Below are positions 1 through 64,000 of a stretch of DNA of 64,000 bases, one piece after another. Origin of the DNA: Pontibacter russatus (GTDB taxonomy: Bacteria; Bacteroidota; Bacteroidia; Cytophagales; Hymenobacteraceae); contig NZ_CP047984.1 of assembly GCF_009931655.1 (NCBI RefSeq), positions 3,551,001-3,615,000 on the forward strand, written 5' to 3'. The position numbers and the translations under genes were made by a program. The first letter of the stretch is position 1, and every line of letters starts with the position of its first letter. The notes below the pieces were generated by a model. That model saw only the letters and a list, made by a program, of their open reading frames with translations. It did no database searches and had not been told where the DNA came from.

Positions 1-1
1 G

Positions 2-589
2 GCCAGCCGCGTGGCGCACCGCTTCATGAAGGAGGTAATCCCCTACGTAGACTATGGGCTCGACTTCCACACGGGTGGCTCCAGCCGCGCCAACTACCCG
101 CAAATCCGCTGCGTGCTGGCTGACTATCGCAACGAGGAACTGGCCAGAGCTTTCGGAGCGCCCTTTATCCTGAACTCATCCTACCGGCAGGGCTCGCTGC
201 GCAAAGAGGCGGCCAAGCTCGGGAAATCCATCCTGGTATATGAAACCGGCGAGTCGCTGCGCTTTGATGAGAATGGCATCAACATCGGCATTGAGGGCAC
301 CTGCCGCGTGCTGCACCACCTGGGTATGATGCTGAACCACACCCCGCCGCAGGAGGAGAGTGTTATCTGTTTAAAAGATATATGGCTGCGGGCCAAAAAT
401 GCGGGCCTGTGGCGCAGCCACGTCCGACTGGGCGAGTTTATCAAAAAGAACCAAAACATCGGCAGCATCACCGATCCGTATGGGGAGATGGAGGTGCGCC
501 TGAACGCCCCGGCAGGCGGCTACGTGGTGGGCCTCAACAACATGCCGGTGGTCAACCAGGGCGACGCGCTGCTGCATATATCTTTTTAA
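2..589 (+). CDS. Succinylglutamate desuccinylase/aspartoacylase family protein (3' part)
   Basis: The frame is open from the window edge, so the 5' end lies outside and only about 195 C-terminal residues are visible. The segment GLDFHTGGSSR is the second zinc-site region of the M14-like AstE/AspA family, where the His is a metal ligand, followed by NYPQIRC. The last 70 residues form the small beta-rich C-terminal domain typical of bacterial members (APAGGYV, then the QGDALLHI end). Family enzymes are cytoplasmic zinc hydrolases that remove an acyl group from an amino acid, or related amidases; the substrate here cannot be told. The gene ends at TAA 587-589 just before a bidirectional terminator. 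The family is clear, the reaction is not. Confidence 0.85.
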   Translation, partial: ASRVAHRFMKEVIPYVDYGLDFHTGGSSRANYPQIRCVLADYRNEELARAFGAPFILNSSYRQGSLRKEAAKLGKSILVYETGESLRFDENGINIGIEGTCRVLHHLGMMLNHTPPQEESVICLKDIWLRAKNAGLWRSHVRLGEFIKKNQNIGSITDPYGEMEVRLNAPAGGYVVGLNNMPVVNQGDALLHISF

Positions 590-596
590 ATGCACT

Positions 597-652
597 CCCA
601 TATATAAAACGGGCCGCTGCAGGAAACTGCAACGGCCCGTTTTATATATGGG
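597..652. terminator. Bidirectional terminator with TATATA-capped stem
   Basis: The two arms, 597-616 and 633-652, are complementary: CCCATATATAAAACGGGCCG and CGGCCCGTTTTATATATGGG. The GC core is flanked by an A run on one side and a T run on the other, so it can stop both the plus gene ending at 589 and the minus gene ending at 667. The outermost part of the stem is the TATATA motif seen at other terminators in this window. Confidence 0.85.
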
Positions 653-666
653 TGAGAGAGTCTTAC

Positions 667-1158
667 TTAGAACACATACCGCACGTGCAGGGCCGTGTTC
701 CAGAAGCCGCCGCCCACCGGAATGTTCAGGTAAGGCTTCACGTCTGCGCCGATGGTGAAGGGGATGTCCCGTATATAGTACTCCAGTCCGAGGATGCCGT
801 CAATTCCCACACCCAGCACGTCGTCGTCGTAATGCTTGTGGCCGCGGTCGTAGTAGTCGTGGCCGTCCCAGAAGCCGACGTGGCCGCCGAGGCCGTAGTA
901 CCACAGCAGCCCTTCCGCGTTAAATGCCTGCGCGTGCTTCTCGTACAGCACGGTCACCACGGTGCCCCTGTACCGGAAGCTGGTGCTGACGATGCCCTCG
1001 ATGGCGGCGTCGCTGCTGATGAAGTGCTTGACGGTGAGGCCGGAGGCGCTGCCTCCCCGCAGGCCGATGCCTGTGGTGTAGCTGCTCTGGGCGTTTGCGC
1101 TAAAGGCCATGCACAGCACAAGGGCCAGTGCGAAAGAAATGCGGTAGATGGTTTTCAT
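667..1158 (-). CDS. Small outer-membrane beta-barrel protein
   Basis: A 163-residue exported protein. Residues 1-23 are a clear signal peptide (MKTIYRISFALALVLCMAF, then ANAQ at the cleavage site). The rest alternates polar and hydrophobic residues with Gly-rich turns, and the chain ends in VRYVF with a C-terminal Phe, the usual signal for barrel assembly. This fits an 8-stranded OmpA/OmpW-sized barrel. A His/Asp/Tyr-rich loop (GHDYYDRGHKHYDDD, about residues 98-112) would face outward. It stands alone between two terminators or gaps. Function is unknown; a structural or small-permeability role is a guess. Confidence 0.75.
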   Translation of the reverse strand: MKTIYRISFALALVLCMAFSANAQSSYTTGIGLRGGSASGLTVKHFISSDAAIEGIVSTSFRYRGTVVTVLYEKHAQAFNAEGLLWYYGLGGHVGFWDGHDYYDRGHKHYDDDVLGVGIDGILGLEYYIRDIPFTIGADVKPYLNIPVGGGFWNTALHVRYVF

Positions 1159-1268
1159 GAAACTGTTAAGAAATTAGGTAAGCAATGGCTGCGGCCTGAA
1201 CCCAGGCAACAGCGGCAGCAAAATTACTAATCTTAACGTAGCAAAAAACCGATTTTGTGTGGCTGGCG

Positions 1269-2057
1269 CTACTTATTCGGGCTGGTTTTGTAGTCCTGCA
1301 GGTAGGCTGTTTTGCCGGTGCGCCGCCCGATGAGCTTGAAAAAAGAGATAAAGTGCTGCTGGTCAAGCTGCAGGGCCTTGGCAAAAGGGTCGGGCGTTCC
1401 CGCCTCCTCGTAATCTTTTATATACTGCTCGCGCACCTGCTGCGCCTCCTCCAGTTCCTGGGCTGCTTGTATCTGCACCAGCCCCGTTTTCTCCCACAGC
1501 TTTTTCCACCAGCCGATGGTATGGATAAAGTACCAGTACTTCTGGTAATCCTGGCTTAAAAAATCCGGCACTTGCGCCACCGACTCGATTTCCCTTGTGA
1601 AGCAAACGTCCACGATGGCCAGGCAGCCTCCGGGCTTGAGGAAGCGGGCGATATAGGGCAGGTACTTTTCGTCGGTGCCGAAGTAGGTATAGGAGTCTAC
1701 CACAATCACTGCATCAAAGTATTCTTCGGCGAAGGGCAGGGAACGGGCGTCGGCCTCTAGCGGGATCACCTTTTCCGCGCAACCGGCGTCCAGTATGCGC
1801 TGGTAGTTGTCGCTGGCTGCGATGGCCTCGTCCACGGCCCACACGGTCACCCCGAACTCCTTCGCCAGAAAGATAGAGCTGATGGCCTTGCCGCAGCCCA
1901 GGTCCAGCACCCGCATCCCCGGCTTCAACTCCAGCGACTTGGTGAGGCTCTCGAGGTTGAAGAGCACATTCTCGCCCATGGAGTGCCGGCGCACCCACTC
2001 CGGGTCATATTGGGAGGCTTTCGGGAAAGCGTGTTGCAGCGGTTGTTCAGATGGCAT
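1269..2057 (-). CDS. Class I SAM-dependent methyltransferase
   Basis: 262 residues. Motif I, VLDLGCGKA, lies near residue 50 and binds S-adenosylmethionine. VWAVDEA follows as the acidic end of strand 2, then LEADARSLPFAEEYFDAVIVVDS as motifs II/III, and LKPGGCLAIVD as the post-motif strand. The N-terminal part (WVRRHSMGENVLFNLESL) resembles the Methyltransf_11/25 small-molecule group. The acceptor substrate is not evident. The gene is monocistronic, and its ATG is preceded by a TATATA motif at about 2059-2064. Cytoplasmic enzyme. The fold is sure, the target unknown. Confidence 0.85.
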   Translation of the reverse strand: MPSEQPLQHAFPKASQYDPEWVRRHSMGENVLFNLESLTKSLELKPGMRVLDLGCGKAISSIFLAKEFGVTVWAVDEAIAASDNYQRILDAGCAEKVIPLEADARSLPFAEEYFDAVIVVDSYTYFGTDEKYLPYIARFLKPGGCLAIVDVCFTREIESVAQVPDFLSQDYQKYWYFIHTIGWWKKLWEKTGLVQIQAAQELEEAQQVREQYIKDYEEAGTPDPFAKALQLDQQHFISFFKLIGRRTGKTAYLQDYKTSPNK

Positions 2058-2096
2058 ATATAAAGCGTTAGCGGCGATAAGTTAAACGTGATAGCT

Positions 2097-2270
2097 GTAT
2101 GGTTGAATGGTTAAATTGTTGAATGGTTGTGGGCTTGTTAATGGATGGTTGATCTATTATATAGAAATACAGCATCATATCGTCATTTGTGCTATATATG
2201 GCTACTCCCCATAAATAACCATTAAACCATTTAGCCATATAGCAACTAACAATCAGCAACCAACAATCAG
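2097..2270. repeat. AT-rich intergenic repeats built on TGGTTGAATGGTTAAA
   Basis: The left half repeats the words TGGTTGAATGGTT and AATTGTTGAATGGTTG. The right half holds complementary words (ACCATTAAACCATTTAG) and a local direct repeat, CAACTAACAATCAG / CAACCAACAATCAG. It resembles low-complexity intergenic repeats common in Bacteroidota. No coding potential is seen, and no promoter is assigned. Confidence 0.5.
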
Positions 2271-2942
2271 CTAAAGCTTAGCGCCGAGCCTGGCAATGTC
2301 GTCGGAGGGATGGATATATACGCCGCGCTGGTCCTGCGAGGCGGCATACAGCATGCCTTTGGCTACGGTTTCCGCCTCAATGGGTTTGTATTTTTCCAAA
2401 GGGCCTACCATCAGCCCGCTCAGCGGTTTCATAATTTTGGAGGCGAACGCCTCACCGGCACGGTGTTCTTCGCGCTCCCCCAGCAGCAGCGACGGCCGGA
2501 AGATATGCACCGCTTTGAAGGGCTGCGCTTTTACGTGCTGCTCCATCTCGCCTTTCACCTTGTTGTAGAAAAACATGGAACCGGCATCAGCCCCCATGGC
2601 CGAGACAACCAGAAACTGCGAGGCGCCTTTCTGCGCGGTGATTTCCGCCAGTTGGGCCACGTAGGTATAGTCCACTTTATAAAACGCTTCTTTGGAACCT
2701 GCCTTTTTGATGGTGGTGCCGAGGCAGCAGAACACATCATCGGCCACCAGGTTGGCGGAAAAGTTCTTCAGGTTGTCGAAATCCACCAGGCGCTGCTCCA
2801 GGTTGGGGAAGATAAGGGGCAACTCCCGGCGGCCAGCCGATACCACCTCGCTGTAGCGCGGGCATTTCAGGAGCAGTTGCAGGAGTTGGCCGCCAACCAA
2901 GCCACTGGCACCGACGATAAGGGCAGTTCTTACTTTTTGCAT
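2271..2942 (-). CDS. NAD(P)-binding atypical SDR oxidoreductase (TIP30/HTATIP2-like)
   Basis: 223 residues with an N-terminal Rossmann motif GASGLVG (residues 11-17) for NAD(P) binding, after the strand TALIV. VADDVFCCLGTTIKKAGSKEAF followed by VDYTYV, and later FLVVSAMGAD, are typical of the small atypical short-chain dehydrogenases related to TIP30 and oxidoreductases with an NAD(P)-binding domain. A YNKVKGEME segment matches the usual Tyr-x-x-x-Lys position. A later FRPSLLLGER matches the substrate-side loop. Cytoplasmic; the substrate is not predictable. It stands alone between non-coding spacers. Confidence 0.8.
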   Translation of the reverse strand: MQKVRTALIVGASGLVGGQLLQLLLKCPRYSEVVSAGRRELPLIFPNLEQRLVDFDNLKNFSANLVADDVFCCLGTTIKKAGSKEAFYKVDYTYVAQLAEITAQKGASQFLVVSAMGADAGSMFFYNKVKGEMEQHVKAQPFKAVHIFRPSLLLGEREEHRAGEAFASKIMKPLSGLMVGPLEKYKPIEAETVAKGMLYAASQDQRGVYIHPSDDIARLGAKL

Positions 2943-3063
2943 AAAACATATAGCTTACGCAGTCAGTACGTGCTTCAGGGCTGTATAGGCTGAAAAGAAT
3001 GATATCTTGATACGGAAAATATTCTGTTGCGGCAGCCCGCCATATATAGGGGTTATAAAAGCG

Positions 3064-3900
3064 CTACACCAGCCGGATGCTATCCTCTTCCAGCTTTATT
3101 TTTCCGGCTTTATACAGGCCGCCGATGGCGCGCTTGAACGTTTTTTTACTCATGGCGAGGGTTTTATAGATGTCCTCGGGTGTGCTGCTGTCGGAGAGGG
3201 GGAGCCAGCCGTTGCCCTGCTGCAGCAGCCGCAGTATTTTTTCGGAGGCGTCCTCCGCCTCGCTTAGGATGGTGGCGTCCGGCTTGCGCAGCGTCACGTC
3301 AATCTTGTTGTCGGGGCGGATGGCCTTGATATAGCCGGTGGTCTTGTCGCCCATGTGCAGGTCCTGGAACACCTCGTTGCGGTAGAGGATGCCCATATAG
3401 GCGTTGTTGATGATGACCTTGATGCCGATATCGGTGAAACCTGCCACCAGCAACTGCACTTCTTCACCTTCAGTCAGTTGGATATGGTCGTTCTGCAGGT
3501 ATTTGCGCAGTTTGGAGGTGGCCACCACGCGGTCCGAGGCCTCGTCCAGGTACAGGTACACGCAGTACTTGCGGCCCACCTCCATCTTGTCTTTCTGGTT
3601 GTGGAAGGGCACCAGCAGGTCTTTCTCCAGGCCCCAGTCCAGAAAAGCGCCGAAAGGGGCGGTGTCGGTGCAGGTGAGGCAGGCAAACTCGCCCACGGTG
3701 GCATAAGGCGTCAGGTCGGTGGCGATGATGCGGTCTTCGGAGTCGCGGTACACAAACACCCGCACAAAGTCGCCCACCTGCGCCCCTTTCGGGATGTATT
3801 TGGCGGGCAGCAGGATATCGCCGTCGTCGGAGGTGAGGTATACCCCGAAATCCACCTCGCGCGCTATTTCCAGTACGTTGTAATTGCCAAGGTCTACCAT
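3064..3900 (-). CDS. S1-like RNA-binding protein, CvfB family
   Basis: 278 residues matching the CvfB/YitL layout: three consecutive S1-like OB folds and a C-terminal winged helix. The first OB fold starts at GNYNVLEIAREVDFGVYL. The second contains FGAFLDWGLEKDLLVPF, a hallmark of the family. The third contains INNAYMGILYRNEV. The winged helix is near the end (STPEDIYKTLAMSKKTFKRAIGGLYK). In Firmicutes CvfB binds RNA and affects virulence gene expression; the role in Bacteroidota is unstudied. An 8-mer matching TAnnTTTG lies on the minus strand at 3947-3954, but no good -33 element was found. Cytoplasmic. Confidence 0.9.
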   Translation of the reverse strand: MVDLGNYNVLEIAREVDFGVYLTSDDGDILLPAKYIPKGAQVGDFVRVFVYRDSEDRIIATDLTPYATVGEFACLTCTDTAPFGAFLDWGLEKDLLVPFHNQKDKMEVGRKYCVYLYLDEASDRVVATSKLRKYLQNDHIQLTEGEEVQLLVAGFTDIGIKVIINNAYMGILYRNEVFQDLHMGDKTTGYIKAIRPDNKIDVTLRKPDATILSEAEDASEKILRLLQQGNGWLPLSDSSTPEDIYKTLAMSKKTFKRAIGGLYKAGKIKLEEDSIRLV

Positions 3901-4077
3901 ATATAAAGTCGCTGTGTCTGTCTTTTTAACGCAGTTCCCCGCCCTGCAAATCTAACAAAAAGCAGCCGAGGGTGAAAGCCGCCGTTAATTTAGCCTGTAT
4001 ATATAAAACGGGGGTATACGCATGCAACGTTTTGACCGATTTCCGGGTCCTATATAAGTAAGCATTTGCCAATCTCT

Positions 4078-4572
4078 ATGGAACGTTCAAGCCTTTTTCC
4101 GATGCTCCCCCAACCCCCCGGGGCACTTGCCTTCCAGTTTAGTCCCGACGCCTGGGCCGCAGCCCCGGATGAATTTGTGTCCGTCAAAAAGAATGGCCTC
4201 GCCTGGGCCGGAGTGCCGGAAATGCACCTGAACAAAGCCACCTCCACGCTTACGCTTCTGGGAATAGCTAACCGTCCGGCAGACGAGGAAGTGCTCGTCC
4301 TGAAACTGAAGTTTGAGGGCCCCGGCACGTATTCGCTCACGAAACAGCAGGCGTACTATTACACCACTGCCGGGGGGCACGAGCTGACAAGCGCCTATGA
4401 GCTGGCTTCCTGCGCGGCGGGGGTGCTGGAGATTTCCGGCTACGACCCGGCCGAGATGTTGCTGGAAGGAAGCTTCCGGGTGGTGCTGACGAAAGAGCAG
4501 GGCGGCCCGGAAACTAATGCAGAGGCAGTGACTTTTACCGAAGGCCGGTTCAGGGGGAGGGTTGCCATATAG
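4078..4572 (+). CDS. Hypothetical beta-rich protein, resembling DUF6252-type lipoproteins without the leader
   Basis: About 164 residues from ATG 4078; a TTG at 4066 would add four. The order of strands (WAGVPEMHLNKATSTLTLLGIA, GPGTYSLTKQQAYYY, then VLEISGYDPAEMLLEGSFRVVL) resembles the small beta-sandwich lipoproteins of Bacteroidota, in which a short strand pair is followed by a Gly-Thr-Phe-like turn. Those carry a lipoprotein signal, but none is visible here. The frame closes upstream at TGA 4033-4035 with no hydrophobic stretch between, so the gene may be N-terminally truncated or encode a cytoplasmic version. It converges on Dps across a strong terminator. Family assignment is tentative. 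Confidence 0.55.
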   Translation: MERSSLFPMLPQPPGALAFQFSPDAWAAAPDEFVSVKKNGLAWAGVPEMHLNKATSTLTLLGIANRPADEEVLVLKLKFEGPGTYSLTKQQAYYYTTAGGHELTSAYELASCAAGVLEISGYDPAEMLLEGSFRVVLTKEQGGPETNAEAVTFTEGRFRGRVAI

Positions 4573-4577
4573 CCCGG

Positions 4578-4639
4578 AGCCATATATAAAAAGCATATAT
4601 AAAAAGGCAGCCCCGCGGGCTGCCTTTTTATATATGGCT
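4578..4639. terminator. Bidirectional terminator with duplicated TATATA arm
   Basis: The right arm (ending TTTTTATATATGGCT) can pair with either of two left arms, because CATATATAAAAA occurs twice in tandem at about 4581-4592 and 4594-4606. The GC core is GGCAGCCC/GGGCTGCC. It lies between convergent genes ending at 4572 and 4656. Confidence 0.85.
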
Positions 4640-4655
4640 TAGTAAGATGACTGTT

Positions 4656-5282
4656 CTACGCCTTTGGTTTGGCGGCGGGTTTCCTGGCAGTGGTTCTGAG
4701 GCCTTTTTTGCCAGCCGAGGCTTTGTCGTCTTCCTCCATGATATCCTCCGGCCGCGCAATCAGCCCGATGGAAAGGCCGTCTTCGCCCAGGAAGTGCTCG
4801 ATGTGGTGGCAGCGGTCCTCGGTTTTGAACAGGATGCCTTCCAGCAGCGACTTGGTGCCGAAGTCGTCGTGCTCAAACGCCAGCTTGATAGACTTGCGCA
4901 GTTCCACCGCAATGGTTTTCTCATCCTCCATGTCCTTTTGCAGCATTTCCCGGATGCGGAACTCGCCTTCTTCCTCGTGTGCTATATAGGCCAACTCTAT
5001 TTGCCTGGCCGGGTGACAAGTCGGCACCACGCCCATCACGGTCAGGCGCTCGGCAATGGCGTCGTACTGCTCGTGAATCTGTGTGTAATGGTCCTCGAAA
5101 AACAGGTGCAGGTCGCGGAACTGCGGGCCCTCCACCAGCCAGTGGTGCTTGTGGTACTGGTTATATAGGATGATGAACGAAGCCAGGTGGCGGTCCAGTT
5201 CTGCGGCCATTTTCAGGGCCGTTTCTTTTTTCAGCCCCACCGGGTTTCCCTCGTACTCTGATTTCTCTCTAACTTTTTCCAT
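4656..5282 (-). CDS. dps: Dps-family ferritin-like DNA-protection protein
   Basis: About 208 residues from ATG at 5282; a TTG at 5330 would add 16. The Dps core is plain. YNQYHKHHWLVEGPQF gives the first ferroxidase His region, and DLHLFFEDHYTQIHEQYDAIAER gives the second, with the conserved Asp and Glu across the dimer interface. The four-helix bundle is followed by a Lys/Ala-rich tail (KKGLRTTARKPAAKPKA) of the sort that binds DNA non-specifically. Dps oxidises and stores iron, detoxifies peroxide and compacts DNA as a dodecamer in the nucleoid. It is longer than classic Dps (about 165 residues) because of this tail and a short N-terminal extension. Confidence 0.9.
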   Translation of the reverse strand: MEKVREKSEYEGNPVGLKKETALKMAAELDRHLASFIILYNQYHKHHWLVEGPQFRDLHLFFEDHYTQIHEQYDAIAERLTVMGVVPTCHPARQIELAYIAHEEEGEFRIREMLQKDMEDEKTIAVELRKSIKLAFEHDDFGTKSLLEGILFKTEDRCHHIEHFLGEDGLSIGLIARPEDIMEEDDKASAGKKGLRTTARKPAAKPKA

Positions 5283-5356
5283 AGTCGGTTTTCGCGTGCT
5301 TTTTTGGTTTTGTACCTCTTTAACAGGCAAACCGGCAAAAAGGATACGCCCGCCCT

Positions 5357-7249
5357 CTAATAAAACTCAGCCACGCCGGGGCGGGTGAACCGGAAATCGC
5401 GGAAGTCGTAATAGGGCCGCGATGACTCAAAAATCTTGAACTCGTTGATGCTCTCGTTGGGTGGCAGCTGCGGATAGTAGCTGATGAGAAACTGTATGGT
5501 GCTGAAGGACAGGTACTCGTTCCGGAACCGGAAACCGATGCCGTAGCCCCGGTAAGGCGCGTCTCTGAACGGGATGCTCTTGTTGCCGGTAGACAGCCAG
5601 GCCACATCAGCGAAGAAAACGGTGGCCAGCTTAAACCCGAAAAGCGAGAAAGGCGTGTAGAGGTTCGCCTCGTAGTTGAGCGCCACCCGGCGCGAGCCCC
5701 GCAACAGGCTGGAGCGGAAGCCCCGGATGCCGCTCTCGTTGTTGATGGAGAGCAGTTCCTCGGGGTTGCGGTTGATGCCCCAGGTGCCGCGCCCCCATAT
5801 AAAATGGCGCAGCTTCCAGTTGCCCCACTCATACAGCCTGGTAAAGTAGAGGCTCTCCAACTGCACCACGCCCTGTTCCCACTCGCCCTCCCGCCGGAAA
5901 GAGTCGTAGGAGGCGCGGCCGTAGAGGTAGCCGAAGGTGGGGGCGTACTTTGCCATGGAGAGCGACGCCCCCAGGTACTTCCGCTGCCGCAGGTCGCCGT
6001 TCTCATACCCGCCGGTGAGGGAGAGGAGCCCGCCTGCCGGTATATCCTCTGTCCGGCCAAAGCCGAAGAGGTAGCGGTCTTTGTAGTACTTCCGGACGCT
6101 GTAGCCGAGGCTGCCCATCACCAGCGTGTTGTCCTGGAAATTCTCGGTGGCTATGACGGAGTAGTTGGTGTTGATGACCCGGAGCCCCGCAATCAGGCGG
6201 CCGCGCGGCTCAAACCCCAGATAATACGTCTTGAACTTGAACGAGCGGCCCAGCCAGACGTCCTGTTGGTTATAGGCCAGGTTGCTGTAGCGCGGGATGG
6301 TGTCCTCTTCGGTGGGGGGCAGCATGATGCGCTCCTCTATCCAGCTGGCGCCCGCCGCGCCCGCGTACTTGGTGTTGGTCGCGAAAAAGTCGCGGCTCAG
6401 GAAAGCGCTCTTCTCTTTGTAGTAATTTTTATGCACAAAGGCCATATCGGCGGTTATATAGGTTCTGCCGATGTTCTCGATGGTGTAGTAGCCCGCCGCC
6501 TCCCAGGAGCGGGGCGCGTTGTCGATGCCGAAGCGGTAGGACAGCTCCGTCTGATGGCCCTGGCCCAGGAAGTTGAGCTCGCGCAGCGTGACGCGGCCCC
6601 GGCCGGAGGAAGGCGTGAAGGAGCCGGACCCGCCCAGGCTGAAGATGTCCTTCGTGATGACGAACACATCCACGCTGTCGGCGGTGGTGGTCTCCTCGTT
6701 CACGATGATGCGGGCATCCAGCAGGTAGTCCGTCTGGCGCAGCAGGCGCTCCGACTCCACCAGCGCCAGCGGCTCCAGGGGCTCCATCTTCTCAAAGAGC
6801 AGCTTGTTGCGGATAAGGCCCCGGCCCGTTTTCACGTGGAGCGAGTTGCCCAGTTTCTCTAGGATGTTCTGAGGCACCCGGGCCGTGTCGTTGATAGAGT
6901 AGCCAAAAGCGTCCAGAGACAGAATATCGATCCGGCGCACGATTTTATAGGTGTGCTTCTCGTACTCGCGCTGTATCAGCTCGGCATCCAGGCCATATAC
7001 CTCCTCATCCACCTGGTCGAAGACCAGCACGGCCTTCAGCAGTTTTCCCATGATGGTTTTGCGCTCCGACAGTTTCTTCAGGTTGTCCATCACGCGATCG
7101 TCGAAGCGCTGCCGGGTAGTGTCGGTCAGGGTAGAGTCCTGAACGGCGGCGGGTACCTCCTGCGCACGGCACACCCTGCCCAACAGCAACAGCAGCCCCA
7201 ACAGGCACAGCAGTGGCAGGCGGTAAAGTTTCGGGTGCGGATAGGACAT
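5357..7249 (-). CDS. Omp85/ShlB-like outer-membrane barrel protein
   Basis: About 630 residues. The start at 7249 (MSYPHP) gives a standard signal peptide with core LLCLLGLLLLLG and a cut near CRAQ; an ATG at 7276 would add nine residues. The N-terminal 190 residues look like POTRA-type periplasmic segments (YKIVRRIDILSLDAFGYSIN; ARIIVNEETTTADSVDVFVIT). The rest is a barrel. The motif GIRGF near residue 500, followed by SRRVALNYEANLYTP, corresponds to the conserved VRGF loop of Omp85/TpsB proteins. The C-terminus ends VAEFY. It probably inserts or transports proteins or lipids at the outer membrane, with unknown substrate. Monocistronic, downstream of Dps on the same strand. Confidence 0.8.
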   Translation of the reverse strand: MSYPHPKLYRLPLLCLLGLLLLLGRVCRAQEVPAAVQDSTLTDTTRQRFDDRVMDNLKKLSERKTIMGKLLKAVLVFDQVDEEVYGLDAELIQREYEKHTYKIVRRIDILSLDAFGYSINDTARVPQNILEKLGNSLHVKTGRGLIRNKLLFEKMEPLEPLALVESERLLRQTDYLLDARIIVNEETTTADSVDVFVITKDIFSLGGSGSFTPSSGRGRVTLRELNFLGQGHQTELSYRFGIDNAPRSWEAAGYYTIENIGRTYITADMAFVHKNYYKEKSAFLSRDFFATNTKYAGAAGASWIEERIMLPPTEEDTIPRYSNLAYNQQDVWLGRSFKFKTYYLGFEPRGRLIAGLRVINTNYSVIATENFQDNTLVMGSLGYSVRKYYKDRYLFGFGRTEDIPAGGLLSLTGGYENGDLRQRKYLGASLSMAKYAPTFGYLYGRASYDSFRREGEWEQGVVQLESLYFTRLYEWGNWKLRHFIWGRGTWGINRNPEELLSINNESGIRGFRSSLLRGSRRVALNYEANLYTPFSLFGFKLATVFFADVAWLSTGNKSIPFRDAPYRGYGIGFRFRNEYLSFSTIQFLISYYPQLPPNESINEFKIFESSRPYYDFRDFRFTRPGVAEFY

Positions 7250-7390
7250 AAGTACAGGTTGGTGGCGCTCAGGCATCTGTTTGTACAGCCTACTAATATA
7301 ACGGTTTACGGAGGCATTAGTGCTACCGGCGACTGTAAAATTAGGCTCCCGCTCTTTACAGGAACATTTGCGGCATATATAAAGTAAATC

Positions 7391-7460
7391 TATGTGCTAA
7401 CATTTTTAGCTTATGCACACTTGTTGATAACCATGTGTATAAAATTTGCTAATAATATTA
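7391..7460. other. Cluster of three DnaA-box-like 9-mers beside an AT-rich tract
   Basis: TTATGCACA lies at 7411-7419. The complement of TTATCAACA lies at 7422-7430 and the complement of TTATACACA at 7434-7442. All resemble the DnaA box TTATCCACA with one or two changes. They are followed by an AT-rich stretch (AAAATTTGCTAATAATATTA). The site lies in the 227-bp gap where transcription switches from mainly minus (left) to mainly plus (right). It could be a replication origin, a DnaA-controlled promoter or chance. No dnaA, dnaN or parA gene is in the window. Confidence 0.3.
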
Positions 7461-7503
7461 GGTGATATCCGGTTGATGCCTTACCTTTAAGCTATTGAAA
7501 GGG

Positions 7504-8784
7504 ATGAACGTCAGCTATATGGACAGTAAAATAACAGGCAAACTAAAAGTGTTAGCAGATGCTGCGAAGTACGACGTTTCCTGCTCGTCCAGCGGCGGTA
7601 AGCGCAAAAACGAAAACAAAGGCCTGGGCAACGCCGAGGGCATGGGCATCTGCCACAGCTACACCGAAGACGGCCGCTGCGTGTCGCTGCTCAAGATACT
7701 GCTCACCAACTTCTGCATATATGACTGCGCCTACTGCGTAACGCGCAAGAGCAATGATGTGCAGCGGGCGGCCTTTACGGTGCAGGAGGTGGTGGACCTG
7801 ACGATTAACTTTTACCGCCGCAACTATATAGAGGGGCTGTTCCTGAGCTCCGGCATTTTCAAGAACTCCGACTATACCATGGAGCGCCTCGTGCGGGTGG
7901 CCAAGAAGCTGCGGCAGGAGCACAGGTTCAACGGCTACATCCACCTGAAAACCATACCGGGCGCCAGCGAGGAACTCATCAAAGAAGCGGGGCTATATGC
8001 CGACCGGCTGAGCGTGAACATCGAGCTGCCGTCGGAGGCGAGTTTGCAGCAACTGGCCCCGGAGAAGAACTACACAGAGATTCTGCTGCCCATGGGCGCT
8101 ATCAGCCGGCAACTGGTGCAGGCCAGGGAGGAGAAAAAGCTGTTCAGGTCGGCCCCGGCCTTTGCGCCCGCCGGCCAGAGCACGCAACTGATCGTGGGGG
8201 CCTCTGCCGAAAACGACCACCAGATTCTGCAGCTGTCCGACCAGTTATATAAAAGCTTCAGCCTGAAGCGCGTCTACTATTCCGGTTATGTCCCCGTGAG
8301 CAGCGACAGCCGCCTGCCCATCATCGCGGAGCCGCCCATCATCCGTGAGAACCGCATTTACCAGGCTGACTGGCTCATGCGTTTCTACGGCTTCGACGCG
8401 AAGGAGATCGTGGACGAGCAGCACCCGCACCTGGAGCTGGACATTGACCCGAAACTGGCGTGGGCGCTGCGCAACCGCTTCGTGTTTCCGGTGGAGGTGA
8501 ACACGGCCGATTATGAGCTGATCCTGCGCGTGCCGGGCATCGGGGTGAAGTCGGCGAAGAAGATTGTGTCGGCGCGGCGGTTTACACAGCTGAGCTTTGA
8601 GCACCTGCGCCAGATGGGGGTGGTGCTCAAACGGGCGAAGTATTTTATCACCTGCCAGACCCGGAGCCTGCAGCGCCAGGAGTTCGACTCGCACCAGATC
8701 CGAAGAAAGATCCTGTTCGGCGACGGTTCCCTGCGAAGCGCGCTGCTCACACAGCAACTGGACCTGTTCCGGAAAGTCGGCTAA
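7504..8784 (+). CDS. Putative DNA modification/repair radical SAM protein (TIGR03916 type)
   Basis: About 426 residues from ATG 7504; ATG 7519 is equally possible. The radical-SAM cluster motif is NFCIYDCAYC, with cysteines at about 71, 75 and 78 that bind the [4Fe-4S] cluster. The N-terminal AAKYDVSCSSSGGKR is diagnostic of this family. A helix-hairpin-helix PGIGVKSAKKI near residue 345 suggests DNA binding. Members co-occur with TIGR03915/DUF4130 proteins and, in many species, with uracil-DNA-glycosylase-like domains, so a role in DNA base modification or repair is inferred; the reaction is unknown. The DUF4130 partner lies at 9093, separated by one small gene on the same strand. Confidence 0.9.
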   Translation: MNVSYMDSKITGKLKVLADAAKYDVSCSSSGGKRKNENKGLGNAEGMGICHSYTEDGRCVSLLKILLTNFCIYDCAYCVTRKSNDVQRAAFTVQEVVDLTINFYRRNYIEGLFLSSGIFKNSDYTMERLVRVAKKLRQEHRFNGYIHLKTIPGASEELIKEAGLYADRLSVNIELPSEASLQQLAPEKNYTEILLPMGAISRQLVQAREEKKLFRSAPAFAPAGQSTQLIVGASAENDHQILQLSDQLYKSFSLKRVYYSGYVPVSSDSRLPIIAEPPIIRENRIYQADWLMRFYGFDAKEIVDEQHPHLELDIDPKLAWALRNRFVFPVEVNTADYELILRVPGIGVKSAKKIVSARRFTQLSFEHLRQMGVVLKRAKYFITCQTRSLQRQEFDSHQIRRKILFGDGSLRSALLTQQLDLFRKVG

Positions 8785-8870
8785 AGCCAAGGTGGTTTTC
8801 CATGAAAGCCAGGGGGAGCCGGGAAGGCCTGTTTTCCTATGTCTAATATCTTTTGTCTTAAAAAGGAGCC

Positions 8871-9086
8871 ATGGCCACAGCAAAAAGAAAAGCAGTCATT
8901 TCAAATTATAGAGCAAAGTCTGTCACACTTAAAAAAGTTACTGTTATGAGAAAGAACCAGAAAGTCGCCCGCGTATCGCTTTGCTGCAAACTGAACATGC
9001 TGGTGCCCCAACTGCAGCGCCTGACGGCCAGGATGCAACCTGAGACGCAGGACAAAAACCGCGGCGGCTACAGCGGCGGCAAGTAA
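8871..9086 (+). CDS. Small basic hypothetical protein
   Basis: 71 residues, rich in Lys and Arg (MATAKRKAVISNYRAKSVTL, then MRKNQKVARV), with a Cys pair (SLCCKL) in the middle and a Gly-rich tail. An AGGAG sequence sits just upstream of the ATG, unusual for this phylum. A second ATG at 8946 would leave about 47 residues. The gene fills the gap between the radical SAM gene and the DUF4130 gene on the same strand and ends 6 bp before the next start, so it may be a co-transcribed small DNA- or RNA-binding partner. I do not recognise it, and it may not be a gene. Confidence 0.4.
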   Translation: MATAKRKAVISNYRAKSVTLKKVTVMRKNQKVARVSLCCKLNMLVPQLQRLTARMQPETQDKNRGGYSGGK

Positions 9087-9092
9087 CCCGGC

Positions 9093-9869
9093 ATGCACCT
9101 CTATACCTACGACGGTTCGTTTGAAGGACTGCTGACGGTGGTGTTTGAGGCGTATGAGCGGAAAGCCTGGCCCACCGCCATCGAGCAGCAGCACCTGGCG
9201 CAGCCCAGCATGTTCGGCGAAACTGTTGCCGTGCCTGCCGATGAGCAGAAGGCGCAGCGCGTGTGGCAGGGGCTGCAGAAAAAGTTGTCTGGGGGAGCGC
9301 TGAAGGAATTATACCATACCTTCCTGTGGGAGCAGCCGGGCTTCGAGCAACTGATTTTCGATTATATCCGCCTGGCCTTCGGTTCCAATGAAAATATCGA
9401 GGGGAATTATGCGGCTCCCTGTGTGCTGCAGGTGCAGCAGGCGGCAAAGCAGGTACACCGCGAGAAGCACCGGATGGAGGCTTTTGTGCGTTTCCAGAAA
9501 ACTTCCGACGGCCTGTTTTACGCCACTATTTCCCCGGACTTCAATGTGCTGCCGCTGATTGTAAGACACTTTGAGAAGCGGTATGCCGACCAGCGCTGGG
9601 CCATATACGACACCCGCCGCCGCTACGGCGCCTACTACGACCTGCAGAGCACGCGGCTGATAAACCTCGAGCTGCCACCGCAGCAGCGGCAGGCAACAGT
9701 GGCGGCTGCCGCCCTGGATGCCGAGGAGGAGGGGTACAGGCAACTTTGGCAGGTTTACTTCGAGAGTGTGAACATTCCCGAGCGGCGAAACCCGAAACTG
9801 CACCTGCGCCACCTGCCAAGGCGCTATTGGAAGTACCTCTCCGAGAAACAGCCCCAAAGCCTGCGTTGA
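9093..9869 (+). CDS. DUF4130 / TIGR03915 probable DNA-metabolism protein
   Basis: 258 residues matching the family found with the radical SAM protein encoded just upstream. The opening YTYDGSFEGLLTVVFEAYERK is the family signature. In the C-terminal half, PLIVRHFEKRYADQRWAIYDTRRRYG and YFESVNIPERRNPKLHLRHLPRRYWKYL are the strongly conserved blocks. In many bacteria this domain is fused to a uracil-DNA-glycosylase superfamily domain; here it stands alone, as usual in Bacteroidota. The biochemical role is unproven; DNA repair or modification together with the radical SAM enzyme is the accepted guess. The stop is followed by about 290 bp of non-coding DNA. Confidence 0.9.
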   Translation: MHLYTYDGSFEGLLTVVFEAYERKAWPTAIEQQHLAQPSMFGETVAVPADEQKAQRVWQGLQKKLSGGALKELYHTFLWEQPGFEQLIFDYIRLAFGSNENIEGNYAAPCVLQVQQAAKQVHREKHRMEAFVRFQKTSDGLFYATISPDFNVLPLIVRHFEKRYADQRWAIYDTRRRYGAYYDLQSTRLINLELPPQQRQATVAAAALDAEEEGYRQLWQVYFESVNIPERRNPKLHLRHLPRRYWKYLSEKQPQSLR

Positions 9870-10155
9870 ACGCGGGCTGACTTGAGGTATATATGCCCCT
9901 TACCCGTTGCAGAAACTTGATTCACAATAAGATAAGCATTCTGCGAAGAGGCCCGAATAACTGCCTTGGAGCTTTTGGCGCGGTATCTTACGTAGTTGTA
10001 CTAAAAAGAGATGGGAATCGTGCCTTGGATGTAACTTTGTTTCCCTAAATACGTTCATAGTAATATATATCACTTTAATTGTGCAGCAGAAGGGGAATGT
10101 TGTGCGCTTTGTTGTGTGCATATATCCACTTTTTGCCGAAATCTTATTTTGTATT

Positions 10156-10524
10156 ATGAACATACGGGTACGAAAGAAACTGATTCAAGTCGCTCGTGGT
10201 CGGGCGCACCTGATGTCCTTCCAAAATCTAATCTACGAGGCCGAACTCGGCCTGAACCTTGAAAACTCCTACGAAAAATCGATGCTGACAGAGGTGATCG
10301 ATGAAATATCGGAGAAAGAGCATGCCGCAGGGAGGCCGCTGCTGAGTGCGCTGGTGCGCGTAAAAGGGCAGAAAAACCAAGGCGACAATTTCTTCAGGCT
10401 TTGTGAGCGGTTGGGCTACGGAAGCTGGAAGGAACTGAAGCGGAACCACAAGTTTATTGAAGAGCAGCGGGAAGCCTGCCGCGAGTTCTGGCAGGACCGC
10501 AAAAATTTCGCATCCTATCTGTAA
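10156..10524 (+). CDS. Conserved hypothetical protein of about 122 residues
   Basis: The start is taken at ATG 10156 (MNIRVRKKLIQVARGRAHLM); the frame is open further upstream, but that part is not protein-like. The pattern (MSFQNLIYEAELGLNLEN, then LTEVIDEISEKEHAAGRPLL followed by SALVRVKGQK, then GDNFFRLCERLGYG) resembles a widespread uncharacterised domain often seen in accessory regions next to restriction or defence genes. No catalytic motif is obvious. An 8-mer TAACTTTG (10032-10039) is a possible -7 box giving a long leader, but the -33 element is poor. A GC-rich terminator follows at 10598. Confidence 0.6.
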   Translation: MNIRVRKKLIQVARGRAHLMSFQNLIYEAELGLNLENSYEKSMLTEVIDEISEKEHAAGRPLLSALVRVKGQKNQGDNFFRLCERLGYGSWKELKRNHKFIEEQREACREFWQDRKNFASYL

Positions 10525-10597
10525 CGCAGATAAAATTATCCTAAGGCGCAACTAACGCCAATTTTTTGTGGCGTAGTTGGTGCTGCAGCCATAAGTT

Positions 10598-10640
10598 AAG
10601 CCCGTGCCGCTGGCGTTATGCCAGCGGCACGGGCTTTTTT
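10598..10640 (+). terminator. Rho-independent terminator
   Basis: Perfect stem AAGCCCGTGCCGCTGG / CCAGCGGCACGGGCTT with loop CGTTATG, followed by TTTTTT. It serves the small plus-strand gene ending at 10524. Unlike several other terminators here it has no TATATA cap. Confidence 0.85.
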
Positions 10641-11167
10641 ATGTCCCTTCCTGTGTGATAAATGCGTGTGCGGCAAAATGCCGACCCGGTTGTAGTAATG
10701 TCCTGGGCAAAAGACAATTGGGAGGCTCCTGCCATGCTGGCCCATATCTTGTGGCCTGGAACAGGTGTCCGGATAGAGTACAAGTTCCGAAAGGTAGGGT
10801 TGTTACCGGTCAACCGGAGTAGATGAGGCAGGTATTAGTGCGTCAACCGCCTGTAAAGTCTACGCCTTGCCCGTGGAACCCGAGTTGCAACAGGAGCCGA
10901 TGGCAAAAGCTTTCGCCCCGGAACACGTGCTGAGGGAAGCTATATAGCAGTTAATAGGTGGTGAAAAGATATAAAAAGACCTTAAAGTAAAGAAATACAT
11001 AAAATTATTTAATTTTAATTTGGCTATATATATAAATATACTTTTCTTTATGAAGAATAAGTAACTCAGCTGCGCGGGTCTGAAAGGGCGGCGCTGTAAC
11101 CCTTGCGTGGACTCACAACTGCTTCTGAATTTATAACCTTAATACAATTACTTTTAGCCGCTTGTCT
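10641..11167. other. Intergenic region, no supported gene
   Basis: About 530 bp. The first 300 bp are GC-rich with only short open frames lacking good starts. One frame (about 10800-10948, ending REAI then a stop) has protein-like composition and could be a decayed gene end, but nothing identifies it. From about 10960 to 11060 the DNA becomes strongly AT-rich with a long TATATATATAAATATA run (about 11025-11040). A TANNTTTA-like box, TACTTTTA, lies at 11149-11156 just before the DUF3857 gene, without a proper -33. Confidence 0.5.
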
Positions 11168-13132
11168 ATGAAAGCAAGAACTTTTACAAAATTCATTATC
11201 CTATTTTTTCTTCTGGGAAGCGCCTCGCTTCAGGCGCAGGCGCAGGCAGGCAAATTTGGCAAGGTGGAGGAGGCCGAGCTCAGGATGCAAACCTACGAAA
11301 AAGACACCAGCGCCGCCGCCGTGGTGTTATCGGATTACGCCCTGACACGCTTCGACTTTTCGGGGGAGATCAGGGTGATAACAGAGCGCCATATGCGCAT
11401 CAAAATCCTGAAGAAGTCGGGCTACGACGTGGCCAACATCTCGGTGCCATATTACTCCTACGGCACTACAAGGGATAAAGTGATGAGCATAAAAGGGTAT
11501 ACCTACAACCTGGAGGGCAGCGAGATTGTGAAGGAGAAGCTTGACTCCAAAACGGTTTTTGACGAGAAGCGCAACGAGTACTGGTACCTCAAGAAGTTCA
11601 CGATGCCCAACATCAAGGAGGGCTCCGTGATTGACGTGGCCTATACCATCAGTTCGGAGCGCGTCTACAGCCTGGATGACTGGGAGTTCCAGCGCTCCAT
11701 CCCGACTGTGTGGAGCGAGTACCGCCTGCGCATCCCGGAGTATTTCGACTACAAGTTCCTGATGCAGGGCTACCACCCCCTGTACCAGACCGACAACCAG
11801 AAATCTGGCGGAACCAATATGGTGAACAACGCCTACGTCTGGATCATGAAAGACGTGCCGGCCCTGAAGGAGGAGAACTACATCACATCTATCACCGATT
11901 ACCAGTCCAAAATCGGGTTTGAGCTGCAGCAGGTGCGCTTTCCGGGAGAGGCTGCCCGCATCATGACGGGCAGTTGGGACAAAGTGAACGAGGACCTGCT
12001 GACATCCGAATATTTTGGCAATCAGCTAAAACGCAACAACTTCTTCAAAGAAGACCTGGCCGCCGTGCAGGCGAAACACAAGGAGCCGGAGCAGCAGATG
12101 CTCGCCATCTTCGAACTGGTGAAAGCAAGAATGACCTGGAACGACAAGACCGGCCTTTTTGCTGAAAACCCTATCCGGAAAACGTACGATCTCCGGCAGG
12201 GCAGCGCCGCAGAAATTAACCTGCTCCTGACGTCGATGCTGCGGGAGGCGGACCTGGAGGCAAACCCGGTGGCGGTCAGCACCCGTGACCACGGCCGCGT
12301 GCTGACATCGAACTCCCCGATGATCGGCAAATTCAATTATGTGATTGCGCATGTGAAGGTGGGAGACAAGGAGTATCTACTGGATGCCACTGAGCCGCTG
12401 CTGCCGGCTGGCATGCTGCCCTTCCGCTGCCTCAACGGACACGGCCGCCTGATTAAGAAGGATGGCCACGGCTGGGTTGCCCTGAATGCCTCCTCTCCGC
12501 GTTCCACACTCTTCAGCGCCGACATCACCATCAACAGCAAAGGCGGGATGGCCGGGACCGGCCACGAGTCGGCAGCGGGCTACAACGCCCTGTACCTGCG
12601 CAAAACCATACTGGAAGAAGGCGAAAGCAAATATGCCGAGAGCAAGGCCAAGGAGGTGGGCGATTTTAAGATGGGCAAGCCCGAGATCAAGAACCTGCGC
12701 GACATTGACAGCGCGCTGGACATCACCTACGAAATCAGCGCCAGTGGCAGTGGGCAGGAGAACAGCATTATTTACCTGAACCCGATGCTGGGCCAGGGAG
12801 AGAAGGAGAACCCCTTTAAGCTGGAGGAGCGCCTGTACCCGGTTGATTTCGGCGCGCCGATAGACGAGACCTATATGTGCCGCTTCACGATTCCGGAAGG
12901 ATATGCGCTGGACGAGGCGCCCAAGAGCATCGCTGTGAACCTCCCCGAGCAGGCGGGCCGCTTTATGTATGTGGTGCAGCAGCAGGGCAACGTGGTGCAG
13001 GTCATGAGCAAGGTGAGCATCAACAAGCCCGTGTTCTACGCGCCGGAGTACGGCAACCTGAAGGAACTCTACAACCAGATCATCGCCAAGCACGCCGAGC
13101 AGATTGTGCTGAAGAAGCTGGCTGCCAAGTAG
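11168..13132 (+). CDS. DUF3857 exported protein with inactive transglutaminase-like domain
   Basis: About 654 residues from ATG 11168. Signal peptide (FIILFFLLGSASLQAQAQA), then a DUF3857 beta-rich domain with the block VIDVAYTISSERVYSLDDWEFQ, then a transglutaminase-like core, then a C-terminal beta domain. In the core the usual Gly-Asp-Cys-Lys is replaced by GSAAEIN (about residues 345-351), so the catalytic Cys is Ala. The usual Asn-His is Asn-Tyr (KFNYVIAHVKV), while the Asp region LLDATE is kept. It should bind a peptide or protein without catalysis. It lies directly upstream of a paralogue with an intact triad. Periplasmic or outer-membrane associated; function unknown. Confidence 0.85.
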   Translation: MKARTFTKFIILFFLLGSASLQAQAQAGKFGKVEEAELRMQTYEKDTSAAAVVLSDYALTRFDFSGEIRVITERHMRIKILKKSGYDVANISVPYYSYGTTRDKVMSIKGYTYNLEGSEIVKEKLDSKTVFDEKRNEYWYLKKFTMPNIKEGSVIDVAYTISSERVYSLDDWEFQRSIPTVWSEYRLRIPEYFDYKFLMQGYHPLYQTDNQKSGGTNMVNNAYVWIMKDVPALKEENYITSITDYQSKIGFELQQVRFPGEAARIMTGSWDKVNEDLLTSEYFGNQLKRNNFFKEDLAAVQAKHKEPEQQMLAIFELVKARMTWNDKTGLFAENPIRKTYDLRQGSAAEINLLLTSMLREADLEANPVAVSTRDHGRVLTSNSPMIGKFNYVIAHVKVGDKEYLLDATEPLLPAGMLPFRCLNGHGRLIKKDGHGWVALNASSPRSTLFSADITINSKGGMAGTGHESAAGYNALYLRKTILEEGESKYAESKAKEVGDFKMGKPEIKNLRDIDSALDITYEISASGSGQENSIIYLNPMLGQGEKENPFKLEERLYPVDFGAPIDETYMCRFTIPEGYALDEAPKSIAVNLPEQAGRFMYVVQQQGNVVQVMSKVSINKPVFYAPEYGNLKELYNQIIAKHAEQIVLKKLAAK

Positions 13133-13189
13133 AGACGCAAGATTTTGTATCCTGTCTGTAGAGACGCAAAATCTTGCGTCTCTACAGAC
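13128..13189. repeat. Palindromic intergenic repeat of the GTAGAGACGC family, overlapping a stop codon
   Basis: One half-copy (GTAGAGACGCAAGATTTTG, from about 13129) is followed by a full palindrome: CTGTAGAGACGCAAAATC then TTGCGTCTCTACAG, at about 13157-13188. The TAG stop of the upstream DUF3857 gene (13130-13132) is formed by the first bases of the repeat. Repeats of this type are widespread in Bacteroidota and cyanobacteria. The full copy could act as a weak hairpin between the two DUF3857 genes. Confidence 0.75.
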
Positions 13190-13230
13190 CCCATATTTCA
13201 CCTTTTTGAGACAGACTCAACACAATCATT

Positions 13231-15138
13231 ATGCACAAGCTATATACATTCCTGTGGGTGCTGGCAGGGCTCCTGCTGCTGCAGCCGCAGGCCCGCGCCA
13301 CCGGCGATGAGGTGCTGGCAGAGCTGGCGAAGGATGCGAACATCATCATCCGGTCCGAGGAAACCATTTTCACGGTCAACTCCATCAGCAGCGGCACCAC
13401 CACCTACAAAGTCATCCTCACCATCCTGAACGAGAACGGCAACCACCGCGCGAAACTGTATGTGGGCTACGACAAACTGACAAAGGTAGAGTATATAGAG
13501 GGGACCTCGTACGACCGCTTCGGCAAGAAGATCAAGTCGCTGAAGAACAAGGACATCGTGGACATGAGCGCGGTGGATGACGGCTCGCTGTTTACAGACA
13601 ACCGGGTGAAGATTGCCAACCTGACGCATACCGTGTTCCCTTACTCCGTGGAGTTTTCTTACGAGCTCTCCAACAGCAACATGTTGGTTTACCCGGGCTT
13701 TTACCCGCAGGACGAGGAGCGCCTGTCGGTTGAGAAAGCCATATATGAAGTGCGGGTGCCGCTGGGCATGCAGCTGCGCTACCACGAAAGCAACATGCCG
13801 CAGGCCGTCAAGAAAGGAGCTACCGCTACGCATGATACTTATATATGGCAGGTGGAGCACCTGAAGCCGGTGGAGACCGAGCCGTACGGGCCGGATTTTG
13901 TGGAGCTGGTGCCGGTGGTGCGCACCGCCCCCTCCGATTTCGAGGTGGAAGGCTACAAGGGCAACATGGACACCTGGAAGAGCTACGGACAGTGGTTCAA
14001 CCAGCTGAACCAGGGCCGCGACGTGCTGCCGGAGGCGACAAAGCAAAAACTTACCGCACTTACCGCCAACGCCAAAACCGAGGAGGAAAAAGTGCGGATG
14101 ATATATGACTACCTGCAGGGCAAGACGCGCTATGTGTCCATTCAGCTGGGCATTGGTGGCTGGCAGCCATTCGAGGCCAGCTTTGTGGACAGCAAAGGCT
14201 ACGGCGACTGCAAGGCGCTCACCAACTATACCCAGGCCATGCTGAAGGCAGTGGGCATTGCCTCGCACCATGCCCTGATTCGGGCCGGAGACGATGAGGC
14301 GGACATCAGGACGGCTTTTCCGAGCTCGCAGTTCAACCACGTGGTGCTGGCCGTGCCCTTGCCTAACGACACGCTCTGGCTGGAGTGTACGAGCCAGTCA
14401 GAGGCCGCCGGCTACTCCGGCAGCTTTACCGGCGGCCGCCATGCGCTGCTGGTAACGCCCGGGGGAGGCAAACTGGTGAAAACCAAAGATTATCTGGCCA
14501 CCGACAACTCCCAACTGCGCCATATCACGGTGCGGCTGGATGAGAAGGGCAGCGGCACGGCCAGCGTCACGACCCGCTACAAAGGTCTGCAGCAGGAGTC
14601 GCGCAGCGGGATTATCCACAACCTGCAGCCCGACGAACAGCGCAAATGGTTGTACAGGCAGGTGCAGGTGCCGTCGTTCGAGATCAGCAAGTTTGCCTTC
14701 GAGCAGGAGAAAAGCCGGGTGCCGGTCGTGAAGGAGCAACTGGAGCTGAGCCTGCGCCAGTGCGCCACCATCAGCGGCAAGCGCATGTTCGTGACGCCCA
14801 ACCTGATGAACAAGTGGACGCACGTGCCCGACCAGAAGGAAAAGCGGCTAACAGAAGTGGTGTGGGAGATGGCTTTCCTGGATGTGGACACCGTGGAGAT
14901 TGAGCTGCCGGCCGGCTATGCCGTTGAGTTCCTGCCGCAGGAGATAAGCCATACCTCGGAGTTTGGCACATACAAGGCCACTGTAGAAGTAGAGGGCCAG
15001 CGCGTCATCTACCGGCGCAGCCTGCAGATGGACAAAGTCCGCTACAGCCCCGAGTCATATATAAAGCTGGTGGAGTTTTTCAACAATGTGATCAAGGCCG
15101 ACGGCCAGCAGGTCGTGTTTGTGAAGAACATCCCCTGA
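13231..15138 (+). CDS. DUF3857 and transglutaminase-like exported protein, intact triad
   Basis: 635 residues. Signal peptide (FLWVLAGLLLLQPQARA), DUF3857 N-terminal beta domain (YKVILTILNENGNHRAKLYV), then a transglutaminase core beginning VRMIYDYLQGKTRYVSIQLG. The catalytic Cys is in GYGDCKAL at about residue 327 and the His in FNHVVLAV at about 370. The acidic third position is less certain (WLECTSQ). Family proteins are exported, and some act on peptides or crosslink proteins; the substrate is unknown. It follows a paralogue lacking the Cys, 98 bp upstream across a palindromic repeat. A hairpin at 15163-15194 closes the unit. Confidence 0.88.
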   Translation: MHKLYTFLWVLAGLLLLQPQARATGDEVLAELAKDANIIIRSEETIFTVNSISSGTTTYKVILTILNENGNHRAKLYVGYDKLTKVEYIEGTSYDRFGKKIKSLKNKDIVDMSAVDDGSLFTDNRVKIANLTHTVFPYSVEFSYELSNSNMLVYPGFYPQDEERLSVEKAIYEVRVPLGMQLRYHESNMPQAVKKGATATHDTYIWQVEHLKPVETEPYGPDFVELVPVVRTAPSDFEVEGYKGNMDTWKSYGQWFNQLNQGRDVLPEATKQKLTALTANAKTEEEKVRMIYDYLQGKTRYVSIQLGIGGWQPFEASFVDSKGYGDCKALTNYTQAMLKAVGIASHHALIRAGDDEADIRTAFPSSQFNHVVLAVPLPNDTLWLECTSQSEAAGYSGSFTGGRHALLVTPGGGKLVKTKDYLATDNSQLRHITVRLDEKGSGTASVTTRYKGLQQESRSGIIHNLQPDEQRKWLYRQVQVPSFEISKFAFEQEKSRVPVVKEQLELSLRQCATISGKRMFVTPNLMNKWTHVPDQKEKRLTEVVWEMAFLDVDTVEIELPAGYAVEFLPQEISHTSEFGTYKATVEVEGQRVIYRRSLQMDKVRYSPESYIKLVEFFNNVIKADGQQVVFVKNIP

Positions 15139-15161
15139 TATATAGCCGTTGAGCTTATTAT

Positions 15162-15198
15162 ACAGCGCCACTACATATAATTGTAGTGGCGCTGCTGT
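15162..15198. terminator. Hairpin terminator between convergent genes
   Basis: Arms CAGCGCCACTACA (15163-15175) and TGTAGTGGCGCTG (15182-15194) are perfectly complementary, with the TATAAT loop between them. The T run that follows is short (CTGTTT), so efficiency is uncertain. It lies between the gene ending at 15138 and the convergent gene ending at 15277. Confidence 0.65.
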
Positions 15199-15276
15199 TT
15201 AGTGTTAGCTGGGTCGGGCGCCTTACATCTCCTACTCGTGAGCAAGCCCGGAACACTACACACGATTCACATCACA

Positions 15277-17364
15277 CTAAAACCGATACCGCACCTGCGC
15301 CTTCACATCTGATCTCGCAGGTCCCTCAATCGTGTCGAGGCCTGAGCCGACGCTGTTTTGGTTACGGTAGTGCGTAACACCGTACTTCAGCCATATATCC
15401 AGCTTGCGGTGCGGGCGGAATTGCAGCAGCGCATAGAAGCGGCTGCCTTTGCCGCTGAAGGCCGGGATGGAGAACGCAGACAGCACATCGCGCTCATACA
15501 CATACTGGCGGGTGTCGTAGCTGTCGGTGTCAAAGAGGGCGTAGCGGGTGCTGAGGCGTACCCTGTCAAAGCTAAAATTCACATCCTGCGCAATCAGATA
15601 GCCTTTCGTACGGGGCGATTCGTGGCTGTAAGTGCTGAACTGCACCCGCGACTTCAGGGTGATGATTTTAGTGGCAGCCGTCTCAAAATGGATAAGGTAG
15701 TTCCGCCGATCCGTCTGCGCCACATAATCCATCGGCGTAGCGTTCTCTGCTACGTTGCGGCCCTTGCTTTCGTAGCGCATCTGGGCATATAGCCCGCTCT
15801 CCCGGTTAGGTTTAAAATATAGCCGCACCATATACTCATGGCCATAGGAGGGCGCATCTACGAGGTAGCGCAGCCACGGAAACCGGAAGCGGTCATAATA
15901 CGCCGTCACCTCCCACTTTGCATAAGGCCTGATTTTGATGCCAGTATATAATCCCTGCTCATTCATGTTGCGGGTGCCCTCGCTGAAGGCGCTGCCGTAA
16001 AAGCTGTGGAAGTTACGGGCGTAGTAGCGGTACAGCATCGCCAACTCGATATGGTTCGAGAGGTTCGCGACCAGCCCGTTCACGCTCCCGATGCCGCCGC
16101 TTTTGCTCATGGCCGTCTCCCCGAACAGGTACACATTCTGCCAGGTGTAGCTGTAGTGGGTGCCGAGGTTGTAATTGTTCGTGCCGCCAAACTCGAAGCG
16201 CTGATATGGTGCCCCGGCCTTTTGTATAGGCGAGCTGTAGTGCGTGCCGAGGGCGGTGAGGCCCAGGTTCAGGGTTCTGTCGCGGGACTGGTAGCTGGCG
16301 GTGGTGCCATATACCTGCTCCCGCACCCGGTGCTTGTTGGCCAGCTCGGTGGGGGTGCGGTGGAAGCCGGTGGTCTGGATACCAGAAAAGAAATCATCAA
16401 AAGCAGCGAGCGTGTCCAACTGGGTCTGCAGGTTCGCATCCACCCGTTTGTTCGAGTAAAAGCCCGTTATATCTATTCTGCCTAAATTATACGTTACTGC
16501 CGCTCCCCTCAGAAAAGCATATTCCAGCACCGAACTGTAGGGCCTGATGCCCACGCTGGCCCGGCTCACGGTGGCAATGGTTTCGCTGCCCTTGCCCACG
16601 CTGTAGCCCGAGGAGAGCAGCAGCCCCTGCCCGATTTGCAGCTGGTAATCGCCGAGGGCGATGGCCTTGAACCTGCCCCTGTTATATAGCTGCAGGTGCG
16701 CCGTATAATAATCAAAGCCATACCGCCTGGTGCCGGGACTCCATGTAAAAGCTTCGCCGGCGTCTTTCTCGGCTGCAATGCCAAAGCTGTAATCGCGGGC
16801 GTGGCTGATGCGGTAGCGCATATATAGTTTTTCAGGCGAGCCAAGGTAGCGGGTGGTGGCGCGGCTGCTGGTGTCGAGGGGCATATAGCCACGGCGTTGC
16901 TGTAGCGTGCGCTCGTAGCGGAGAATCAGCGCATTGTTGTCTTCCCCGATCATGCGCTGCCACAGCGGCCGCTGGTCGGCCTGCAGCCCCGCGTCCTGCA
17001 CCTGCACAAACGGTAGCAGCCTGCGGATGGTGAGTAGGTCAAAACCGGGGATGGCCTGCAGTTCATATATGCTCAGCAACTCCCCGTTTTCGGCTATATA
17101 GCTGAAGAAGGAAGCTATCTGCGGGCGCGACAGGATATATAAAGATGCAAGTTCTTCGGGCGTGGCACGGTTCAGGTCGAGAGGCCGCTGGTAGTACTGG
17201 AAGAGCGTCTCATAGAAGTCCTCGTACGGCACGTTGGCGTCGTCCTGCTCGGAGAACAACTCCTGCACCAGCAGGTCCAGGTCGATTTGCTGGCGCGGGT
17301 AGTCCTGCGCGTGCCCGGGCATATAGCCTGTATATATGACAAGCGCCAGCAGCAGCCGTCTCAT
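15277..17364 (-). CDS. Helix-hairpin-helix domain outer-membrane barrel protein
   Basis: 695 residues. Short signal peptide (LLLALVIYTGYMPGHAQ). Residues about 50-120 hold two ComEA-like helix-hairpin-helix motifs: PLDLNRATPEELASLYILS, and SIYELQAIPGFDLLTIRRLLPFV a little further on. From about 140 to the end the chain looks like a large beta-barrel rich in Tyr and Arg, ending VKAQVRYRF with the C-terminal Phe. This domain order is common in Bacteroidota and uncharacterised; a DNA- or polymer-binding periplasmic module on an outer-membrane barrel is the plain reading, and DNA uptake is only a possibility. The start codon overlaps the stop of the upstream PorV-like gene by 4 bp (17361-17364), so the two are translationally coupled. 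Confidence 0.8.
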   Translation of the reverse strand: MRRLLLALVIYTGYMPGHAQDYPRQQIDLDLLVQELFSEQDDANVPYEDFYETLFQYYQRPLDLNRATPEELASLYILSRPQIASFFSYIAENGELLSIYELQAIPGFDLLTIRRLLPFVQVQDAGLQADQRPLWQRMIGEDNNALILRYERTLQQRRGYMPLDTSSRATTRYLGSPEKLYMRYRISHARDYSFGIAAEKDAGEAFTWSPGTRRYGFDYYTAHLQLYNRGRFKAIALGDYQLQIGQGLLLSSGYSVGKGSETIATVSRASVGIRPYSSVLEYAFLRGAAVTYNLGRIDITGFYSNKRVDANLQTQLDTLAAFDDFFSGIQTTGFHRTPTELANKHRVREQVYGTTASYQSRDRTLNLGLTALGTHYSSPIQKAGAPYQRFEFGGTNNYNLGTHYSYTWQNVYLFGETAMSKSGGIGSVNGLVANLSNHIELAMLYRYYARNFHSFYGSAFSEGTRNMNEQGLYTGIKIRPYAKWEVTAYYDRFRFPWLRYLVDAPSYGHEYMVRLYFKPNRESGLYAQMRYESKGRNVAENATPMDYVAQTDRRNYLIHFETAATKIITLKSRVQFSTYSHESPRTKGYLIAQDVNFSFDRVRLSTRYALFDTDSYDTRQYVYERDVLSAFSIPAFSGKGSRFYALLQFRPHRKLDIWLKYGVTHYRNQNSVGSGLDTIEGPARSDVKAQVRYRF

Positions 17365-18200
17365 CGCGCATCCCCTTTCTGAAATTTATAGGAAACCGAG
17401 ATATGGTGGCTGGAGCCGAGGCGGGTGGTGGAGCCAAATGCATAAGCCACCTGCAACTGACGCGCCTGAAACCCGATACCGAAGGTGGCGCTGCTGGTAA
17501 GTGTGCTGAAGCCGGTGCGCAGGGCCAGTTTCTCCTGCAGCAGCAGGTACTCCAGGCCTGCTTTGAACGTGGCATCATGGTCAATGCTTTTCTCTGTTTC
17601 CATCGCTAAAAGAAATCTTGGATAAGGCGCGTAGGAGAGGCCCGCTTTCATCACCGTGGCCAGCCGCTCGTCTTCAAAAGCAGCTAATTTAGCCTGGTTT
17701 ATATTGAAGGCGTAGGCACCGAAGTACAGGTTTGGGAGTATCTCGCCCCGGCCGCCCACCGACAGCGCCACCGCTTTCCGGCTGCCGTAGCTCGCCACAG
17801 CCACCTGCCAAACCTCTGCCTTCGCGCCCAGGCTGAACTGCCCCAACCTGTGCGCCGCGCCTATCCCGACCGACTGCTGGCTATACAGCGCATCCCCAAA
17901 CCGGCTCAGGCTGATGCCATATATGCCGAACTTGCCCGTGGGATACACCGCCTGCAGGGCCACCGTAGTAAACGCCAGTATCCCAAACCTGTTTTCGACA
18001 TATACTCCTGCCTCCGGCTGCGCCAGGCTGGCAATGCCGGCTACATTGTTGTGCAGCGCCCACACATCAGGCAGCGTCACCGAGGCGTTCCCGAGGGCGG
18101 CGGCGCGTGCTCCCGTCGGCACACCGGCCTGCGCCCTTGCCAGGCCTGGAGCCAGCCAGCACACGGCTGCTATATATAGCAGTAAAAATTGCCTTTGCAC
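17361..18200 (-). CDS. PorV/PorQ-like outer-membrane barrel protein
   Basis: 279 residues. Signal peptide (FLLLYIAAVCWLAPGLARA). The mature start AGVPTGARAAALGNASVTLPDVWALHNNVAGIA is the signature of PorV/PorQ and related FadL-like barrels: a Gly-Ala-Arg turn, then Asp-x-Trp and an Asn-x-x-(A/G)-(L/I) block. The remaining strands end YKFQKGDAR. PorV proteins help shuttle cargo in type IX secretion, but many paralogues have unrelated roles and no por genes are nearby. Overlap by 4 bp with the helix-hairpin-helix barrel gene suggests the two form an outer-membrane pair. Confidence 0.8.
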   Translation of the reverse strand: MQRQFLLLYIAAVCWLAPGLARAQAGVPTGARAAALGNASVTLPDVWALHNNVAGIASLAQPEAGVYVENRFGILAFTTVALQAVYPTGKFGIYGISLSRFGDALYSQQSVGIGAAHRLGQFSLGAKAEVWQVAVASYGSRKAVALSVGGRGEILPNLYFGAYAFNINQAKLAAFEDERLATVMKAGLSYAPYPRFLLAMETEKSIDHDATFKAGLEYLLLQEKLALRTGFSTLTSSATFGIGFQARQLQVAYAFGSTTRLGSSHHISVSYKFQKGDAR

Positions 18201-18446
18201 GGTTGCGCTATTAGATTCTGCGAAGTTTTAGAATAAGTGCGGTTACGTTGCTCTTTCTGATTATGTTAAAAAGTATCCTTCCACAGTGCAAAACACCTGA
18301 AAGTGCCTGCATAGCGGAAATGTGTTGAACCTGACAGAGCCGCTGTTATATAGCTTACAATCTTCCTGCTGTTTCCTCTAAGGCAGAATTTTGGATGACT
18401 GAATGGATTAAACCTCACAGCATCATTCTGACCTGTAGTGTTTCAG
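18201..18446. other. Intergenic region without a gene
   Basis: About 250 bp between the start of the PorV-like gene and the terminator of the S46 peptidase gene. It presumably contains the promoter of the PorV-like operon, but no clear TTG/TAnnTTTG pair was found. One TATATA motif is present at about 18348. Confidence 0.5.
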
Positions 18447-18499
18447 TTATATATAAAAAAGGCGCTGAGGATAGTCCCCAGCGCCTTTTTTATATATGG
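18447..18499 (-). terminator. Terminator of the S46 peptidase gene with TATATA-capped stem
   Basis: Left arm TATATATAAAAAAGGCGCTG and right arm CAGCGCCTTTTTTATATAT, with loop AGGATAGTCCC. It is A/T-flanked on both sides and can work in either direction. The nearest gene ending here is the minus-strand peptidase with stop at 18515. Confidence 0.85.
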
Positions 18500-18514
18500 C
18501 TTTGAGCGGGAAGC

Positions 18515-20839
<2,325 letters not shown>

Positions 20840-20887
20840 GGAAATTTGTTTAGATGAATTAAACTGTTGCAAATTTAATAACATTAC

Positions 20888-20911
20888 GGCACCTAACAGC
20901 TGTTAGGTGCC
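20888..20911. promoter_or_regulatory. Perfect 24-bp palindrome between divergent genes
   Basis: GGCACCTAACAG is followed immediately by its reverse complement, with no spacer. It lies between the S46 peptidase (minus) and yidD (plus). A spacerless dyad fits an operator better than a hairpin, but a mobile palindromic repeat is also possible. No regulator gene is adjacent. Confidence 0.5.
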
Positions 20912-20934
20912 TGAGGCGTCGCAAAAACCAAACC

Positions 20935-21156
20935 ATGGCCTGGATTCTGAAGAAAATCGTGCTGGCGCTGATCTGGTTGTACCAACACATGATATCGCCG
21001 CTCACGCCTGCCAGCTGCCGCTACACGCCCACCTGCTCTACTTACGCGGTGCAGGCCGTGAACCGGTACGGCCCCTTTAAAGGCGGTTGGCTCGCCCTGA
21101 AGCGCATCGGCCGCTGCCATCCCTGGGGCGGCAGCGGGTATGACCCCGTGCCTTAG
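20935..21156 (+). CDS. yidD: Membrane protein insertion efficiency factor YidD
   Basis: 73 residues, the normal length for this family. The N-terminal amphipathic helix ([20 protein letters not shown]) anchors it at the inner face of the cytoplasmic membrane. It is followed by the cysteine signature [15 protein letters not shown] and the end block [15 protein letters not shown]. YidD assists YidC-dependent insertion of membrane proteins. It is not in the usual rnpA-yidC context here, which is common in Bacteroidota. The start is 24 bp downstream of a perfect palindrome. Confidence 0.95.
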
Positions 21157-21389
21157 GCATTTGGGAGGTGGAGTTTACAGTCATGAGGGTGTGCTGAATT
21201 ATATATGCCGTTACGCAAGCTTCATTTTGTCCCACTTCAAAGGGGGACTTTTTAAAGTGCTTTACTTCGTGCGTAACATCAATTATATATGATTTCCCCA
21301 CTTGCACGCGACCTTCCTTATACCCTATGCGCGTCATGTGATGGGTAGCCTTGCCAGCTGATGAAGTAGAACGGACCTATATGGCTGCC
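21157..21389. other. Intergenic region with decayed-looking sequence
   Basis: About 230 bp with two TATATA sites and short inverted words (TTACGCA/TGCGTAA at about 21211 and 21270; CACTTCAAA/TTTAAAGTG inside). The strand opposite yidD is open across part of this stretch, but its composition does not look coding. No gene is called. Confidence 0.4.
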
Positions 21390-21770
21390 TTATCCCCTGC
21401 GGAACATGGTTATATATAGCCGCGACTCTTCCGCCACCAACTGCACGTTTGTTCCCTCCGCGTCGTCAAACTCCACCTGAAACCCGTCTTCATAGCCGCG
21501 TTGGTTGGTCATGCGCCACAGCCAGCTGATTCTTTTGCGCTGGTTGGAAATCTGGGTCCGGCTGAACTGCTGCTCCAGGGCGGTAAAATCAAGTTCCGGC
21601 AGCAGGGACAGCAGCACTTCATCCGTGTCCGCATCCACGGTTATAACCAAGTATACATCCTCCACCAGAAACACCACCTGCCGGAGCCAGCCAAATTCCA
21701 GGTCGTGCAGGGCAAAGGCGAGTGTTACCTCCTTCCCGGCAAGTGCTTCTAAGTCAACAGTGCTTTCCAT
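21390..21770 (-). CDS. Hypothetical protein, about 126 residues
   Basis: The start is taken at ATG 21770 (MESTVDLEALAGKEVT); 11 more residues are possible upstream. The sequence VYLVITVDADTDEVLLSLLPELDF resembles small cytoplasmic proteins of the DUF6334-like group, in which a beta sheet carries an acidic Asp-x-Asp-Thr-Asp-Glu run. It is followed by SWLWRMTNQRGYEDGFQVEF. No catalytic residues or export signal are visible. It is isolated between non-coding spacers. Family assignment is weak; the coding call rests on composition and length. Confidence 0.6.
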   Translation of the reverse strand: MESTVDLEALAGKEVTLAFALHDLEFGWLRQVVFLVEDVYLVITVDADTDEVLLSLLPELDFTALEQQFSRTQISNQRKRISWLWRMTNQRGYEDGFQVEFDDAEGTNVQLVAEESRLYITMFRRG

Positions 21771-21957
21771 ATATAAGTGAGAGACACAAGTATCAGGTAG
21801 CAAGACACAAGGCTTTTATGCCGCACCTGATTAATTACCAGTTATTTAAGATGGGTGATGCTGCTGTGGAGAGTGTAAGTTAATTTTGTCCGGACACTTC
21901 GCACGCCTCCCCGGTTTATATACCTGCGCCACTGTCAGGGGCTGTCCGGTCATATAC

Positions 21958-23943
21958 TCATTTTGCGGTGATGGGGCTGGTTTCAGATTGCTTCAGTTCC
22001 ACGTCCAGTATGCGGTCGCCTACTTCCAGTTGATGCACGATGTCCATGCCAGCCACTACCTTGGCAAAAATCGTGTAGCGGCCGTCGAGGTGCGGGGCGG
22101 GGGAGTGGGTGATGAACCACTGGTTGCTTTCGGTGTCCTTTCCGGCGGAGGCCATGCCTATATATCCCTCCATATAGCGCAGCGGGGCCAGCTCGGAGCG
22201 GATGGAGTAGTCGGAGCTGCCCCAGCCGTCGCCGCGCCTGTCGCCGCCCTGCACCACAAAGTTGGGCACCACCCGGTGAAAGTAGAGGCTGTCGTAGAAG
22301 TTTTGCTGTGCCAGCTCCACGAAGTTAGCCACTGAGCCCGGGGCATCCTCCACAAACAGCTGAAGCGTGATGTCGCCTTTCTGGGTGTGCAGCACCACCT
22401 GCTGGTCAGCGGGGATAGTCTGCACCAGGCTCCAGTCGATGGGGTGCGTGAAGGGGTTCTGCGATGGGGCGCTCTCGGGCTGGTTGTTCAGGTAGTCCAG
22501 CGTTTTCTGAATCTCGGTGTAGGTTTCCATGTCGCGGGGCAGCTGCAGTTTCTGCTGCGCCTGCGCCAGGAAGCTGTAGTCGCGGTAAAATAGGCGCAGG
22601 TTGAGCTTCGGGGCCCGGATGGCGGCGGCGGCCATGCCCACGAGGGCCACGTCGCCGGTGCCCACGGCCCGCCGGAGGATGCCGGCAAACTCCTCCTCCA
22701 GCCTCTTCGGAAAATCGGGCTGCTGGCGCATCAGCATCAGGGCGTCCATGGCGGCAGTGGCCACCGCGGGCTCCTGCGCCGCGAACATCTCGTCTGCTAT
22801 ATACCGGTAGTTGCCGTAGTCGCCGGAGAGCGCCCGGAGGAGGTAGGCCTTCTCGTAGGGGGTGCGGGCGTTCTGGTACTGCTGCTTATAGCGGCTGTTC
22901 AGGTAGGCAATGCCGTGCGGGGGGCTGTTGTGCAAAATCACCCAGATAAGGTTGCCGCGCACGCGGGCGTCCTGCAGCCGCGGCAGAAGCTGCTGGAGCG
23001 GGGCCACCGCCACGCCGTTGGGGTTTGCCACCAGAAACTCGGCGGTGGCTATGGCCGTGTTGATATTCTGGTCCTGCAGGGCGGCCAGCACCGCCTGCTC
23101 AATCTCCGGGTAATCAAGCCCCGTCATCGCCCGCACCGCACTCAGGCGCACGCGGTAGTCGGGGTCGCTTTGCAGGATGTTGGACAGGAACTGCGCCTTG
23201 TCGCGTGCCCGCACCTTCGCCAGCGACTGCACTACGGCCATGCGCACATCCGGCGCTTTGTCGGAGGTGGCCGCTGTGAGCAAATCCCTGCGGTAGGGGG
23301 TCAAGTCTATTTTGGGTGTGCGGGCCAGGTAGTGCGCGGCCGCCAGCCGGGTCTCATACGGGTTGGCTTCCGCCAGCAGGTGTACGGCCTCGGCGGTTCC
23401 CTGCTGCGTGACCTGCTGCCGTAGCCCGGCGCGGTACAGCCCCCAGGCCTGGCCCGTTCTGGCGACTGGGTTCGGCGGCATATAGGAGTTCAGGAAGACA
23501 GTGCCTGCCGGTGTGGACACTTTGCCGACCGCCTCCAGCAGCGCAGCCTGCACCTCCGGGGCTTGCTCCTGCTTCAGATGGCTTATCAGCTCTTGCTCGG
23601 CCTGCGCGCTCCCGGTCTGGCCGAGGGCGTAGGCGGCGGCCCGGCGCACGGCCACGGCGGTGTCGGCCAGCAGGTGTACCAGAGTGGGCACCGCCAGCGT
23701 GTCCTGCACTGAGGCGAAAGCCAGGGCCGCGGCGGTGCGGTATTGCGGCGAAGGGTTACTCAGAAAAGGCAGCAGGCCGGTGGTGTTGCGCTCGTCCTGC
23801 AGGGTGTAAATCTGCCGGAGGGTGCCGTCCGAAAACTTGTTGGCGGCGGGCTTCGGCGCCTCGGCCCGCCGCAGCGGCAGGTACTGGCACGCGGTGAGGG
23901 AAACAAGGGCAAACGCGAGGCTGAATGTAAAGGCTCTGTTCAT
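21958..23943 (-). CDS. HEAT-repeat lipoprotein with C-terminal cyclophilin domain
   Basis: About 661 residues from ATG 23943, chosen because it gives a lipoprotein signal with lipobox LVSLTAC; the open frame upstream is not signal-like. Residues about 50-470 hold repeated HEAT units (for instance AVPTLVHLLADTAVAVRRAA, DKAPDVRMAVVQSLAKV, DPDYRVRLSAVRAM). The last 170 residues are a cyclophilin-type peptidyl-prolyl isomerase: VVLHTQKGDITLQLF, then ANFVELAQQNFYDSLYFHRV with FVVQGGDRRGDGWG, and IGMASAGKDTESNQWFIT. It probably folds exported proteins at the outer membrane while the HEAT array binds a partner. Divergent from the gene at 24059. Confidence 0.9.
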   Translation of the reverse strand: MNRAFTFSLAFALVSLTACQYLPLRRAEAPKPAANKFSDGTLRQIYTLQDERNTTGLLPFLSNPSPQYRTAAALAFASVQDTLAVPTLVHLLADTAVAVRRAAAYALGQTGSAQAEQELISHLKQEQAPEVQAALLEAVGKVSTPAGTVFLNSYMPPNPVARTGQAWGLYRAGLRQQVTQQGTAEAVHLLAEANPYETRLAAAHYLARTPKIDLTPYRRDLLTAATSDKAPDVRMAVVQSLAKVRARDKAQFLSNILQSDPDYRVRLSAVRAMTGLDYPEIEQAVLAALQDQNINTAIATAEFLVANPNGVAVAPLQQLLPRLQDARVRGNLIWVILHNSPPHGIAYLNSRYKQQYQNARTPYEKAYLLRALSGDYGNYRYIADEMFAAQEPAVATAAMDALMLMRQQPDFPKRLEEEFAGILRRAVGTGDVALVGMAAAAIRAPKLNLRLFYRDYSFLAQAQQKLQLPRDMETYTEIQKTLDYLNNQPESAPSQNPFTHPIDWSLVQTIPADQQVVLHTQKGDITLQLFVEDAPGSVANFVELAQQNFYDSLYFHRVVPNFVVQGGDRRGDGWGSSDYSIRSELAPLRYMEGYIGMASAGKDTESNQWFITHSPAPHLDGRYTIFAKVVAGMDIVHQLEVGDRILDVELKQSETSPITAK

Positions 23944-24058
23944 AGGCAGCCTCAAGTTACAGAAAATGCGGCAGAGGGCATAGCCGGGCCAATTCAAATT
24001 GCGGTTTGACATTTCTTGAAAATTAGCTATTTTTAAACAACACAAACCGCTGTGGTGC

Positions 24059-24538
24059 ATGCAGGAGATAAGTATCAGGCTCTTTGAAGGTGCTTACACC
24101 CTGAAACCCAGGGCGGAGAGGCGTGTGATGCTGCTGGCAGCGGTAGCAGTGGTGCTGCAGGTGCTGCTGCTGGTATACCTTGCCGCCTCCAAGCATTTTG
24201 CACCGGCCCTCGTGCTTATTTTTGTGCTCAACCTGGCAGTACCCGCTTATTTCTTTTTCAATATTTGGCTCGACCGCAAGCCAAAGTACCGCCGCCACCT
24301 CACCCTGACGGAAGAGGGCGTGTGCTACAGGTCGGGGTTTATGCGTGCCGAGCAGGAGTTTGACTGGGAGGAGGTAGACACCGTACATATCGGCCTGTAC
24401 CATGTGGTGTTTGTCCTGAAGAACGAGGAGGAGCACTATATAAACCTGGAACGCATCCAGAACGACGAAGTACTGCAGCAGGTAAAAGAGCAGATTGGGG
24501 AGATGGTGGAGCAGAAGAGAATTTTGTTCCAAAGATAG
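24059..24538 (+). CDS. Hypothetical membrane protein with two TM helices and PH-like domain
   Basis: 159 residues. Two transmembrane helices (VMLLAAVAVVLQVLLLVYLA and FAPALVLIFVLNLAVPAYFFF) are followed by a cytoplasmic part of about 85 residues. Its strands (RRHLTLTEEGVCYRSGFM, FDWEEVDTVHIGLYHVVFVL, EEEHYINLERI) match the YcxB/PH-like membrane-associated domain found in many small bacterial proteins. A final helix (EVLQQVKEQIGEMVEQK) ends the chain. Function is unknown. The start lies 115 bp from the divergent HEAT-cyclophilin gene. Confidence 0.7.
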   Translation: MQEISIRLFEGAYTLKPRAERRVMLLAAVAVVLQVLLLVYLAASKHFAPALVLIFVLNLAVPAYFFFNIWLDRKPKYRRHLTLTEEGVCYRSGFMRAEQEFDWEEVDTVHIGLYHVVFVLKNEEEHYINLERIQNDEVLQQVKEQIGEMVEQKRILFQR

Positions 24539-25006
24539 TCGGCAGACCCAACGCAGCCTATATAGGGGCGTCTGCACTCTTCCTGGCCGCAGGGCATCCT
24601 TTCCAAACGGCGGACATAGACAAAATCAGGCGGAGGGATGCCTGGCTCTCCGGCAAACCTGAGCGCCGCCATGGAATAGGGCATTGCTGATACGGTAAAA
24701 CTGCCAATCCTTGCAAAGCCTCATTCGAGTAGTAAAACCTGCCGCCGGGCCTATATGATCGGCCCCTTATCTGGGGCCTTGGCCGCCCCGCCACTGCGGA
24801 TGCATGCGCTCCACAATGCGGGAACGTGTTCTACACTCTGTAGAGCAACTCCCCACAAAACTGTACAATTTTACTTTCCCCTATTTTTCGGGTTTAAACA
24901 TTAATATCCTGGTATTCAGGATATTGCGTTGGGGTAGTGCGTTCTGGCACGGTTCTGCCATATACCGGAATGTAAACAATTTAAAAGTTTAACTTAAAAC
25001 TGAATC
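24539..25006. other. Intergenic region, no supported gene
   Basis: About 470 bp. The first 290 bp are GC-rich with non-protein-like open frames on the minus strand. The last 180 bp are AT-rich and should hold the promoter for the small secreted protein at 25007, but no clear TTG/TAnnTTTG pair was found. TATATA sites occur at about 24559 and 24752. Confidence 0.5.
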
Positions 25007-25366
25007 ATGAAAAAGATAACTTTTGTAGCAGCAGCATTCGCATTTGTAGGTTTCTTCTCTAACGAGGCAAGCGCCCAGACTACTACCGAGCCGCAGCAGG
25101 AGCAAACGCAGACACAAACACAGCCGGCACAGGAAGCAGGCGCCAAGGAGAAAGTAGCTCAGGACCAGCTTCCGGAGCCCGTAAAAGCCACTCTTGCCAG
25201 CGATGTGTACAAAGACTGGGAGATAGGTGACATCTACAAAGTGGCCCCGGCAGCAGGAGCGACGGATGCCAAGGTTGTATATGAAGTTACCATGACAAAC
25301 GCACAGGGCCAGAAAGGCTCCGTGATGCTGGACGAAGCAGGCAAAGACGCCTCCGCCGGAGAGTAA
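25007..25366 (+). CDS. Small secreted protein with PepSY-like C-terminal part
   Basis: 119 residues. Signal peptide ITFVAAAFAFVGFFSNEASAQ, then a Gln/Thr-rich linker (TTTEPQQEQTQTQTQP). The folded part, DQLPEPVKATLASDVYKDWEI followed by GDIYKV and VVYEVTMTNAQGQKGSVML, has the helix-strand layout of the small PepSY-like/DUF2874 proteins of Bacteroidota. These are periplasmic and of unknown function; some are strongly induced. Monocistronic, with its own strong terminator. Confidence 0.75.
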   Translation: MKKITFVAAAFAFVGFFSNEASAQTTTEPQQEQTQTQTQPAQEAGAKEKVAQDQLPEPVKATLASDVYKDWEIGDIYKVAPAAGATDAKVVYEVTMTNAQGQKGSVMLDEAGKDASAGE

Positions 25367-25384
25367 CGGATTTTACCTATTTTG

Positions 25385-25422
25385 AAAAGGGCAGCCACCT
25401 ATCGCAGGTGGCTGCCCTTTTT
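25385..25422 (+). terminator. Rho-independent terminator followed by TATATA
   Basis: Stem AAAAGGGCAGCCACCT / AGGTGGCTGCCCTTTT with loop ATCGC, then TTTGCTTTATATAGCC. It ends the small secreted-protein gene. Here the TATATA motif is only on the 3' side. Confidence 0.85.
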
Positions 25423-25705
25423 GCTTTATATAGCCTTGCCTGTCACGAACCAGATAGCGCAGGGCCGGAGGTCTCCGCATCTCAGGCACAAGCCGGGAGA
25501 TTCGCCCAGTACCCGATATAACCCAAAGCCGTGAACTCTGAGAGGATATAGCTGATGCTGAAAAGCCGCCTGGGTTTATATAGGCCCATCTATGCTGTGC
25601 TGTTGGCACGGCAGCAGTAGCTTTCAGATTGGGAGGGAATAAACAAGTGCCCCGAATTTTTGTTAATTTCAACGCAACGCCCACACGATACGTTGATAAA
25701 TCATA
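25423..25705. other. Leader region of cysE
   Basis: About 280 bp without a gene. It should hold the cysE promoter; only a poor match was seen near 25660. No riboswitch-like conserved block was recognised by eye. Confidence 0.4.
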
Positions 25706-26539
25706 ATGAACAGTCAGTTTATAAACACGCTCTTTCGGCGGCACCAGGAGGCAAGGCACCAGGTGCCCTCCTCGGCCATATGCAACCTGATGGAGGGTGT
25801 GCTCCAATTGCTTTTCCCGGCTTTGGCCGATGAGCGCTTCGAGACGGTGCGGGAACTGGAAGAGTACGCCGGCAGCCTGCAGCAAAACCTGATGCGCGTG
25901 CTCTCGGGCATGGAGCAGCAGTTGCCCATGCCCCCGGAGGAGGTGGCCCGGCAGATGATGCAGCACCTGCCCCAGATACACCAGTTGCTGCTGCTCGACG
26001 CGGAAGCCATTGCTGCCGGGGACCCTGCGGCGCAGAGCGTGGAGGAAGTCATCCGGACCTACCCGGGCTTTAAGGCGGTGGCCATCCACCGGATGGCCCA
26101 CGAACTGTACCGGCTGCAGGTGCCGCTGCTGCCGCGGGTGCTGGCCGAGTACGCCCACGCCCGGACCGGCATCGACATCCACCCTGGCGCCCAAATCGGC
26201 ACGCACTTCTGCATCGACCACGGCACCGGCATCGTGATCGGGGAGACGTGCGTCATCGGCGACTATGTGAAGCTGTACCAGGGCGTGACGCTGGGTGCCC
26301 TGAGCGTGGACAAGGCCATGGCCAACATCAAGCGCCACCCCACCATTGAGCACCACGTGGTGATATATGCGGGGGCCACCATACTGGGCGGCAACACCGT
26401 GGTGGGCGCCTACAGCACCATCGGGGGTAACGTATGGCTTACGGAGAGCGTACCAGCGTATTCGAGGGTGTACCACCAGCCGCAGATTAACGTGCGCCGC
26501 TCCGCCGACCCGGCTGACGTTGTGAATTTTTCCATTTAA
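25706..26539 (+). CDS. cysE: Serine O-acetyltransferase
   Basis: 277 residues. The N-terminal alpha-helical domain (to about residue 140) precedes the left-handed beta-helix: HARTGIDIHPGAQIGTHFCI, DHGTGIVIGETCVIGDYV, then YQGVTLGALSVDK. This is the canonical acetyl-CoA/serine site, with the catalytic His in DHGTG. The enzyme makes O-acetylserine from serine and acetyl-CoA, the substrate for the cysteine synthase encoded 143 bp downstream. The C-terminus (RRSADPADVVNFSI) ends in Ile, as in family members that bind cysteine synthase through a C-terminal Ile. Cytoplasmic. Confidence 0.93.
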   Translation: MNSQFINTLFRRHQEARHQVPSSAICNLMEGVLQLLFPALADERFETVRELEEYAGSLQQNLMRVLSGMEQQLPMPPEEVARQMMQHLPQIHQLLLLDAEAIAAGDPAAQSVEEVIRTYPGFKAVAIHRMAHELYRLQVPLLPRVLAEYAHARTGIDIHPGAQIGTHFCIDHGTGIVIGETCVIGDYVKLYQGVTLGALSVDKAMANIKRHPTIEHHVVIYAGATILGGNTVVGAYSTIGGNVWLTESVPAYSRVYHQPQINVRRSADPADVVNFSI

Positions 26540-26682
26540 ACCAGGTGAAGGGATACAGGTATCGCAACAAAAGAATAATTCAGGGCAGCCGTTGCTGTTC
26601 AATTCCTTTATCCATATAGCCCCAGATGGCAAAACCTTAGTGAACTTACCCCAGTACGAACGCAATAAAACAGGATAGAAAC

Positions 26683-27603
26683 ATGAAAGCGAAATCAGTA
26701 CTCGAAGTTATCGGCAACACGCCGCATGTGCGCATCAACAGGCTCTTCGGCGATAGGAACGTGGAGGTGTGGATGAAGCAGGAGCGGGCCAACCCAGGCG
26801 GCAGCATCAAAGACCGCATCGCGCTGGCCATGATTGAAGACGCGGAGCGCAAGGGCCTGCTGAACGAAGACAGCGTGATCGTGGAGCCGACCTCCGGCAA
26901 CACCGGCGTGGGCCTGGCGATGGTGGCCGCGGTAAAAGGCTATCAGGTGGTGCTGGTGATGCCGGAGTCGATGTCGATTGAGCGCCGCCGCCTGATGGCC
27001 GCCTATGGCGCCAAACTGGAGCTGACGCCGCGCGAGAAGGGCATGAAAGGCTCGATAGCCCGCGCCCAGGAGATACTGCAGGAAAACGACAAGGCCTGGA
27101 TGCCCATGCAGTTCGACAACGAGGCCAACACGCAGATCCATATCGACACCACCGCCCAGGAGATCCTCGACGACTTCCCCGAAGGGCTGGATTATATCAT
27201 CACCGGCGTGGGCACGGGGGGGCACATCACGGCAGTGGCCAAAGTGCTGAAGGGCCGCTTCCCGAACCTGAAGGTGTTTGCGGTAGAGCCTTCTGCCTCG
27301 CCTGTGCTGAGCGGCGGACAGCCCGGACCGCACCCGATACAGGGCGTGGGCGCCGGCTTTATCCCTTCCATCATGGATACCACTTTACTTGATGGCGTGA
27401 TTCAGGTAAACGCCGATGACGCGTTTGACTACACCCGGCGCGCTGCCCGCGAGGAAGGTCTGTTTGTGGGCATCTCCTCGGGCTCGTCGCTGGCGGCCGT
27501 GGCGCAGAAAATAGAGGAGGGCGTACCCGAAGGCTCCCGTATCCTCACCTTCAGCTATGACACCGGCGAGCGCTACCTCTCCGTAGAGGGATTGTTTGTG
27601 TAG
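26683..27603 (+). CDS. cysK: Cysteine synthase (O-acetylserine sulfhydrylase)
   Basis: 306 residues, the usual length. Near residue 43, [11 protein letters not shown] holds the Lys that forms the Schiff base with [15 protein letters not shown] binds the substrate carboxylate. [18 protein letters not shown] is the PLP phosphate loop. [20 protein letters not shown] is typical of the CysK branch. It converts O-acetylserine and sulfide to cysteine in the cytoplasm, following cysE, with which it forms the cysteine pathway. It is probably co-transcribed with cysE, since no terminator lies in the 143-bp gap. A terminator follows at 27623. Confidence 0.93.
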
Positions 27604-27622
27604 CGCCCATGATTTTGTATTG

Positions 27623-27670
27623 AAACCGCCTCCTGTGATATATGGCCTATATATAGCAGGAGGCGGTTTT
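27623..27670 (+). terminator. Terminator with TATATA in the loop
   Basis: Arms AAACCGCCTCCTG (27623-27635) and CAGGAGGCGGTTT (27657-27669) are perfect, and a T follows. The 21-nt loop contains ATATATGG and CTATATATAG, which can pair further. It ends the cysE-cysK unit. Confidence 0.8.
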
Positions 27671-27800
27671 GCGTCAGGGGTGAATCAATCCTATCGTCCT
27701 GCAAACATACCCACACTTCCCTCCTCGGAGCAGTTAGGGGTAATATATAGCGTATACCCCCTGTTCCGGCAGCAGCTGTGCTTTCAGCTTCCATGTCCTC

Positions 27801-27957
27801 GTAGGGACAGGTCGCGACCTGTCCGAATCGTTCCCGAACCAATCTGAATCAGGATTTACAGAATTGGAAGGATGACCAGGATTGGCTGTTGTGGTATCAG
27901 CTGTTCCTGTTTCATCTTTCGGCCATCGCGTGGACAGGTCGCGACCTGTCCCTACCA
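27801..27957. repeat. Inverted pair of GGACAGGTCGCGACCTGTCC palindromes
   Basis: The 20-bp palindrome occurs at 27805-27824 and 27932-27951. The first copy is preceded by GTAGG and the second is followed by CCTAC, so the copies are inverted relative to each other. Between them lies AT-rich sequence with words such as AATCAGGATTTACAGAATTGG, another known Bacteroidota intergenic pattern. It is non-coding and resembles REP/MITE-like elements. The 473-bp gap 27604-28076 contains only this and the preceding terminator. Confidence 0.75.
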
Positions 27958-28076
27958 GACAAAGGCCAGGTGCCAAACAGTAAAACTCTCCTGAGAATTT
28001 ATGGGAAGGAAAAGGCCGGAGGCTCGCGCTAAAGGATTTATTACAGTGGCACTGCCATATATAGCACTCCAGCCAG

Positions 28077-28853
28077 TCAATCCCCGGCCACCAGCGCCGT
28101 CATGCGCCACCGGCCCTGTGCATCCTGGTTGAAGATGGCGCGGTAGCCCACGGGGCTGTGCATGTCGGTGTGGTGTATGTATCCGCTCAGTTGCCCGTCC
28201 GGCGTCTGCACATACCACCATTCTTTCCGGGCGGCGGCCTCGCCCTGCGGGTAGGATTTAGAGTAGTCTGCCTGCAGGATGATGCGGTCGAGGGAGCAAA
28301 CCGCGGCGGCGTTGGCGGCGGGCTGCTCCCGCAGGATGGCCCCGGCCCGCGTGACGGCCACGTGCGTGAACGCGTCCAGCGAGTCGGGCCAGTTGCTGTA
28401 CACGTAGGGGAGGGCATATAGCTTTTGGTTGCCGCCAGCCATATAGCCGCCGCGGAGGCGCAGCAGGTTGTCGAGCAGCAGCCATATCTCCGAGGTGGCG
28501 TTCTCGGGATGCCACTGCCTGCTGAAGGCATCCCAGCCGCCGGTGCCGCCAAAGCTGGTTCTGATGCCTGGGTCGAGAAGGGCTTGCAACTGTGGCGCAT
28601 CCTGGGTTTGTACCGCCTCGTGCAGGTGCTGCAGGTAATTGCGCAGGCTGGTGTCGGCTACCGCCTGCTCCGGAGGCAGCAGGAGCGGGGCTGTGGTGGT
28701 GCAGGCGGGCACGGGTTCCGGGGCCAGGGCCGTGGAGTCCGGGGCTTCGGGCTGGCTTCCGGCGCTGGTGGCGCTGCCCAGTTCTGAGCGCCGCTCGTTG
28801 CAGGACGTCAGGCAGCTTAGGCCGAGGCTAAGGGCAAACAGTAGCTTTTTCAT
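28077..28853 (-). CDS. Lipoprotein with C-terminal SH3-like domain
   Basis: 258 residues. Lipoprotein signal with lipobox LSCLTSC at residues 12-18. A Pro/Ala/Ser-rich linker runs to about residue 65 (SQPEAPDSTALAPEPVPAC). A helical segment (LRNYLQHLHEAVQTQDAPQL) follows. The last 100 residues have the pattern of a bacterial SH3-like domain (GAILREQPAANAAAVCSL, KEWWYVQTPDGQLSGYIHH). Such domains bind peptidoglycan or peptides in the periplasm. No neighbour suggests a pathway. The domain call is by pattern only. Confidence 0.7.
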   Translation of the reverse strand: MKKLLFALSLGLSCLTSCNERRSELGSATSAGSQPEAPDSTALAPEPVPACTTTAPLLLPPEQAVADTSLRNYLQHLHEAVQTQDAPQLQALLDPGIRTSFGGTGGWDAFSRQWHPENATSEIWLLLDNLLRLRGGYMAGGNQKLYALPYVYSNWPDSLDAFTHVAVTRAGAILREQPAANAAAVCSLDRIILQADYSKSYPQGEAAARKEWWYVQTPDGQLSGYIHHTDMHSPVGYRAIFNQDAQGRWRMTALVAGD

Positions 28854-29796
28854 CGTCAGGTTATATATAACGTGCCGGCAGCAGGTGCCTAGCGCAAAGT
28901 CTCTGTCCTTACGTGAAACGGGAGTTGGAGAGGCGAATGCTGCCGGAAATTAATAGCTCCCGGACTTTGCCGCGTTTACGGAAGCGCCGCGCAGGATATA
29001 AACCGGGCATAACCTTAGCATAATTCACGGCGACGCTTTATATTAACGCTACGGCTCAGGCAGGCCAGACAAAGCTGGCAGCCCTGTACTTTTCTTTCAG
29101 CTCCATTACCGTTCAGAGAACTTCGGATTAATATATGGCTTTAAGAGCTTGCTTGAAATTCATCTTTTGCGCTGCAAATTTCCTGTAAAGGAACCTGGCT
29201 TCATGCTTTTTGCGCCCCATAACGCTGCTATGAAGCTCAAAAACCACCTCGCCAGAACCATGGGAAAATAAAAGTTGCAGGCTATATATGATTTGAGGAA
29301 AAACCTAAAGCAAAAAGGTAAAAGGCGAAGAACAGGAACCATTATAAATAATAACATGAACTGAATAAATAACTCTATATCAGCCTTTTTAAACGATAGA
29401 GTTATATACAGGAAGAAACACCTCAACTTCAGCACGGAGTGAAAGCTCTTCCAGTTTTTCCTTGAAGCGCCTTGTAAGTGTTGCGGTGCCGAACGCAGAG
29501 AGGCAGCCCGCAGCGGAGCGAGGGCAGCTTCACTTACACAGCGCTGAGAGGGAAAACGAGGCCTCTCGGCCTGAGAGCACCAAAGCAAACTATAGAACTT
29601 AAATTAGTGAAGCCGGAGGGATGAGCTGTAGAGAGCAGCATAAGCAAAACAATCCCCAAGTTCACGCTTAAATATGGCTTCTGTTCTTGCTAAGAACTCA
29701 AAGCAACTTCACCAGTTACCCCAAAACGCATACCGTTAAGGCAGAGCCGGAGGGGCTTATATATCACCCTTGTATACATAACACTACATTCAAAGA
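28854..29796. other. Long intergenic region (about 940 bp) without a convincing gene
   Basis: Composition alternates between GC-rich blocks (28960-29060, 29440-29580) and AT-rich blocks (29280-29420). A minus-strand open frame of about 140 codons at 29160-29588 is not protein-like: its start half is low-complexity Ala/Arg/Ser/Leu from the structured block at 29467-29544. Short words recur, such as GCCGGAGGG at about 29612 and 29747. TATATA sites occur at about 28862, 29131, 29281 and 29758. This may be a gene graveyard or hold an unrecognised RNA. Confidence 0.5.
29467..29544. repeat. GC-rich inverted-repeat element, possible structured RNA
   Basis: The outer arms GCGCCTTGTAAGTG (29467-29480) and CACTTACACAGCGC (29531-29544) pair at 12 of 14 positions. 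The interior (TTGCGGTGCCGAACGCAGAG onwards) is GC-rich with further short complementarities (GGCAGCCCGC, GAGGGCAGC). A block at 61438-61520 has the same opening TTGCGGTG(T)CCGAA. It could be a dispersed non-coding repeat or a small RNA; it has no match I can name. Confidence 0.4.
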
Positions 29797-31950
29797 ATGA
29801 AACGACTTCTCCTGCCCGTCCTTGTCATAGTTATTCTGGTTGCCGGGCTGCTGCTGTGGGCGCCATGGGCAGATGCCCCCGCTGCGTCCGAACTCTCTGC
29901 CTCAGGGCGGGACTGGCGCGAATACCAGGGCGGGCCCGGGCGGAACCAGTACTCCACACTAAACCAGATTACCCCCGCTAACGTGCAGCAATTGGAGATG
30001 GCCTGGCAGTACCATACCGGCGACACGGGCCAGATACAGTGTAACCCGATTATTGTGAACGGGGTGCTCTTTGGCATGACGGCCACCACACAGCCTTTCG
30101 CGGTAGAGGCGGCCACAGGAAGAGAAATCTGGCGGAAGCGGGCGGAAGGCGCGAATGATTTAAGCACGAGCCGCGGCCTGGTGTACTGGGAGAAGGGCGA
30201 AGACAAGCGCATCCTGTACACCAGCGGCGAGTGGCTCTACGCCGTGGAAGCCGCCACCGGGAAGCCTGTCGCGGCATTCGGGGAAAATGGCCGCACCAGC
30301 CTGAAAGCAGGGCTCGGGGAAACAGCCGCGAAGAAGATGGTGATCTCCAACACGCCCGGCACCGTCTACGAAGACCTCATCATCATGCCGCTGCGGGTGT
30401 CAGAAGGTTCAGATGCTTCTTTAGGGCATGTTCAGGCGTTCAATATCCGAACCGGAGAACTGGCCTGGGCTTTCCACACCATTCCGCAGCCGGGCGAGTA
30501 CGGCTACGACACCTGGCCGAAAGATGCCTACAAGAACACGGAAGTGGGCGCTGGCAACAACTGGGCGGGCATGGCTGTGGACCGTGAAAGGGGCATCGTG
30601 TATGTCCCGACCGGCTCGGCCGCCTTCGATTTCTACGGGGGCAACCGCAAGGGCAGCAACCTTTTCGCCAACACCCTCCTGGCCCTCAACGCCAAAACCG
30701 GCGAGCGCATCTGGCACTACCAACTGGTGCATCACGACATTCTGGACCGCGACCCGCCCGCGCCGCCCAACCTGGTGACCATTACCCGCAACGGCAAGAA
30801 AGTGGACGCGGTGGCCCAGGTAACCAAGCAGGGCTATGTCTTTGTGTTCGACAGGGAAACGGGAGAGCCGCTCTTCCCGATTGAGGAACGGCCGGTGCCG
30901 GCATCCGATATACCGGGCGAAGAGGCGTGGCCTACGCAGCCTTTCCCCACCAAGCCTGCGCCCTATGCCCGGCAAAAGTTTACCGAAGCGGATATCAGCC
31001 CCTATGCGGAGAACCGGGAAGAGCTCGTGAAGCAATTACGGAACAGCCGCTCCGAAGGGCCTTTTACACCGCTTAGCGCTAACGGGACTGTCATATACCC
31101 CGGCCTGGACGGTGGCGCTGAATGGGGCGGGGCTGCCGCCGACCCGGAAGGCATCCTGTACCTGAACAGCAGCGAGATGGCCTGGCATATAGCACTGGGT
31201 TCTTCCGTTTCTGAAGAAGAACTGGCAAGCCTGAGCCTGGGGAAACGGATGTATACCTTAAACTGCACTCCCTGCCACGGGGCCGAACGGGAGGGAAACC
31301 CTTCCAGCGGTTTTCCCTCGCTGGTGGACATCAGCAGCCGACGGGAGAGGGAGCATGTGGCCAATGTAATTACGAAGGGGAAAGGCATGATGCCCGCCTT
31401 CAGCAAGCTTTCGGAAGAGGAGAAGAAGGCGCTGGTGGGGTTCCTATATGGGGAAGAGGAGGCGCAGCCGGTGATTACCAAAGAGCCGGGGCTGGAGAAG
31501 GAAGCGAACAAAAAGCTCCCCTACCAGATTTCCGGCTATACAAAGTTTCTGGACAGCAAAGGCTACCCGGCCGTTCGTCCGCCCTGGGGCACCCTGAACG
31601 CGATTGACCTGAACACGGGCGAATATGTCTGGAAGGTTCCATATGGAGAGTACCCCGAACTGATGGCCAAAGGCATTCCACAGACGGGTGCTGAAAGCTA
31701 CGGCGGACCGGTGGTAACCGCCAGCGGCCTGTTGTTTATAGCCGGCACAAAAGACGGCAAGTTCAGGGCCTACGACAAGAAAACAGGAAAGCTGCTTTGG
31801 GAGACACAGCTTCCGGCAGCCGCTTTCGCCACGCCCAGCACCTACGAGGTAAACGGAAAGCAGTATGTGGTCATAGCCTGTGGCGGCACCAAGTTAGGCG
31901 CAGCAGGTGGAGACAGCTATGTAGCTTTTGCCCTGCCGGAGGTAGATTAG
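29797..31950 (+). CDS. Membrane-anchored PQQ-dependent dehydrogenase with inserted cytochrome c domain
   Basis: 717 residues. A single N-terminal hydrophobic helix (LLLPVLVIVILVAGLLLWAPW) anchors the protein on the periplasmic side. The beta-propeller starts at REYQGGPGRNQYSTLNQIT and has repeats such as VFVFDRETGEPLF and LNAIDLNTGEYVWKVPYG. A c-type heme motif CTPCHG near residue 490 lies in a small domain inserted before the last propeller blades, with MMPAFS giving a likely Met ligand. The likely role is oxidation of an alcohol or sugar with electrons passed from PQQ through heme to the respiratory chain. Substrate unknown; no PQQ biosynthesis genes are in the window, so the cofactor may be imported. 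Confidence 0.88.
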   Translation: MKRLLLPVLVIVILVAGLLLWAPWADAPAASELSASGRDWREYQGGPGRNQYSTLNQITPANVQQLEMAWQYHTGDTGQIQCNPIIVNGVLFGMTATTQPFAVEAATGREIWRKRAEGANDLSTSRGLVYWEKGEDKRILYTSGEWLYAVEAATGKPVAAFGENGRTSLKAGLGETAAKKMVISNTPGTVYEDLIIMPLRVSEGSDASLGHVQAFNIRTGELAWAFHTIPQPGEYGYDTWPKDAYKNTEVGAGNNWAGMAVDRERGIVYVPTGSAAFDFYGGNRKGSNLFANTLLALNAKTGERIWHYQLVHHDILDRDPPAPPNLVTITRNGKKVDAVAQVTKQGYVFVFDRETGEPLFPIEERPVPASDIPGEEAWPTQPFPTKPAPYARQKFTEADISPYAENREELVKQLRNSRSEGPFTPLSANGTVIYPGLDGGAEWGGAAADPEGILYLNSSEMAWHIALGSSVSEEELASLSLGKRMYTLNCTPCHGAEREGNPSSGFPSLVDISSRREREHVANVITKGKGMMPAFSKLSEEEKKALVGFLYGEEEAQPVITKEPGLEKEANKKLPYQISGYTKFLDSKGYPAVRPPWGTLNAIDLNTGEYVWKVPYGEYPELMAKGIPQTGAESYGGPVVTASGLLFIAGTKDGKFRAYDKKTGKLLWETQLPAAAFATPSTYEVNGKQYVVIACGGTKLGAAGGDSYVAFALPEVD

Positions 31951-32168
31951 AAGGAGAGAAGTAGGATATATGGGTAAACGGGGCTGAGTTAAGACACAAT
32001 TCAGTAGCTAAATCTGGAGCAGCTTAACTGTCAGATGATATCTTGATTATCTCACATAATCCGCAGAGAAAAATGACTATCTTTCTCCCTGCTGCCAGTC
32101 CAGATTGGTCTCCGTTTGTTCATTAGCAGCCTCAGACAACAGTCTTTTTAAATGCCATACAACAATTA

Positions 32169-32987
32169 TTAATCGAAGAACACTAACTGGACAATATGTT
32201 TAGGATGAAAAGTCCCAATAATTATGAATGGGTTATGCGAAACGTAATGATGCTTTTGCGTGGTACCTAAAAACAAGTGCAGGTCTTTCGTACATGCGAA
32301 GTTATCCATGTACTTTTTGCGAACATCTTCAACTGCCCTTGCTTCATTTCCCTCATGGCGTGCTAAGCAATTCCAGTAAAGTTGTCCAATTTCCCAATCC
32401 TCTATCATCATAGTACTCTCTTTCCCTTGGTTATCAGTTAAACGGTAAGAGAATTTGTATGGTAACTTCCGCACAACCTCCCTCTTGCCAGACGGTGTAA
32501 CTTCGAAAATGTTTAACTGCTGTAGACTGGCTAACTTTTCCTTGCTCCATTCCCGATCAACGCTCTCTACCTTGAAGTCAAGTATCTTAGTAGGCTTGAA
32601 TACAGCCAGTGATGTACAGATATTCTTATCCTTAGATTCAGTAATCAATTCAGCTAAGTTGTAGTACACCTTTTTCAGAGCGTACTTTCTGCGCTCTTTC
32701 CACGTGTCGCCATCAGCATCAATCTTATCTACAATCTTGATTTCGCTGTCGTGCGTAACAGGTCTAAAGCTCTCAGGTCTAAAATCCTTTTCATTCTTAA
32801 CAAGGTCAACCTCTACCCACTGATATTTCTGATATTGCTGTTCATAAGGCTTCTGCCGGAACTGCATAGGATAAATCCTTACCCAAGTCCCGTCTTCTTG
32901 GAAACCAGCAGTGCACACCAGTTCATCATACTTACTTGATATTGTCGGGTAAGTTTTAACGGCTATCAGGACCTTCGTTAGTGCCAT
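32169..32987 (-). CDS. Conserved hypothetical protein, partner of DUF488 gene
   Basis: 272 residues, encoded in DNA clearly richer in AT than the flanking genes. The N-terminus TKVLIAVKTYPTISSKYDELVCTAG, then WVRIYPMQFR and YQKYQWVEVDLV, and later FLGTTQKHH before the end HIVQLVFFD, suggest a beta-rich fold. I recognise this as a protein type that recurs beside DUF488 genes in accessory regions, but know no function. No catalytic triad, export signal or membrane helix is visible. The start is one base after the stop of the upstream DUF488 gene, so the two are co-transcribed and probably coupled. Signs of transfer: composition and position beside a tRNA gene. Confidence 0.75.
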   Translation of the reverse strand: MALTKVLIAVKTYPTISSKYDELVCTAGFQEDGTWVRIYPMQFRQKPYEQQYQKYQWVEVDLVKNEKDFRPESFRPVTHDSEIKIVDKIDADGDTWKERRKYALKKVYYNLAELITESKDKNICTSLAVFKPTKILDFKVESVDREWSKEKLASLQQLNIFEVTPSGKREVVRKLPYKFSYRLTDNQGKESTMMIEDWEIGQLYWNCLARHEGNEARAVEDVRKKYMDNFACTKDLHLFLGTTQKHHYVSHNPFIIIGTFHPKHIVQLVFFD

Positions 32988-32988
32988 T

Positions 32989-33873
32989 CTATATGTGGTT
33001 GATTGGAAATGAGGACTTAGGTCTCCCCGCTACGGCTTCCGCCAGATGCATGCGATGGCACTGGCAAATGTTAGCCTCAAAACAGGTTAACGCCACTCTT
33101 TTATACTTTGATAGTAAATCTACTATATTTTCCTGAACTGATACAGTACTACTTAGATTTTTACTTTTGTATATGGAGAAGAGTTTGTCGTAGTCCGCTT
33201 GACTGTTCAGCTCTTGCCGCTGGCTGGAATCAATACCAACTTCCGGAAAGTGAACGTAATGTATTCCCACATTCTCACAGTACTTGCGCAGTTGTGCTTT
33301 CGAGAAGCCGAACTTCTGGCTTAGAGGGTTTTTGCGCACATCGACAAGGACCTTAACGTCATGTCTGATAAGCCTGTTCAGGTATTCTTCTAAGGAGATA
33401 CCTTCATAACCAATTGTGAACAAGATTGTGGCGTCACTCGCAGGTCTTGCTTCATGGACCCGGCTCACATCTTCTACGGGTAATATGTCTGTCAGTATCT
33501 CGCTGTTGATTGCGTAGTATGGGAAGTTTATATAGGTGTGCTTGGTTAGGGACTTGTGCCCCATCTTACCATATAGAGCCTTAATATTTAATAACAGCTT
33601 CTGGTCAGCGTCCCGCAGTTGTTTTATATAATCAACTCGGTCTACCTTCATTATTGCTGTTTCTTCCTCTGCCATTATACCCTTCCTTACCATCGTCTCC
33701 ATGTCAGCTTGGACAGAAAAGGAGAAACAGCCGAACTTGTATGGTATGAAGTCATACTCCTTTTTTACTTGCTGCTGGCTAACTAAGAATAAGAGCTTAT
33801 GTAAGCGTGTCCTTTCTAAATTTCCCTCAAACAGTTGGAGCAAAGCAAGAACTAATTTTCGTCTATAGAACAT
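32989..33873 (-). CDS. DUF488 protein with N-terminal winged-helix-like domain
   Basis: 294 residues. Residues about 1-75 (LLQLFEGNLERTRLHKLLFLV, then FIPYKFGCFSFSVQADMETM) resemble the small helical domain of Panacea/SocA or YwgA-like proteins, where Lys-Leu-Leu-Phe is followed by a tyrosine-lysine-x-Gly turn. Residues about 150-285 are DUF488: TIGYEGISLEEYLNRL, VLVDVRKNPLSQKFGFSK, then CFEANICQCHRMHLAEAV. The conserved Arg-Lys-Asn-Pro and Cys-x-Cys-His suggest a catalytic or metal site. The start codon lies just 5 bp downstream of TACCTTTG, a perfect -7 box (33878-33885, minus strand), so the message may be leaderless. Role unknown; an accessory, perhaps defence-related, function is inferred. 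Confidence 0.8.
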   Translation of the reverse strand: MFYRRKLVLALLQLFEGNLERTRLHKLLFLVSQQQVKKEYDFIPYKFGCFSFSVQADMETMVRKGIMAEEETAIMKVDRVDYIKQLRDADQKLLLNIKALYGKMGHKSLTKHTYINFPYYAINSEILTDILPVEDVSRVHEARPASDATILFTIGYEGISLEEYLNRLIRHDVKVLVDVRKNPLSQKFGFSKAQLRKYCENVGIHYVHFPEVGIDSSQRQELNSQADYDKLFSIYKSKNLSSTVSVQENIVDLLSKYKRVALTCFEANICQCHRMHLAEAVAGRPKSSFPINHI

Positions 33874-34036
33874 GAGACAAAGGTACTATCCCAGTTCAGT
33901 AATACTACTCTCCGATATTGAATTAAAACTAAGCACTAGCGGACGAGCAGATTGCTCGCTATGCGCTCCGGGACGGCAATATGTGGTTTAGGCATAGTTA
34001 TGGTCCGCAGTGGAATACAGCAATACATAAAAGTCT
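33874..34036. promoter_or_regulatory. Upstream region of the DUF488 cassette
   Basis: On the minus strand TACCTTTG (33878-33885) matches the Bacteroidota -7 consensus TAnnTTTG. No TTG was found 21 bp further upstream. The rest of the segment up to the repeat cluster at 34037 has no recognisable feature. Confidence 0.4.
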
Positions 34037-34211
34037 CCAACTGGCGCAAGAGTTCCCCCAACTGGCGCAAGTGTTAAGCGAAGCGTCACTTGTGCCGGAA
34101 TATGATAGCAAGTCTTCAGACTTGCGGAGACAGCAGGCGGTAAACGCAAGTCTGAAGACTTGCCGGTATTGTTAGTCACAAGCCTCGCTGGGCCAAGACT
34201 TGCGCCAGTTG
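34037..34211. repeat. Nested inverted-repeat cluster
   Basis: CCAACTGGCGCAAG occurs at 34037-34050 and 34058-34071, and its complement CTTGCGCCAGTTG at 34199-34211. Inside, GCAAGTCTTCAGACTTGC (34108-34125) and GCAAGTCTGAAGACTTGC (34146-34163) are exact reverse complements of each other, and each is itself a near-palindrome. The whole can fold as one long structure. It is non-coding, of REP/MITE type. It separates the DUF488 cassette from the GIY-YIG/tRNA module. Confidence 0.8.
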
Positions 34212-34317
34212 AGACAGCGTTCCATTTGAAGAGAAGCAGGGTGCAAGGCTGCCATCAATAAGAAGGTCCTGCAAAAAAAGCACTTACCAGTTTTGTTTTT
34301 CTACTCCTAGATTATCA

Positions 34318-34394
34318 GATTAACAATATCGGAGTCGAACCAATAACATTCCCGAAAGCCTTCGGGACGCTTTATCCGGCTGAGTTAATCAGCC
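34318..34394 (-). pseudogene. Degenerate tRNA-Ala copy with palindrome in place of the anticodon arm
   Basis: Read on the minus strand, GATTAACTCAGCCGG matches the D-arm of the intact tRNA-Ala at 34661-34734, and GGTTCGACTCCGATATT (34325-34341) is identical to its T-arm over 17 bp. The anticodon arm is replaced by TCCCGAAGGCTTTCGGGA (complement of 34350-34367). The acceptor ends do not pair. The 5' part overlaps and supplies the last codons and stop of the GIY-YIG gene. Confidence 0.7.
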
Positions 34395-34623
34395 ATTCTA
34401 TATACTTGCGGCTCTTCTTGTTCTTTATTTGAGTCTCGCGCTGCGTGGCGGTAGATCGGGCTTCGAATGTTTCGGTGTGTTTCAACACCCAGGGGACACC
34501 GGCTTTTGTTGATTTGTTTCTGCCCGCATTGTGTTGCTCTAAACGAACTTCCATATCCTGGCAACTGCCAATATAGTAGCGATCGAGCTTTTCGGAGTAG
34601 AGGATGTAGGTATAGAAGGGCAT
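34372..34623 (-). CDS. Small GIY-YIG nuclease-superfamily protein
   Basis: 83 residues, a minimal GIY-YIG domain. FYTYILYSEKLDRYYIGSCQ gives the two signature strands (YIL for GIY, YIG for YIG). R27 in VRLEQHN is the expected catalytic Arg, and TQRETQIKNKK contains the catalytic Glu. The stop lies inside a degenerate tRNA-Ala copy: the last residues, WLINSAG, are read from tRNA D-arm sequence. The gene begins directly after the T run of the terminator following the true tRNA-Ala. Such stand-alone GIY-YIG genes are frequent beside tRNA and rRNA genes in Bacteroidota; a self-mobilising or tRNA-gene-targeting role is inferred. Confidence 0.85.
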   Translation of the reverse strand: MPFYTYILYSEKLDRYYIGSCQDMEVRLEQHNAGRNKSTKAGVPWVLKHTETFEARSTATQRETQIKNKKSRKYIEWLINSAG

Positions 34624-34625
34624 AA

Positions 34626-34659
34626 AACAAAAAGAGGCAAAGCGTAATGCTTTGCCTCT
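34626..34659 (-). terminator. Terminator of tRNA-Ala, abutting the GIY-YIG start
   Basis: On the minus strand, AGAGGCAAAGC and GCTTTGCCTCT form an 11-bp stem with a 5-nt loop, followed by TTTTTG. The stem begins two bases after the tRNA 3' end, and the T run ends about 5 bp before the GIY-YIG start codon. Confidence 0.85.
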
Positions 34660-34660
34660 G

Positions 34661-34735
<75 letters not shown>

Positions 34736-34754
34736 TGTTTTTTCGGCTTTTGTA

Positions 34755-34829
34755 CTTGTGCTATCGGAGCCGATCCGCTGGCCTTCCCGAAGGCTTTCGG
34801 GACGCTCTAGCCAACTGAGCTAATCCCCC
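34755..34829 (-). pseudogene. Second degenerate tRNA-Ala-like copy
   Basis: The minus strand begins GGGGGATTAGCTCAGTTGG, nearly identical to the intact tRNA-Ala 5' half. The anticodon arm is TCCCGAAAGCCTTCGGGA (complement of 34785-34802), giving a loop of the wrong size. The T-arm is altered (GATCGGCTCCGAT) and the 3' acceptor does not pair with GGGGGAT. It is not expected to yield a working tRNA. It lies 20 bp upstream of the true tRNA-Ala. Confidence 0.75.
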
Positions 34830-34895
34830 TTGTGTGGCACAAAAATAGGGGAAAATTTTTAGAAGCAAAACATCCCGCCGAAATTTTGTGCAAAA

Positions 34896-34925
34896 GAAAA
34901 GGGGCAGCTTTTGCCGCCCCTTTTC
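34896..34925 (-). terminator. Terminator of the TonB-dependent receptor gene
   Basis: On the minus strand GAAAAGGGGC and GCCCCTTTTC form the stem around GGCAAAAGCT, followed by TTTTG. It lies 23 bp beyond the receptor stop codon (34948). A TATATA site (34934-34939) lies on the gene side. Confidence 0.8.
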
Positions 34926-34947
34926 TGCAAGTCTATATATGCTTCCG

Positions 34948-37900
34948 TTAGTTGAAGATATAGCGCAGGCCCAGCTGCATGCTCCAGGTGCTTGACGTGC
35001 TGAACCTGTTCCGGAAAGGTGTCTCCGGCAGCAGCGTTTCGCCGCTCGTGTTCCGGATGGTCGTCATCTGGAAGGTAGGAACGCCCGCCTCCGATACATC
35101 GGTTACACGCAACAAGCCATAGTTATACAGAGAGCCGTTGTTCAGTTCGTCGTAAACGCCCCAGTCGGAGCTCAGCAGGTTTGCGAAGTTCTTCACATCA
35201 ACGCTGAACTGAAGGGTGTTGCGCGTTTTGCCGACGTTGGCGAATACATCCTGCAGCAATCTCAGATCAAAGCGGTTGAACCACGGCAGCAATCCGCTGT
35301 TGCGCTCTACATAGCCGCCCCTGCTGTCTTTCAAAGCATCTACGTTATTCACAAAGCGGTCGAAAGCCTCGCGCTGCTGCTCAGGTGTGAACAGCACATT
35401 GCCATCGCTCATGATGGGGGCAAAGTCCAGGTCTTCAGAATTCTGGGGGATATAGAGCAGGTCGTTGCTGACGCCGTCTGCGTTGATGTCACCGCTATAG
35501 GTATAAGCGAAACGGCCCTGGTTGGCGCCCTCATAGAACAATGACACTGTTGTGGCCAGGTGGCTTATATACTCCTTGCGGTATGAAAGATTGGCTACCA
35601 CGCGGTGCGGTGTCTCGAACTGGGAAATACCGAGCAGGAGTTCGTTGGGGTCGTTGATGGAGTAGTTGTTAGACCAGGCCGAGCCTGCGCTGGAGCCGGG
35701 GTTGCCCGTTACGTCTCTGGCGCGGGTGTAGGTGTAGAATACGGAGCCATAGAAGCCATCCTGTGCATTAAGCGTCAGGCCACCGGTTAAGGCCAGGGAA
35801 TTTCCTTTGCTGGTGTTGCTGAGCACAGTGGCAGTGCCGCTGAGGTCCTCGTTGTACTGGGTGTTGTTCCGGCCGTTCCAGAAATCCCGGTTGTCGCCAG
35901 CGTAGTTCAGCTGTTGGGTGGCCTCTATTCTGTTCGCGTTAAACTGGTAAACGCCCTGGATGTCTTTGGTATAAAGCAGGTCTACCGTGGCTACCAGCGG
36001 TGTGCTGGGGATGGTGTAATCTGCCGCGATGCTGCTTCTCCATACCTGCGGCATCTTGAAGTTGCGGTCAACCAGCGCGAAGGTTCCGGGAGCGCCACCG
36101 CTGGGCGACTTGATGAAAACGTCGGAAGGTCCGTTGTTTACCCAGTACATGGGGTCCGGATTGAACCGGATGCCCTCCAGCGCCTCGTCAGGAACCGGCT
36201 CCAGCGTGTTCTGGATTACACCGGCGTTGGTAGGCATGTTGGTGAGCCACACAAACGGTATGCGACCCGAGAAAATACCTGTTCCGCCGCGCAGCTGCAA
36301 AGTTCCGTCACCAAACGCATCGTAGTTAAAGCCGATCCTCGGGGAAAGCATCAGGCGGGACTTTGGCCACTCGCCGCTCGAGTAAGTGGTTGGGTTTCCG
36401 TCTGTGTCAGACAAAACGAGGGCGTCAATAGACGGGTTAGCGGTAAGCTCGTTCAGGTAGAGGGGCAACTCAGCGCGCAGGCCCACTGTCAGATCAAGTT
36501 GCTCGTTGAAGGTAATCTTGTCCTGTGCATACAGACCGGCCGTGGCAAAGTTAACGCGGGCAACAGGGTCCTGGCCTTCGTAGGGATAGGTGATACCAAA
36601 CGATAGGGGCTGGGCATCGGTCAGGAAGTCGTTCACGGAGGCGTAGCGGTAATAGGAAGTGGCCATGCGCTGGTAGCTGTTACCGAACTTCAGCAGCTCG
36701 AAGCTGGCACCGCCGGTAAAGGTATGCTTTCCGGCCAGGTACGTGAGGTTGTTGGTAAACGAGTAGTTGTCGTTGAGCACCTCGTTGCCTTTGCTGAACA
36801 GCTCCGTACCGAAGGAAATGTACTGGTCTCCGTCTTGCCATATATCCACAAAAGGAAAATCTTCGGCTGGCGTCGTGCGCGTATCCTGTATGCGGCTGAA
36901 AGTGGCCAGGAACTGGTTCGACAGCTTGTCAGACAAAGAGCTGTTCAATTCTGCCGTAAGCGAGCGAACCACGTTTTTGAAAGAGTAATTCGCATTCTCG
37001 AACGCGATGGCGTTAGAGCTTACGCGGCTTGAGGAAGAACGCGGGTTAGGGCCTGAGTTGTTGTTCACGACCTGGTCGCTTGTGCCTTCCACCTGGTTGT
37101 AGCGGATGGTAAAGGTGTGCTTGTCCGTGATGTTCCAGTCCAGGCGCACCAGGAACTTCTTGCTCTCATTGGCGAACTCGTTGGCGTAGTTCTCATAAGC
37201 CCCCGGGTTGTAGTCGTAGTTGTTGATCAGGTAATCGCGCACCAGCTCCAGGTCAGTCGCCGTCGTTCTGGCTACATTTGGCCCGGTCAGGCCCGGGCGG
37301 GAGGCAACCCAGGTAATGCCCGGGAAAGTCTCTTCCTCCTGCTCGTAGTTGGCGAAGAAAAACAGCTTGTTCTTGATGATCGGGCCTCCCAGACGGGCAC
37401 CGAACGTTTTCGTCTCGTTTGCGGCCTGCTCCGGAAGTTCCTGATCTCCGATTTTTGTTCCGTTGAAGTTCTCGTTGCGGTAAAAAGTGTAGGCAGAGCC
37501 CGAGAAAGTGTTTGTGCCGCTACGGGTCACCGCGTTGATACCGGCCCCAGTAAAGCCCGACTGGCGCACGTCGTAAGGGGCAATGTTTACCTGAATCTGC
37601 TCGATGGCGTCCAGCGATATGGGCTGCGAGCTTCCGCCCGGCAGGGCGTTCGAACTCAGGCCGAAGGCGTTGTTGAAGTTGGCGCCGTCTATCTGAAGGT
37701 TGTTGTAGCGGGCGTCCCTGCCGGCAAACCCGTTTCCGTTGGCCTGTGGTGTCAGGCGGGTAAAGTCCGTAACGCTTCGTGAGATGGTGGGAAGCGTGTT
37801 TATCTGCTCGGTGGTGACGTTTGTCGCGGCCCCTGTTTTGTTTGCGTTGAAAATGGAGCTTTGATCCGCTGTTACCACGACCTCCTGCAAATCGGTGCCG

Positions 37901-38229
37901 GACTCTGACAAAGTGGCCTCCAACTGGTAGGGCACTCCTAATCGCAGCGTGATATCGCTGTATGTTTTCGGCTGGAAGCCTATATAGCTTACCTCCACCA
38001 CATATGGGCCGCCCACCCGCATGTTCTGTATGTTGAAGCGGCCTTCCACGTTGGTGGCGGTGCCGTACACCGTGCCGGAGGGTTGGTGTGTCGCTTTCAC
38101 GGTGGCTCCGATCAGGGGCTCGCCACTAGCGTCCGTTACAGAACCGTTGATGCTGCTTGTGGTTACCTGTGCCTGAAGCCCTGTCACACTGAGTAACATG
38201 AGAAGCGCTGCAAGTAAATACTTCTTCAT
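34948..38229 (-). CDS. Oar-like TonB-dependent outer-membrane receptor
   Basis: About 1093 residues from ATG 38229, chosen for its signal peptide MKKYLLAALLMLLSVTGLQA; an upstream ATG at 38322 gives a non-signal extension. Next comes a carboxypeptidase-regulatory-like domain (INGSVTDASGEPLIGATVKA, FNIQNMRVGGPYVVEVSYIG). Then the plug, with LQEVVVTAD as the TonB-box-like region and SLDAIEQIQVNIAPYDVRQS followed by NAVTRSGTNTFSG. The barrel ends MQLGLRYIFN. This is the Oar (OmpA-related) subgroup with no SusD partner, so the ligand is unknown. On the minus strand TACCTTTG (38347-38354) is a plausible -7 box with a leader of about 110 nt. Confidence 0.92.
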   Translation of the reverse strand: MKKYLLAALLMLLSVTGLQAQVTTSSINGSVTDASGEPLIGATVKATHQPSGTVYGTATNVEGRFNIQNMRVGGPYVVEVSYIGFQPKTYSDITLRLGVPYQLEATLSESGTDLQEVVVTADQSSIFNANKTGAATNVTTEQINTLPTISRSVTDFTRLTPQANGNGFAGRDARYNNLQIDGANFNNAFGLSSNALPGGSSQPISLDAIEQIQVNIAPYDVRQSGFTGAGINAVTRSGTNTFSGSAYTFYRNENFNGTKIGDQELPEQAANETKTFGARLGGPIIKNKLFFFANYEQEEETFPGITWVASRPGLTGPNVARTTATDLELVRDYLINNYDYNPGAYENYANEFANESKKFLVRLDWNITDKHTFTIRYNQVEGTSDQVVNNNSGPNPRSSSSRVSSNAIAFENANYSFKNVVRSLTAELNSSLSDKLSNQFLATFSRIQDTRTTPAEDFPFVDIWQDGDQYISFGTELFSKGNEVLNDNYSFTNNLTYLAGKHTFTGGASFELLKFGNSYQRMATSYYRYASVNDFLTDAQPLSFGITYPYEGQDPVARVNFATAGLYAQDKITFNEQLDLTVGLRAELPLYLNELTANPSIDALVLSDTDGNPTTYSSGEWPKSRLMLSPRIGFNYDAFGDGTLQLRGGTGIFSGRIPFVWLTNMPTNAGVIQNTLEPVPDEALEGIRFNPDPMYWVNNGPSDVFIKSPSGGAPGTFALVDRNFKMPQVWRSSIAADYTIPSTPLVATVDLLYTKDIQGVYQFNANRIEATQQLNYAGDNRDFWNGRNNTQYNEDLSGTATVLSNTSKGNSLALTGGLTLNAQDGFYGSVFYTYTRARDVTGNPGSSAGSAWSNNYSINDPNELLLGISQFETPHRVVANLSYRKEYISHLATTVSLFYEGANQGRFAYTYSGDINADGVSNDLLYIPQNSEDLDFAPIMSDGNVLFTPEQQREAFDRFVNNVDALKDSRGGYVERNSGLLPWFNRFDLRLLQDVFANVGKTRNTLQFSVDVKNFANLLSSDWGVYDELNNGSLYNYGLLRVTDVSEAGVPTFQMTTIRNTSGETLLPETPFRNRFSTSSTWSMQLGLRYIFN

Positions 38230-38471
38230 AAAAAATGGGTTAGATTGGTGGGCTGTGAATCTTTTCCTCCTGCTGCGCCTGCCCTCTGGCACAGCCGGCG
38301 AAGTACTGTAAATGTTGTCCATGAGATGGGTTGGTTAATTTTGGCGCAAAGGTAAGGCAGTCAGAAGCATTTCTCATAACATTCCTGTTATTTATATATG
38401 AATACTTCCTTGTGGTTTGCCTGATGGAAACGGGGGCTGCTTTTATATGCGGCACAGTGGCTGAAACGGGC
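38230..38471. other. Leader and promoter region of the TonB-dependent receptor
   Basis: Contains the putative -7 box at 38347-38354 (minus strand) and a TATATA site at about 38395. No convincing -33 element and no gene were seen. Confidence 0.4.
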
Positions 38472-38517
38472 ATAAAGCGTCTGAAGTACAGTAATTACTG
38501 TGCTTCAGACGCTTTAT
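38472..38517 (-). terminator. Long inverted-repeat terminator of the NlpC/P60 gene
   Basis: AAAGCGTCTGAAGTACAG and CTGTGCTTCAGACGCTTT pair with one G-T mismatch. The centre TAATTA lies between them, giving a stem of about 20 bp bounded by A and T runs. It is unusually long and nearly spacerless. Confidence 0.75.
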
Positions 38518-38572
38518 ATTGAGAGAAAACAGGAGAAGGGCTGCGGCAGCCGCACAAGCTATATATACCGCA

Positions 38573-39214
38573 TTAAAAAACCGGCGGGCGCACGGCTTTT
38601 AGGAAGATTTTCTGGAAATGATCGGCATATAGATTATTCTCCACCACGCCCAGGGAAGAGGAGGCGTGAATGAAGCGCACCTCGTCTTTGCTGATAACCT
38701 CTGTCACCATGCCCACATGGGTCACGTCGCGGCTAAACCGGTTGGCCCCGAAAAAGACCAGATCGCCCTCTTTTATGTTTTTCAGCTTCACTTTCTGGCC
38801 GTAGCGGCTCTGTTCGTCTGAGGTGCGCGGCAGCGTCACGTCGATGCTCTGGAAGGAGGTGCAGAGCAGCCCGGAGCAGTCCATGCCCACCCGGGTGGTG
38901 CCGCCCCACCTATAGGGGGTGCCGGTGTAGGAGCGGGCGGCCGCAATCACGGTGGCCACGTCGCGGTCCAGGTTGCGCGACCGCGTGCGGGTGCGGCTGG
39001 TGCGGTCTTTGGAGGCGGCGATGCGCTCGCCGGAATCACCGTTCCTGCGGACTGCCTCTCCGGATCGGCGCTCCTGGCGCCGCTCGGCGGCTATCTCGCG
39101 GGCCGATTTGTAAGGTTCGCCGGGCTTGCTGAACCGGGGCGTGGAGGTCTGGCAGGCGGCCATCAGCACCAGCAAAAAGATTATGGGGGCGGAGGAGGTA
39201 AATTGTGTTTTCAA
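38573..39214 (-). CDS. NlpC/P60 family lipoprotein (peptidoglycan endopeptidase)
   Basis: About 213 residues from TTG 39214, which gives a lipoprotein signal ending in lipobox LVLMAAC; TTG 39244 is the other choice, and no ATG is available upstream of the signal. A linker of about 70 residues is very rich in Arg (AAERRQERRSGEAVRRNG). The NlpC/P60 catalytic domain follows: Cys in GMDCSGL, His in DVTHVGMV and a second His in RFIHASSS, with TPYRWGG ahead of the Cys. It should cut the stem peptide of peptidoglycan from the outer membrane's inner face. Divergent from glcD. Confidence 0.9.
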   Translation of the reverse strand: MKTQFTSSAPIIFLLVLMAACQTSTPRFSKPGEPYKSAREIAAERRQERRSGEAVRRNGDSGERIAASKDRTSRTRTRSRNLDRDVATVIAAARSYTGTPYRWGGTTRVGMDCSGLLCTSFQSIDVTLPRTSDEQSRYGQKVKLKNIKEGDLVFFGANRFSRDVTHVGMVTEVISKDEVRFIHASSSLGVVENNLYADHFQKIFLKAVRPPVF

Positions 39215-39293
39215 AGCGTATTTTAGCAAGCGTAAGTGTAACAAAGTCTATATATCCGGTGGCTAAAATACAGATTAGCCTTCCATTTTAAAA

Positions 39294-40697
<1,404 letters not shown>

Positions 40698-40701
40698 GGC
40701 A

Positions 40702-40745
40702 GAAAAGGGGCAGACGGTATCGCCTGCCCCTTTTTATATATAGGC
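40702..40745. terminator. Terminator followed by TATATA
   Basis: AAAAGGGGCAG and CTGCCCCTTTT form the stem around ACGGTATCGC, followed by TTATATATAGG. It closes glcD and can also serve the convergent small gene at 40768. A second TATATATA copy follows at 40748-40754. Confidence 0.82.
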
Positions 40746-40767
40746 CTTATATATAGGTAGCTGGCTT

Positions 40768-41007
40768 TTACTCCAGCTTTTCTTCTGTCTCACTTTTGGA
40801 TAGTTTGCACTCCATGCCGCGCAGGTTCACCCACGACTGCATCAGGTTGATGTGCGACTCGTTCAGCGGCGCCTGGTGCGTGTTGTGGTCGTACGTCTCC
40901 TGTTTGGGCGAGGCCATGGCAAACAGCATGTCCTGCGGCTCGTTCACTTTTTCGGTCGACTGGTGTGATCTCAGTATGGCTTCGTTTAATGATCTTCTCG
41001 TTTTCAT
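40768..41007 (-). CDS. Small hypothetical protein downstream of alpha/beta hydrolase
   Basis: 79 residues (MKTRRSLNEAILRSHQSTEK; NLMQSWVNLRGMECKLSKSE). Polar, without signal peptide or membrane helix, predicted mostly helical. It starts 12 bp after the hydrolase stop on the same strand, so the two genes are very likely one transcript. I do not recognise a family. The tight spacing, ATG start and terminator beyond it support a real gene. Confidence 0.6.
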   Translation of the reverse strand: MKTRRSLNEAILRSHQSTEKVNEPQDMLFAMASPKQETYDHNTHQAPLNESHINLMQSWVNLRGMECKLSKSETEEKLE

Positions 41008-41019
41008 ATAATATAAAAT

Positions 41020-41916
41020 TTAGTGGTGGTGAACTAACTCTCTCTTTTTGATCTCCTCCTGCACAAAGTTGCTCACGTAGTTGGCAATCTCTTCGGCGCT
41101 CTCCTCCTGCAAAAAATGGCCGCCTTCCTCAAACGGGATGACATAGCTCTCATGGAAAAAATTTTTCCAGCACTGCAGCGCCTCTATATGGATCAGCTTG
41201 TCCCGCTCCCCCCAGAGGATGAGCGTCGGGATGTCCTGTATCTTGCGGCGCTCTTTCCAGAGTTCGTCGTACCAGCGCGTCACGCCCACCAGTTCGCGGG
41301 CGCAGGTCAGGGTGCGCACGCGGTCACCGGGGCGCCCCAGGGCTTTTATATAGTGCTGCCGTATGGGTTCCGGCATGTTCTCCTCATCCTCAAAAAGGTC
41401 TTTTATCAGCGTGTCGGCCGACACGTTCAGCTTGGAGTGCAGGAACTTTCCCAATGGCCCCACCAGGTACTTGCTGGTGCCCGTAAAGCTCTGGTGCTTC
41501 GAGAGCGACCAGGTCCAGGAGTTGAGCATCACGATGCTCTTTACCTTTGCCGGGTGCCTGATGGCATAGGCAAACCCGATCGGTGCCCCGAAGTCGTGTA
41601 CCAGCAGGGTCACGTCCTCCAGTTGCAGGTGATCCATCAGTTGCTCGAAGTTGGCGGCGTGGGCCCGGGGCTTGTAGCTCCAGTTCTCCGGCTTGTCAGA
41701 CAGCCCGAAGCCGATCATGTCCATGGCGATGCAACGGTACTTCTTGCGCAGTATCTTAATCAGGTTGCGGTACAGGAACGACCAGACGGGGGTGCCGTGT
41801 ATCATCACAATCGGCGGCCCTTCTCCCTCGTCCACGTAATGCATCCTTCCCGCCTTTAGCTGTAAATACTTGGACTTAAAAGGATACTCCTTCCTGTCCA
41901 GCCAGTCTGGTTTCAT
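41020..41916 (-). CDS. Alpha/beta hydrolase, haloalkane-dehalogenase/epoxide-hydrolase-like
   Basis: 298 residues. Oxyanion-hole motif HGTPVWSFLYRN (near residue 40), nucleophile elbow LLVHDFGAPIG with Asp as nucleophile (about residue 107), acid region LILWGERDKLI and catalytic His in EEGGHFLQEE. Asp instead of Ser places it with haloalkane dehalogenases and soluble epoxide hydrolases. True dehalogenases carry Trp right after the nucleophile to bind halide; here it is Phe, which argues for another substrate. The C-terminus ends LVHHH. Cytoplasmic. Co-transcribed with the small gene downstream. Confidence 0.85.
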   Translation of the reverse strand: MKPDWLDRKEYPFKSKYLQLKAGRMHYVDEGEGPPIVMIHGTPVWSFLYRNLIKILRKKYRCIAMDMIGFGLSDKPENWSYKPRAHAANFEQLMDHLQLEDVTLLVHDFGAPIGFAYAIRHPAKVKSIVMLNSWTWSLSKHQSFTGTSKYLVGPLGKFLHSKLNVSADTLIKDLFEDEENMPEPIRQHYIKALGRPGDRVRTLTCARELVGVTRWYDELWKERRKIQDIPTLILWGERDKLIHIEALQCWKNFFHESYVIPFEEGGHFLQEESAEEIANYVSNFVQEEIKKRELVHHH

Positions 41917-41980
41917 ATAAGTACAGGGTGATGTGTCTTCTTCCTATACTTCATATAGCGGGGCAGGTTGCCGGGGTGCG

Positions 41981-42012
41981 TTGAAAAAGAAGGCCGCCCG
42001 GCATTAAATTTA
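41981..42012 (+). promoter_or_regulatory. Predicted promoter of the asnB-like gene
   Basis: TTG (41981-41983), 21-bp spacer, TAAATTTA (42005-42012), matching the Bacteroidota -33/-7 consensus TTG/TAnnTTTG at all but the last base. Transcription would start near 42019, giving a leader of about 55 nt that contains a TATATAT site. Confidence 0.55.
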
Positions 42013-42073
42013 GGCACCGCCACCGGGCAGGCAGGCAAGGTAAAATATATATGCTTTACCTTTACAGCCAGGT

Positions 42074-43984
42074 ATGTGTGGGATAACAGGAGTGTATGCG
42101 TTTAAGGAGGCAGGCCGCGATGCCGCAGGGCGGCTGCCAGCGGCTGTGGCCGCCCTGCGGCATCGCGGCCCGGACGCGGAGGGCGTATATGCCCACGGCC
42201 CTGTGGGGCTCGGCCACCGCAGGCTGTCCCTGATTGCGCCCGTGCCAGCGGCAAACCAGCCTTTCACGAGCACAGACGGCCGCTACACCATCATCTTCAA
42301 CGGGGAGATATTCAATTACGGCAGGCTCAGGAAAGATTTACAGGAAAAGGGAGCCGCTTTCCGCACCCATTCCGACACGGAGGTGCTGCTGCACCTGTAT
42401 GCGCGGGCCGGGCAGGAGTGCCTGAAAAAGCTGACGGGCTTCTTCGCGCTGGCCATATATGACGCCGTGGAGGAGAGCCTGTTCCTGGCCCGCGACCGCT
42501 ACGGCGAAAAGCCCCTGCTGTATTATAAGGATGCGGATAAATTCCTGTTCGGTTCGGAACTGGCGGCCCTGCTGCAGCTCGGCGTTCCACGTGAACTGGA
42601 CTACACCTCGCTGTTCCAGTACCTCCAACTGACCTATGTGCCCGCGCCCGCCTCTATGCTGAAGGGTGTGAAGAAGCTGCAGCCGGGGCAGTCGTTATAT
42701 ATAAAGCACGGGAGGGTGCAGGAGAATACGTGGTACCGGCTGCCCTTCGACGGGGAAAAGGCCGCGCACAACCCACTGACATATCCGCAGCAGCAGGCTA
42801 AACTCAAAAAGCTTTTGCAGCAGGCCGTCTCCGACAGGCTGGTGGCCGATGTGCCGGTGGGTGCTTTCCTCAGCGGCGGCATCGATTCGTCGGTGGTTGT
42901 CGCGCTGGCAGCGCAGCAGGTCCCGAAGCTCAAAACCTATGCCGTCGGCTTCCCAGACCAGCCTTTCTTCGACGAGACCCGCTACGCCCGGCTGGTGGCT
43001 GAACGATACGGCACCGACCACACCGAACTGCGCTTGTCCGACACGGAGTTATATGCCAACCTCCCCGGCATGCTGGACAGCCTGAGCGAACCCTTTGCCG
43101 ATTCCTCGGCGCTGGCGGTATATGCCCTGAGTAAACATGTGGGGCGGGAGGTGAAGGCGGTGCTGAGCGGCGACGGCGCTGACGAGCTTTTTGCCGGCTA
43201 TAACAAGCACCGGGCGGAGTTTGCTCTGCTGCAAGGCGGCTTTAAGGCTGTGGCAGTAGAAAAGCTGAAGTTTATATGGGATGCGCTGCCGAAATCCCGA
43301 AACTCTTTTGCGGCAAACAAGGTAAGGCAGTTGCAGCGCTTCGCGGCGGGCGCAAGTTTGCCTGCGGCAGAGCGCTACTGGCTATGGGCCACCTGGCAAC
43401 GGGAAGAACAGGCGCTGGCCCTGCTGGCCTCCCAACACAGGCAGGCGGCACAGGACAGGCTGTACCGCGCCCGCAAGAGCAGGTTGTTGGATTCCGTCAA
43501 CAAAAATTATAATAACCTAAACAATATTAACAACGTACTATGTTCCGATTGGCGTCTGGTGCTGGCGAATGACATGCTCCCGAAGACAGACCTGATGGGG
43601 ATGGCACATGGCCTGGAGATACGCAGCCCGTACCTGGACCACCGGCTGGTGAAGTTTGCGTTTTCGTTGCCGGTCTCCTCCAAGATTGATGAAAAGCTGC
43701 AGAAAAAGATTTTGCGCGACACTTTTAAAGACCTGTTGCCGCCTGCGTTGCACAGGCGCCCGAAGCAGGGCTTTGAGATACCCTTGCGCTCCGTTCTGCA
43801 GTCGGGGGCAGGGCTGGTGAACGACCTTCTTTCGGAGGATTACGTAAGAGCGCAGGGCGTTTTTGAGGCGCAGCAGGTGCATCACATTCGCCGGAGCCTA
43901 AGTGCTGGCAAGGCAGATGCCGTCCGGTATCAGGCATGGATGCTGCTGGTTTTTCAGTACTGGTGGCAGAAGTATATGTGCTGA
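42074..43984 (+). CDS. asnB: Asparagine synthase-like glutamine amidotransferase
   Basis: 636 residues. MCGITGVYAF places the N-terminal nucleophile Cys at position 2, exposed after Met removal; LRHRGPDAEG and IFNGEIFNY complete the class II glutaminase domain. The synthetase domain starts at about residue 240, with the ATP-pyrophosphatase loop FLSGGIDSSVV near 267 and LSGDGADELFAGYNKH. It makes asparagine, or amidates another carboxylate, using glutamine and ATP. Its place at the head of a glycan locus containing a UDP-glucose dehydrogenase suggests it may amidate a uronic acid, as WbpS-like enzymes do. Codons about 14-33 contain a perfect 22-bp inverted repeat. Confidence 0.9.
   Translation: MCGITGVYAFKEAGRDAAGRLPAAVAALRHRGPDAEGVYAHGPVGLGHRRLSLIAPVPAANQPFTSTDGRYTIIFNGEIFNYGRLRKDLQEKGAAFRTHSDTEVLLHLYARAGQECLKKLTGFFALAIYDAVEESLFLARDRYGEKPLLYYKDADKFLFGSELAALLQLGVPRELDYTSLFQYLQLTYVPAPASMLKGVKKLQPGQSLYIKHGRVQENTWYRLPFDGEKAAHNPLTYPQQQAKLKKLLQQAVSDRLVADVPVGAFLSGGIDSSVVVALAAQQVPKLKTYAVGFPDQPFFDETRYARLVAERYGTDHTELRLSDTELYANLPGMLDSLSEPFADSSALAVYALSKHVGREVKAVLSGDGADELFAGYNKHRAEFALLQGGFKAVAVEKLKFIWDALPKSRNSFAANKVRQLQRFAAGASLPAAERYWLWATWQREEQALALLASQHRQAAQDRLYRARKSRLLDSVNKNYNNLNNINNVLCSDWRLVLANDMLPKTDLMGMAHGLEIRSPYLDHRLVKFAFSLPVSSKIDEKLQKKILRDTFKDLLPPALHRRPKQGFEIPLRSVLQSGAGLVNDLLSEDYVRAQGVFEAQQVHHIRRSLSAGKADAVRYQAWMLLVFQYWWQKYMC
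42113..42170. repeat. Perfect 22-bp inverted repeat inside asnB
   Basis: Arms 42113-42134 (starting GGCCGCGATGCC) and 42149-42170 are exact reverse complements, separated by 14 nt. The arms are very GC-rich. In the mRNA this is a very stable hairpin about 40 nt after the start codon. It encodes GRDAAGRLPAAVAALRHRG, partly in the stretch between the Cys loop and the conserved His-Arg-Gly-Pro-Asp motif. Confidence 0.9.
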
Positions 43985-44019
43985 GGATATGAACGTTATA
44001 TAAAAATGAGCCCTTTTTG

Positions 44020-44051
44020 TTGAGCGCTTTGAAAGAATAGAATTATATTTG
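44020..44051 (+). promoter_or_regulatory. Predicted promoter of ugd
   Basis: TTG (44020-44022), 21-bp spacer, TATATTTG (44044-44051), a full match to TAnnTTTG. The start codon at 44077 lies 26 bp after the box. The promoter lies in the 92-bp gap after asnB, so ugd-uxs can be expressed apart from asnB. Confidence 0.6.
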
Positions 44052-44076
44052 TAGCTATATTAAGTTTAGATTATTT

Positions 44077-45426
44077 ATGAGAATCGCTGTAGTTGGTACT
44101 GGATACGTGGGCCTGGTGACGGGAACATGCTTTGCCGAGGTCGGAATTGATGTGACATGCATCGACATAGACCAGAAGAAAATTGATAACCTGAAGAAAG
44201 GCATCCTGCCTATCTATGAGCCGGGTTTAGAGGAAATGGTGGCCCGCAACACGCAGAAGGAGCGCCTTTCTTTCTCCACCGATCTGGCAACAAGCATACA
44301 GGGCTGCGACGTGGCCTTTATCGCCGTTGGCACGCCTCCTGGCGAGGACGGCAGCGCTGACCTGAAGTACGTGCTGGCTGTTGCCAGAAGCATCGGCCAG
44401 CATATGAACGACTACATTGTGGTGGTGACCAAGAGCACGGTTCCGGTTGGCACGGCCAACAAGGTGCGCGCTGCCATCGAGGAGGAGCTGGAGGCGCGCG
44501 GCGTGGACATTCCGTTTGACGTGGCCTCTAACCCGGAGTTCCTGAAGGAGGGAGCCGCCATCGAAGACTTCCTGAAGCCGGACCGCATTGTGGTGGGCGT
44601 GGCCTCCAACAGAGCCCAAGAAGTGATGAAGAAGCTCTACAAGCCCTTCCTGATGAACGGCCACCCGCTCATTTTCATGGATATCCCTTCTGCTGAGATG
44701 ACCAAATATGCCGCCAACGCCATGCTGGCCACCAAGATCAGCTTCATGAACGACATTGCTAACCTCTGCGAGATTATGGGTGCCGACGTGAACATGGTGC
44801 GCAAAGGCATCGGCAGCGACGTGCGCATCGGCAATAAGTTTATATACCCCGGCATCGGCTACGGCGGCTCCTGCTTCCCGAAAGACGTGAAGGCCCTCAT
44901 CAAGACCGCCTCTGAGAATGGCTACGAGATGAAGGTGCTGAAATCGGTGGAGGACGTGAACGAGAACCAGAAGTCTGTACTCTATAATAAGATATACAGC
45001 CACTTTGGCGGTGAACTGGCTGGCAAGACATTCGCTATCTGGGGCCTGTCCTTCAAGCCGAAGACAGACGACATGCGCGAGGCTCCGTCGCTGGTGATTA
45101 TCCAGAAACTGCTGGAGCAGGGTGCCAAAGTACGCGCCTACGACCCGGTGGCCATGAAAGAGGCCGCCCATATGCTGGGTGACTCCATCGAGTACGGCAA
45201 GGACGAGTACGAGGCCCTGATTGATGCAGACGCGCTGCTGCTGGTGACGGAGTGGCCGGAGTTCCGCTCCCCTAACTTTAACGTGGTGAGCAAGCTGATG
45301 AGAGACAAAGTGGTATTCGACGGTAGAAATATTTATGAAGCTGCTGATATGAGCGAAAAAGGGTTTATCTACTATGGTATCGGCATAAAGCAGCAGGTGC
45401 CGCAGCAGTTAGACGCCACCCTATAA
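44077..45426 (+). CDS. ugd: UDP-glucose 6-dehydrogenase
   Basis: 449 residues. [20 protein letters not shown] is the NAD-binding N-terminus, then [20 protein letters not shown], and [13 protein letters not shown]. The catalytic Cys lies in [14 protein letters not shown] at about residue 266. [20 protein letters not shown] begins the C-terminal UDP-binding domain. It oxidises UDP-glucose to UDP-glucuronate in two NAD+-dependent steps. The next gene, 3 bp downstream, is a UDP-glucuronate decarboxylase, so the two form a UDP-xylose pathway. Cytoplasmic. Confidence 0.95.
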
Positions 45427-45429
45427 AAA

Positions 45430-46392
<963 letters not shown>

Positions 46393-46406
46393 CGATGGAA
46401 GGAAAT

Positions 46407-46446
46407 AAAACAGAAGGGGCTGCGTACGCAGCCCCTTCTGTTTTTT
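46407..46446. terminator. Bidirectional terminator, spacerless palindrome
   Basis: AAAACAGAAGGGGCTGCGTA is followed directly by its reverse complement, TACGCAGCCCCTTCTGTTTT. It ends ugd-uxs on the plus strand and the convergent gene ending at 46445, whose stop codon overlaps the T run. Confidence 0.88.
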
Positions 46447-47683
46447 ACAACTTGTCACTTAAAAGGATATCCCGAAGCCGCTCTCCCGCCTTTCCATCGA
46501 ATTTGTACATCCATTCTTCCGTGAATTTCGCCTTGTTTGGGAGCTGTTTCTGGTGCAGTTGTTCTATATGCTGCAATGCCCACTCCAGATCCTGCATGGA
46601 ATAAACCGGGTGCGCCACACCGGCCTCTATAAAAGATTTGGACACGTCGATTCTGCCGATGGGGTGGTTTTCATACGTGACGACAGCCGTATGTGGAAAG
46701 GCAGCAAAAGGCATCAGGAGTGTTGAGTAGAAACCTAAGACAAAGGGTATGGATGGAGCAAGCTGTAAAAGCTGTTCGTCATTAATCAATTCCACTGCTT
46801 GGTGGCTCTGCTGCCACAGTGAAACATCTTGCCTCGGGTGCGGCTTTACGTATAGCTTAAATCGATGCCTTGAACATACCCTGCTCAAGTCGTGTATAAA
46901 TCGTTTCTTCTGATTCTTAGTCCAGTTTAACAGTCCATGTTCTGCTAAAGGTTGATCTATCAGCAGTACAGCCCGTGCCGGAGTTGCAGGAACAACACCT
47001 GCAAATCTGTCGAAGTAAGGGATTCCGATATAAAAAACCTTCTGTTGATCAGGCAGGATGTCGTATATTTGATGGGTGCGGAATATTTTCTCACTGAAAG
47101 ATATACAATAAACTGGCTGCCTTTTCTGTGATTTGATGCGGACGGCTGTTCCAAAGAAATTATATTTGCTTCTTACTTCTATGAACTCCTTCATGATTTT
47201 TGCATCAGCTACAGGAAAACGCCGGATGCTGTTCAGCAAAAACAATCTTGTTTTTAGCCTAGGTCTGAATTCACGAAGTATAGTTAAGAAATTGAGCAGC
47301 CGCGCTTGGAGGCTGGGTGCTGGGACTGTATTTTTCCCGGCACTGAGATGAGGAAGGTAATCTGCCCTTAGCCCGTGCTCTAGATGGAAAGTTGGAATAC
47401 CAATGTTCTTACAGGCTATATTCAGTGCCACATGATTGTAAGCTTCAATATAGAGGAAGAGAACTTTAGCTGGCTTTATTTTTTCTAAAAGATCAAAGGC
47501 GTCGCGATAGTCTTTCCAAAAGATACATTTGCCGTACGCTTTGTGGTAATGATTCGTAATTTCTTTTTTGGAGGCAAACTCAAGAAAAAAGAAGTTGAAG
47601 CCATCTTTGCTTTTCAGCAACAAGTCGAGATAGTCTCTCCTGTTATAATCACCAACAAACAGTATATTTGGTTTGTTTTCCAT
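46445..47683 (-). CDS. Putative polysaccharide-biosynthesis transferase (polysialyltransferase/CDP-glycerol transferase-like)
   Basis: 412 residues, AT-richer than its neighbours. PNILFVGDYNRRDYLDLLL forms the N-terminal Rossmann start; AKVLFLYIEAYNHVALNIAC, then FHLEHGLRADYLPH, are followed in the C-terminal domain by FKLYVKPHPRQD. That motif is typical of GT-B transferases such as polysialyltransferases and CDP-glycerol/teichoic-type enzymes, where His-Pro-Arg lines the donor site. Later FVLGFYSTLLMPFAAF fits the same fold. It runs opposite to the other glycan genes. Donor and acceptor unknown. Confidence 0.65.
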   Translation of the reverse strand: MENKPNILFVGDYNRRDYLDLLLKSKDGFNFFFLEFASKKEITNHYHKAYGKCIFWKDYRDAFDLLEKIKPAKVLFLYIEAYNHVALNIACKNIGIPTFHLEHGLRADYLPHLSAGKNTVPAPSLQARLLNFLTILREFRPRLKTRLFLLNSIRRFPVADAKIMKEFIEVRSKYNFFGTAVRIKSQKRQPVYCISFSEKIFRTHQIYDILPDQQKVFYIGIPYFDRFAGVVPATPARAVLLIDQPLAEHGLLNWTKNQKKRFIHDLSRVCSRHRFKLYVKPHPRQDVSLWQQSHQAVELINDEQLLQLAPSIPFVLGFYSTLLMPFAAFPHTAVVTYENHPIGRIDVSKSFIEAGVAHPVYSMQDLEWALQHIEQLHQKQLPNKAKFTEEWMYKFDGKAGERLRDILLSDKL

Positions 47684-47712
47684 AGGTTAGGTGCAACGTC
47701 ATTCTGCTATAA

Positions 47713-48924
47713 ATGTATTCCAAAGGGCGTGAAGAAATGCCACATGTAGCCTTGGTTGTCCCTGCAATAGGTCGTGAAGGTATCACGAAGCAGGTTGCTA
47801 ATCAAATAAAGGTGCTGCAGCAGGAGAATATAGATGTTTTTCTGATTGTATTAACTATATATAATTCAGCTGTGATGGCTGAATTTGGAGTAAGGCTGTC
47901 CGAGCATAACGTAATAGAATTACAACAACCCGCACCTTATCTATCTGTGCAGGCGCTCCTTAAATCTTACTCCACGATAAGACCGGTGCTTAAGTTCCTG
48001 AAAAGGAATAAGGTTTCCATGGTCGTCGCTCATGCTGCTTATGCACATTTTGTGATGCGACTTGCAAAGGCAGTAGGCTACTTGAGCAGGTATCCTTTTA
48101 TTCTCCATCAGCATTTTCATGGACTTCAGTATGCGCAGTTTCCTGTAAACTCGTTGCGGAGATTTATTGTCAATAAACTTAACCAAATACTTGCCAAGCT
48201 ATTTGACGATAGCCATATCTATATAAGCAAGGCAGTAAAAGCAGATGTTGAGGAAAACCTGGTCAGAATAAAAAAACAGGGTATTCTCTACAATCCGATA
48301 GATACTGAGCAGGCGTTAGCTGAAAGTAAAGAAGTGAATATCCTTTTAGCTGCATATCGGGAGGCGTTTGTAATTGTTCTGCCTGGAAGGCTGGATCATA
48401 ACAAAGGCCAGCTTTTCTTTGCGCGCGTTCTTGAGCAGTTTTTACGTCAGAGAGAGATTAGGATAGGTAAGCTCATGGTTCTTATAGTCGGGTCAGGAGA
48501 AATAGAGAGCGAACTTGAAGCAGAAATTGCGGAGAGTAATGTGCTGCAGCACTATGTCAGATTGGTTGGGGAATTGCCAAACATAAATTTGCGGTATTTG
48601 TTGCACCTCGCTCACCTCGTGGTTGTACCTTCTTTTGTTGAAGGCTTCTCCTTTGTGGCATTAGAAAGTCTTGCAGCCGGCAAAATGTTGTTGGTGTCTG
48701 ACGCCGGAGGCCTAAAAGAGGTTGTGACTGATGGCAAAACTGGTTTTGTTTTCAAGGCGGGTGACAAGCGGGATTGCCTGGCGAAGCTGAATTACATCTA
48801 TGAGAACAGAGATAAGGAACTAATTAATAGAGCAAAAATTGAGCAGGATTTAAAGCTAAAGTTCTCTTACGAACAGCACAAGAGGGATTTCTTGCAGCAT
48901 GTGTACAGTATAAGTGTTAAGTAA
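47713..48924 (+). CDS. GT4-family glycosyltransferase
   Basis: 403 residues from ATG 47713; ATG 47737 (MPHVALVVPAIGREG) fits the first strand of the fold better. GT-B layout: ILHQHFHGLQYAQF in the N-terminal half, HIYISKAVKADV at the linker, IVLPGRLDHNKGQLFF as the donor-domain opening, and VVPSFVEGFSFVALESLAAGK with the E-x7-E signature of retaining GT4 enzymes. It adds a sugar from a nucleotide donor to a lipid-linked glycan on the cytoplasmic side. The next gene starts one base after its stop or overlaps it, and the composition is AT-rich, as for the gene on its left. Confidence 0.85.
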   Translation: MYSKGREEMPHVALVVPAIGREGITKQVANQIKVLQQENIDVFLIVLTIYNSAVMAEFGVRLSEHNVIELQQPAPYLSVQALLKSYSTIRPVLKFLKRNKVSMVVAHAAYAHFVMRLAKAVGYLSRYPFILHQHFHGLQYAQFPVNSLRRFIVNKLNQILAKLFDDSHIYISKAVKADVEENLVRIKKQGILYNPIDTEQALAESKEVNILLAAYREAFVIVLPGRLDHNKGQLFFARVLEQFLRQREIRIGKLMVLIVGSGEIESELEAEIAESNVLQHYVRLVGELPNINLRYLLHLAHLVVVPSFVEGFSFVALESLAAGKMLLVSDAGGLKEVVTDGKTGFVFKAGDKRDCLAKLNYIYENRDKELINRAKIEQDLKLKFSYEQHKRDFLQHVYSISVK

Positions 48925-48925
48925 T

Positions 48926-50143
48926 GTGAAGAGGAATGTCCTGTTTCTGATTTATTGGAGTTTGTATGACGGCTTAACGCAAGGTGCTGCTTTGCCGCAT
49001 ATGCAACGGCTGGTAGGGATCAGGGATATAGAAAGAGTGCTGCTTGTAACGCTGGAGAGAGGAGAGGCCTCTCTGGCTACCCCTGATACAGCTTTACAGC
49101 TTCCTGAGAAAGTATGGCATATGCCGATTTATCTGAAAACTTATGGACTGAATCTGATAACTAAAATAAATGACTTTATCCGTTTGCCGAAGCAGCTCCA
49201 TGAGATATGTAAGCAGGAACAGATTCATTTTATAGTCGCCCATGGAACTCCAGCCGGGGCATTAGCCTTCAAAGTGTGGGAGAAATGTAAAATGCCATTT
49301 TACGTCAGTCTATTCGAGCCGCACGCGGATTATATGGCGGAATCCGGGGTGTGGAGCAAAAGCGGCCTGAAGTATAAATTCCAGTTGCGTTGGGAAAAGC
49401 GACAAAAAAAGCATGCTGCCGGATTGATGCCCGTTGCTGTAAATTATGAAGAACTTCTTATAAAAGAAGGTGTGCCAATCGAAAAGGTCTTTATGGTACC
49501 ATGCACTGTTAACCCAAATGCATTCAAGTTTGATAGCAATAGCAGGATAGCCATGCGGTTACAAATGAAATGTGAAGGGGCAACAGTCGGCATATACGTG
49601 GGCAAGTACGGCGGGCTGTATTACGATCAGGAAGCCTTCTATCTATATAAACGCTGCTTGGAAACCATTCCCGGTTTCAGACTCATCATCCTATCGCCGC
49701 ACCCGCAGGAGGAAATACTGCAACACCTCGGGCAAAGCGGCATTGACAAGGCGAAGGTATATATAACTTCTGTGCCACATGCCGAGGTGCCAGTCTACCT
49801 TTCTGCCGCTGATTTTGCCTTTGCAACTTATAAACCCGGACCTTCCAAAAGGTTTCTTTCCCCAATCAAAACCGGGGAATACTGGGCGAACGGGCTGCCG
49901 GTGCTGCTGACGGAGGGCGTGGGCGACGACAGCGACATCATAAAATGTGAAGGCGGTGGCGCTACTTTTAACCTGCGGGAGGAGGGAAGCGTGGAGAGGG
50001 CATTAGAGAAGATTCAGCAAATACTGAAGGACCCAGCGCACCGGCAGGAAATCCCCAGGCTGGCGCAAAAGTACAGGTCTCCGGAGCGGATACGGGAGGC
50101 ATATGAATATTTCTTCGGGCAAAGCAAGGAGGAGCAGCCGTGA
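48926..50143 (+). CDS. Glycosyltransferase, GT4-like
   Basis: About 405 residues from GTG 48926, one base after the preceding stop; a GTG at 48914 would overlap that gene by 11 bp. NVLFLIYWSLYDGLTQGAAL opens the first Rossmann domain; IHFIVAHGTPAGALAFKVW and FYVSLFEPHADYMAE follow. The donor domain has ATVGIYVGKYGGLYYDQEAF, FRLIILSPHPQEE, VPVYLSAADFAFATYKPGP, then SPIKTGEYWANGLPVLLTEG. This is a GT-B fold in which the usual E-x7-E is replaced by Lys-Thr-Gly-Glu. Donor unknown. It overlaps the next gene by 4 bp. Composition shifts from AT-rich to GC-rich near 49.8 kb. Confidence 0.8.
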   Translation: MKRNVLFLIYWSLYDGLTQGAALPHMQRLVGIRDIERVLLVTLERGEASLATPDTALQLPEKVWHMPIYLKTYGLNLITKINDFIRLPKQLHEICKQEQIHFIVAHGTPAGALAFKVWEKCKMPFYVSLFEPHADYMAESGVWSKSGLKYKFQLRWEKRQKKHAAGLMPVAVNYEELLIKEGVPIEKVFMVPCTVNPNAFKFDSNSRIAMRLQMKCEGATVGIYVGKYGGLYYDQEAFYLYKRCLETIPGFRLIILSPHPQEEILQHLGQSGIDKAKVYITSVPHAEVPVYLSAADFAFATYKPGPSKRFLSPIKTGEYWANGLPVLLTEGVGDDSDIIKCEGGGATFNLREEGSVERALEKIQQILKDPAHRQEIPRLAQKYRSPERIREAYEYFFGQSKEEQP

Positions 50144-51204
50144 AGGTGCTGTTTGTGGTGCCTTACCCGGTGGGGCAGGCGGCCTCGCAACGCTACCGGG
50201 TGGAGCAGTGGCTGCCACTGCTGCAGGAGCAGGGCAGCCTATATAAACTGGCTCCTTTCTGGAGCCAAAGCACCTGGCCTGTTCTCTATAAGCCCGGCCA
50301 TATAGGAAAGAAAGCCCTTGGGCTGTTGGCTGGGTTTTGGCGTCGCTTGCTGCTGCTTGCCCGACTGCCCCGCTACGACTATATCTTCGTACACCGCGAA
50401 GCCACGCCCGTGGGGCCGCCCTGGTTTGAGTGGGTGGCGGCGAAAGTCCTCCGCAAAAAAATCATCTTCGACTTCGACGATGCCATCTGGCTGCCCGACA
50501 GCAACCGGGGAAGTGGCTGGCGCAAAAAGCTAAAATGGCGCCACAAAACTGCGCAAATCTGCCGATGGAGTTACAAAGTAAGCTGCGGGAATGATTATCT
50601 CCGGAACTATGCACTAAAGTACAACGCTGCGGCGGTGCTGCTGCCCACTGTGCTGGATACAGACCAGGTATGTATAAATCGGAAAGAACAACAGACAGCC
50701 GAGGTGGCGATTGGCTGGATTGGATCGCACTCCACGCTGCCTTACCTGCAACTGCTTGAGCCAGTTTTGCAGCGGCTGGAACGAAAGTACAGTTTCAAAC
50801 TATATATCATCGCGGACCGGCCTCCCCAATTACAGTTGCAGTCTGTCATATTTAAGCAGTGGCGGCGCGGGACGGAAACAGAAGACCTGCTGGAGTTCCA
50901 TATCGGGCTGATGCCGCTGCCGGACACGGACTGGGCCAGGGGCAAATGCGCTTTCAAGGCACTGCAGTATATGGCGCTGGGCATTCCGGCGGTGGTAGCG
51001 GGGGTGGGGGCCAACCTGGGGGCGGTGGCAGACGGCAGAACGGGCTATATATGCCAGACGGAGCAGGAGTGGTACGAGCGTCTGGAGGAGCTAATCCTCG
51101 AACCGGGGAAACGTGCCGGCATGGGGGCCGCTGGCCAGGAATGGGTGAAGGCGCGTTACTCGCTGCAGGCGCACCGGCACACGTTCCTCAGCCTCTTCTC
51201 TTAG
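50140..51204 (+). CDS. Glycosyltransferase, GT4-like
   Basis: 354 residues, starting with GTG that overlaps the previous stop (GTGA, 50140-50143). KVLFVVPYPVGQAASQRYRV binds near the acceptor; YIFVHREATPVGPPWFEWVA and KKIIFDFDDAIW are typical of a GT4 subgroup in which Phe-Asp-Asp-Ala follows the strand. The donor domain has EVAIGWIGSHSTLPYLQLL and CAFKALQYMALGIPAVVAGV. Probably one of three sequential transferases building a surface glycan. Its last 17 bp overlap the end of the convergent TPR gene. Confidence 0.85.
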   Translation: MKVLFVVPYPVGQAASQRYRVEQWLPLLQEQGSLYKLAPFWSQSTWPVLYKPGHIGKKALGLLAGFWRRLLLLARLPRYDYIFVHREATPVGPPWFEWVAAKVLRKKIIFDFDDAIWLPDSNRGSGWRKKLKWRHKTAQICRWSYKVSCGNDYLRNYALKYNAAAVLLPTVLDTDQVCINRKEQQTAEVAIGWIGSHSTLPYLQLLEPVLQRLERKYSFKLYIIADRPPQLQLQSVIFKQWRRGTETEDLLEFHIGLMPLPDTDWARGKCAFKALQYMALGIPAVVAGVGANLGAVADGRTGYICQTEQEWYERLEELILEPGKRAGMGAAGQEWVKARYSLQAHRHTFLSLFS

Positions 51205-52459
51205 CCCTTCTGGTTGCTTTCTTTAACTCCTTCATGTACTCCTTCGCCTCTTTGTAAGTATCCGATTTTTTCTCGCTTATCTGCAGCACCACGTTGTAGT
51301 AATGCCTGGCGGCGGCCGTGTCCTTTTGCTGCTTCGCGATGCGGGCCAGGTTCAGGTAAGAGTTGATGAAGTAGCCGGAGTCCCGCTCGTTCGTCATCTC
51401 GGCGAACATGATGGAGCTTTTGTAGTACTGCGCGGCCTTGTCGAAGTTGCGGTACTTGTGCTGGTTGATGTACGCGAGGATATAGGACGCATAGCGGCCG
51501 CTCACCGCCTCGTAGCCCGGCATCTGCTGGTCCAGCTTGCTCAGGATATCCAGCGACACCTGCTCTGCCTTGGTGAAGTAGCCCTGCACAAACAGCAGGC
51601 GGGCGTAAAAGCGCTGAAAGTAGGCGTTGTCGGGGTATTTCAGGGCAAGGTCCTGCGAGAGTTGCAGCGCCTGCTCCATGTGTTTCTCCTCGTTGGCATA
51701 TATCTTCATCAGGAAGAACTTGGACTCGGTGCCGGTGTAGAAGCCGGTGTTGGCCACGTAGGCCAGCTGCTTCAGCCCGAGGCGCTTGTCCCCGTCGGGG
51801 AAGAACATCAGCACGGGGCGCAGCATCGGGTAGTTCTCATGAATCCAGATGGAGTAATAGTTGAAGAGGGCCTCCCCGAACAGGAACTCCGGGCTCAGGC
51901 CGTTGCCCGCTTTGGCTTTCTCCATAAAGTCGAGCGCGTTTTTGCTGGCCACGGTGGCCTTGCGCCAGTTGCTGCGCTCGGAGTGCAGGCGGGCGGTGAA
52001 GCCGTAGGCGGCAGCCAGGAAAAAGGAGGCCTCAAAGTTTTTCTCGTCCCTGTCGTACATCGCCTCGGCCTTCTGGATGGTGGTGTCCATATAGGCGAAG
52101 AAGAGGTCGTCGTACTTCAGCGTCTGGATGTTGGTGGGCACAATCTTCCACCACTGGCTCAGGCCCATCAGGAAGTAGGGCAGCGGGTGGTTGGGGTAGC
52201 GGCGGCGCATCGACATGAACTGCTTCTCGGCGCGTGCGTACTTGAAATTGTACATATTGTCCACGGCGCCTTCTAACTCGTACTGAATGTCCTTGTCAAG
52301 CAGCAGCATGCCCTTCACTTTGCCCGCCTCGGGTATCACCTCAATCGACTCAATGACGACGTGCCGCATGGCGGTGGTGTCTGTTGGTGCTGCCGTGTCC
52401 TGTGCTGCGCCCAAAGCCGGTACTACAGAACTGAAGATGATGAACAAGAACTTCTTCAT
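51188..52459 (-). CDS. Exported TPR-like protein
   Basis: 423 residues. Signal peptide FLFIIFSSVVPALGAAQ. The mature part is all helix with several tetratricopeptide-like units (YARAEKQFMSMRRRYPNHPL; KHMEQALQLSQDLALKYPDN; FTKAEQVSLDILSKL; NFDKAAQYYKSSIMFAEMTN). The C-terminus is very basic (MKELKKATRRAKRRG). It probably serves as a periplasmic scaffold; the partner is unknown. Its 3' end overlaps the last codons of the convergent glycosyltransferase by 17 bp, with no terminator between the two. Confidence 0.8.
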   Translation of the reverse strand: MKKFLFIIFSSVVPALGAAQDTAAPTDTTAMRHVVIESIEVIPEAGKVKGMLLLDKDIQYELEGAVDNMYNFKYARAEKQFMSMRRRYPNHPLPYFLMGLSQWWKIVPTNIQTLKYDDLFFAYMDTTIQKAEAMYDRDEKNFEASFFLAAAYGFTARLHSERSNWRKATVASKNALDFMEKAKAGNGLSPEFLFGEALFNYYSIWIHENYPMLRPVLMFFPDGDKRLGLKQLAYVANTGFYTGTESKFFLMKIYANEEKHMEQALQLSQDLALKYPDNAYFQRFYARLLFVQGYFTKAEQVSLDILSKLDQQMPGYEAVSGRYASYILAYINQHKYRNFDKAAQYYKSSIMFAEMTNERDSGYFINSYLNLARIAKQQKDTAAARHYYNVVLQISEKKSDTYKEAKEYMKELKKATRRAKRRG

Positions 52460-52558
52460 GGAAAAATAGAATATTCAGGTTTTAACAGCGCCTTTTGGAA
52501 GGGTGGCTACCGTCGATGATAAAAGTACAACATATCTCCTGATTTTGAATTCCATTAA

Positions 52559-53485
52559 ATGAAAATATTTATGAAACTTCTGGAGCAGCTCTGTGAAATC
52601 CATGCCCCGTCCGGTAATGAGCAAAACATGACAAAATTTATGCTGGGCTATATAAACCAGCATAAAAACACCTGGAAACAACCGCCAAAAGTATTGCACG
52701 GGAATGCTTTCCAGGATTGCATTCTGCTGGTGTTCGGTACGCCCCGGAGTGCAATTTTCGCGCACATGGACTCTGTCGGATTCACCGTGCGCTACGGCAG
52801 GCAGCTCGTCAAAATAGGCGGTCCCGACATCGCAAACGGCTACCGGCTGGTGGGTGAAGACGCACAGGGCAGGATAGAGTGCTCACTGGTATACAACGAA
52901 GCGGAGGAGCAACTTCAGTATATAAATGAGCGGGAAATTGACCGCGGCACCGAGCTTGTCTTCAAGTGCGATTTCCGGGAGACGGACGAGACCGTGCAGA
53001 GCTGCTACCTCGACAACCGCCTCGGCGTGTGGAGTGCCCTGCAGGTGGCCGAGACGCTGGAGCACGGCATCATCGCGTTCAGTTGCTGGGAGGAGCACGG
53101 CGGCGGCTCGGTGTCTTTTCTCTCGCGCTATATATACGAGCAGTACGGCGTAACGCAGGGCTTGATTTCCGACATCACCTGGGTGACGGAGGGGGTGCAG
53201 GCGGGCAGGGGCGTGGCCATCTCTCTGCGCGACAGCCTGATCCCGCGCCGCGCCTACGTGCAGCGGATCATCCGCATCGCGCAGGAGTCGGGTATTCCGT
53301 TTCAACTGGAGGTGGAGGGTGCGGGCGGAAGCGACGCCAAGGAACTACAGCGCAGCCACTACCCCTGGGACTGGTGTTTTGTGGGGGCACCCGAGGACAA
53401 CGTGCATACCCCGGACGAGATAGTACACAAGCGGGACATCGAGAGCATGGTGGCCCTTTACAAAGTGCTGATGCAGAAACTCTGA
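52559..53485 (+). CDS. M42/M20-like metallopeptidase
   Basis: 308 residues from ATG 52559; ATG 52571 would also do. [19 protein letters not shown] opens the fold. [11 protein letters not shown] supplies the first metal His; [13 protein letters not shown] the bridging Asp; [16 protein letters not shown] the catalytic and metal Glu pair; and LISDITWVT a further Asp. [16 protein letters not shown] gives the last His. This is the di-metal aminopeptidase fold of M42/M20/M28 clan MH. Likely a cytoplasmic aminopeptidase. Shorter than typical M42 enzymes (about 350). It is divergent from the TPR gene. Confidence 0.85.
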
Positions 53486-53512
53486 GCCATATAGCTGGCG
53501 CTGCTATATGGC
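53486..53512. repeat. Short hairpin whose stem is the TATATA-type motif
   Basis: GCCATATAGC (53486-53495) and GCTATATGGC (53503-53512) pair perfectly around TGGCGCT, directly after the peptidase stop. No T run follows, so termination is doubtful. Confidence 0.6.
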
Positions 53513-53995
53513 CTGTCTATATATGTGCTGGGGGAATCCGGTGAGCCCTGAATGCGGCAACTCTATATATAGCTGTGCTGGTTTTGCCAAGCTACGGCAA
53601 ACGGCTGCAGAGAGAAATGGCCGCGCTTGCAAAATATATTTCAGAGGCGCGTTTTTCCCCGACAGTAGGGAGAAGCATATAGCTGTTACGATATATAGTA
53701 AAAATTCCGGGTGACACTTTTGCGCATGGCGCGAGTGGGTCTATATAAGCTGCTCACTGTCAGGGAGGTTCATCTGCTGCAGGGGCAGCCTCTTTTGCCC
53801 GGGGCGTTAAAGGCCTTTCCCGGGGCCGTGAAAAGGCGCATCTATTATGCAGGCGGGCGCTGCAACTTCTTGTCAAATAACCGTATAGCCTGCAGGCTGT
53901 GGCGCAGGATTGGGTAGGGGGCGTTTGGAAAAGTCTGTGGAATAACTTTTCTTTAATAACTATATATTACTATCCTCAAAACCTAAATCTCATAT
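53513..53995. other. Intergenic region dense in TATATA-type sites
   Basis: About 480 bp with no supported gene; short open frames have non-protein composition. ATATA/TATAT sites occur at about 53517, 53563, 53634, 53676, 53691, 53741, 53961 and 53992. This is the densest cluster in the window. It should contain the pyrophosphatase promoter; TAACTTTT (53943-53950) is a weak -7 candidate with a wrongly spaced TTTG. Confidence 0.5.
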
Positions 53996-56260
53996 ATGGA
54001 AAGTATCCTTTACGCAATTCCCGCTTTCGGCGTGGCCGCCCTCATTTACACCTGGTTCAGGTCGGCGTGGGTCACGAAGCAACCTGCCGGAAACGACCGC
54101 ATGAGCACCATTGCCCGCCATATAGCCGATGGAGCCATGGCCTTCCTGAAAGCGGAGTATAAAGTAATGGCTTATTTCGTCATTATCGCCTCATTGTTCC
54201 TGTTCTACCTGGGCTACACCGGCGAGAAGTCTCACCCGCTTATCGTGGTGTCCTTTATCATCGGCGCGTTTCTGTCGGCGCTGGCAGGCTTCATCGGCAT
54301 GCGCATTGCCACCAAGTCGAACGTACGCACTGCCGAGGCCGCCCGCAGCAGCCTCTCCCGGGCGCTGAACGTCTCGTTTGCGGGAGGCTCCGTGATGGGG
54401 ATGGGCGTGGCCGGACTGGCTGTGCTGGGCCTGGGCTCGCTGTTCATCACTTTCTATTATATGTTTGTGTACAGCACCGGCGCCGATGTGAACGGCGTTG
54501 AGATGGAGCGCGCGCTAGAGGTGCTGACGGGCTTCTCACTGGGCGCGGAGAGTATCGCGCTGTTTGCCCGCGTGGGCGGCGGCATCTACACCAAGGCCGC
54601 TGACGTGGGCGCCGACCTCGTAGGCAAGGTAGAGGCCGGCATCCCCGAGGATGACCCCCGCAACCCCGCCACCATCGCCGACAACGTGGGCGACAACGTA
54701 GGCGACGTGGCCGGTATGGGCGCTGACCTGTTCGGCTCGTACGTGGCCACCATCCTGGCCACCATGGTGCTGGGTCGCGAGGTGGAGGTGCAGGATAATT
54801 TCAGCGGCATCTCGCCCGTCATCCTCCCCATGCTCATTGCCGGATTGGGCATTATCTTCTCCCTGATCGGAATGCTGTTTGTGCGTGTAAAAGAGGGCGG
54901 CGATGTGCAGGCGGCCCTGAACCGCGGCAACTGGATATCGGTGGCGCTGACGGCCGTGGCCTCTTATTTCGTTATCCAGTGGCTGCTGCCCGAGAACCTG
55001 AGCCTGCGCAATTTCGACTTCACGGCAGACGGGGTATATATGGCGGTGCTGGTGGGCCTCGTAGTGGGCTCACTCATGAGCATCATCACAGAATACTATA
55101 CCGCGATGGGCAAAAAACCCGTGAACTCTATTGTGCAGCAGTCTTCCACGGGCCATGCCACCAACATCATAGCCGGTCTGGCGGTGGGCATGCACTCCAC
55201 TGTGCTGCCGATTATTGTGCTGGCGGCGGGCATTGTGTTTTCTTATGCGGCGGCTGGTCTATACGGCGTGGCCATCGCGGCGGCCGGTATGATGGCCACC
55301 ACGGCCATGCAACTTGCCATCGACGCCTTCGGCCCTATTGCCGATAATGCCGGTGGTATTGCTGAGATGAGCGAACTCCCCAAAGAAGTGCGCGAGCGCA
55401 CCGACATACTGGATGCGGTGGGCAACACCACGGCGGCCACCGGCAAAGGCTTTGCCATTGCCTCAGCCGCGCTAACGTCGCTTGCCTTATTCGCCGCTTT
55501 CGTGGGCATTGCCGGCATCCCGAGCATCGACTTATATAAAGCGCCGGTGCTGGCGGGCCTTTTCATCGGTGCCATGATTCCATTTGTGTTCTCGGCGCTG
55601 GCTATTGCGGCGGTGGGCAGAGCGGCCATGGCGATGGTACACGAGGTGCGCCGCCAGTTCCGCGAGATTCCGGGCATCATGGAAGGCACAGGCAAGCCGG
55701 AGTATGAGAAGTGCGTGGCCATCTCGACAAAAGCGGCCATCCGCGAAATGATGCTGCCAGGCGCTATTGCGCTTATCGTGCCGCTTATCGTAGGTTTTGG
55801 TCTGGAGGGCGCTTTCCCGGACACGTCTTCGGCGGAGGTGCTGGGCGGCTTGCTGGCTGGCGTTACCGTGTCGGGGGTGCTGATGGCCATGTTCCAGTCT
55901 AACGCTGGTGGTGCCTGGGACAACGCCAAGAAATCGTTTGAGAAAGGCGTGGAGATTAACGGCGTGATTGAGTACAAAGGCTCGGATGCCCACAAAGCCT
56001 CCGTGACCGGCGATACCGTGGGCGACCCTTTTAAAGACACGTCCGGCCCGTCCATGAACATCCTCATCAAACTCATGTCGATTGTGTCGCTGGTTATCGC
56101 GCCGCACATTGCCCTGGAGCAGGAGCCACCCATTCCGGAAGCCCCTGTCGAACTGGAGCCGATTAATATGGACGTAAGAGAGCTTTACCCGGAAACAGCG
56201 AAAGTGGGCATCAACCCAGAGAGTACCGTGGTGCTCTCACTTACTTCTCTGAAGTTTTAG
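53996..56260 (+). CDS. hppA: Membrane-bound ion-pumping pyrophosphatase, K+-dependent type
   Basis: 754 residues, with about 16 transmembrane helices. The pyrophosphate site is clear: ADVGADLVGKVEAGIPEDDP and NVGDNVGDVAGMGADLFGSY carry the Asp/Lys ligands for Mg-PPi, and DTVGDPFKDTSGP lies near the C-terminus. The segment GNTTAATGKGFAI has Ala where K+-independent enzymes have Lys, and Thr three residues on, so K+ dependence is inferred. Whether it moves H+, Na+ or both cannot be decided by eye. It uses PPi from biosynthesis to energise the inner membrane. The start is preceded by a CATATATGG site covering the ATG itself. Confidence 0.95.
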   Translation: MESILYAIPAFGVAALIYTWFRSAWVTKQPAGNDRMSTIARHIADGAMAFLKAEYKVMAYFVIIASLFLFYLGYTGEKSHPLIVVSFIIGAFLSALAGFIGMRIATKSNVRTAEAARSSLSRALNVSFAGGSVMGMGVAGLAVLGLGSLFITFYYMFVYSTGADVNGVEMERALEVLTGFSLGAESIALFARVGGGIYTKAADVGADLVGKVEAGIPEDDPRNPATIADNVGDNVGDVAGMGADLFGSYVATILATMVLGREVEVQDNFSGISPVILPMLIAGLGIIFSLIGMLFVRVKEGGDVQAALNRGNWISVALTAVASYFVIQWLLPENLSLRNFDFTADGVYMAVLVGLVVGSLMSIITEYYTAMGKKPVNSIVQQSSTGHATNIIAGLAVGMHSTVLPIIVLAAGIVFSYAAAGLYGVAIAAAGMMATTAMQLAIDAFGPIADNAGGIAEMSELPKEVRERTDILDAVGNTTAATGKGFAIASAALTSLALFAAFVGIAGIPSIDLYKAPVLAGLFIGAMIPFVFSALAIAAVGRAAMAMVHEVRRQFREIPGIMEGTGKPEYEKCVAISTKAAIREMMLPGAIALIVPLIVGFGLEGAFPDTSSAEVLGGLLAGVTVSGVLMAMFQSNAGGAWDNAKKSFEKGVEINGVIEYKGSDAHKASVTGDTVGDPFKDTSGPSMNILIKLMSIVSLVIAPHIALEQEPPIPEAPVELEPINMDVRELYPETAKVGINPESTVVLSLTSLKF

Positions 56261-56295
56261 CATCAGAGAGGTGAGAAGGGTTATATATCAAATAA

Positions 56296-56817
56296 ATGGA
56301 CAAGTTTTTACAGCTAAAGCATTGGCAAGTATTTCTCTATTTATTAATTGTTCCTGCCTTTATTCCTGACAATGAAATAGGCGAGTATATTTCCGTTATC
56401 TATGGATTTCTATTTATTGTATGGCTACTGAAAATCAACGAAGAACTATATAAAAGGCTGCCAAAAGGTGTTAATCTGAACATAAGGCTCTTACAAGTTA
56501 ATCTTACTGTTTCGTTTTTATACTTTGCTGTCATACAGTTGTTTACAGGCGGCTACCATATTTCTTCGGAACAGGACAATTATGCTATATATGGCTGGAA
56601 GATGTGGGTTTATATTCCATTTACTTTTTATATTCTGTACTCCTATGGTTACTCACTTCACTTTACAGCCTATTCAATTCATACGATTGAGAAAAAGCTT
56701 TATGGGAAATCTACTGAATACACAGCCCTAATATTAGGATTGTTCTTTTTCCCAATAGGGATTTGGTCAATTCAGCCAAAAATAAATAGAATATTAAGGA
56801 CACCTGTTGCAGAATAA
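56296..56817 (+). CDS. Hypothetical four-helix membrane protein
   Basis: 173 residues, in DNA much richer in AT than both neighbours, which suggests recent acquisition. Hydrophobic helices: VFLYLLIVPAFI, YISVIYGFLFIVWLL, LTVSFLYFAVIQLF, VYIPFTFYILYSYGYSL, and TALILGLFFFPIGIWSI near the end. The last part (FFFPIGIWSIQPKINRI) resembles the ends of small inner-membrane proteins that accompany other accessory genes. No known family. It starts 35 bp after the pyrophosphatase stop and might be read through from it. A terminator lies 140 bp downstream. Confidence 0.7.
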   Translation: MDKFLQLKHWQVFLYLLIVPAFIPDNEIGEYISVIYGFLFIVWLLKINEELYKRLPKGVNLNIRLLQVNLTVSFLYFAVIQLFTGGYHISSEQDNYAIYGWKMWVYIPFTFYILYSYGYSLHFTAYSIHTIEKKLYGKSTEYTALILGLFFFPIGIWSIQPKINRILRTPVAE

Positions 56818-56956
56818 ATAACAAGCATATAACAAAGCTCAGCTATAATTTGTCCATCGGCTGCGCGAGCAAGTTATATATGGCCGTGTGCGAGTTTTAG
56901 CCTGTCCTTCGTAGAAGATGCCTGTCATCCTATCCGTGCGGCATCACTTAGTTTAC

Positions 56957-56990
56957 ATAAGCCCAGCCATTGTGTTGGGCTTATTTTTTA
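56957..56990 (+). terminator. Terminator overlapping the hpt promoter
   Basis: ATAAGCCCA (56957-56965) and TGGGCTTAT (56976-56984) form the stem around GCCATTGTGT, followed by TTTTTTA. It probably ends the transcript of the membrane protein gene (stop 56817). The 3' arm contains the -33 element of the hpt promoter. Confidence 0.7.
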
Positions 56991-57006
56991 ATTATACTTA
57001 CCTTTG
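56975..57006 (+). promoter_or_regulatory. Predicted promoter of hpt
   Basis: TTG (56975-56977), 21-bp spacer, TACCTTTG (56999-57006), a full match to the Bacteroidota consensus. Transcription would begin about 57013, giving a leader of about 17 nt before ATG 57030. Confidence 0.65.
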
Positions 57007-57029
57007 TACAGGCACCAACGAACGAAGCC

Positions 57030-57572
57030 ATGGAACCGCGCACCATTCAAATACACGATTGCGAGTTTAAAACCTACATCTTCGAGGAAGAAATCATTGC
57101 CCGCATCGTGATGCTGGCCGAGCAGTTGGATAAGGAGTATGCCGGAAAGCAGCCGCTGTTCCTGGCGGTGCTCAACGGCTCGTTCATGTTTGTGGCGGAC
57201 CTGCTGAAGCGCATCAGCATTCCATGCGAAGTTTCCTTTATCCGCCTCTCCAGCTACCAGGATACCCAAAGTACGGGCAGGGTGAAGGAGGTGCTGGGGC
57301 TGAACGAGGACATCCAGCACCGGCACGTGGTGGTACTGGAAGACATTGTGGACACCGGGCATACCGTGCATGGCCTGCTGGAGCAACTGCGGGAGCGCGG
57401 CCCCGCGTCGGTGGAGGTGGCGACGCTGCTGCTGAAACCAGACTGCCTGCAGCACCCGCTGGATATAAAGTACGTGGCCAAGCCCATCCCGAACGATTTT
57501 GTGGTCGGCTACGGGCTGGATTACAACGGGCTGGGCCGCAACCTGCGCGACATCTATAAAATCGTTTCCTAA
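57030..57572 (+). CDS. hpt: Hypoxanthine phosphoribosyltransferase
   Basis: 180 residues from ATG 57030, just after a strong promoter; the open frame upstream includes promoter sequence. FLAVLNGSFMFVADLLKRI holds the PPi loop, and VVVLEDIVDTGHTVHGLL (residues about 100-117) is the PRPP-binding motif with paired acidic residues. FVVGYGLDYNGLGRNLRDIY is the purine-binding end block. It salvages hypoxanthine or guanine to IMP or GMP with PRPP in the cytoplasm. The next gene, adk, is also purine nucleotide metabolism and lies 108 bp downstream with its own -7 box. Confidence 0.93.
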   Translation: MEPRTIQIHDCEFKTYIFEEEIIARIVMLAEQLDKEYAGKQPLFLAVLNGSFMFVADLLKRISIPCEVSFIRLSSYQDTQSTGRVKEVLGLNEDIQHRHVVVLEDIVDTGHTVHGLLEQLRERGPASVEVATLLLKPDCLQHPLDIKYVAKPIPNDFVVGYGLDYNGLGRNLRDIYKIVS

Positions 57573-57651
57573 GCTTGCCTGCTGTGTGTTGTGTCAGCAA
57601 CGCAGGCGGCGGCTACAGTTCCACTTTCTAAAAAGGACATATATAAACCGA

Positions 57652-57659
57652 TACATTTG
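57652..57659 (+). promoter_or_regulatory. Possible -7 box of adk
   Basis: TACATTTG matches TAnnTTTG and ends 21 bp before ATG 57681. No TTG lies 21 bp upstream, only TTTC at 57625-57628. A TATATA site lies just upstream at about 57640. Confidence 0.4.
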
Positions 57660-57680
57660 CTCTTCATAACAAGCTAAGAT

Positions 57681-58265
57681 ATGCTCAACATCGTTTTATT
57701 CGGACCCCCAGGTGCCGGTAAAGGTACCCAAAGCCAGAAACTGATAGAAAAATACGACCTGATCCACCTGTCTACCGGTGATCTGCTTCGCTCAGAGATA
57801 GCCGCCGGCACCAGATTGGGCCTGGAGGCAAAAAAGCAGATGGACAACGGTTTGCTGGTGCCGGACGAGGTGGTGATTGGCATGATCGGCAATAAGGTGA
57901 AAGAGCACCGCCACGCCGCCGGGTTTATATTCGATGGCTTCCCGCGCACCGTGCCGCAGGCCCAGAGCCTCGACAAACTGCTGCAGGAGAACGGGACGGA
58001 GATTTCGTGCATGATCGCGCTGCGCGTGGACGACGAGGAACTGACGCAGCGCCTGCTGCTGCGCGGCCAGACTTCCGGCCGCCCCGACGACCAGAACGAG
58101 GAGTTGATACGCAAGCGCGTGCAGGAGTACAATACCAAAACAGCGCCTGTGGCCGACTATTACGCCGGGCAGGGGAAATTCCGCACCGTGGATGGCATCG
58201 GCGAGATTGATGACATCTTCCACGCGCTTTGCCAGCACATCGATGCGGTAAAAGACAGACAATAG
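57681..58265 (+). CDS. adk: Adenylate kinase
   Basis: 194 residues, the short form. P-loop GPPGAGKGTQSQKL at residues 8-21; HLSTGDLLRSEIAAGT and GFIFDGFPRTVPQAQSL bind AMP; LLLRGQTSGRPDDQNEELIR is the short LID, lacking the zinc Cys residues of long forms. It interconverts ATP plus AMP and two ADP in the cytoplasm. It forms a run with hpt upstream and obg 31 bp downstream, on the same strand without terminators, so adk-obg are probably co-transcribed. Confidence 0.96.
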   Translation: MLNIVLFGPPGAGKGTQSQKLIEKYDLIHLSTGDLLRSEIAAGTRLGLEAKKQMDNGLLVPDEVVIGMIGNKVKEHRHAAGFIFDGFPRTVPQAQSLDKLLQENGTEISCMIALRVDDEELTQRLLLRGQTSGRPDDQNEELIRKRVQEYNTKTAPVADYYAGQGKFRTVDGIGEIDDIFHALCQHIDAVKDRQ

Positions 58266-58295
58266 AAAATTACATATACATCAGGTCCACCTAAT

Positions 58296-59288
58296 TTGGC
58301 ATCCAGCAACTTTATAGACTACGTCAAGATTTGTTCGCGCTCCGGCCACGGCGGCGGCGGATCCTCCCATTTGCACCGCGACAAGCTGACCTCCAAAGGC
58401 GGGCCCGACGGGGGAGATGGGGGGCGCGGCGGCCATATTATCCTGCGCGGCAACGCCCAACTCTGGACGCTGTTGCACCTGCAGTACCGCAAGCACATCA
58501 TCGCTGAGAACGGCCATAACGGCGGCCCCAACCATTCCTTTGGGGCGCAGGGTAAGGACGAGGTGCTGGAAGTGCCCTTGGGCACCATCGCCCGCGACGC
58601 CGAGACCGGGGAAGTGAAATGCGAGATAACCGAGGACGGCCAGGAAATCATCCTGACGCCGGGCGGGCGCGGGGGCCTCGGCAACGCGCACTTTAAATCG
58701 CCGACAAACCAGACGCCGCGCTATGCACAGCCCGGGGAGCCCGGCGTGGAGGAATGGGTGATTCTGGAACTGAGACTGCTGGCCGATGTGGGCCTGGTCG
58801 GCTTCCCGAACGCGGGCAAGTCCACGCTGCTTTCGGTGGTGTCGGCGGCAAAGCCTAAAATCGCCAATTATGCGTTCACCACTCTGGAGCCTAACCTGGG
58901 CGTGGTGGCTTACCGCGACTACAAATCATTTGTGATAGCCGACATTCCGGGCATCATCGAGGGGGCCTCCGAGGGCAAAGGCTTGGGCCTGCGCTTTCTG
59001 CGCCACATCGAGCGGAACTCCATGCTGCTGTTCATGATTTCCTGCGAAAGCCCCGACATTGCCGAAGAGTACCGGGTGCTGCTGCACGAGCTGGAAAAAT
59101 TTAACCCTGAGCTGCTCGACAAGAAGCGCATCCTGGCCATTACCAAGTCTGATATGCTGGACGAGGAACTGGAGGCCGAGATGCGCAGCACCCTGCCAGC
59201 CGATTTGCCGTCCATTTTCATCTCCAGCATCTCCGGCAAAAACATCATGCCCCTGAAAGACATGATATGGCAGGCGCTCAACAGCTGA
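58296..59288 (+). CDS. obg: Obg/CgtA ribosome-associated GTPase
   Basis: 330 residues, starting with TTG (58296), the only start that keeps the Obg fold complete. The Gly-rich N-terminal Obg domain has [32 protein letters not shown] and later [12 protein letters not shown]. The G domain has G1 [10 protein letters not shown] (about residue 168), G3 [17 protein letters not shown], and G4 ITKSDML. There is no C-terminal extension. Obg binds the 50S subunit and acts in ribosome assembly and stress control. Downstream of adk by 31 bp, as often in Bacteroidota. A terminator follows. Confidence 0.95.
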
Positions 59289-59318
59289 GCTTAGCCTGCC
59301 GGTATATATAGCCCTGTA

Positions 59319-59360
59319 TAAAAATCGGTAGCAGCCCGCAAAGCTGTCTACCGATTTTTT
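59319..59360 (+). terminator. Terminator of adk-obg
   Basis: AAAAATCGGTAG (from 59320) and CTACCGATTTTTT (59348-59360) pair around a 16-nt loop. TATATATA lies 17 bp upstream. Confidence 0.8.
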
Positions 59361-59518
59361 AATTTTGAATGAGTGATTGAGCGAATGAGTGAATATGCAG
59401 GTACAGCGCACCGCTTGTCTAATAATTTGTGGCTATTGCTTCACTTTCCTTCAAACAGGCTCCCTGAAAAGGAAAAACAACCTTTCACTCAATCGCTCAA
59501 TCAAAATTAAAAAACGGT
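59358..59518. repeat. Inverted copies of TTTTAATTTTGA plus heptamer-like GAGTGA/GAGCGA repeats
   Basis: Left: TTTTTAATTTTGAATGAGTG, then ATTGAGCGAATGAGTGAA (to about 59394). Right (about 59483-59518): CTTTCACTCAATCGCTCAAT then CAAAATTAAAAAACGG, the reverse complement of a very similar unit. Both consist of short ATGAGTGA/TTGAGCGA words. It is non-coding, a known style of Bacteroidota spacer repeat. It lies between the obg terminator and grpE. Confidence 0.7.
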
Positions 59519-59598
59519 GCCAGAATGTCACGGATGTGTGATTGGCAAGTTAATTGTCAAAGGAAAGGAGACTTACCAACTTAATTTTTTAAGGCATT

Positions 59599-60159
59599 AT
59601 GTCAGAGAAAGATAACAAGCAAGAGCTGGAGAACGAAGAGCTGAAAGATACAACTGCCAGTGCTGAGGCCGAGGCGCAGGAAGAGCATGCGGACCAGGCA
59701 GGGACAAACGCTGAGATTAGCCCGGCTGCAGAATTGGCAGAGATGAAAGATAAATATATCCGTTTGATGGCTGAGTTCGAGAACTTCAGGCGCAGAACGG
59801 CCAAAGAGCGCATCGACTTTGCCAAAACGGCTTCGCAGGACGTGATGAGCGATTTGTTGCCGGTGATTGACGATATGGAGCGCGCGCGCCAGTCGATGGA
59901 GGCCACCAGAGATGTGGATGCCTTGCTGCAGGGGCTGGAGCTTGTGTTCCATAAACTGAAGCACGTGACGCAGCAGAAAGGCCTGAAACCGATGAACATA
60001 AAAGCCGGCGACGATTTCGACAGCGACATGCACGATGCGGTAACGCAGATTCCTGCGCCGTCGGAGGAGCTGAAAGGCAAGATTGTGGATGTGATAGAGA
60101 AGGGATATACTTTGAACGACAAGGTGATTCGCTTTGCAAAAGTAGTTATAGGAGCGTAA
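59599..60159 (+). CDS. grpE: Nucleotide exchange factor GrpE
   Basis: 186 residues. An acidic, disordered N-terminus (residues 1-45, rich in Glu/Ala) precedes the long dimer helix MKDKYIRLMAEFENFRRRTA, then LLPVIDDMERARQSM and the C-terminal beta-wing with DDFDSDMHDAVTQIPAPSEE and GYTLNDKVIRFAKVVIG. GrpE releases ADP from DnaK in the cytoplasm. dnaJ follows after 3 bp, so they are one operon; dnaK is not in the window. The 310-bp gap upstream holds repeats and no recognisable heat-shock element. Confidence 0.96.
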   Translation: MSEKDNKQELENEELKDTTASAEAEAQEEHADQAGTNAEISPAAELAEMKDKYIRLMAEFENFRRRTAKERIDFAKTASQDVMSDLLPVIDDMERARQSMEATRDVDALLQGLELVFHKLKHVTQQKGLKPMNIKAGDDFDSDMHDAVTQIPAPSEELKGKIVDVIEKGYTLNDKVIRFAKVVIGA

Positions 60160-60162
60160 GCC

Positions 60163-61308
60163 ATGGCGAAGAGAGACTATTATGAGGTGCTGGGGCTGAG
60201 CAAGAGCGCAAGCCAGGAGGAGGTAAAAAAAGCCTACCGTAAGATCGCCATCAAGTTCCACCCCGACAAGAACCCCGACGACCCCACTGCTGAGGATAAA
60301 TTCAAGGAGGCGGCGGAAGCCTACGAGGTGCTCAGCGACCAGCAGAAGCGCCAGCGTTACGACCAGTTCGGCCACCAGGGCATGAACGGCGGCTTCGGCG
60401 GAGGCGGCATGAACATGGAGGATATCTTCTCGCAGTTCGGCGATATTTTCGGGGGCGGCGGAGGCAGCCCGTTCGAGAGCTTCTTCGGCGGGCAATCCAG
60501 AGGTGGCCGGCGCACCCGCAAAGGCAGCAACCTGCGCATCAAGCTGAAGCTGAACCTGGAGGAGATCGCCAACGGCGTTGAGAAGAAGATAAAGGTGAAA
60601 CGCTACGTGGCCTGCGCCACCTGCGGCGGCAACGGCGCGAAGAACGGCACCGACATGCAGACCTGTAACTCCTGCCAGGGCTCCGGCCAAGTGCGCAAGG
60701 TAGTGAACACGATGCTGGGCCAGATGGTGTCCACGGCTACGTGCCCCACCTGTAACGGCGAGGGCCGCATCGTCACAAACAACTGCGAAACCTGCCACGG
60801 AAGCGGCAGAGAGTTGCAGGAAGAGGTGATCACCATCAACGTGCCGGCGGGCGTGATGGACGGCATGCAGCTGTCGATGAGCGGCAAGGGCAACGTGCCG
60901 GAACGCGGTGGCGTGCCTGGCGACCTGTTGATCCAGATCGAGGAGGAGGCGCACCCGATGCTGAAGCGCGATGGCAACAACGTCATCTTCGACCAGTACA
61001 TCAGCTTTGTGGATGCCGCGCTGGGCGCTGAGATTGAAGTGCCCACCATTACGGGCAAGGTGAAAATCACCATCAAGCCAGGCACGCAGAGCGGGGAGAT
61101 CTTCAGGCTGCGTGGCAAGGGCGTGCAGGACATAAACGGCTACGGCAAAGGCGACCAGTTGATCCACATCAACGTCTGGACGCCGAAATCGCTTAACAGC
61201 GAGGAACGTGCCGTGCTGGAGAGCCTTCGGGGCTCCAACAACTTTGCGCCGCACCCCGGCAAGAACGAAAAAGGCTTCTTCGAGAAAGTGAAGGACTACT
61301 TTCAATAA
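60163..61308 (+). CDS. dnaJ: Chaperone protein DnaJ
   Basis: 381 residues. J domain residues 5-70 with the HPD motif at 33-35 (KFHPDKNP). A Gly/Phe-rich linker ([20 protein letters not shown]). Four zinc-binding repeats start at Cys151: [32 protein letters not shown]. The C-terminal substrate-binding domains follow ([38 protein letters not shown]). DnaJ delivers unfolded proteins to DnaK and stimulates its ATPase. Translationally close to grpE and ended by a TATATA-capped terminator. Confidence 0.97.
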
Positions 61309-61311
61309 GCA

Positions 61312-61373
61312 GCCTATATATAAAACAGGCCCTGCCTTTCCGCGTGAGAGGCAGGGCCTGTTTTATATATGGC
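61312..61373 (+). terminator. Terminator of grpE-dnaJ with TATATA-capped stem
   Basis: GCCTATATATAAAACAGGCC and GGCCTGTTTTATATATGGC form the outer stem, with CTGCC/GGCAG continuing it inward around TTTCCGCGTGA. The stem is interrupted by at most one mismatch near its base. The layout is the same as at 597-652. Confidence 0.88.
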
Positions 61374-61692
61374 TTTCATCAAACTTGCAGAGCATTTTTA
61401 TAAGCAAACCATATATAGCGTCACTAAAATAAACCCAAGACCTTGCGGTGTCCGAAGGTCCCGCGAGCGTCTGAAACACAGTGAGGCGGCTTGCACCGTC
61501 GGAGACCCGCACGAGCTGCGTAGTATATAAACGGAGTTCTCAGCCTATATACGCTTGTCTCCCGGCCACCCGAGCCACTGTTTCATCAAGTTATTCACAG
61601 CTTTGGTCGATATAATACATGGCCAGTGGCATGTGCTGTTGCCGGGTATCATTAATAAAGGTATTTTTGATTACATCAAAAGAAGACCGGCT
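61374..61692. other. Intergenic region upstream of the ABC transporter genes
   Basis: About 320 bp. It holds the GC-rich repeat block described separately (61438-61520) and ATATA sites at about 61411, 61523 and 61545. TTATTCACA, one change from a DnaA box, lies at about 61591. The frame is open from 61555 into the ABC gene, but its composition before 61693 is not protein-like. Confidence 0.45.
61438..61520. repeat. GC-rich block with two related units
   Basis: CTTGCGGTGTCCGAAGG (from 61442) and CTTGCACCGTCGGAG (from 61490) start two units of about 27 bp, each ending CCCGC(AC)GAGC. They are spaced 48 bp apart. The opening TTGCGGTG(T)CCGAA recurs at about 29481. A dispersed non-coding repeat is likely. 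Confidence 0.4.
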
Positions 61693-62604
61693 TTGAGCAT
61701 TCTGAAAATTGACGGCGTCACCAAAACCTACGCCAACCACACAGCCCTCGACAACGTGAGCTTTGACATTCCGGCAGGCTGTATATTCGGTTTGCTGGGG
61801 CCCAACGGCGCTGGCAAAACCTCGCTCATCCGCATCATCACCCAGATTACGGGTGCCGACAGCGGCCATATATACTTTAAAGGGGAGCGCCTGAAGCCTG
61901 CCCACACCAAAGACATCGGCTACCTGCCTGAGGAGCGGGGCCTGTACAAGAAAATGAAGGTGGGCGAGCAACTGCTGTACCTCACGCGGCTGAAAGGCCT
62001 GAGCAAAGCCGAGGCGACCGCGCGCATCAAAACCTGGGTGGACCGGTTTGAGATACGCGAGTGGTTAGGCAAGCACATCGAAGACCTCTCGAAGGGGATG
62101 CAGCAGAAGGTGCAGTTCATCGCCACGGTGCTGCACGAGCCGGCGCTGATCATCCTGGACGAGCCGTTCTCCGGTTTCGACCCCATCAACGCCAACCTGA
62201 TCAAAGACGAAATCCTGCGCCTGCGCGACAACGGGGCCACCATCATCTTCTCGACGCACCGCATGGAGTCGGTGGAGGAACTCTGCGACAACATCGCCCT
62301 CATCGACCGGGCTCAGAAGGTGCTGGACGGGCCCGTGAGGGAGGTGAAAGACGCCTACAAAACCGATACGTACCAGGTGATTGGCAACGGACAGTTGCTC
62401 ATCCTGTCGCCGGATTTTCAGGTGCTGGAGCAGCAAGACAACCACGGCATCTTCAGGGCCCACATCAGGCTCCTGAACGGGGCCACGCCAAACGACCTGC
62501 TGCGGTACCTTATCCAGCGCGTGGAGGTGCATTCTTTCGTGGAACTGGTGCCGAGCATCAATGATATCTTCATCCAAAAAGTAACCGAAACCCACCATGT
62601 CTAA
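61693..62604 (+). CDS. ABC transporter ATP-binding protein, NatA-like
   Basis: About 303 residues from TTG 61693 (LSILKIDGVTKTYANH), the start that places the first strand correctly. Walker A LGPNGAGKTSL; Q-loop YLPEERGLYKKM, with the Pro-Glu-Glu-Arg-Gly typical of the NatA/DUF4162 group; signature LSKGMQQKVQF; Walker B LIILDEPFSGFDP; switch His in FSTHRM. The last 80 residues form the DUF4162-like C-terminal domain. It powers export with the membrane subunit encoded next, whose ATG overlaps this gene by 8 bp. Substrate unknown (Na+ or a drug in the best-known members). Confidence 0.93.
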   Translation: MSILKIDGVTKTYANHTALDNVSFDIPAGCIFGLLGPNGAGKTSLIRIITQITGADSGHIYFKGERLKPAHTKDIGYLPEERGLYKKMKVGEQLLYLTRLKGLSKAEATARIKTWVDRFEIREWLGKHIEDLSKGMQQKVQFIATVLHEPALIILDEPFSGFDPINANLIKDEILRLRDNGATIIFSTHRMESVEELCDNIALIDRAQKVLDGPVREVKDAYKTDTYQVIGNGQLLILSPDFQVLEQQDNHGIFRAHIRLLNGATPNDLLRYLIQRVEVHSFVELVPSINDIFIQKVTETHHV

Positions 62605-63952
62605 AATCTGGTTGATCATACAGCGCGAGTACCTGACACGTGTGCGCAAGAAGAGCTTTATCATTATGACGCTGCTGACGCCGGTGCTGCTGGCCGCCTT
62701 CATGATTCTGCCGGGGCTGCTCATCACCATGTCGGGCGAGACGGAGACGGTGATGGTGCTGGACGAGAGCGGCCTGTTCGAGGGCAAACTGGAGGACCAG
62801 AAAGACCTGAAATTCATCCCGCTGGCGGGTTCGCTGGAACTGGCCAAGACGGTGTACCAGGAAACAGACAACACTGCGCTGCTATATATCCCGAAGCTGT
62901 CGATAGACAACCCGGAGGGCATTACCATATATGGCAAGAAAAACACCAGCCTGCAGACGCAGGTGCGCCTCGAGAACGTGCTGGAGAAAGAGATTGAGAA
63001 CCAGCGCTTCCTGGCCTCCGGATTGGACCGCGCCACGCTGGACGAGATAGAGGCAGATATAAACCTGGAAACCATTAGCCTGAGCGATGAGGGCGAGAAA
63101 GACAACAACGCCATCGTGACTTCGATAGCGGGGGTGGCAGGAGCCGTGATCATCTACTTCTTCATCTTTCTGTACGGCGTGCAGATCATGCGCGGTGTGA
63201 TAGAGGAGAAGACGAGCCGCATTGTGGAGGTGATGATCTCCTCGGTGAAGCCTTTCCAACTGATGATGGGGAAGATCATCGGCATCGCCGCAGTGGGGCT
63301 CACGCAGTTCCTGCTTTGGATCGTGCTGTCGTTTATTGCCGTCACGGCTGTATCGGCTGCCTTTGGGGTAGATGCCGCCCCGTCGCCGGTAGAGCAGTTT
63401 GCCGCCGGGCAGGCCGCCGCACAGGGCGAAGCGGCAACTGAAGAAGACGGGACAACCGTAAATAACCCCGCCGATAACGAGATGGCCAACACGATAACCG
63501 ATGTGAAGGAAAGCTTTGCCAACCTGCCCATCGCGTTGATTTTCGGCTGTTTCCTGTTTTACTTCCTGGGCGGCTACCTGCTCTACGGCTCGCTGTTCGG
63601 GGCCATCGGCGCCGCCGTGGACAACGAGACCGACACGCAGCAGTTCATGATGCCGATCACTATCCCGCTCATCATCTCGTTCATCATGTCTTACTCGGTG
63701 GTGCTGAAAAACCCGGACGGGCCGGTGGCCTTCTGGATGTCGATTATCCCGTTCACCTCGCCCATCGTGATGATGGTGCGCGTGCCTTTCGGCGTGCCTG
63801 CCTGGGAGTTGCTGCTGTCGATGGCGCTGCTGGTGGCGGGCTTTATCTTCACCACCTGGATAGCGAGCCGCATTTACCGCGTCGGCATCCTGATGTACGG
63901 CAAAAAAATCAACTACAAGGAACTGTCGAAGTGGCTGTTCTACCGGGTGTAG
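62597..63952 (+). CDS. ABC-2 type permease, NatB-like
   Basis: 451 residues. The first TM helix (FIIMTLLTPVLLAAFMILPG) is followed by a large periplasmic domain of about 160 residues. A cluster of TM helices starts near 175 (SIAGVAGAVIIYFFIFLYGV), with GVIEEKTSRIVEVMISSVKP as the conserved cytoplasmic coupling helix of this family. An Ala/Glu/Asn-rich loop (about 270-300) interrupts the helices. The end IYRVGILMYGKKINYKELSK is typical. It overlaps the ATPase gene by 8 bp and forms an exporter with it. Confidence 0.92.
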   Translation: MSKIWLIIQREYLTRVRKKSFIIMTLLTPVLLAAFMILPGLLITMSGETETVMVLDESGLFEGKLEDQKDLKFIPLAGSLELAKTVYQETDNTALLYIPKLSIDNPEGITIYGKKNTSLQTQVRLENVLEKEIENQRFLASGLDRATLDEIEADINLETISLSDEGEKDNNAIVTSIAGVAGAVIIYFFIFLYGVQIMRGVIEEKTSRIVEVMISSVKPFQLMMGKIIGIAAVGLTQFLLWIVLSFIAVTAVSAAFGVDAAPSPVEQFAAGQAAAQGEAATEEDGTTVNNPADNEMANTITDVKESFANLPIALIFGCFLFYFLGGYLLYGSLFGAIGAAVDNETDTQQFMMPITIPLIISFIMSYSVVLKNPDGPVAFWMSIIPFTSPIVMMVRVPFGVPAWELLLSMALLVAGFIFTTWIASRIYRVGILMYGKKINYKELSKWLFYRV

Positions 63953-63969
63953 GTTTGTATCGAGTTAAA

Positions 63970-64000
63970 ATCATATATAACCGGCCTCTCCACAGGCCGG
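63970..64000 (+). terminator. Terminator cut by the window edge
   Basis: CATATATAA is followed by the hairpin CCGGCCT-CTCCAC-AGGCCGG (63981-64000). The window ends exactly at the 3' arm. By analogy with 597-652 and 61312-61373, a T run and TATATA should follow outside the window. Confidence 0.65.

What the first reader, a model, noticed from the sequence alone, without database searches (positions are those of the whole stretch)
1..64000. A highly iterated ATATA/TATAT motif across genes and spacers
In DNA that is clearly GC-rich, sites such as CATATAG, CTATATAGG, TTATATAAA and GATATATGG recur every few hundred bases. Counting by eye I found about 39 separate ATATA- or TATAT-containing sites in the first 10 kb; independent bases at roughly 58% GC (my estimate) would give about 8. 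Many lie in frame inside genes and use rare AT-rich codons: Ile-Tyr as ATA-TAT (7715, 13741, 42462), Leu-Tyr-Lys as TTA-TAT-AAA (8247, 55530). This looks like a DNA-level signal comparable to HIP1 in cyanobacteria or uptake sequences. I know of no described equivalent in this phylum.
Basis: partly seen in the sequence, partly recalled or inferred. Interest (0 to 1): 0.8.

Follow-up and report, generated by a model that had tools for sequence, protein, structure and literature searches.

The report
Genome-wide uptake-like DNA word with dialects
This bacterium repeats one short DNA word thousands of times through its genome, and sister species repeat other spellings of the same word, which looks like a "self" tag for taking up DNA of one's own kind, though uptake itself was not tested.

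Summary
The window holds 456 ATATA/TATAT occurrences against 74 expected from composition and 59 from a first-order model; in called genes 199 against 66±8 after synonymous shuffling. The unit is the octamer ATATATAA: 3,231 copies in this 4.97-Mb genome, 115-496 in 49 congeners. The host is a Pontibacter. Congeners carry other spellings: AAGTATAA (up to 7,030 copies), AGGTATAG (5,222), AACTATAR (11,475), and GGGTATRG in one; 40 of 50 genomes exceed 1,000 copies per strand of a tested word. Dialects follow a gene tree (8 changes; shuffled minimum 17). Words lie on both strands, in genes and spacers, and pairs flank terminator-like hairpins. Within a dialect sites are better conserved than flanks; own against G020 they are less conserved. 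One 20-kb island carries a foreign dialect. This resembles DNA uptake sequences (DUS/USS). Against it: no type IV pilus ATPase was found in the genus, nine genomes with intact comEC and dprA have little or no word, and no uptake data exist. Best reading: a pilus-independent uptake-signal system with dialects, confidence about 0.6.

The parts
1..64000. 70 copies of ATATATA[AG] on either strand, 20 of them starting within genes as called (true genes missed by that script count as spacer), e.g. + at 600, 2056, 3042, 3899, 4582, 4595, 7375, 11028, 15057, 16820, 17135, 18172, 18449, 21412, 21769, 27649, 28863, 40323, 42697, 47857, 49759, 53565, 57639, 59304, 61316, 63973 and - at 642, 2192, 4628, 13839, 18490, 22158, 29282, 34933, 38392, 50800, 51045, 53128, 56281, 56585, 61363, 62882
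   Evidence: exact scan of both strands; whole genome 1619 + 1612 copies of ATATATAA, 49 congeners 52-255 per strand
600..649 (.). bidirectional terminator-like hairpin with the word at both outer ends (ATATATAAAA - GC stem - TTTTATATAT)
   Evidence: fold -32.9 kcal/mol for 600-647; same anatomy with AAGTATAA/TTATACTT in AAG-dialect congeners
4582..4635 (.). terminator-like hairpin with two tandem words (4582, 4595) on one side and one on the other (4628)
   Evidence: fold -25.7 kcal/mol
18447..18497 (.). terminator-like hairpin flanked by words on both sides, beside gene 18515-20884
   Evidence: fold -27.3 kcal/mol for 18449-18495
61314..61370 (.). terminator-like hairpin flanked by words on both sides, just after the DnaJ-like gene 60163-61308
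   Evidence: fold -39.3 kcal/mol for 61316-61368; DnaJ domains
   Evidence: sequence and gene coordinates
   Evidence: sequence and gene coordinates
13741..13746 (+). in-frame Ile-Tyr as ATA-TAT in ORF 13231-15138
   Evidence: sequence and gene coordinates
   Evidence: sequence and gene coordinates; family
   Evidence: sequence and gene coordinates; family

Best explanation
The window's genome is saturated with what is most likely a DNA uptake signal. SHOWN: a short word, ATATATAA with tolerated purine endings, is repeated about 3,200 times on both strands in genes and spacers; the genus Pontibacter carries at least five spellings with a shared TAT-R core and variable first three bases (AAG, AGG, AAC, ATA, GGG); spellings follow a gene tree; four genomes are mixed AAG/AAC; sites are held within a dialect and, between own and G020, abandoned; one island in the own genome carries a foreign spelling; pairs of sites flank terminator-like hairpins. 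INFERRED: cells take up free DNA by natural transformation through a machinery without pili (ComEC, DprA and a double-HhH protein are present); an unidentified receptor prefers fragments with the local spelling; because such fragments are taken up and recombined more often, alleles that carry the word spread (molecular drive) until thousands accumulate wherever protein and regulation allow; when the receptor's preference drifts, the word set slowly turns over to a new dialect.
For: Copy number: AAGTATAA up to 3529+3501 against 45+35 for the reversed word (G013), AGGTATAG up to 2713+2509 against 48+54 (G017), AACTATAR up to 5652+5823 against 199+156 (G018), ATATATAA 1619+1612 against 186+195 (own). 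Forward and reverse counts are close in every genome. DNA level: AAG sense 245 vs 34 and antisense 250 vs 15; AGG 105 vs 3.6 and 85 vs 5.4; AAC 43 vs 9.1 and 23 vs 2.6; own 46 vs 7 and 75 vs 6 (30 shuffles). Of the inverted own pairs 40-50 bases apart, 10 of 12 are terminator-like hairpins by eye, and about 16 of 37 AAG pairs 40-53 apart. Positions 1-6 of each octamer carry most of the signal, 7 and 8 accept purines. Dialect changes on the tree 8 vs shuffled mean 20.4, minimum 17; the AGG clade of 12 has support 100/100. Conservation (sites counted from both members of 6 pairs each): AAGTATAA sites 94.4% identical vs 82.7% in flanks, exact word kept 144 of 191 vs 562 of 1131 for composition-matched words; AGGTATAG 92.9 vs 85.2%, 100 of 142 vs 1144 of 2893; own against G020 65.2% vs 72.8% and in reverse 63.5% vs 76.3%. 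Island G000:C1:3675001-3695000: 17 AAGTATAR, 20 AACTATAR, 5 ATATATAR. comEC, dprA and HhH intact in own; comEC and dprA are in pieces in the same 2 of 50 genomes, and in one of them (G022) the HhH gene too, so the set seems to decay together; G022 has the lowest exact/expected ratio of the 21 AAG genomes sampled, 10.0 against 14-61.
Against: No uptake or transformation experiment was found for these organisms. No type IV pilus/T2SS ATPase: PF00437 matches in the genus span at most 66 of 370 positions, so the known kind of receptor (a minor pilin) has no engine here. The word does not covary with the competence genes: 9 genomes with weak or no word (G002, G007, G024, G025, G026, G028, G034, G064, G068) have unbroken comEC, dprA and HhH matches, and G009, whose comEC and dprA are broken, keeps 5,041 copies. 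DUF5689, part of a surface protein needed in Riemerella, is absent from own and does not covary (22 of 50). The one-mismatch excess in G022 (0.75) lies within the range of the others (0.10-1.01), so decay there is only suggestive. Hairpin pairs are few in the AAC sample, and in AGG most inverted pairs come from one conserved locus. In the four small AAG/AGG cross comparisons (7-9 sites each) two show sites more identical than flanks and two less. Spacing is nearly random (CV 0.97; largest gap 5.5 kb, P 0.034).
Confidence: 0.6

Rival explanations
1. The word is the binding site of an abundant chromosomal DNA-binding or nucleoid-organising protein, and the dialects record that protein's changing specificity. 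Selection on chromosome structure, not uptake, keeps thousands of sites.
For: TATA steps are flexible (recalled); density near one site per kb, somewhat fewer long gaps than random; conservation within and turnover across dialects would follow from any changing DNA reader; words persist in G009 despite broken comEC and dprA.
Against: Sites sit inside genes on both strands and, in pairs, at terminator-like hairpins, which is the DUS/USS pattern; a site with thousands of copies would be expected to change very slowly, yet there are at least five spellings in one genus, four mixed genomes and nine with little or none.
Confidence: 0.17
2. A HIP1-like process: methylation plus strand-biased mismatch repair creates and keeps the word without selection.
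For: HIP variants also replace one another between lineages (abstract of PMC4390886); the own word is nearly palindromic (TTATATATAA).
Against: HIPs are GC-rich palindromes with matching methyltransferases (abstract); AAGTATAA, AGGTATAG, AACTATAR and GGGTATGG are neither GC-rich palindromes nor palindromes at all. Methyltransferases were not surveyed here.
Confidence: 0.07
3. A context-dependent mutation bias of this species raises alternating AT runs.
For: Limited to this species within the genus; runs found in spacers and at synonymous positions.
Against: Run length nearly stops at 8; an island in the same genome is spared; TTAA, TAAT and AATT are not raised; sisters show equally strong but different octamers, with sites conserved beyond flanks.
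Confidence: 0.04
4. A recombination hotspot or orientation signal such as Chi (AddAB/RecBCD) or KOPS.
For: Species-specific short over-represented words are known for Chi (recalled). A slight lean to the G-rich strand in AGG spacers (73/48, p 0.029).
Against: No clear polarity: AAG 666 on the G-rich strand against 607 (spacers 295/289), AAC 66/56, AGG 173/138; the own word is close to its own reverse complement.
Confidence: 0.05

Closest known systems
DNA uptake sequences (DUS) of Neisseriaceae and their dialects (PMC3630211, passages read)
   Same: Thousands of short words, dialects with an invariant inner core that follow the core-genome tree, inverted pairs at terminators, words of other dialects present in a genome, sites in coding and intergenic DNA.
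   Different: Different phylum; TAT-R core instead of CTG; 8-bp AT-rich word; no type IV pilus ATPase found, so a ComP-type receptor is unlikely; uptake not assayed.
Uptake signal sequences (USS) of Pasteurellaceae (PMC12616744, passages read)
   Same: Two dialects with a shared core, terminator-associated inverted repeats.
   Different: GCGG core, discontinuous extended motif; minor pilin ComN/PpdA predicted as receptor. Here little base preference was seen beyond one or two flanking bases.
HIP1 and alternate HIPs of cyanobacteria (PMC4390886, abstract and section list read)
   Same: One octamer in high frequency; replaced by other words in some lineages.
   Different: HIPs are GC-rich palindromes tied to methyltransferases; the Pontibacter words are AT-rich and, except the own word in part, not palindromic.
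Natural transformation of Riemerella (PMC8459023 abstract and sections 19-20; PMC7965970 passages)
   Same: Bacteroidota; ComEC, DprA and an HhH protein; other parts unlike known machinery; R. columbina prefers its own DNA.
   Different: No uptake sequence was established there; frequent k-mers shown in the passage were A-rich strings whose role was left open. A DUF5689 match is absent from the window's genome.

Membership tests
Uptake-signal systems in general (DUS/USS kind) | short word in thousands of copies, far above chance | tested here: met
   whole genomes; codon shuffles
Uptake-signal systems in general (DUS/USS kind) | strand-symmetric, in genes and spacers | tested here: met
   forward and reverse counts close; genic 0.41-2.0 and intergenic 2.2-6.2 per kb
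Uptake-signal systems in general (DUS/USS kind) | inverted pairs at transcription terminators | tested here: met
   terminator-like hairpins in own and AAG genomes; few in the AAC sample; termination itself not tested
Uptake-signal systems in general (DUS/USS kind) | dialects with invariant core that follow phylogeny | tested here: met
   (single-gene tree)
Uptake-signal systems in general (DUS/USS kind) | scarce in recently acquired DNA | tested here: met
   two low-word stretches among 20 own stretches fetched: L103 carries a foreign dialect, most of L107 carries hardly any word; that they are imported is inferred
Uptake-signal systems in general (DUS/USS kind) | word raises DNA uptake or transformation | not testable with these tools
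   needs an experiment
Uptake-signal systems in general (DUS/USS kind) | natural-transformation genes present | tested here: met
   comEC match 50/50 (2 broken), dprA match 50/50 (same 2 broken), double-HhH protein in own; function not shown, and the word does not covary with them
Neisseriaceae DUS / Pasteurellaceae USS proper | type IV pilus with a minor-pilin receptor | tested here: not met
   no full-length PF00437 ATPase in 50 genomes; 3 matches just over cut-off, each about 60 residues. Pilins themselves were not searched. Not filed as a member of either.
HIP | palindromic GC-rich octamer | tested here: not met
HIP | cognate DNA methyltransferase | not tested
   no methylation data; methyltransferases not surveyed
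Chi / KOPS | polarity relative to replication | tested here: not met
   (sign of the GC skew of each locus as proxy for the leading strand); slight lean in AGG spacers only

The most novel reading that the evidence does not exclude
Pontibacter has a DNA uptake-signal system of a kind not yet described: in Bacteroidota, without type IV pili, with an AT-rich word and at least five dialects inside one genus, including genomes caught between two dialects (AAGTATAA/AACTATAR forward counts grade from G030 2747/187 through G071 2987/1187, G033 2215/2346, G027 1983/3287 and G065 1080/4988 to G031 433/5641). It would imply a sequence-reading DNA receptor that is not a pilin and whose specificity drifts fast enough to isolate species genetically.
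Probability: 0.5. Interest if true: 0.95.

Novelty: new variant of a known kind. Interest (0 to 1): 0.86.

Why it matters
Uptake sequences with dialects are established in Neisseriaceae and Pasteurellaceae, where type IV pilins are the known or predicted receptors. A third case in a distant phylum without a pilus engine would show that self-tagging of DNA evolves repeatedly, give a dense natural experiment on how such words switch (mixed genomes, losses, broken competence genes), and provide a genetic handle for finding how Bacteroidota bring DNA across the outer membrane. It also gives a simple tool: the dialect of a stretch hints at its donor lineage, as the island beside the window shows.

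Tried and rejected
Position-by-position origin of words: own ATATATAA sites aligned to G020 (28) and G020 AAGTATAA sites aligned to own (50) show no single ancestral word and hardly any correspondence between the two words (1 of 13 CATATATAA sites faces CAAGTATAA), so simple in-place conversion of one dialect into another was rejected.

Presence or absence of competence genes as the cause of the word's absence: rejected, since comEC and dprA match in all 50 genomes, HhH matches occur in all 50, and DUF5689 does not covary.

Chance or codon use, GC-matched background and mutation bias: rejected. Artefact of one assembly: rejected because sister genomes carry equally strong words.

Words in the 9 weak genomes: 20-60 kb each gave no comparable TATA-R word; G007 and G002 show weak mixtures; G026 shows CCTCCGGA. 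Tandem arrays explain the top words of L013 and L074 and clusters those of L045.

Limits: genes were called by a simple script of mine (about 75-85% coding; some true genes counted as spacer). Dialects were discovered on 20 kb per genome (pyrophosphatase region) for 40 congeners, with more for G020 (280 kb), G032 (120 kb), G069 (80 kb) and G022 (420 kb); whole-genome counts exist for exact patterns only, and GGGTATRG was not counted genome-wide. Hairpin counts were made by eye. The tree is one gene, and the outgroup rows (Hymenobacter, Rufibacter, Sabulibacter) fall inside the genus on it, so its deep branches are not trustworthy. L103 and L107 were left out of the own-genome pool. In one search the best 80 of 592 relatives were kept; 6 loci under 8 kb were dropped. 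An earlier count said 78 outside loci; the right number is 74.

Full report
Observation. The window (55.0% GC) lies at G000:C1:3551001-3615000 of a 4,965,849-base single-contig genome. ATATA and TATAT occur 456 times, 6.2 times the composition expectation and 7.7 times the order-1 expectation. Within-gene synonymous shuffling gives 66±8 against 199 observed. Ile is ATA in 70.9% of cases before TAT against 21.6% overall. The excess is spread over the genome: of 20 further own stretches of 20 kb, 18 have an order-1 ratio of 5.5-11.7 and two (L103, L107) have 1.6 and 2.3; the window has 7.7.

Not general. None of 74 other loci, nearly all Bacteroidota, shows it (ratio 0.48-2.53). Nor do the 36 congeners tested with GCCATATAG (own 136+147; congeners 2-27 per strand).

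The unit. Alternating runs of 5-8 are in excess and longer ones are rare. The most enriched longer words against congener G020 include ATATATAA, CATATATAA and TTATATATAA. Single-base variants show the octamer ATATATAA, with AG and to a lesser degree other endings tolerated. Own genome: 1619 + 1612 copies; 49 congeners 52-255 per strand.

Dialects. The comparison with G020 revealed that G020 has its own word, AAGTATAA. One 20-kb stretch from each of 40 congeners showed AAGTATAA, AGGTATAG or AACTATAR as the leading word in most. Genomes with more than 1,000 copies on the forward strand: AAGTATAA 23 of 50, AGGTATAG 12 of 50, AACTATAR 8 of 50, four of which are also among the 23, ATATATAA 1 of 50: 40 of 50 in all. 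G069 has GGGTATA and GGGTATGG in 80 kb (55 vs 10.5 and 26 vs 4.5 expected). Nine have weak or no word. In 150 genomes of five other genera of the family AGGTATAG stays at 117 or fewer per strand; the other words were not searched there. All spellings share TAT followed by purines; the first three bases vary.

Phylogeny. On a pyrophosphatase gene tree the AGG genomes form one clade (12 rows, 100/100), the two AAC rows group with mixed G033 (100/99), AAG rows lie in more than one place, and own joins G064 and G025, both without a strong word (89/96). Outgroup rows fall inside the genus on this tree, so its deep part is weak. Labels change 8 times against a shuffled minimum of 17 in 300 shuffles; 5 against 8 without the weak genomes. 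Four genomes are mixtures of AAG and AAC.

Anatomy. In genes the words are enriched on the sense and the antisense strand far above codon shuffles, in more than one frame; spacers carry 2-7 times the genic density, more between convergent or tandem than between divergent genes (heuristic gene calls). Inverted pairs have a preferred spacing. In own, 10 of 12 pairs 40-50 bases apart are hairpins of the form word-A tract-GC stem-loop-stem-T tract-word; in AAG genomes about 16 of 37 pairs 40-53 apart have the same form with the AAG word, several others being conserved coding sites; in AGG genomes the pairs at 39 and 53 come from one locus seen in about ten relatives (counted by eye). In the window such hairpins lie at 600-649, 4582-4635, 18447-18497 and 61314-61370.

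Maintenance and turnover. Between relatives of one dialect the sites are more identical than their flanks (94.4 vs 82.7%; 92.9 vs 85.2%) and are kept exactly more often than composition-matched words (75 vs 50%; 70 vs 40%). Own against G020, the sites are less identical than flanks (65 vs 73%; in reverse 63.5 vs 76%). Four small AAG/AGG cross comparisons (7-9 sites each) split two and two.

Imported DNA. The stretch G000:C1:3675001-3695000 (GC 0.47-0.54) has 17 AAGTATAR, 20 AACTATAR, 5 AGGTATAR and 5 ATATATAR; typical neighbouring 4-kb bins hold about four ATATATAR and few other words. It encodes transporters, a cytochrome and a stress protein among the ten proteins scanned. A mixed AAG/AAC Pontibacter is a likely donor (inference). 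Most of L107 carries hardly any word of any dialect.

Machinery. No pilus or type II secretion ATPase was found (PF00437: only P-loop-sized matches, 3 of 50 over the cut-off). ComEC and DprA match in 50 of 50, and a double-HhH protein of 316 residues with an N-terminal hydrophobic segment is present in own. ComEC and DprA are in pieces in the same two genomes, G009 and G022 (1 chance in 1,225 if independent, my arithmetic), and in G022 the HhH gene too; genes in another 20-kb stretch of these genomes are mostly intact (12 of 13, 14 of 15, 12 of 13, 5 of 7 and 14 of 14 in five comparisons). This suggests that the three act in one pathway that is under selection elsewhere. G022 has the lowest word ratio of the AAG set, but G009 is undiminished, and nine genomes without a strong word keep the genes. 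So the link of word and pathway is suggestive only.

Interpretation. Copy number, strand symmetry, dialects with a core, terminator pairs, foreign dialects in islands and conservation match what is described for DUS and USS (PMC3630211 and PMC12616744, passages; PMC7371117 abstract). HIP1 is a poorer match because four of five words are not palindromic. Chi or KOPS is disfavoured by the lack of polarity. The missing elements are a receptor and an assay. In Bacteroidota, Riemerella anatipestifer transforms with partly novel machinery (PMC8459023) and R. columbina prefers its own DNA, but no uptake word was established (PMC7965970, passages). Full-text searches of the open library gave no paper with Pontibacter and uptake sequence, none with AAGTATAA, AACTATAG or AGGTATAG as a whole word (three papers held ATATATAA, unrelated by title and abstract), and nothing on this genus in the listings. 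Subscription journals and preprints are not covered.

Verdict.

Noticed in passing
L016 (Hymenobacter cavernae NZ_BMHT01000006.1), 1-22154: ACCTAGG/CCTAGGT occurs 36 times (2.1 expected by order 2), spread over the whole 22 kb; absent from three of four other Hymenobacter loci checked and twice in the fourth. Possibly another iterated palindrome in the family.
   Followed up: partly
L146, L196, L197 (G026): CCTCCGGA occurs 22 times in 60 kb (3.2 expected), dispersed; a GC-rich iterated word in a genome without the TATA-R word.
   Followed up: partly
L252, L257, L261 (G022); L263, L264 (G009): comEC, dprA and (G022) the double-HhH gene are split by stops and frame changes in the same two of 50 Pontibacter genomes.
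   Followed up: yes
L103 (G000:C1:3675001-3695000): Island of about 19 kb whose words are of the AAG/AAC dialects, suggesting import from another Pontibacter.
   Followed up: yes
window 1-64000: GATC (74 vs 212 shuffled) and CTAG (6 vs 36) are strongly avoided in genes.
   Followed up: no
window 9093-9869 +: DUF4130 protein (PF13566), role not examined.
   Followed up: no
G027, G033, G065, G071: Mixed AAG/AAC genomes, a graded series between two dialects.
   Followed up: partly
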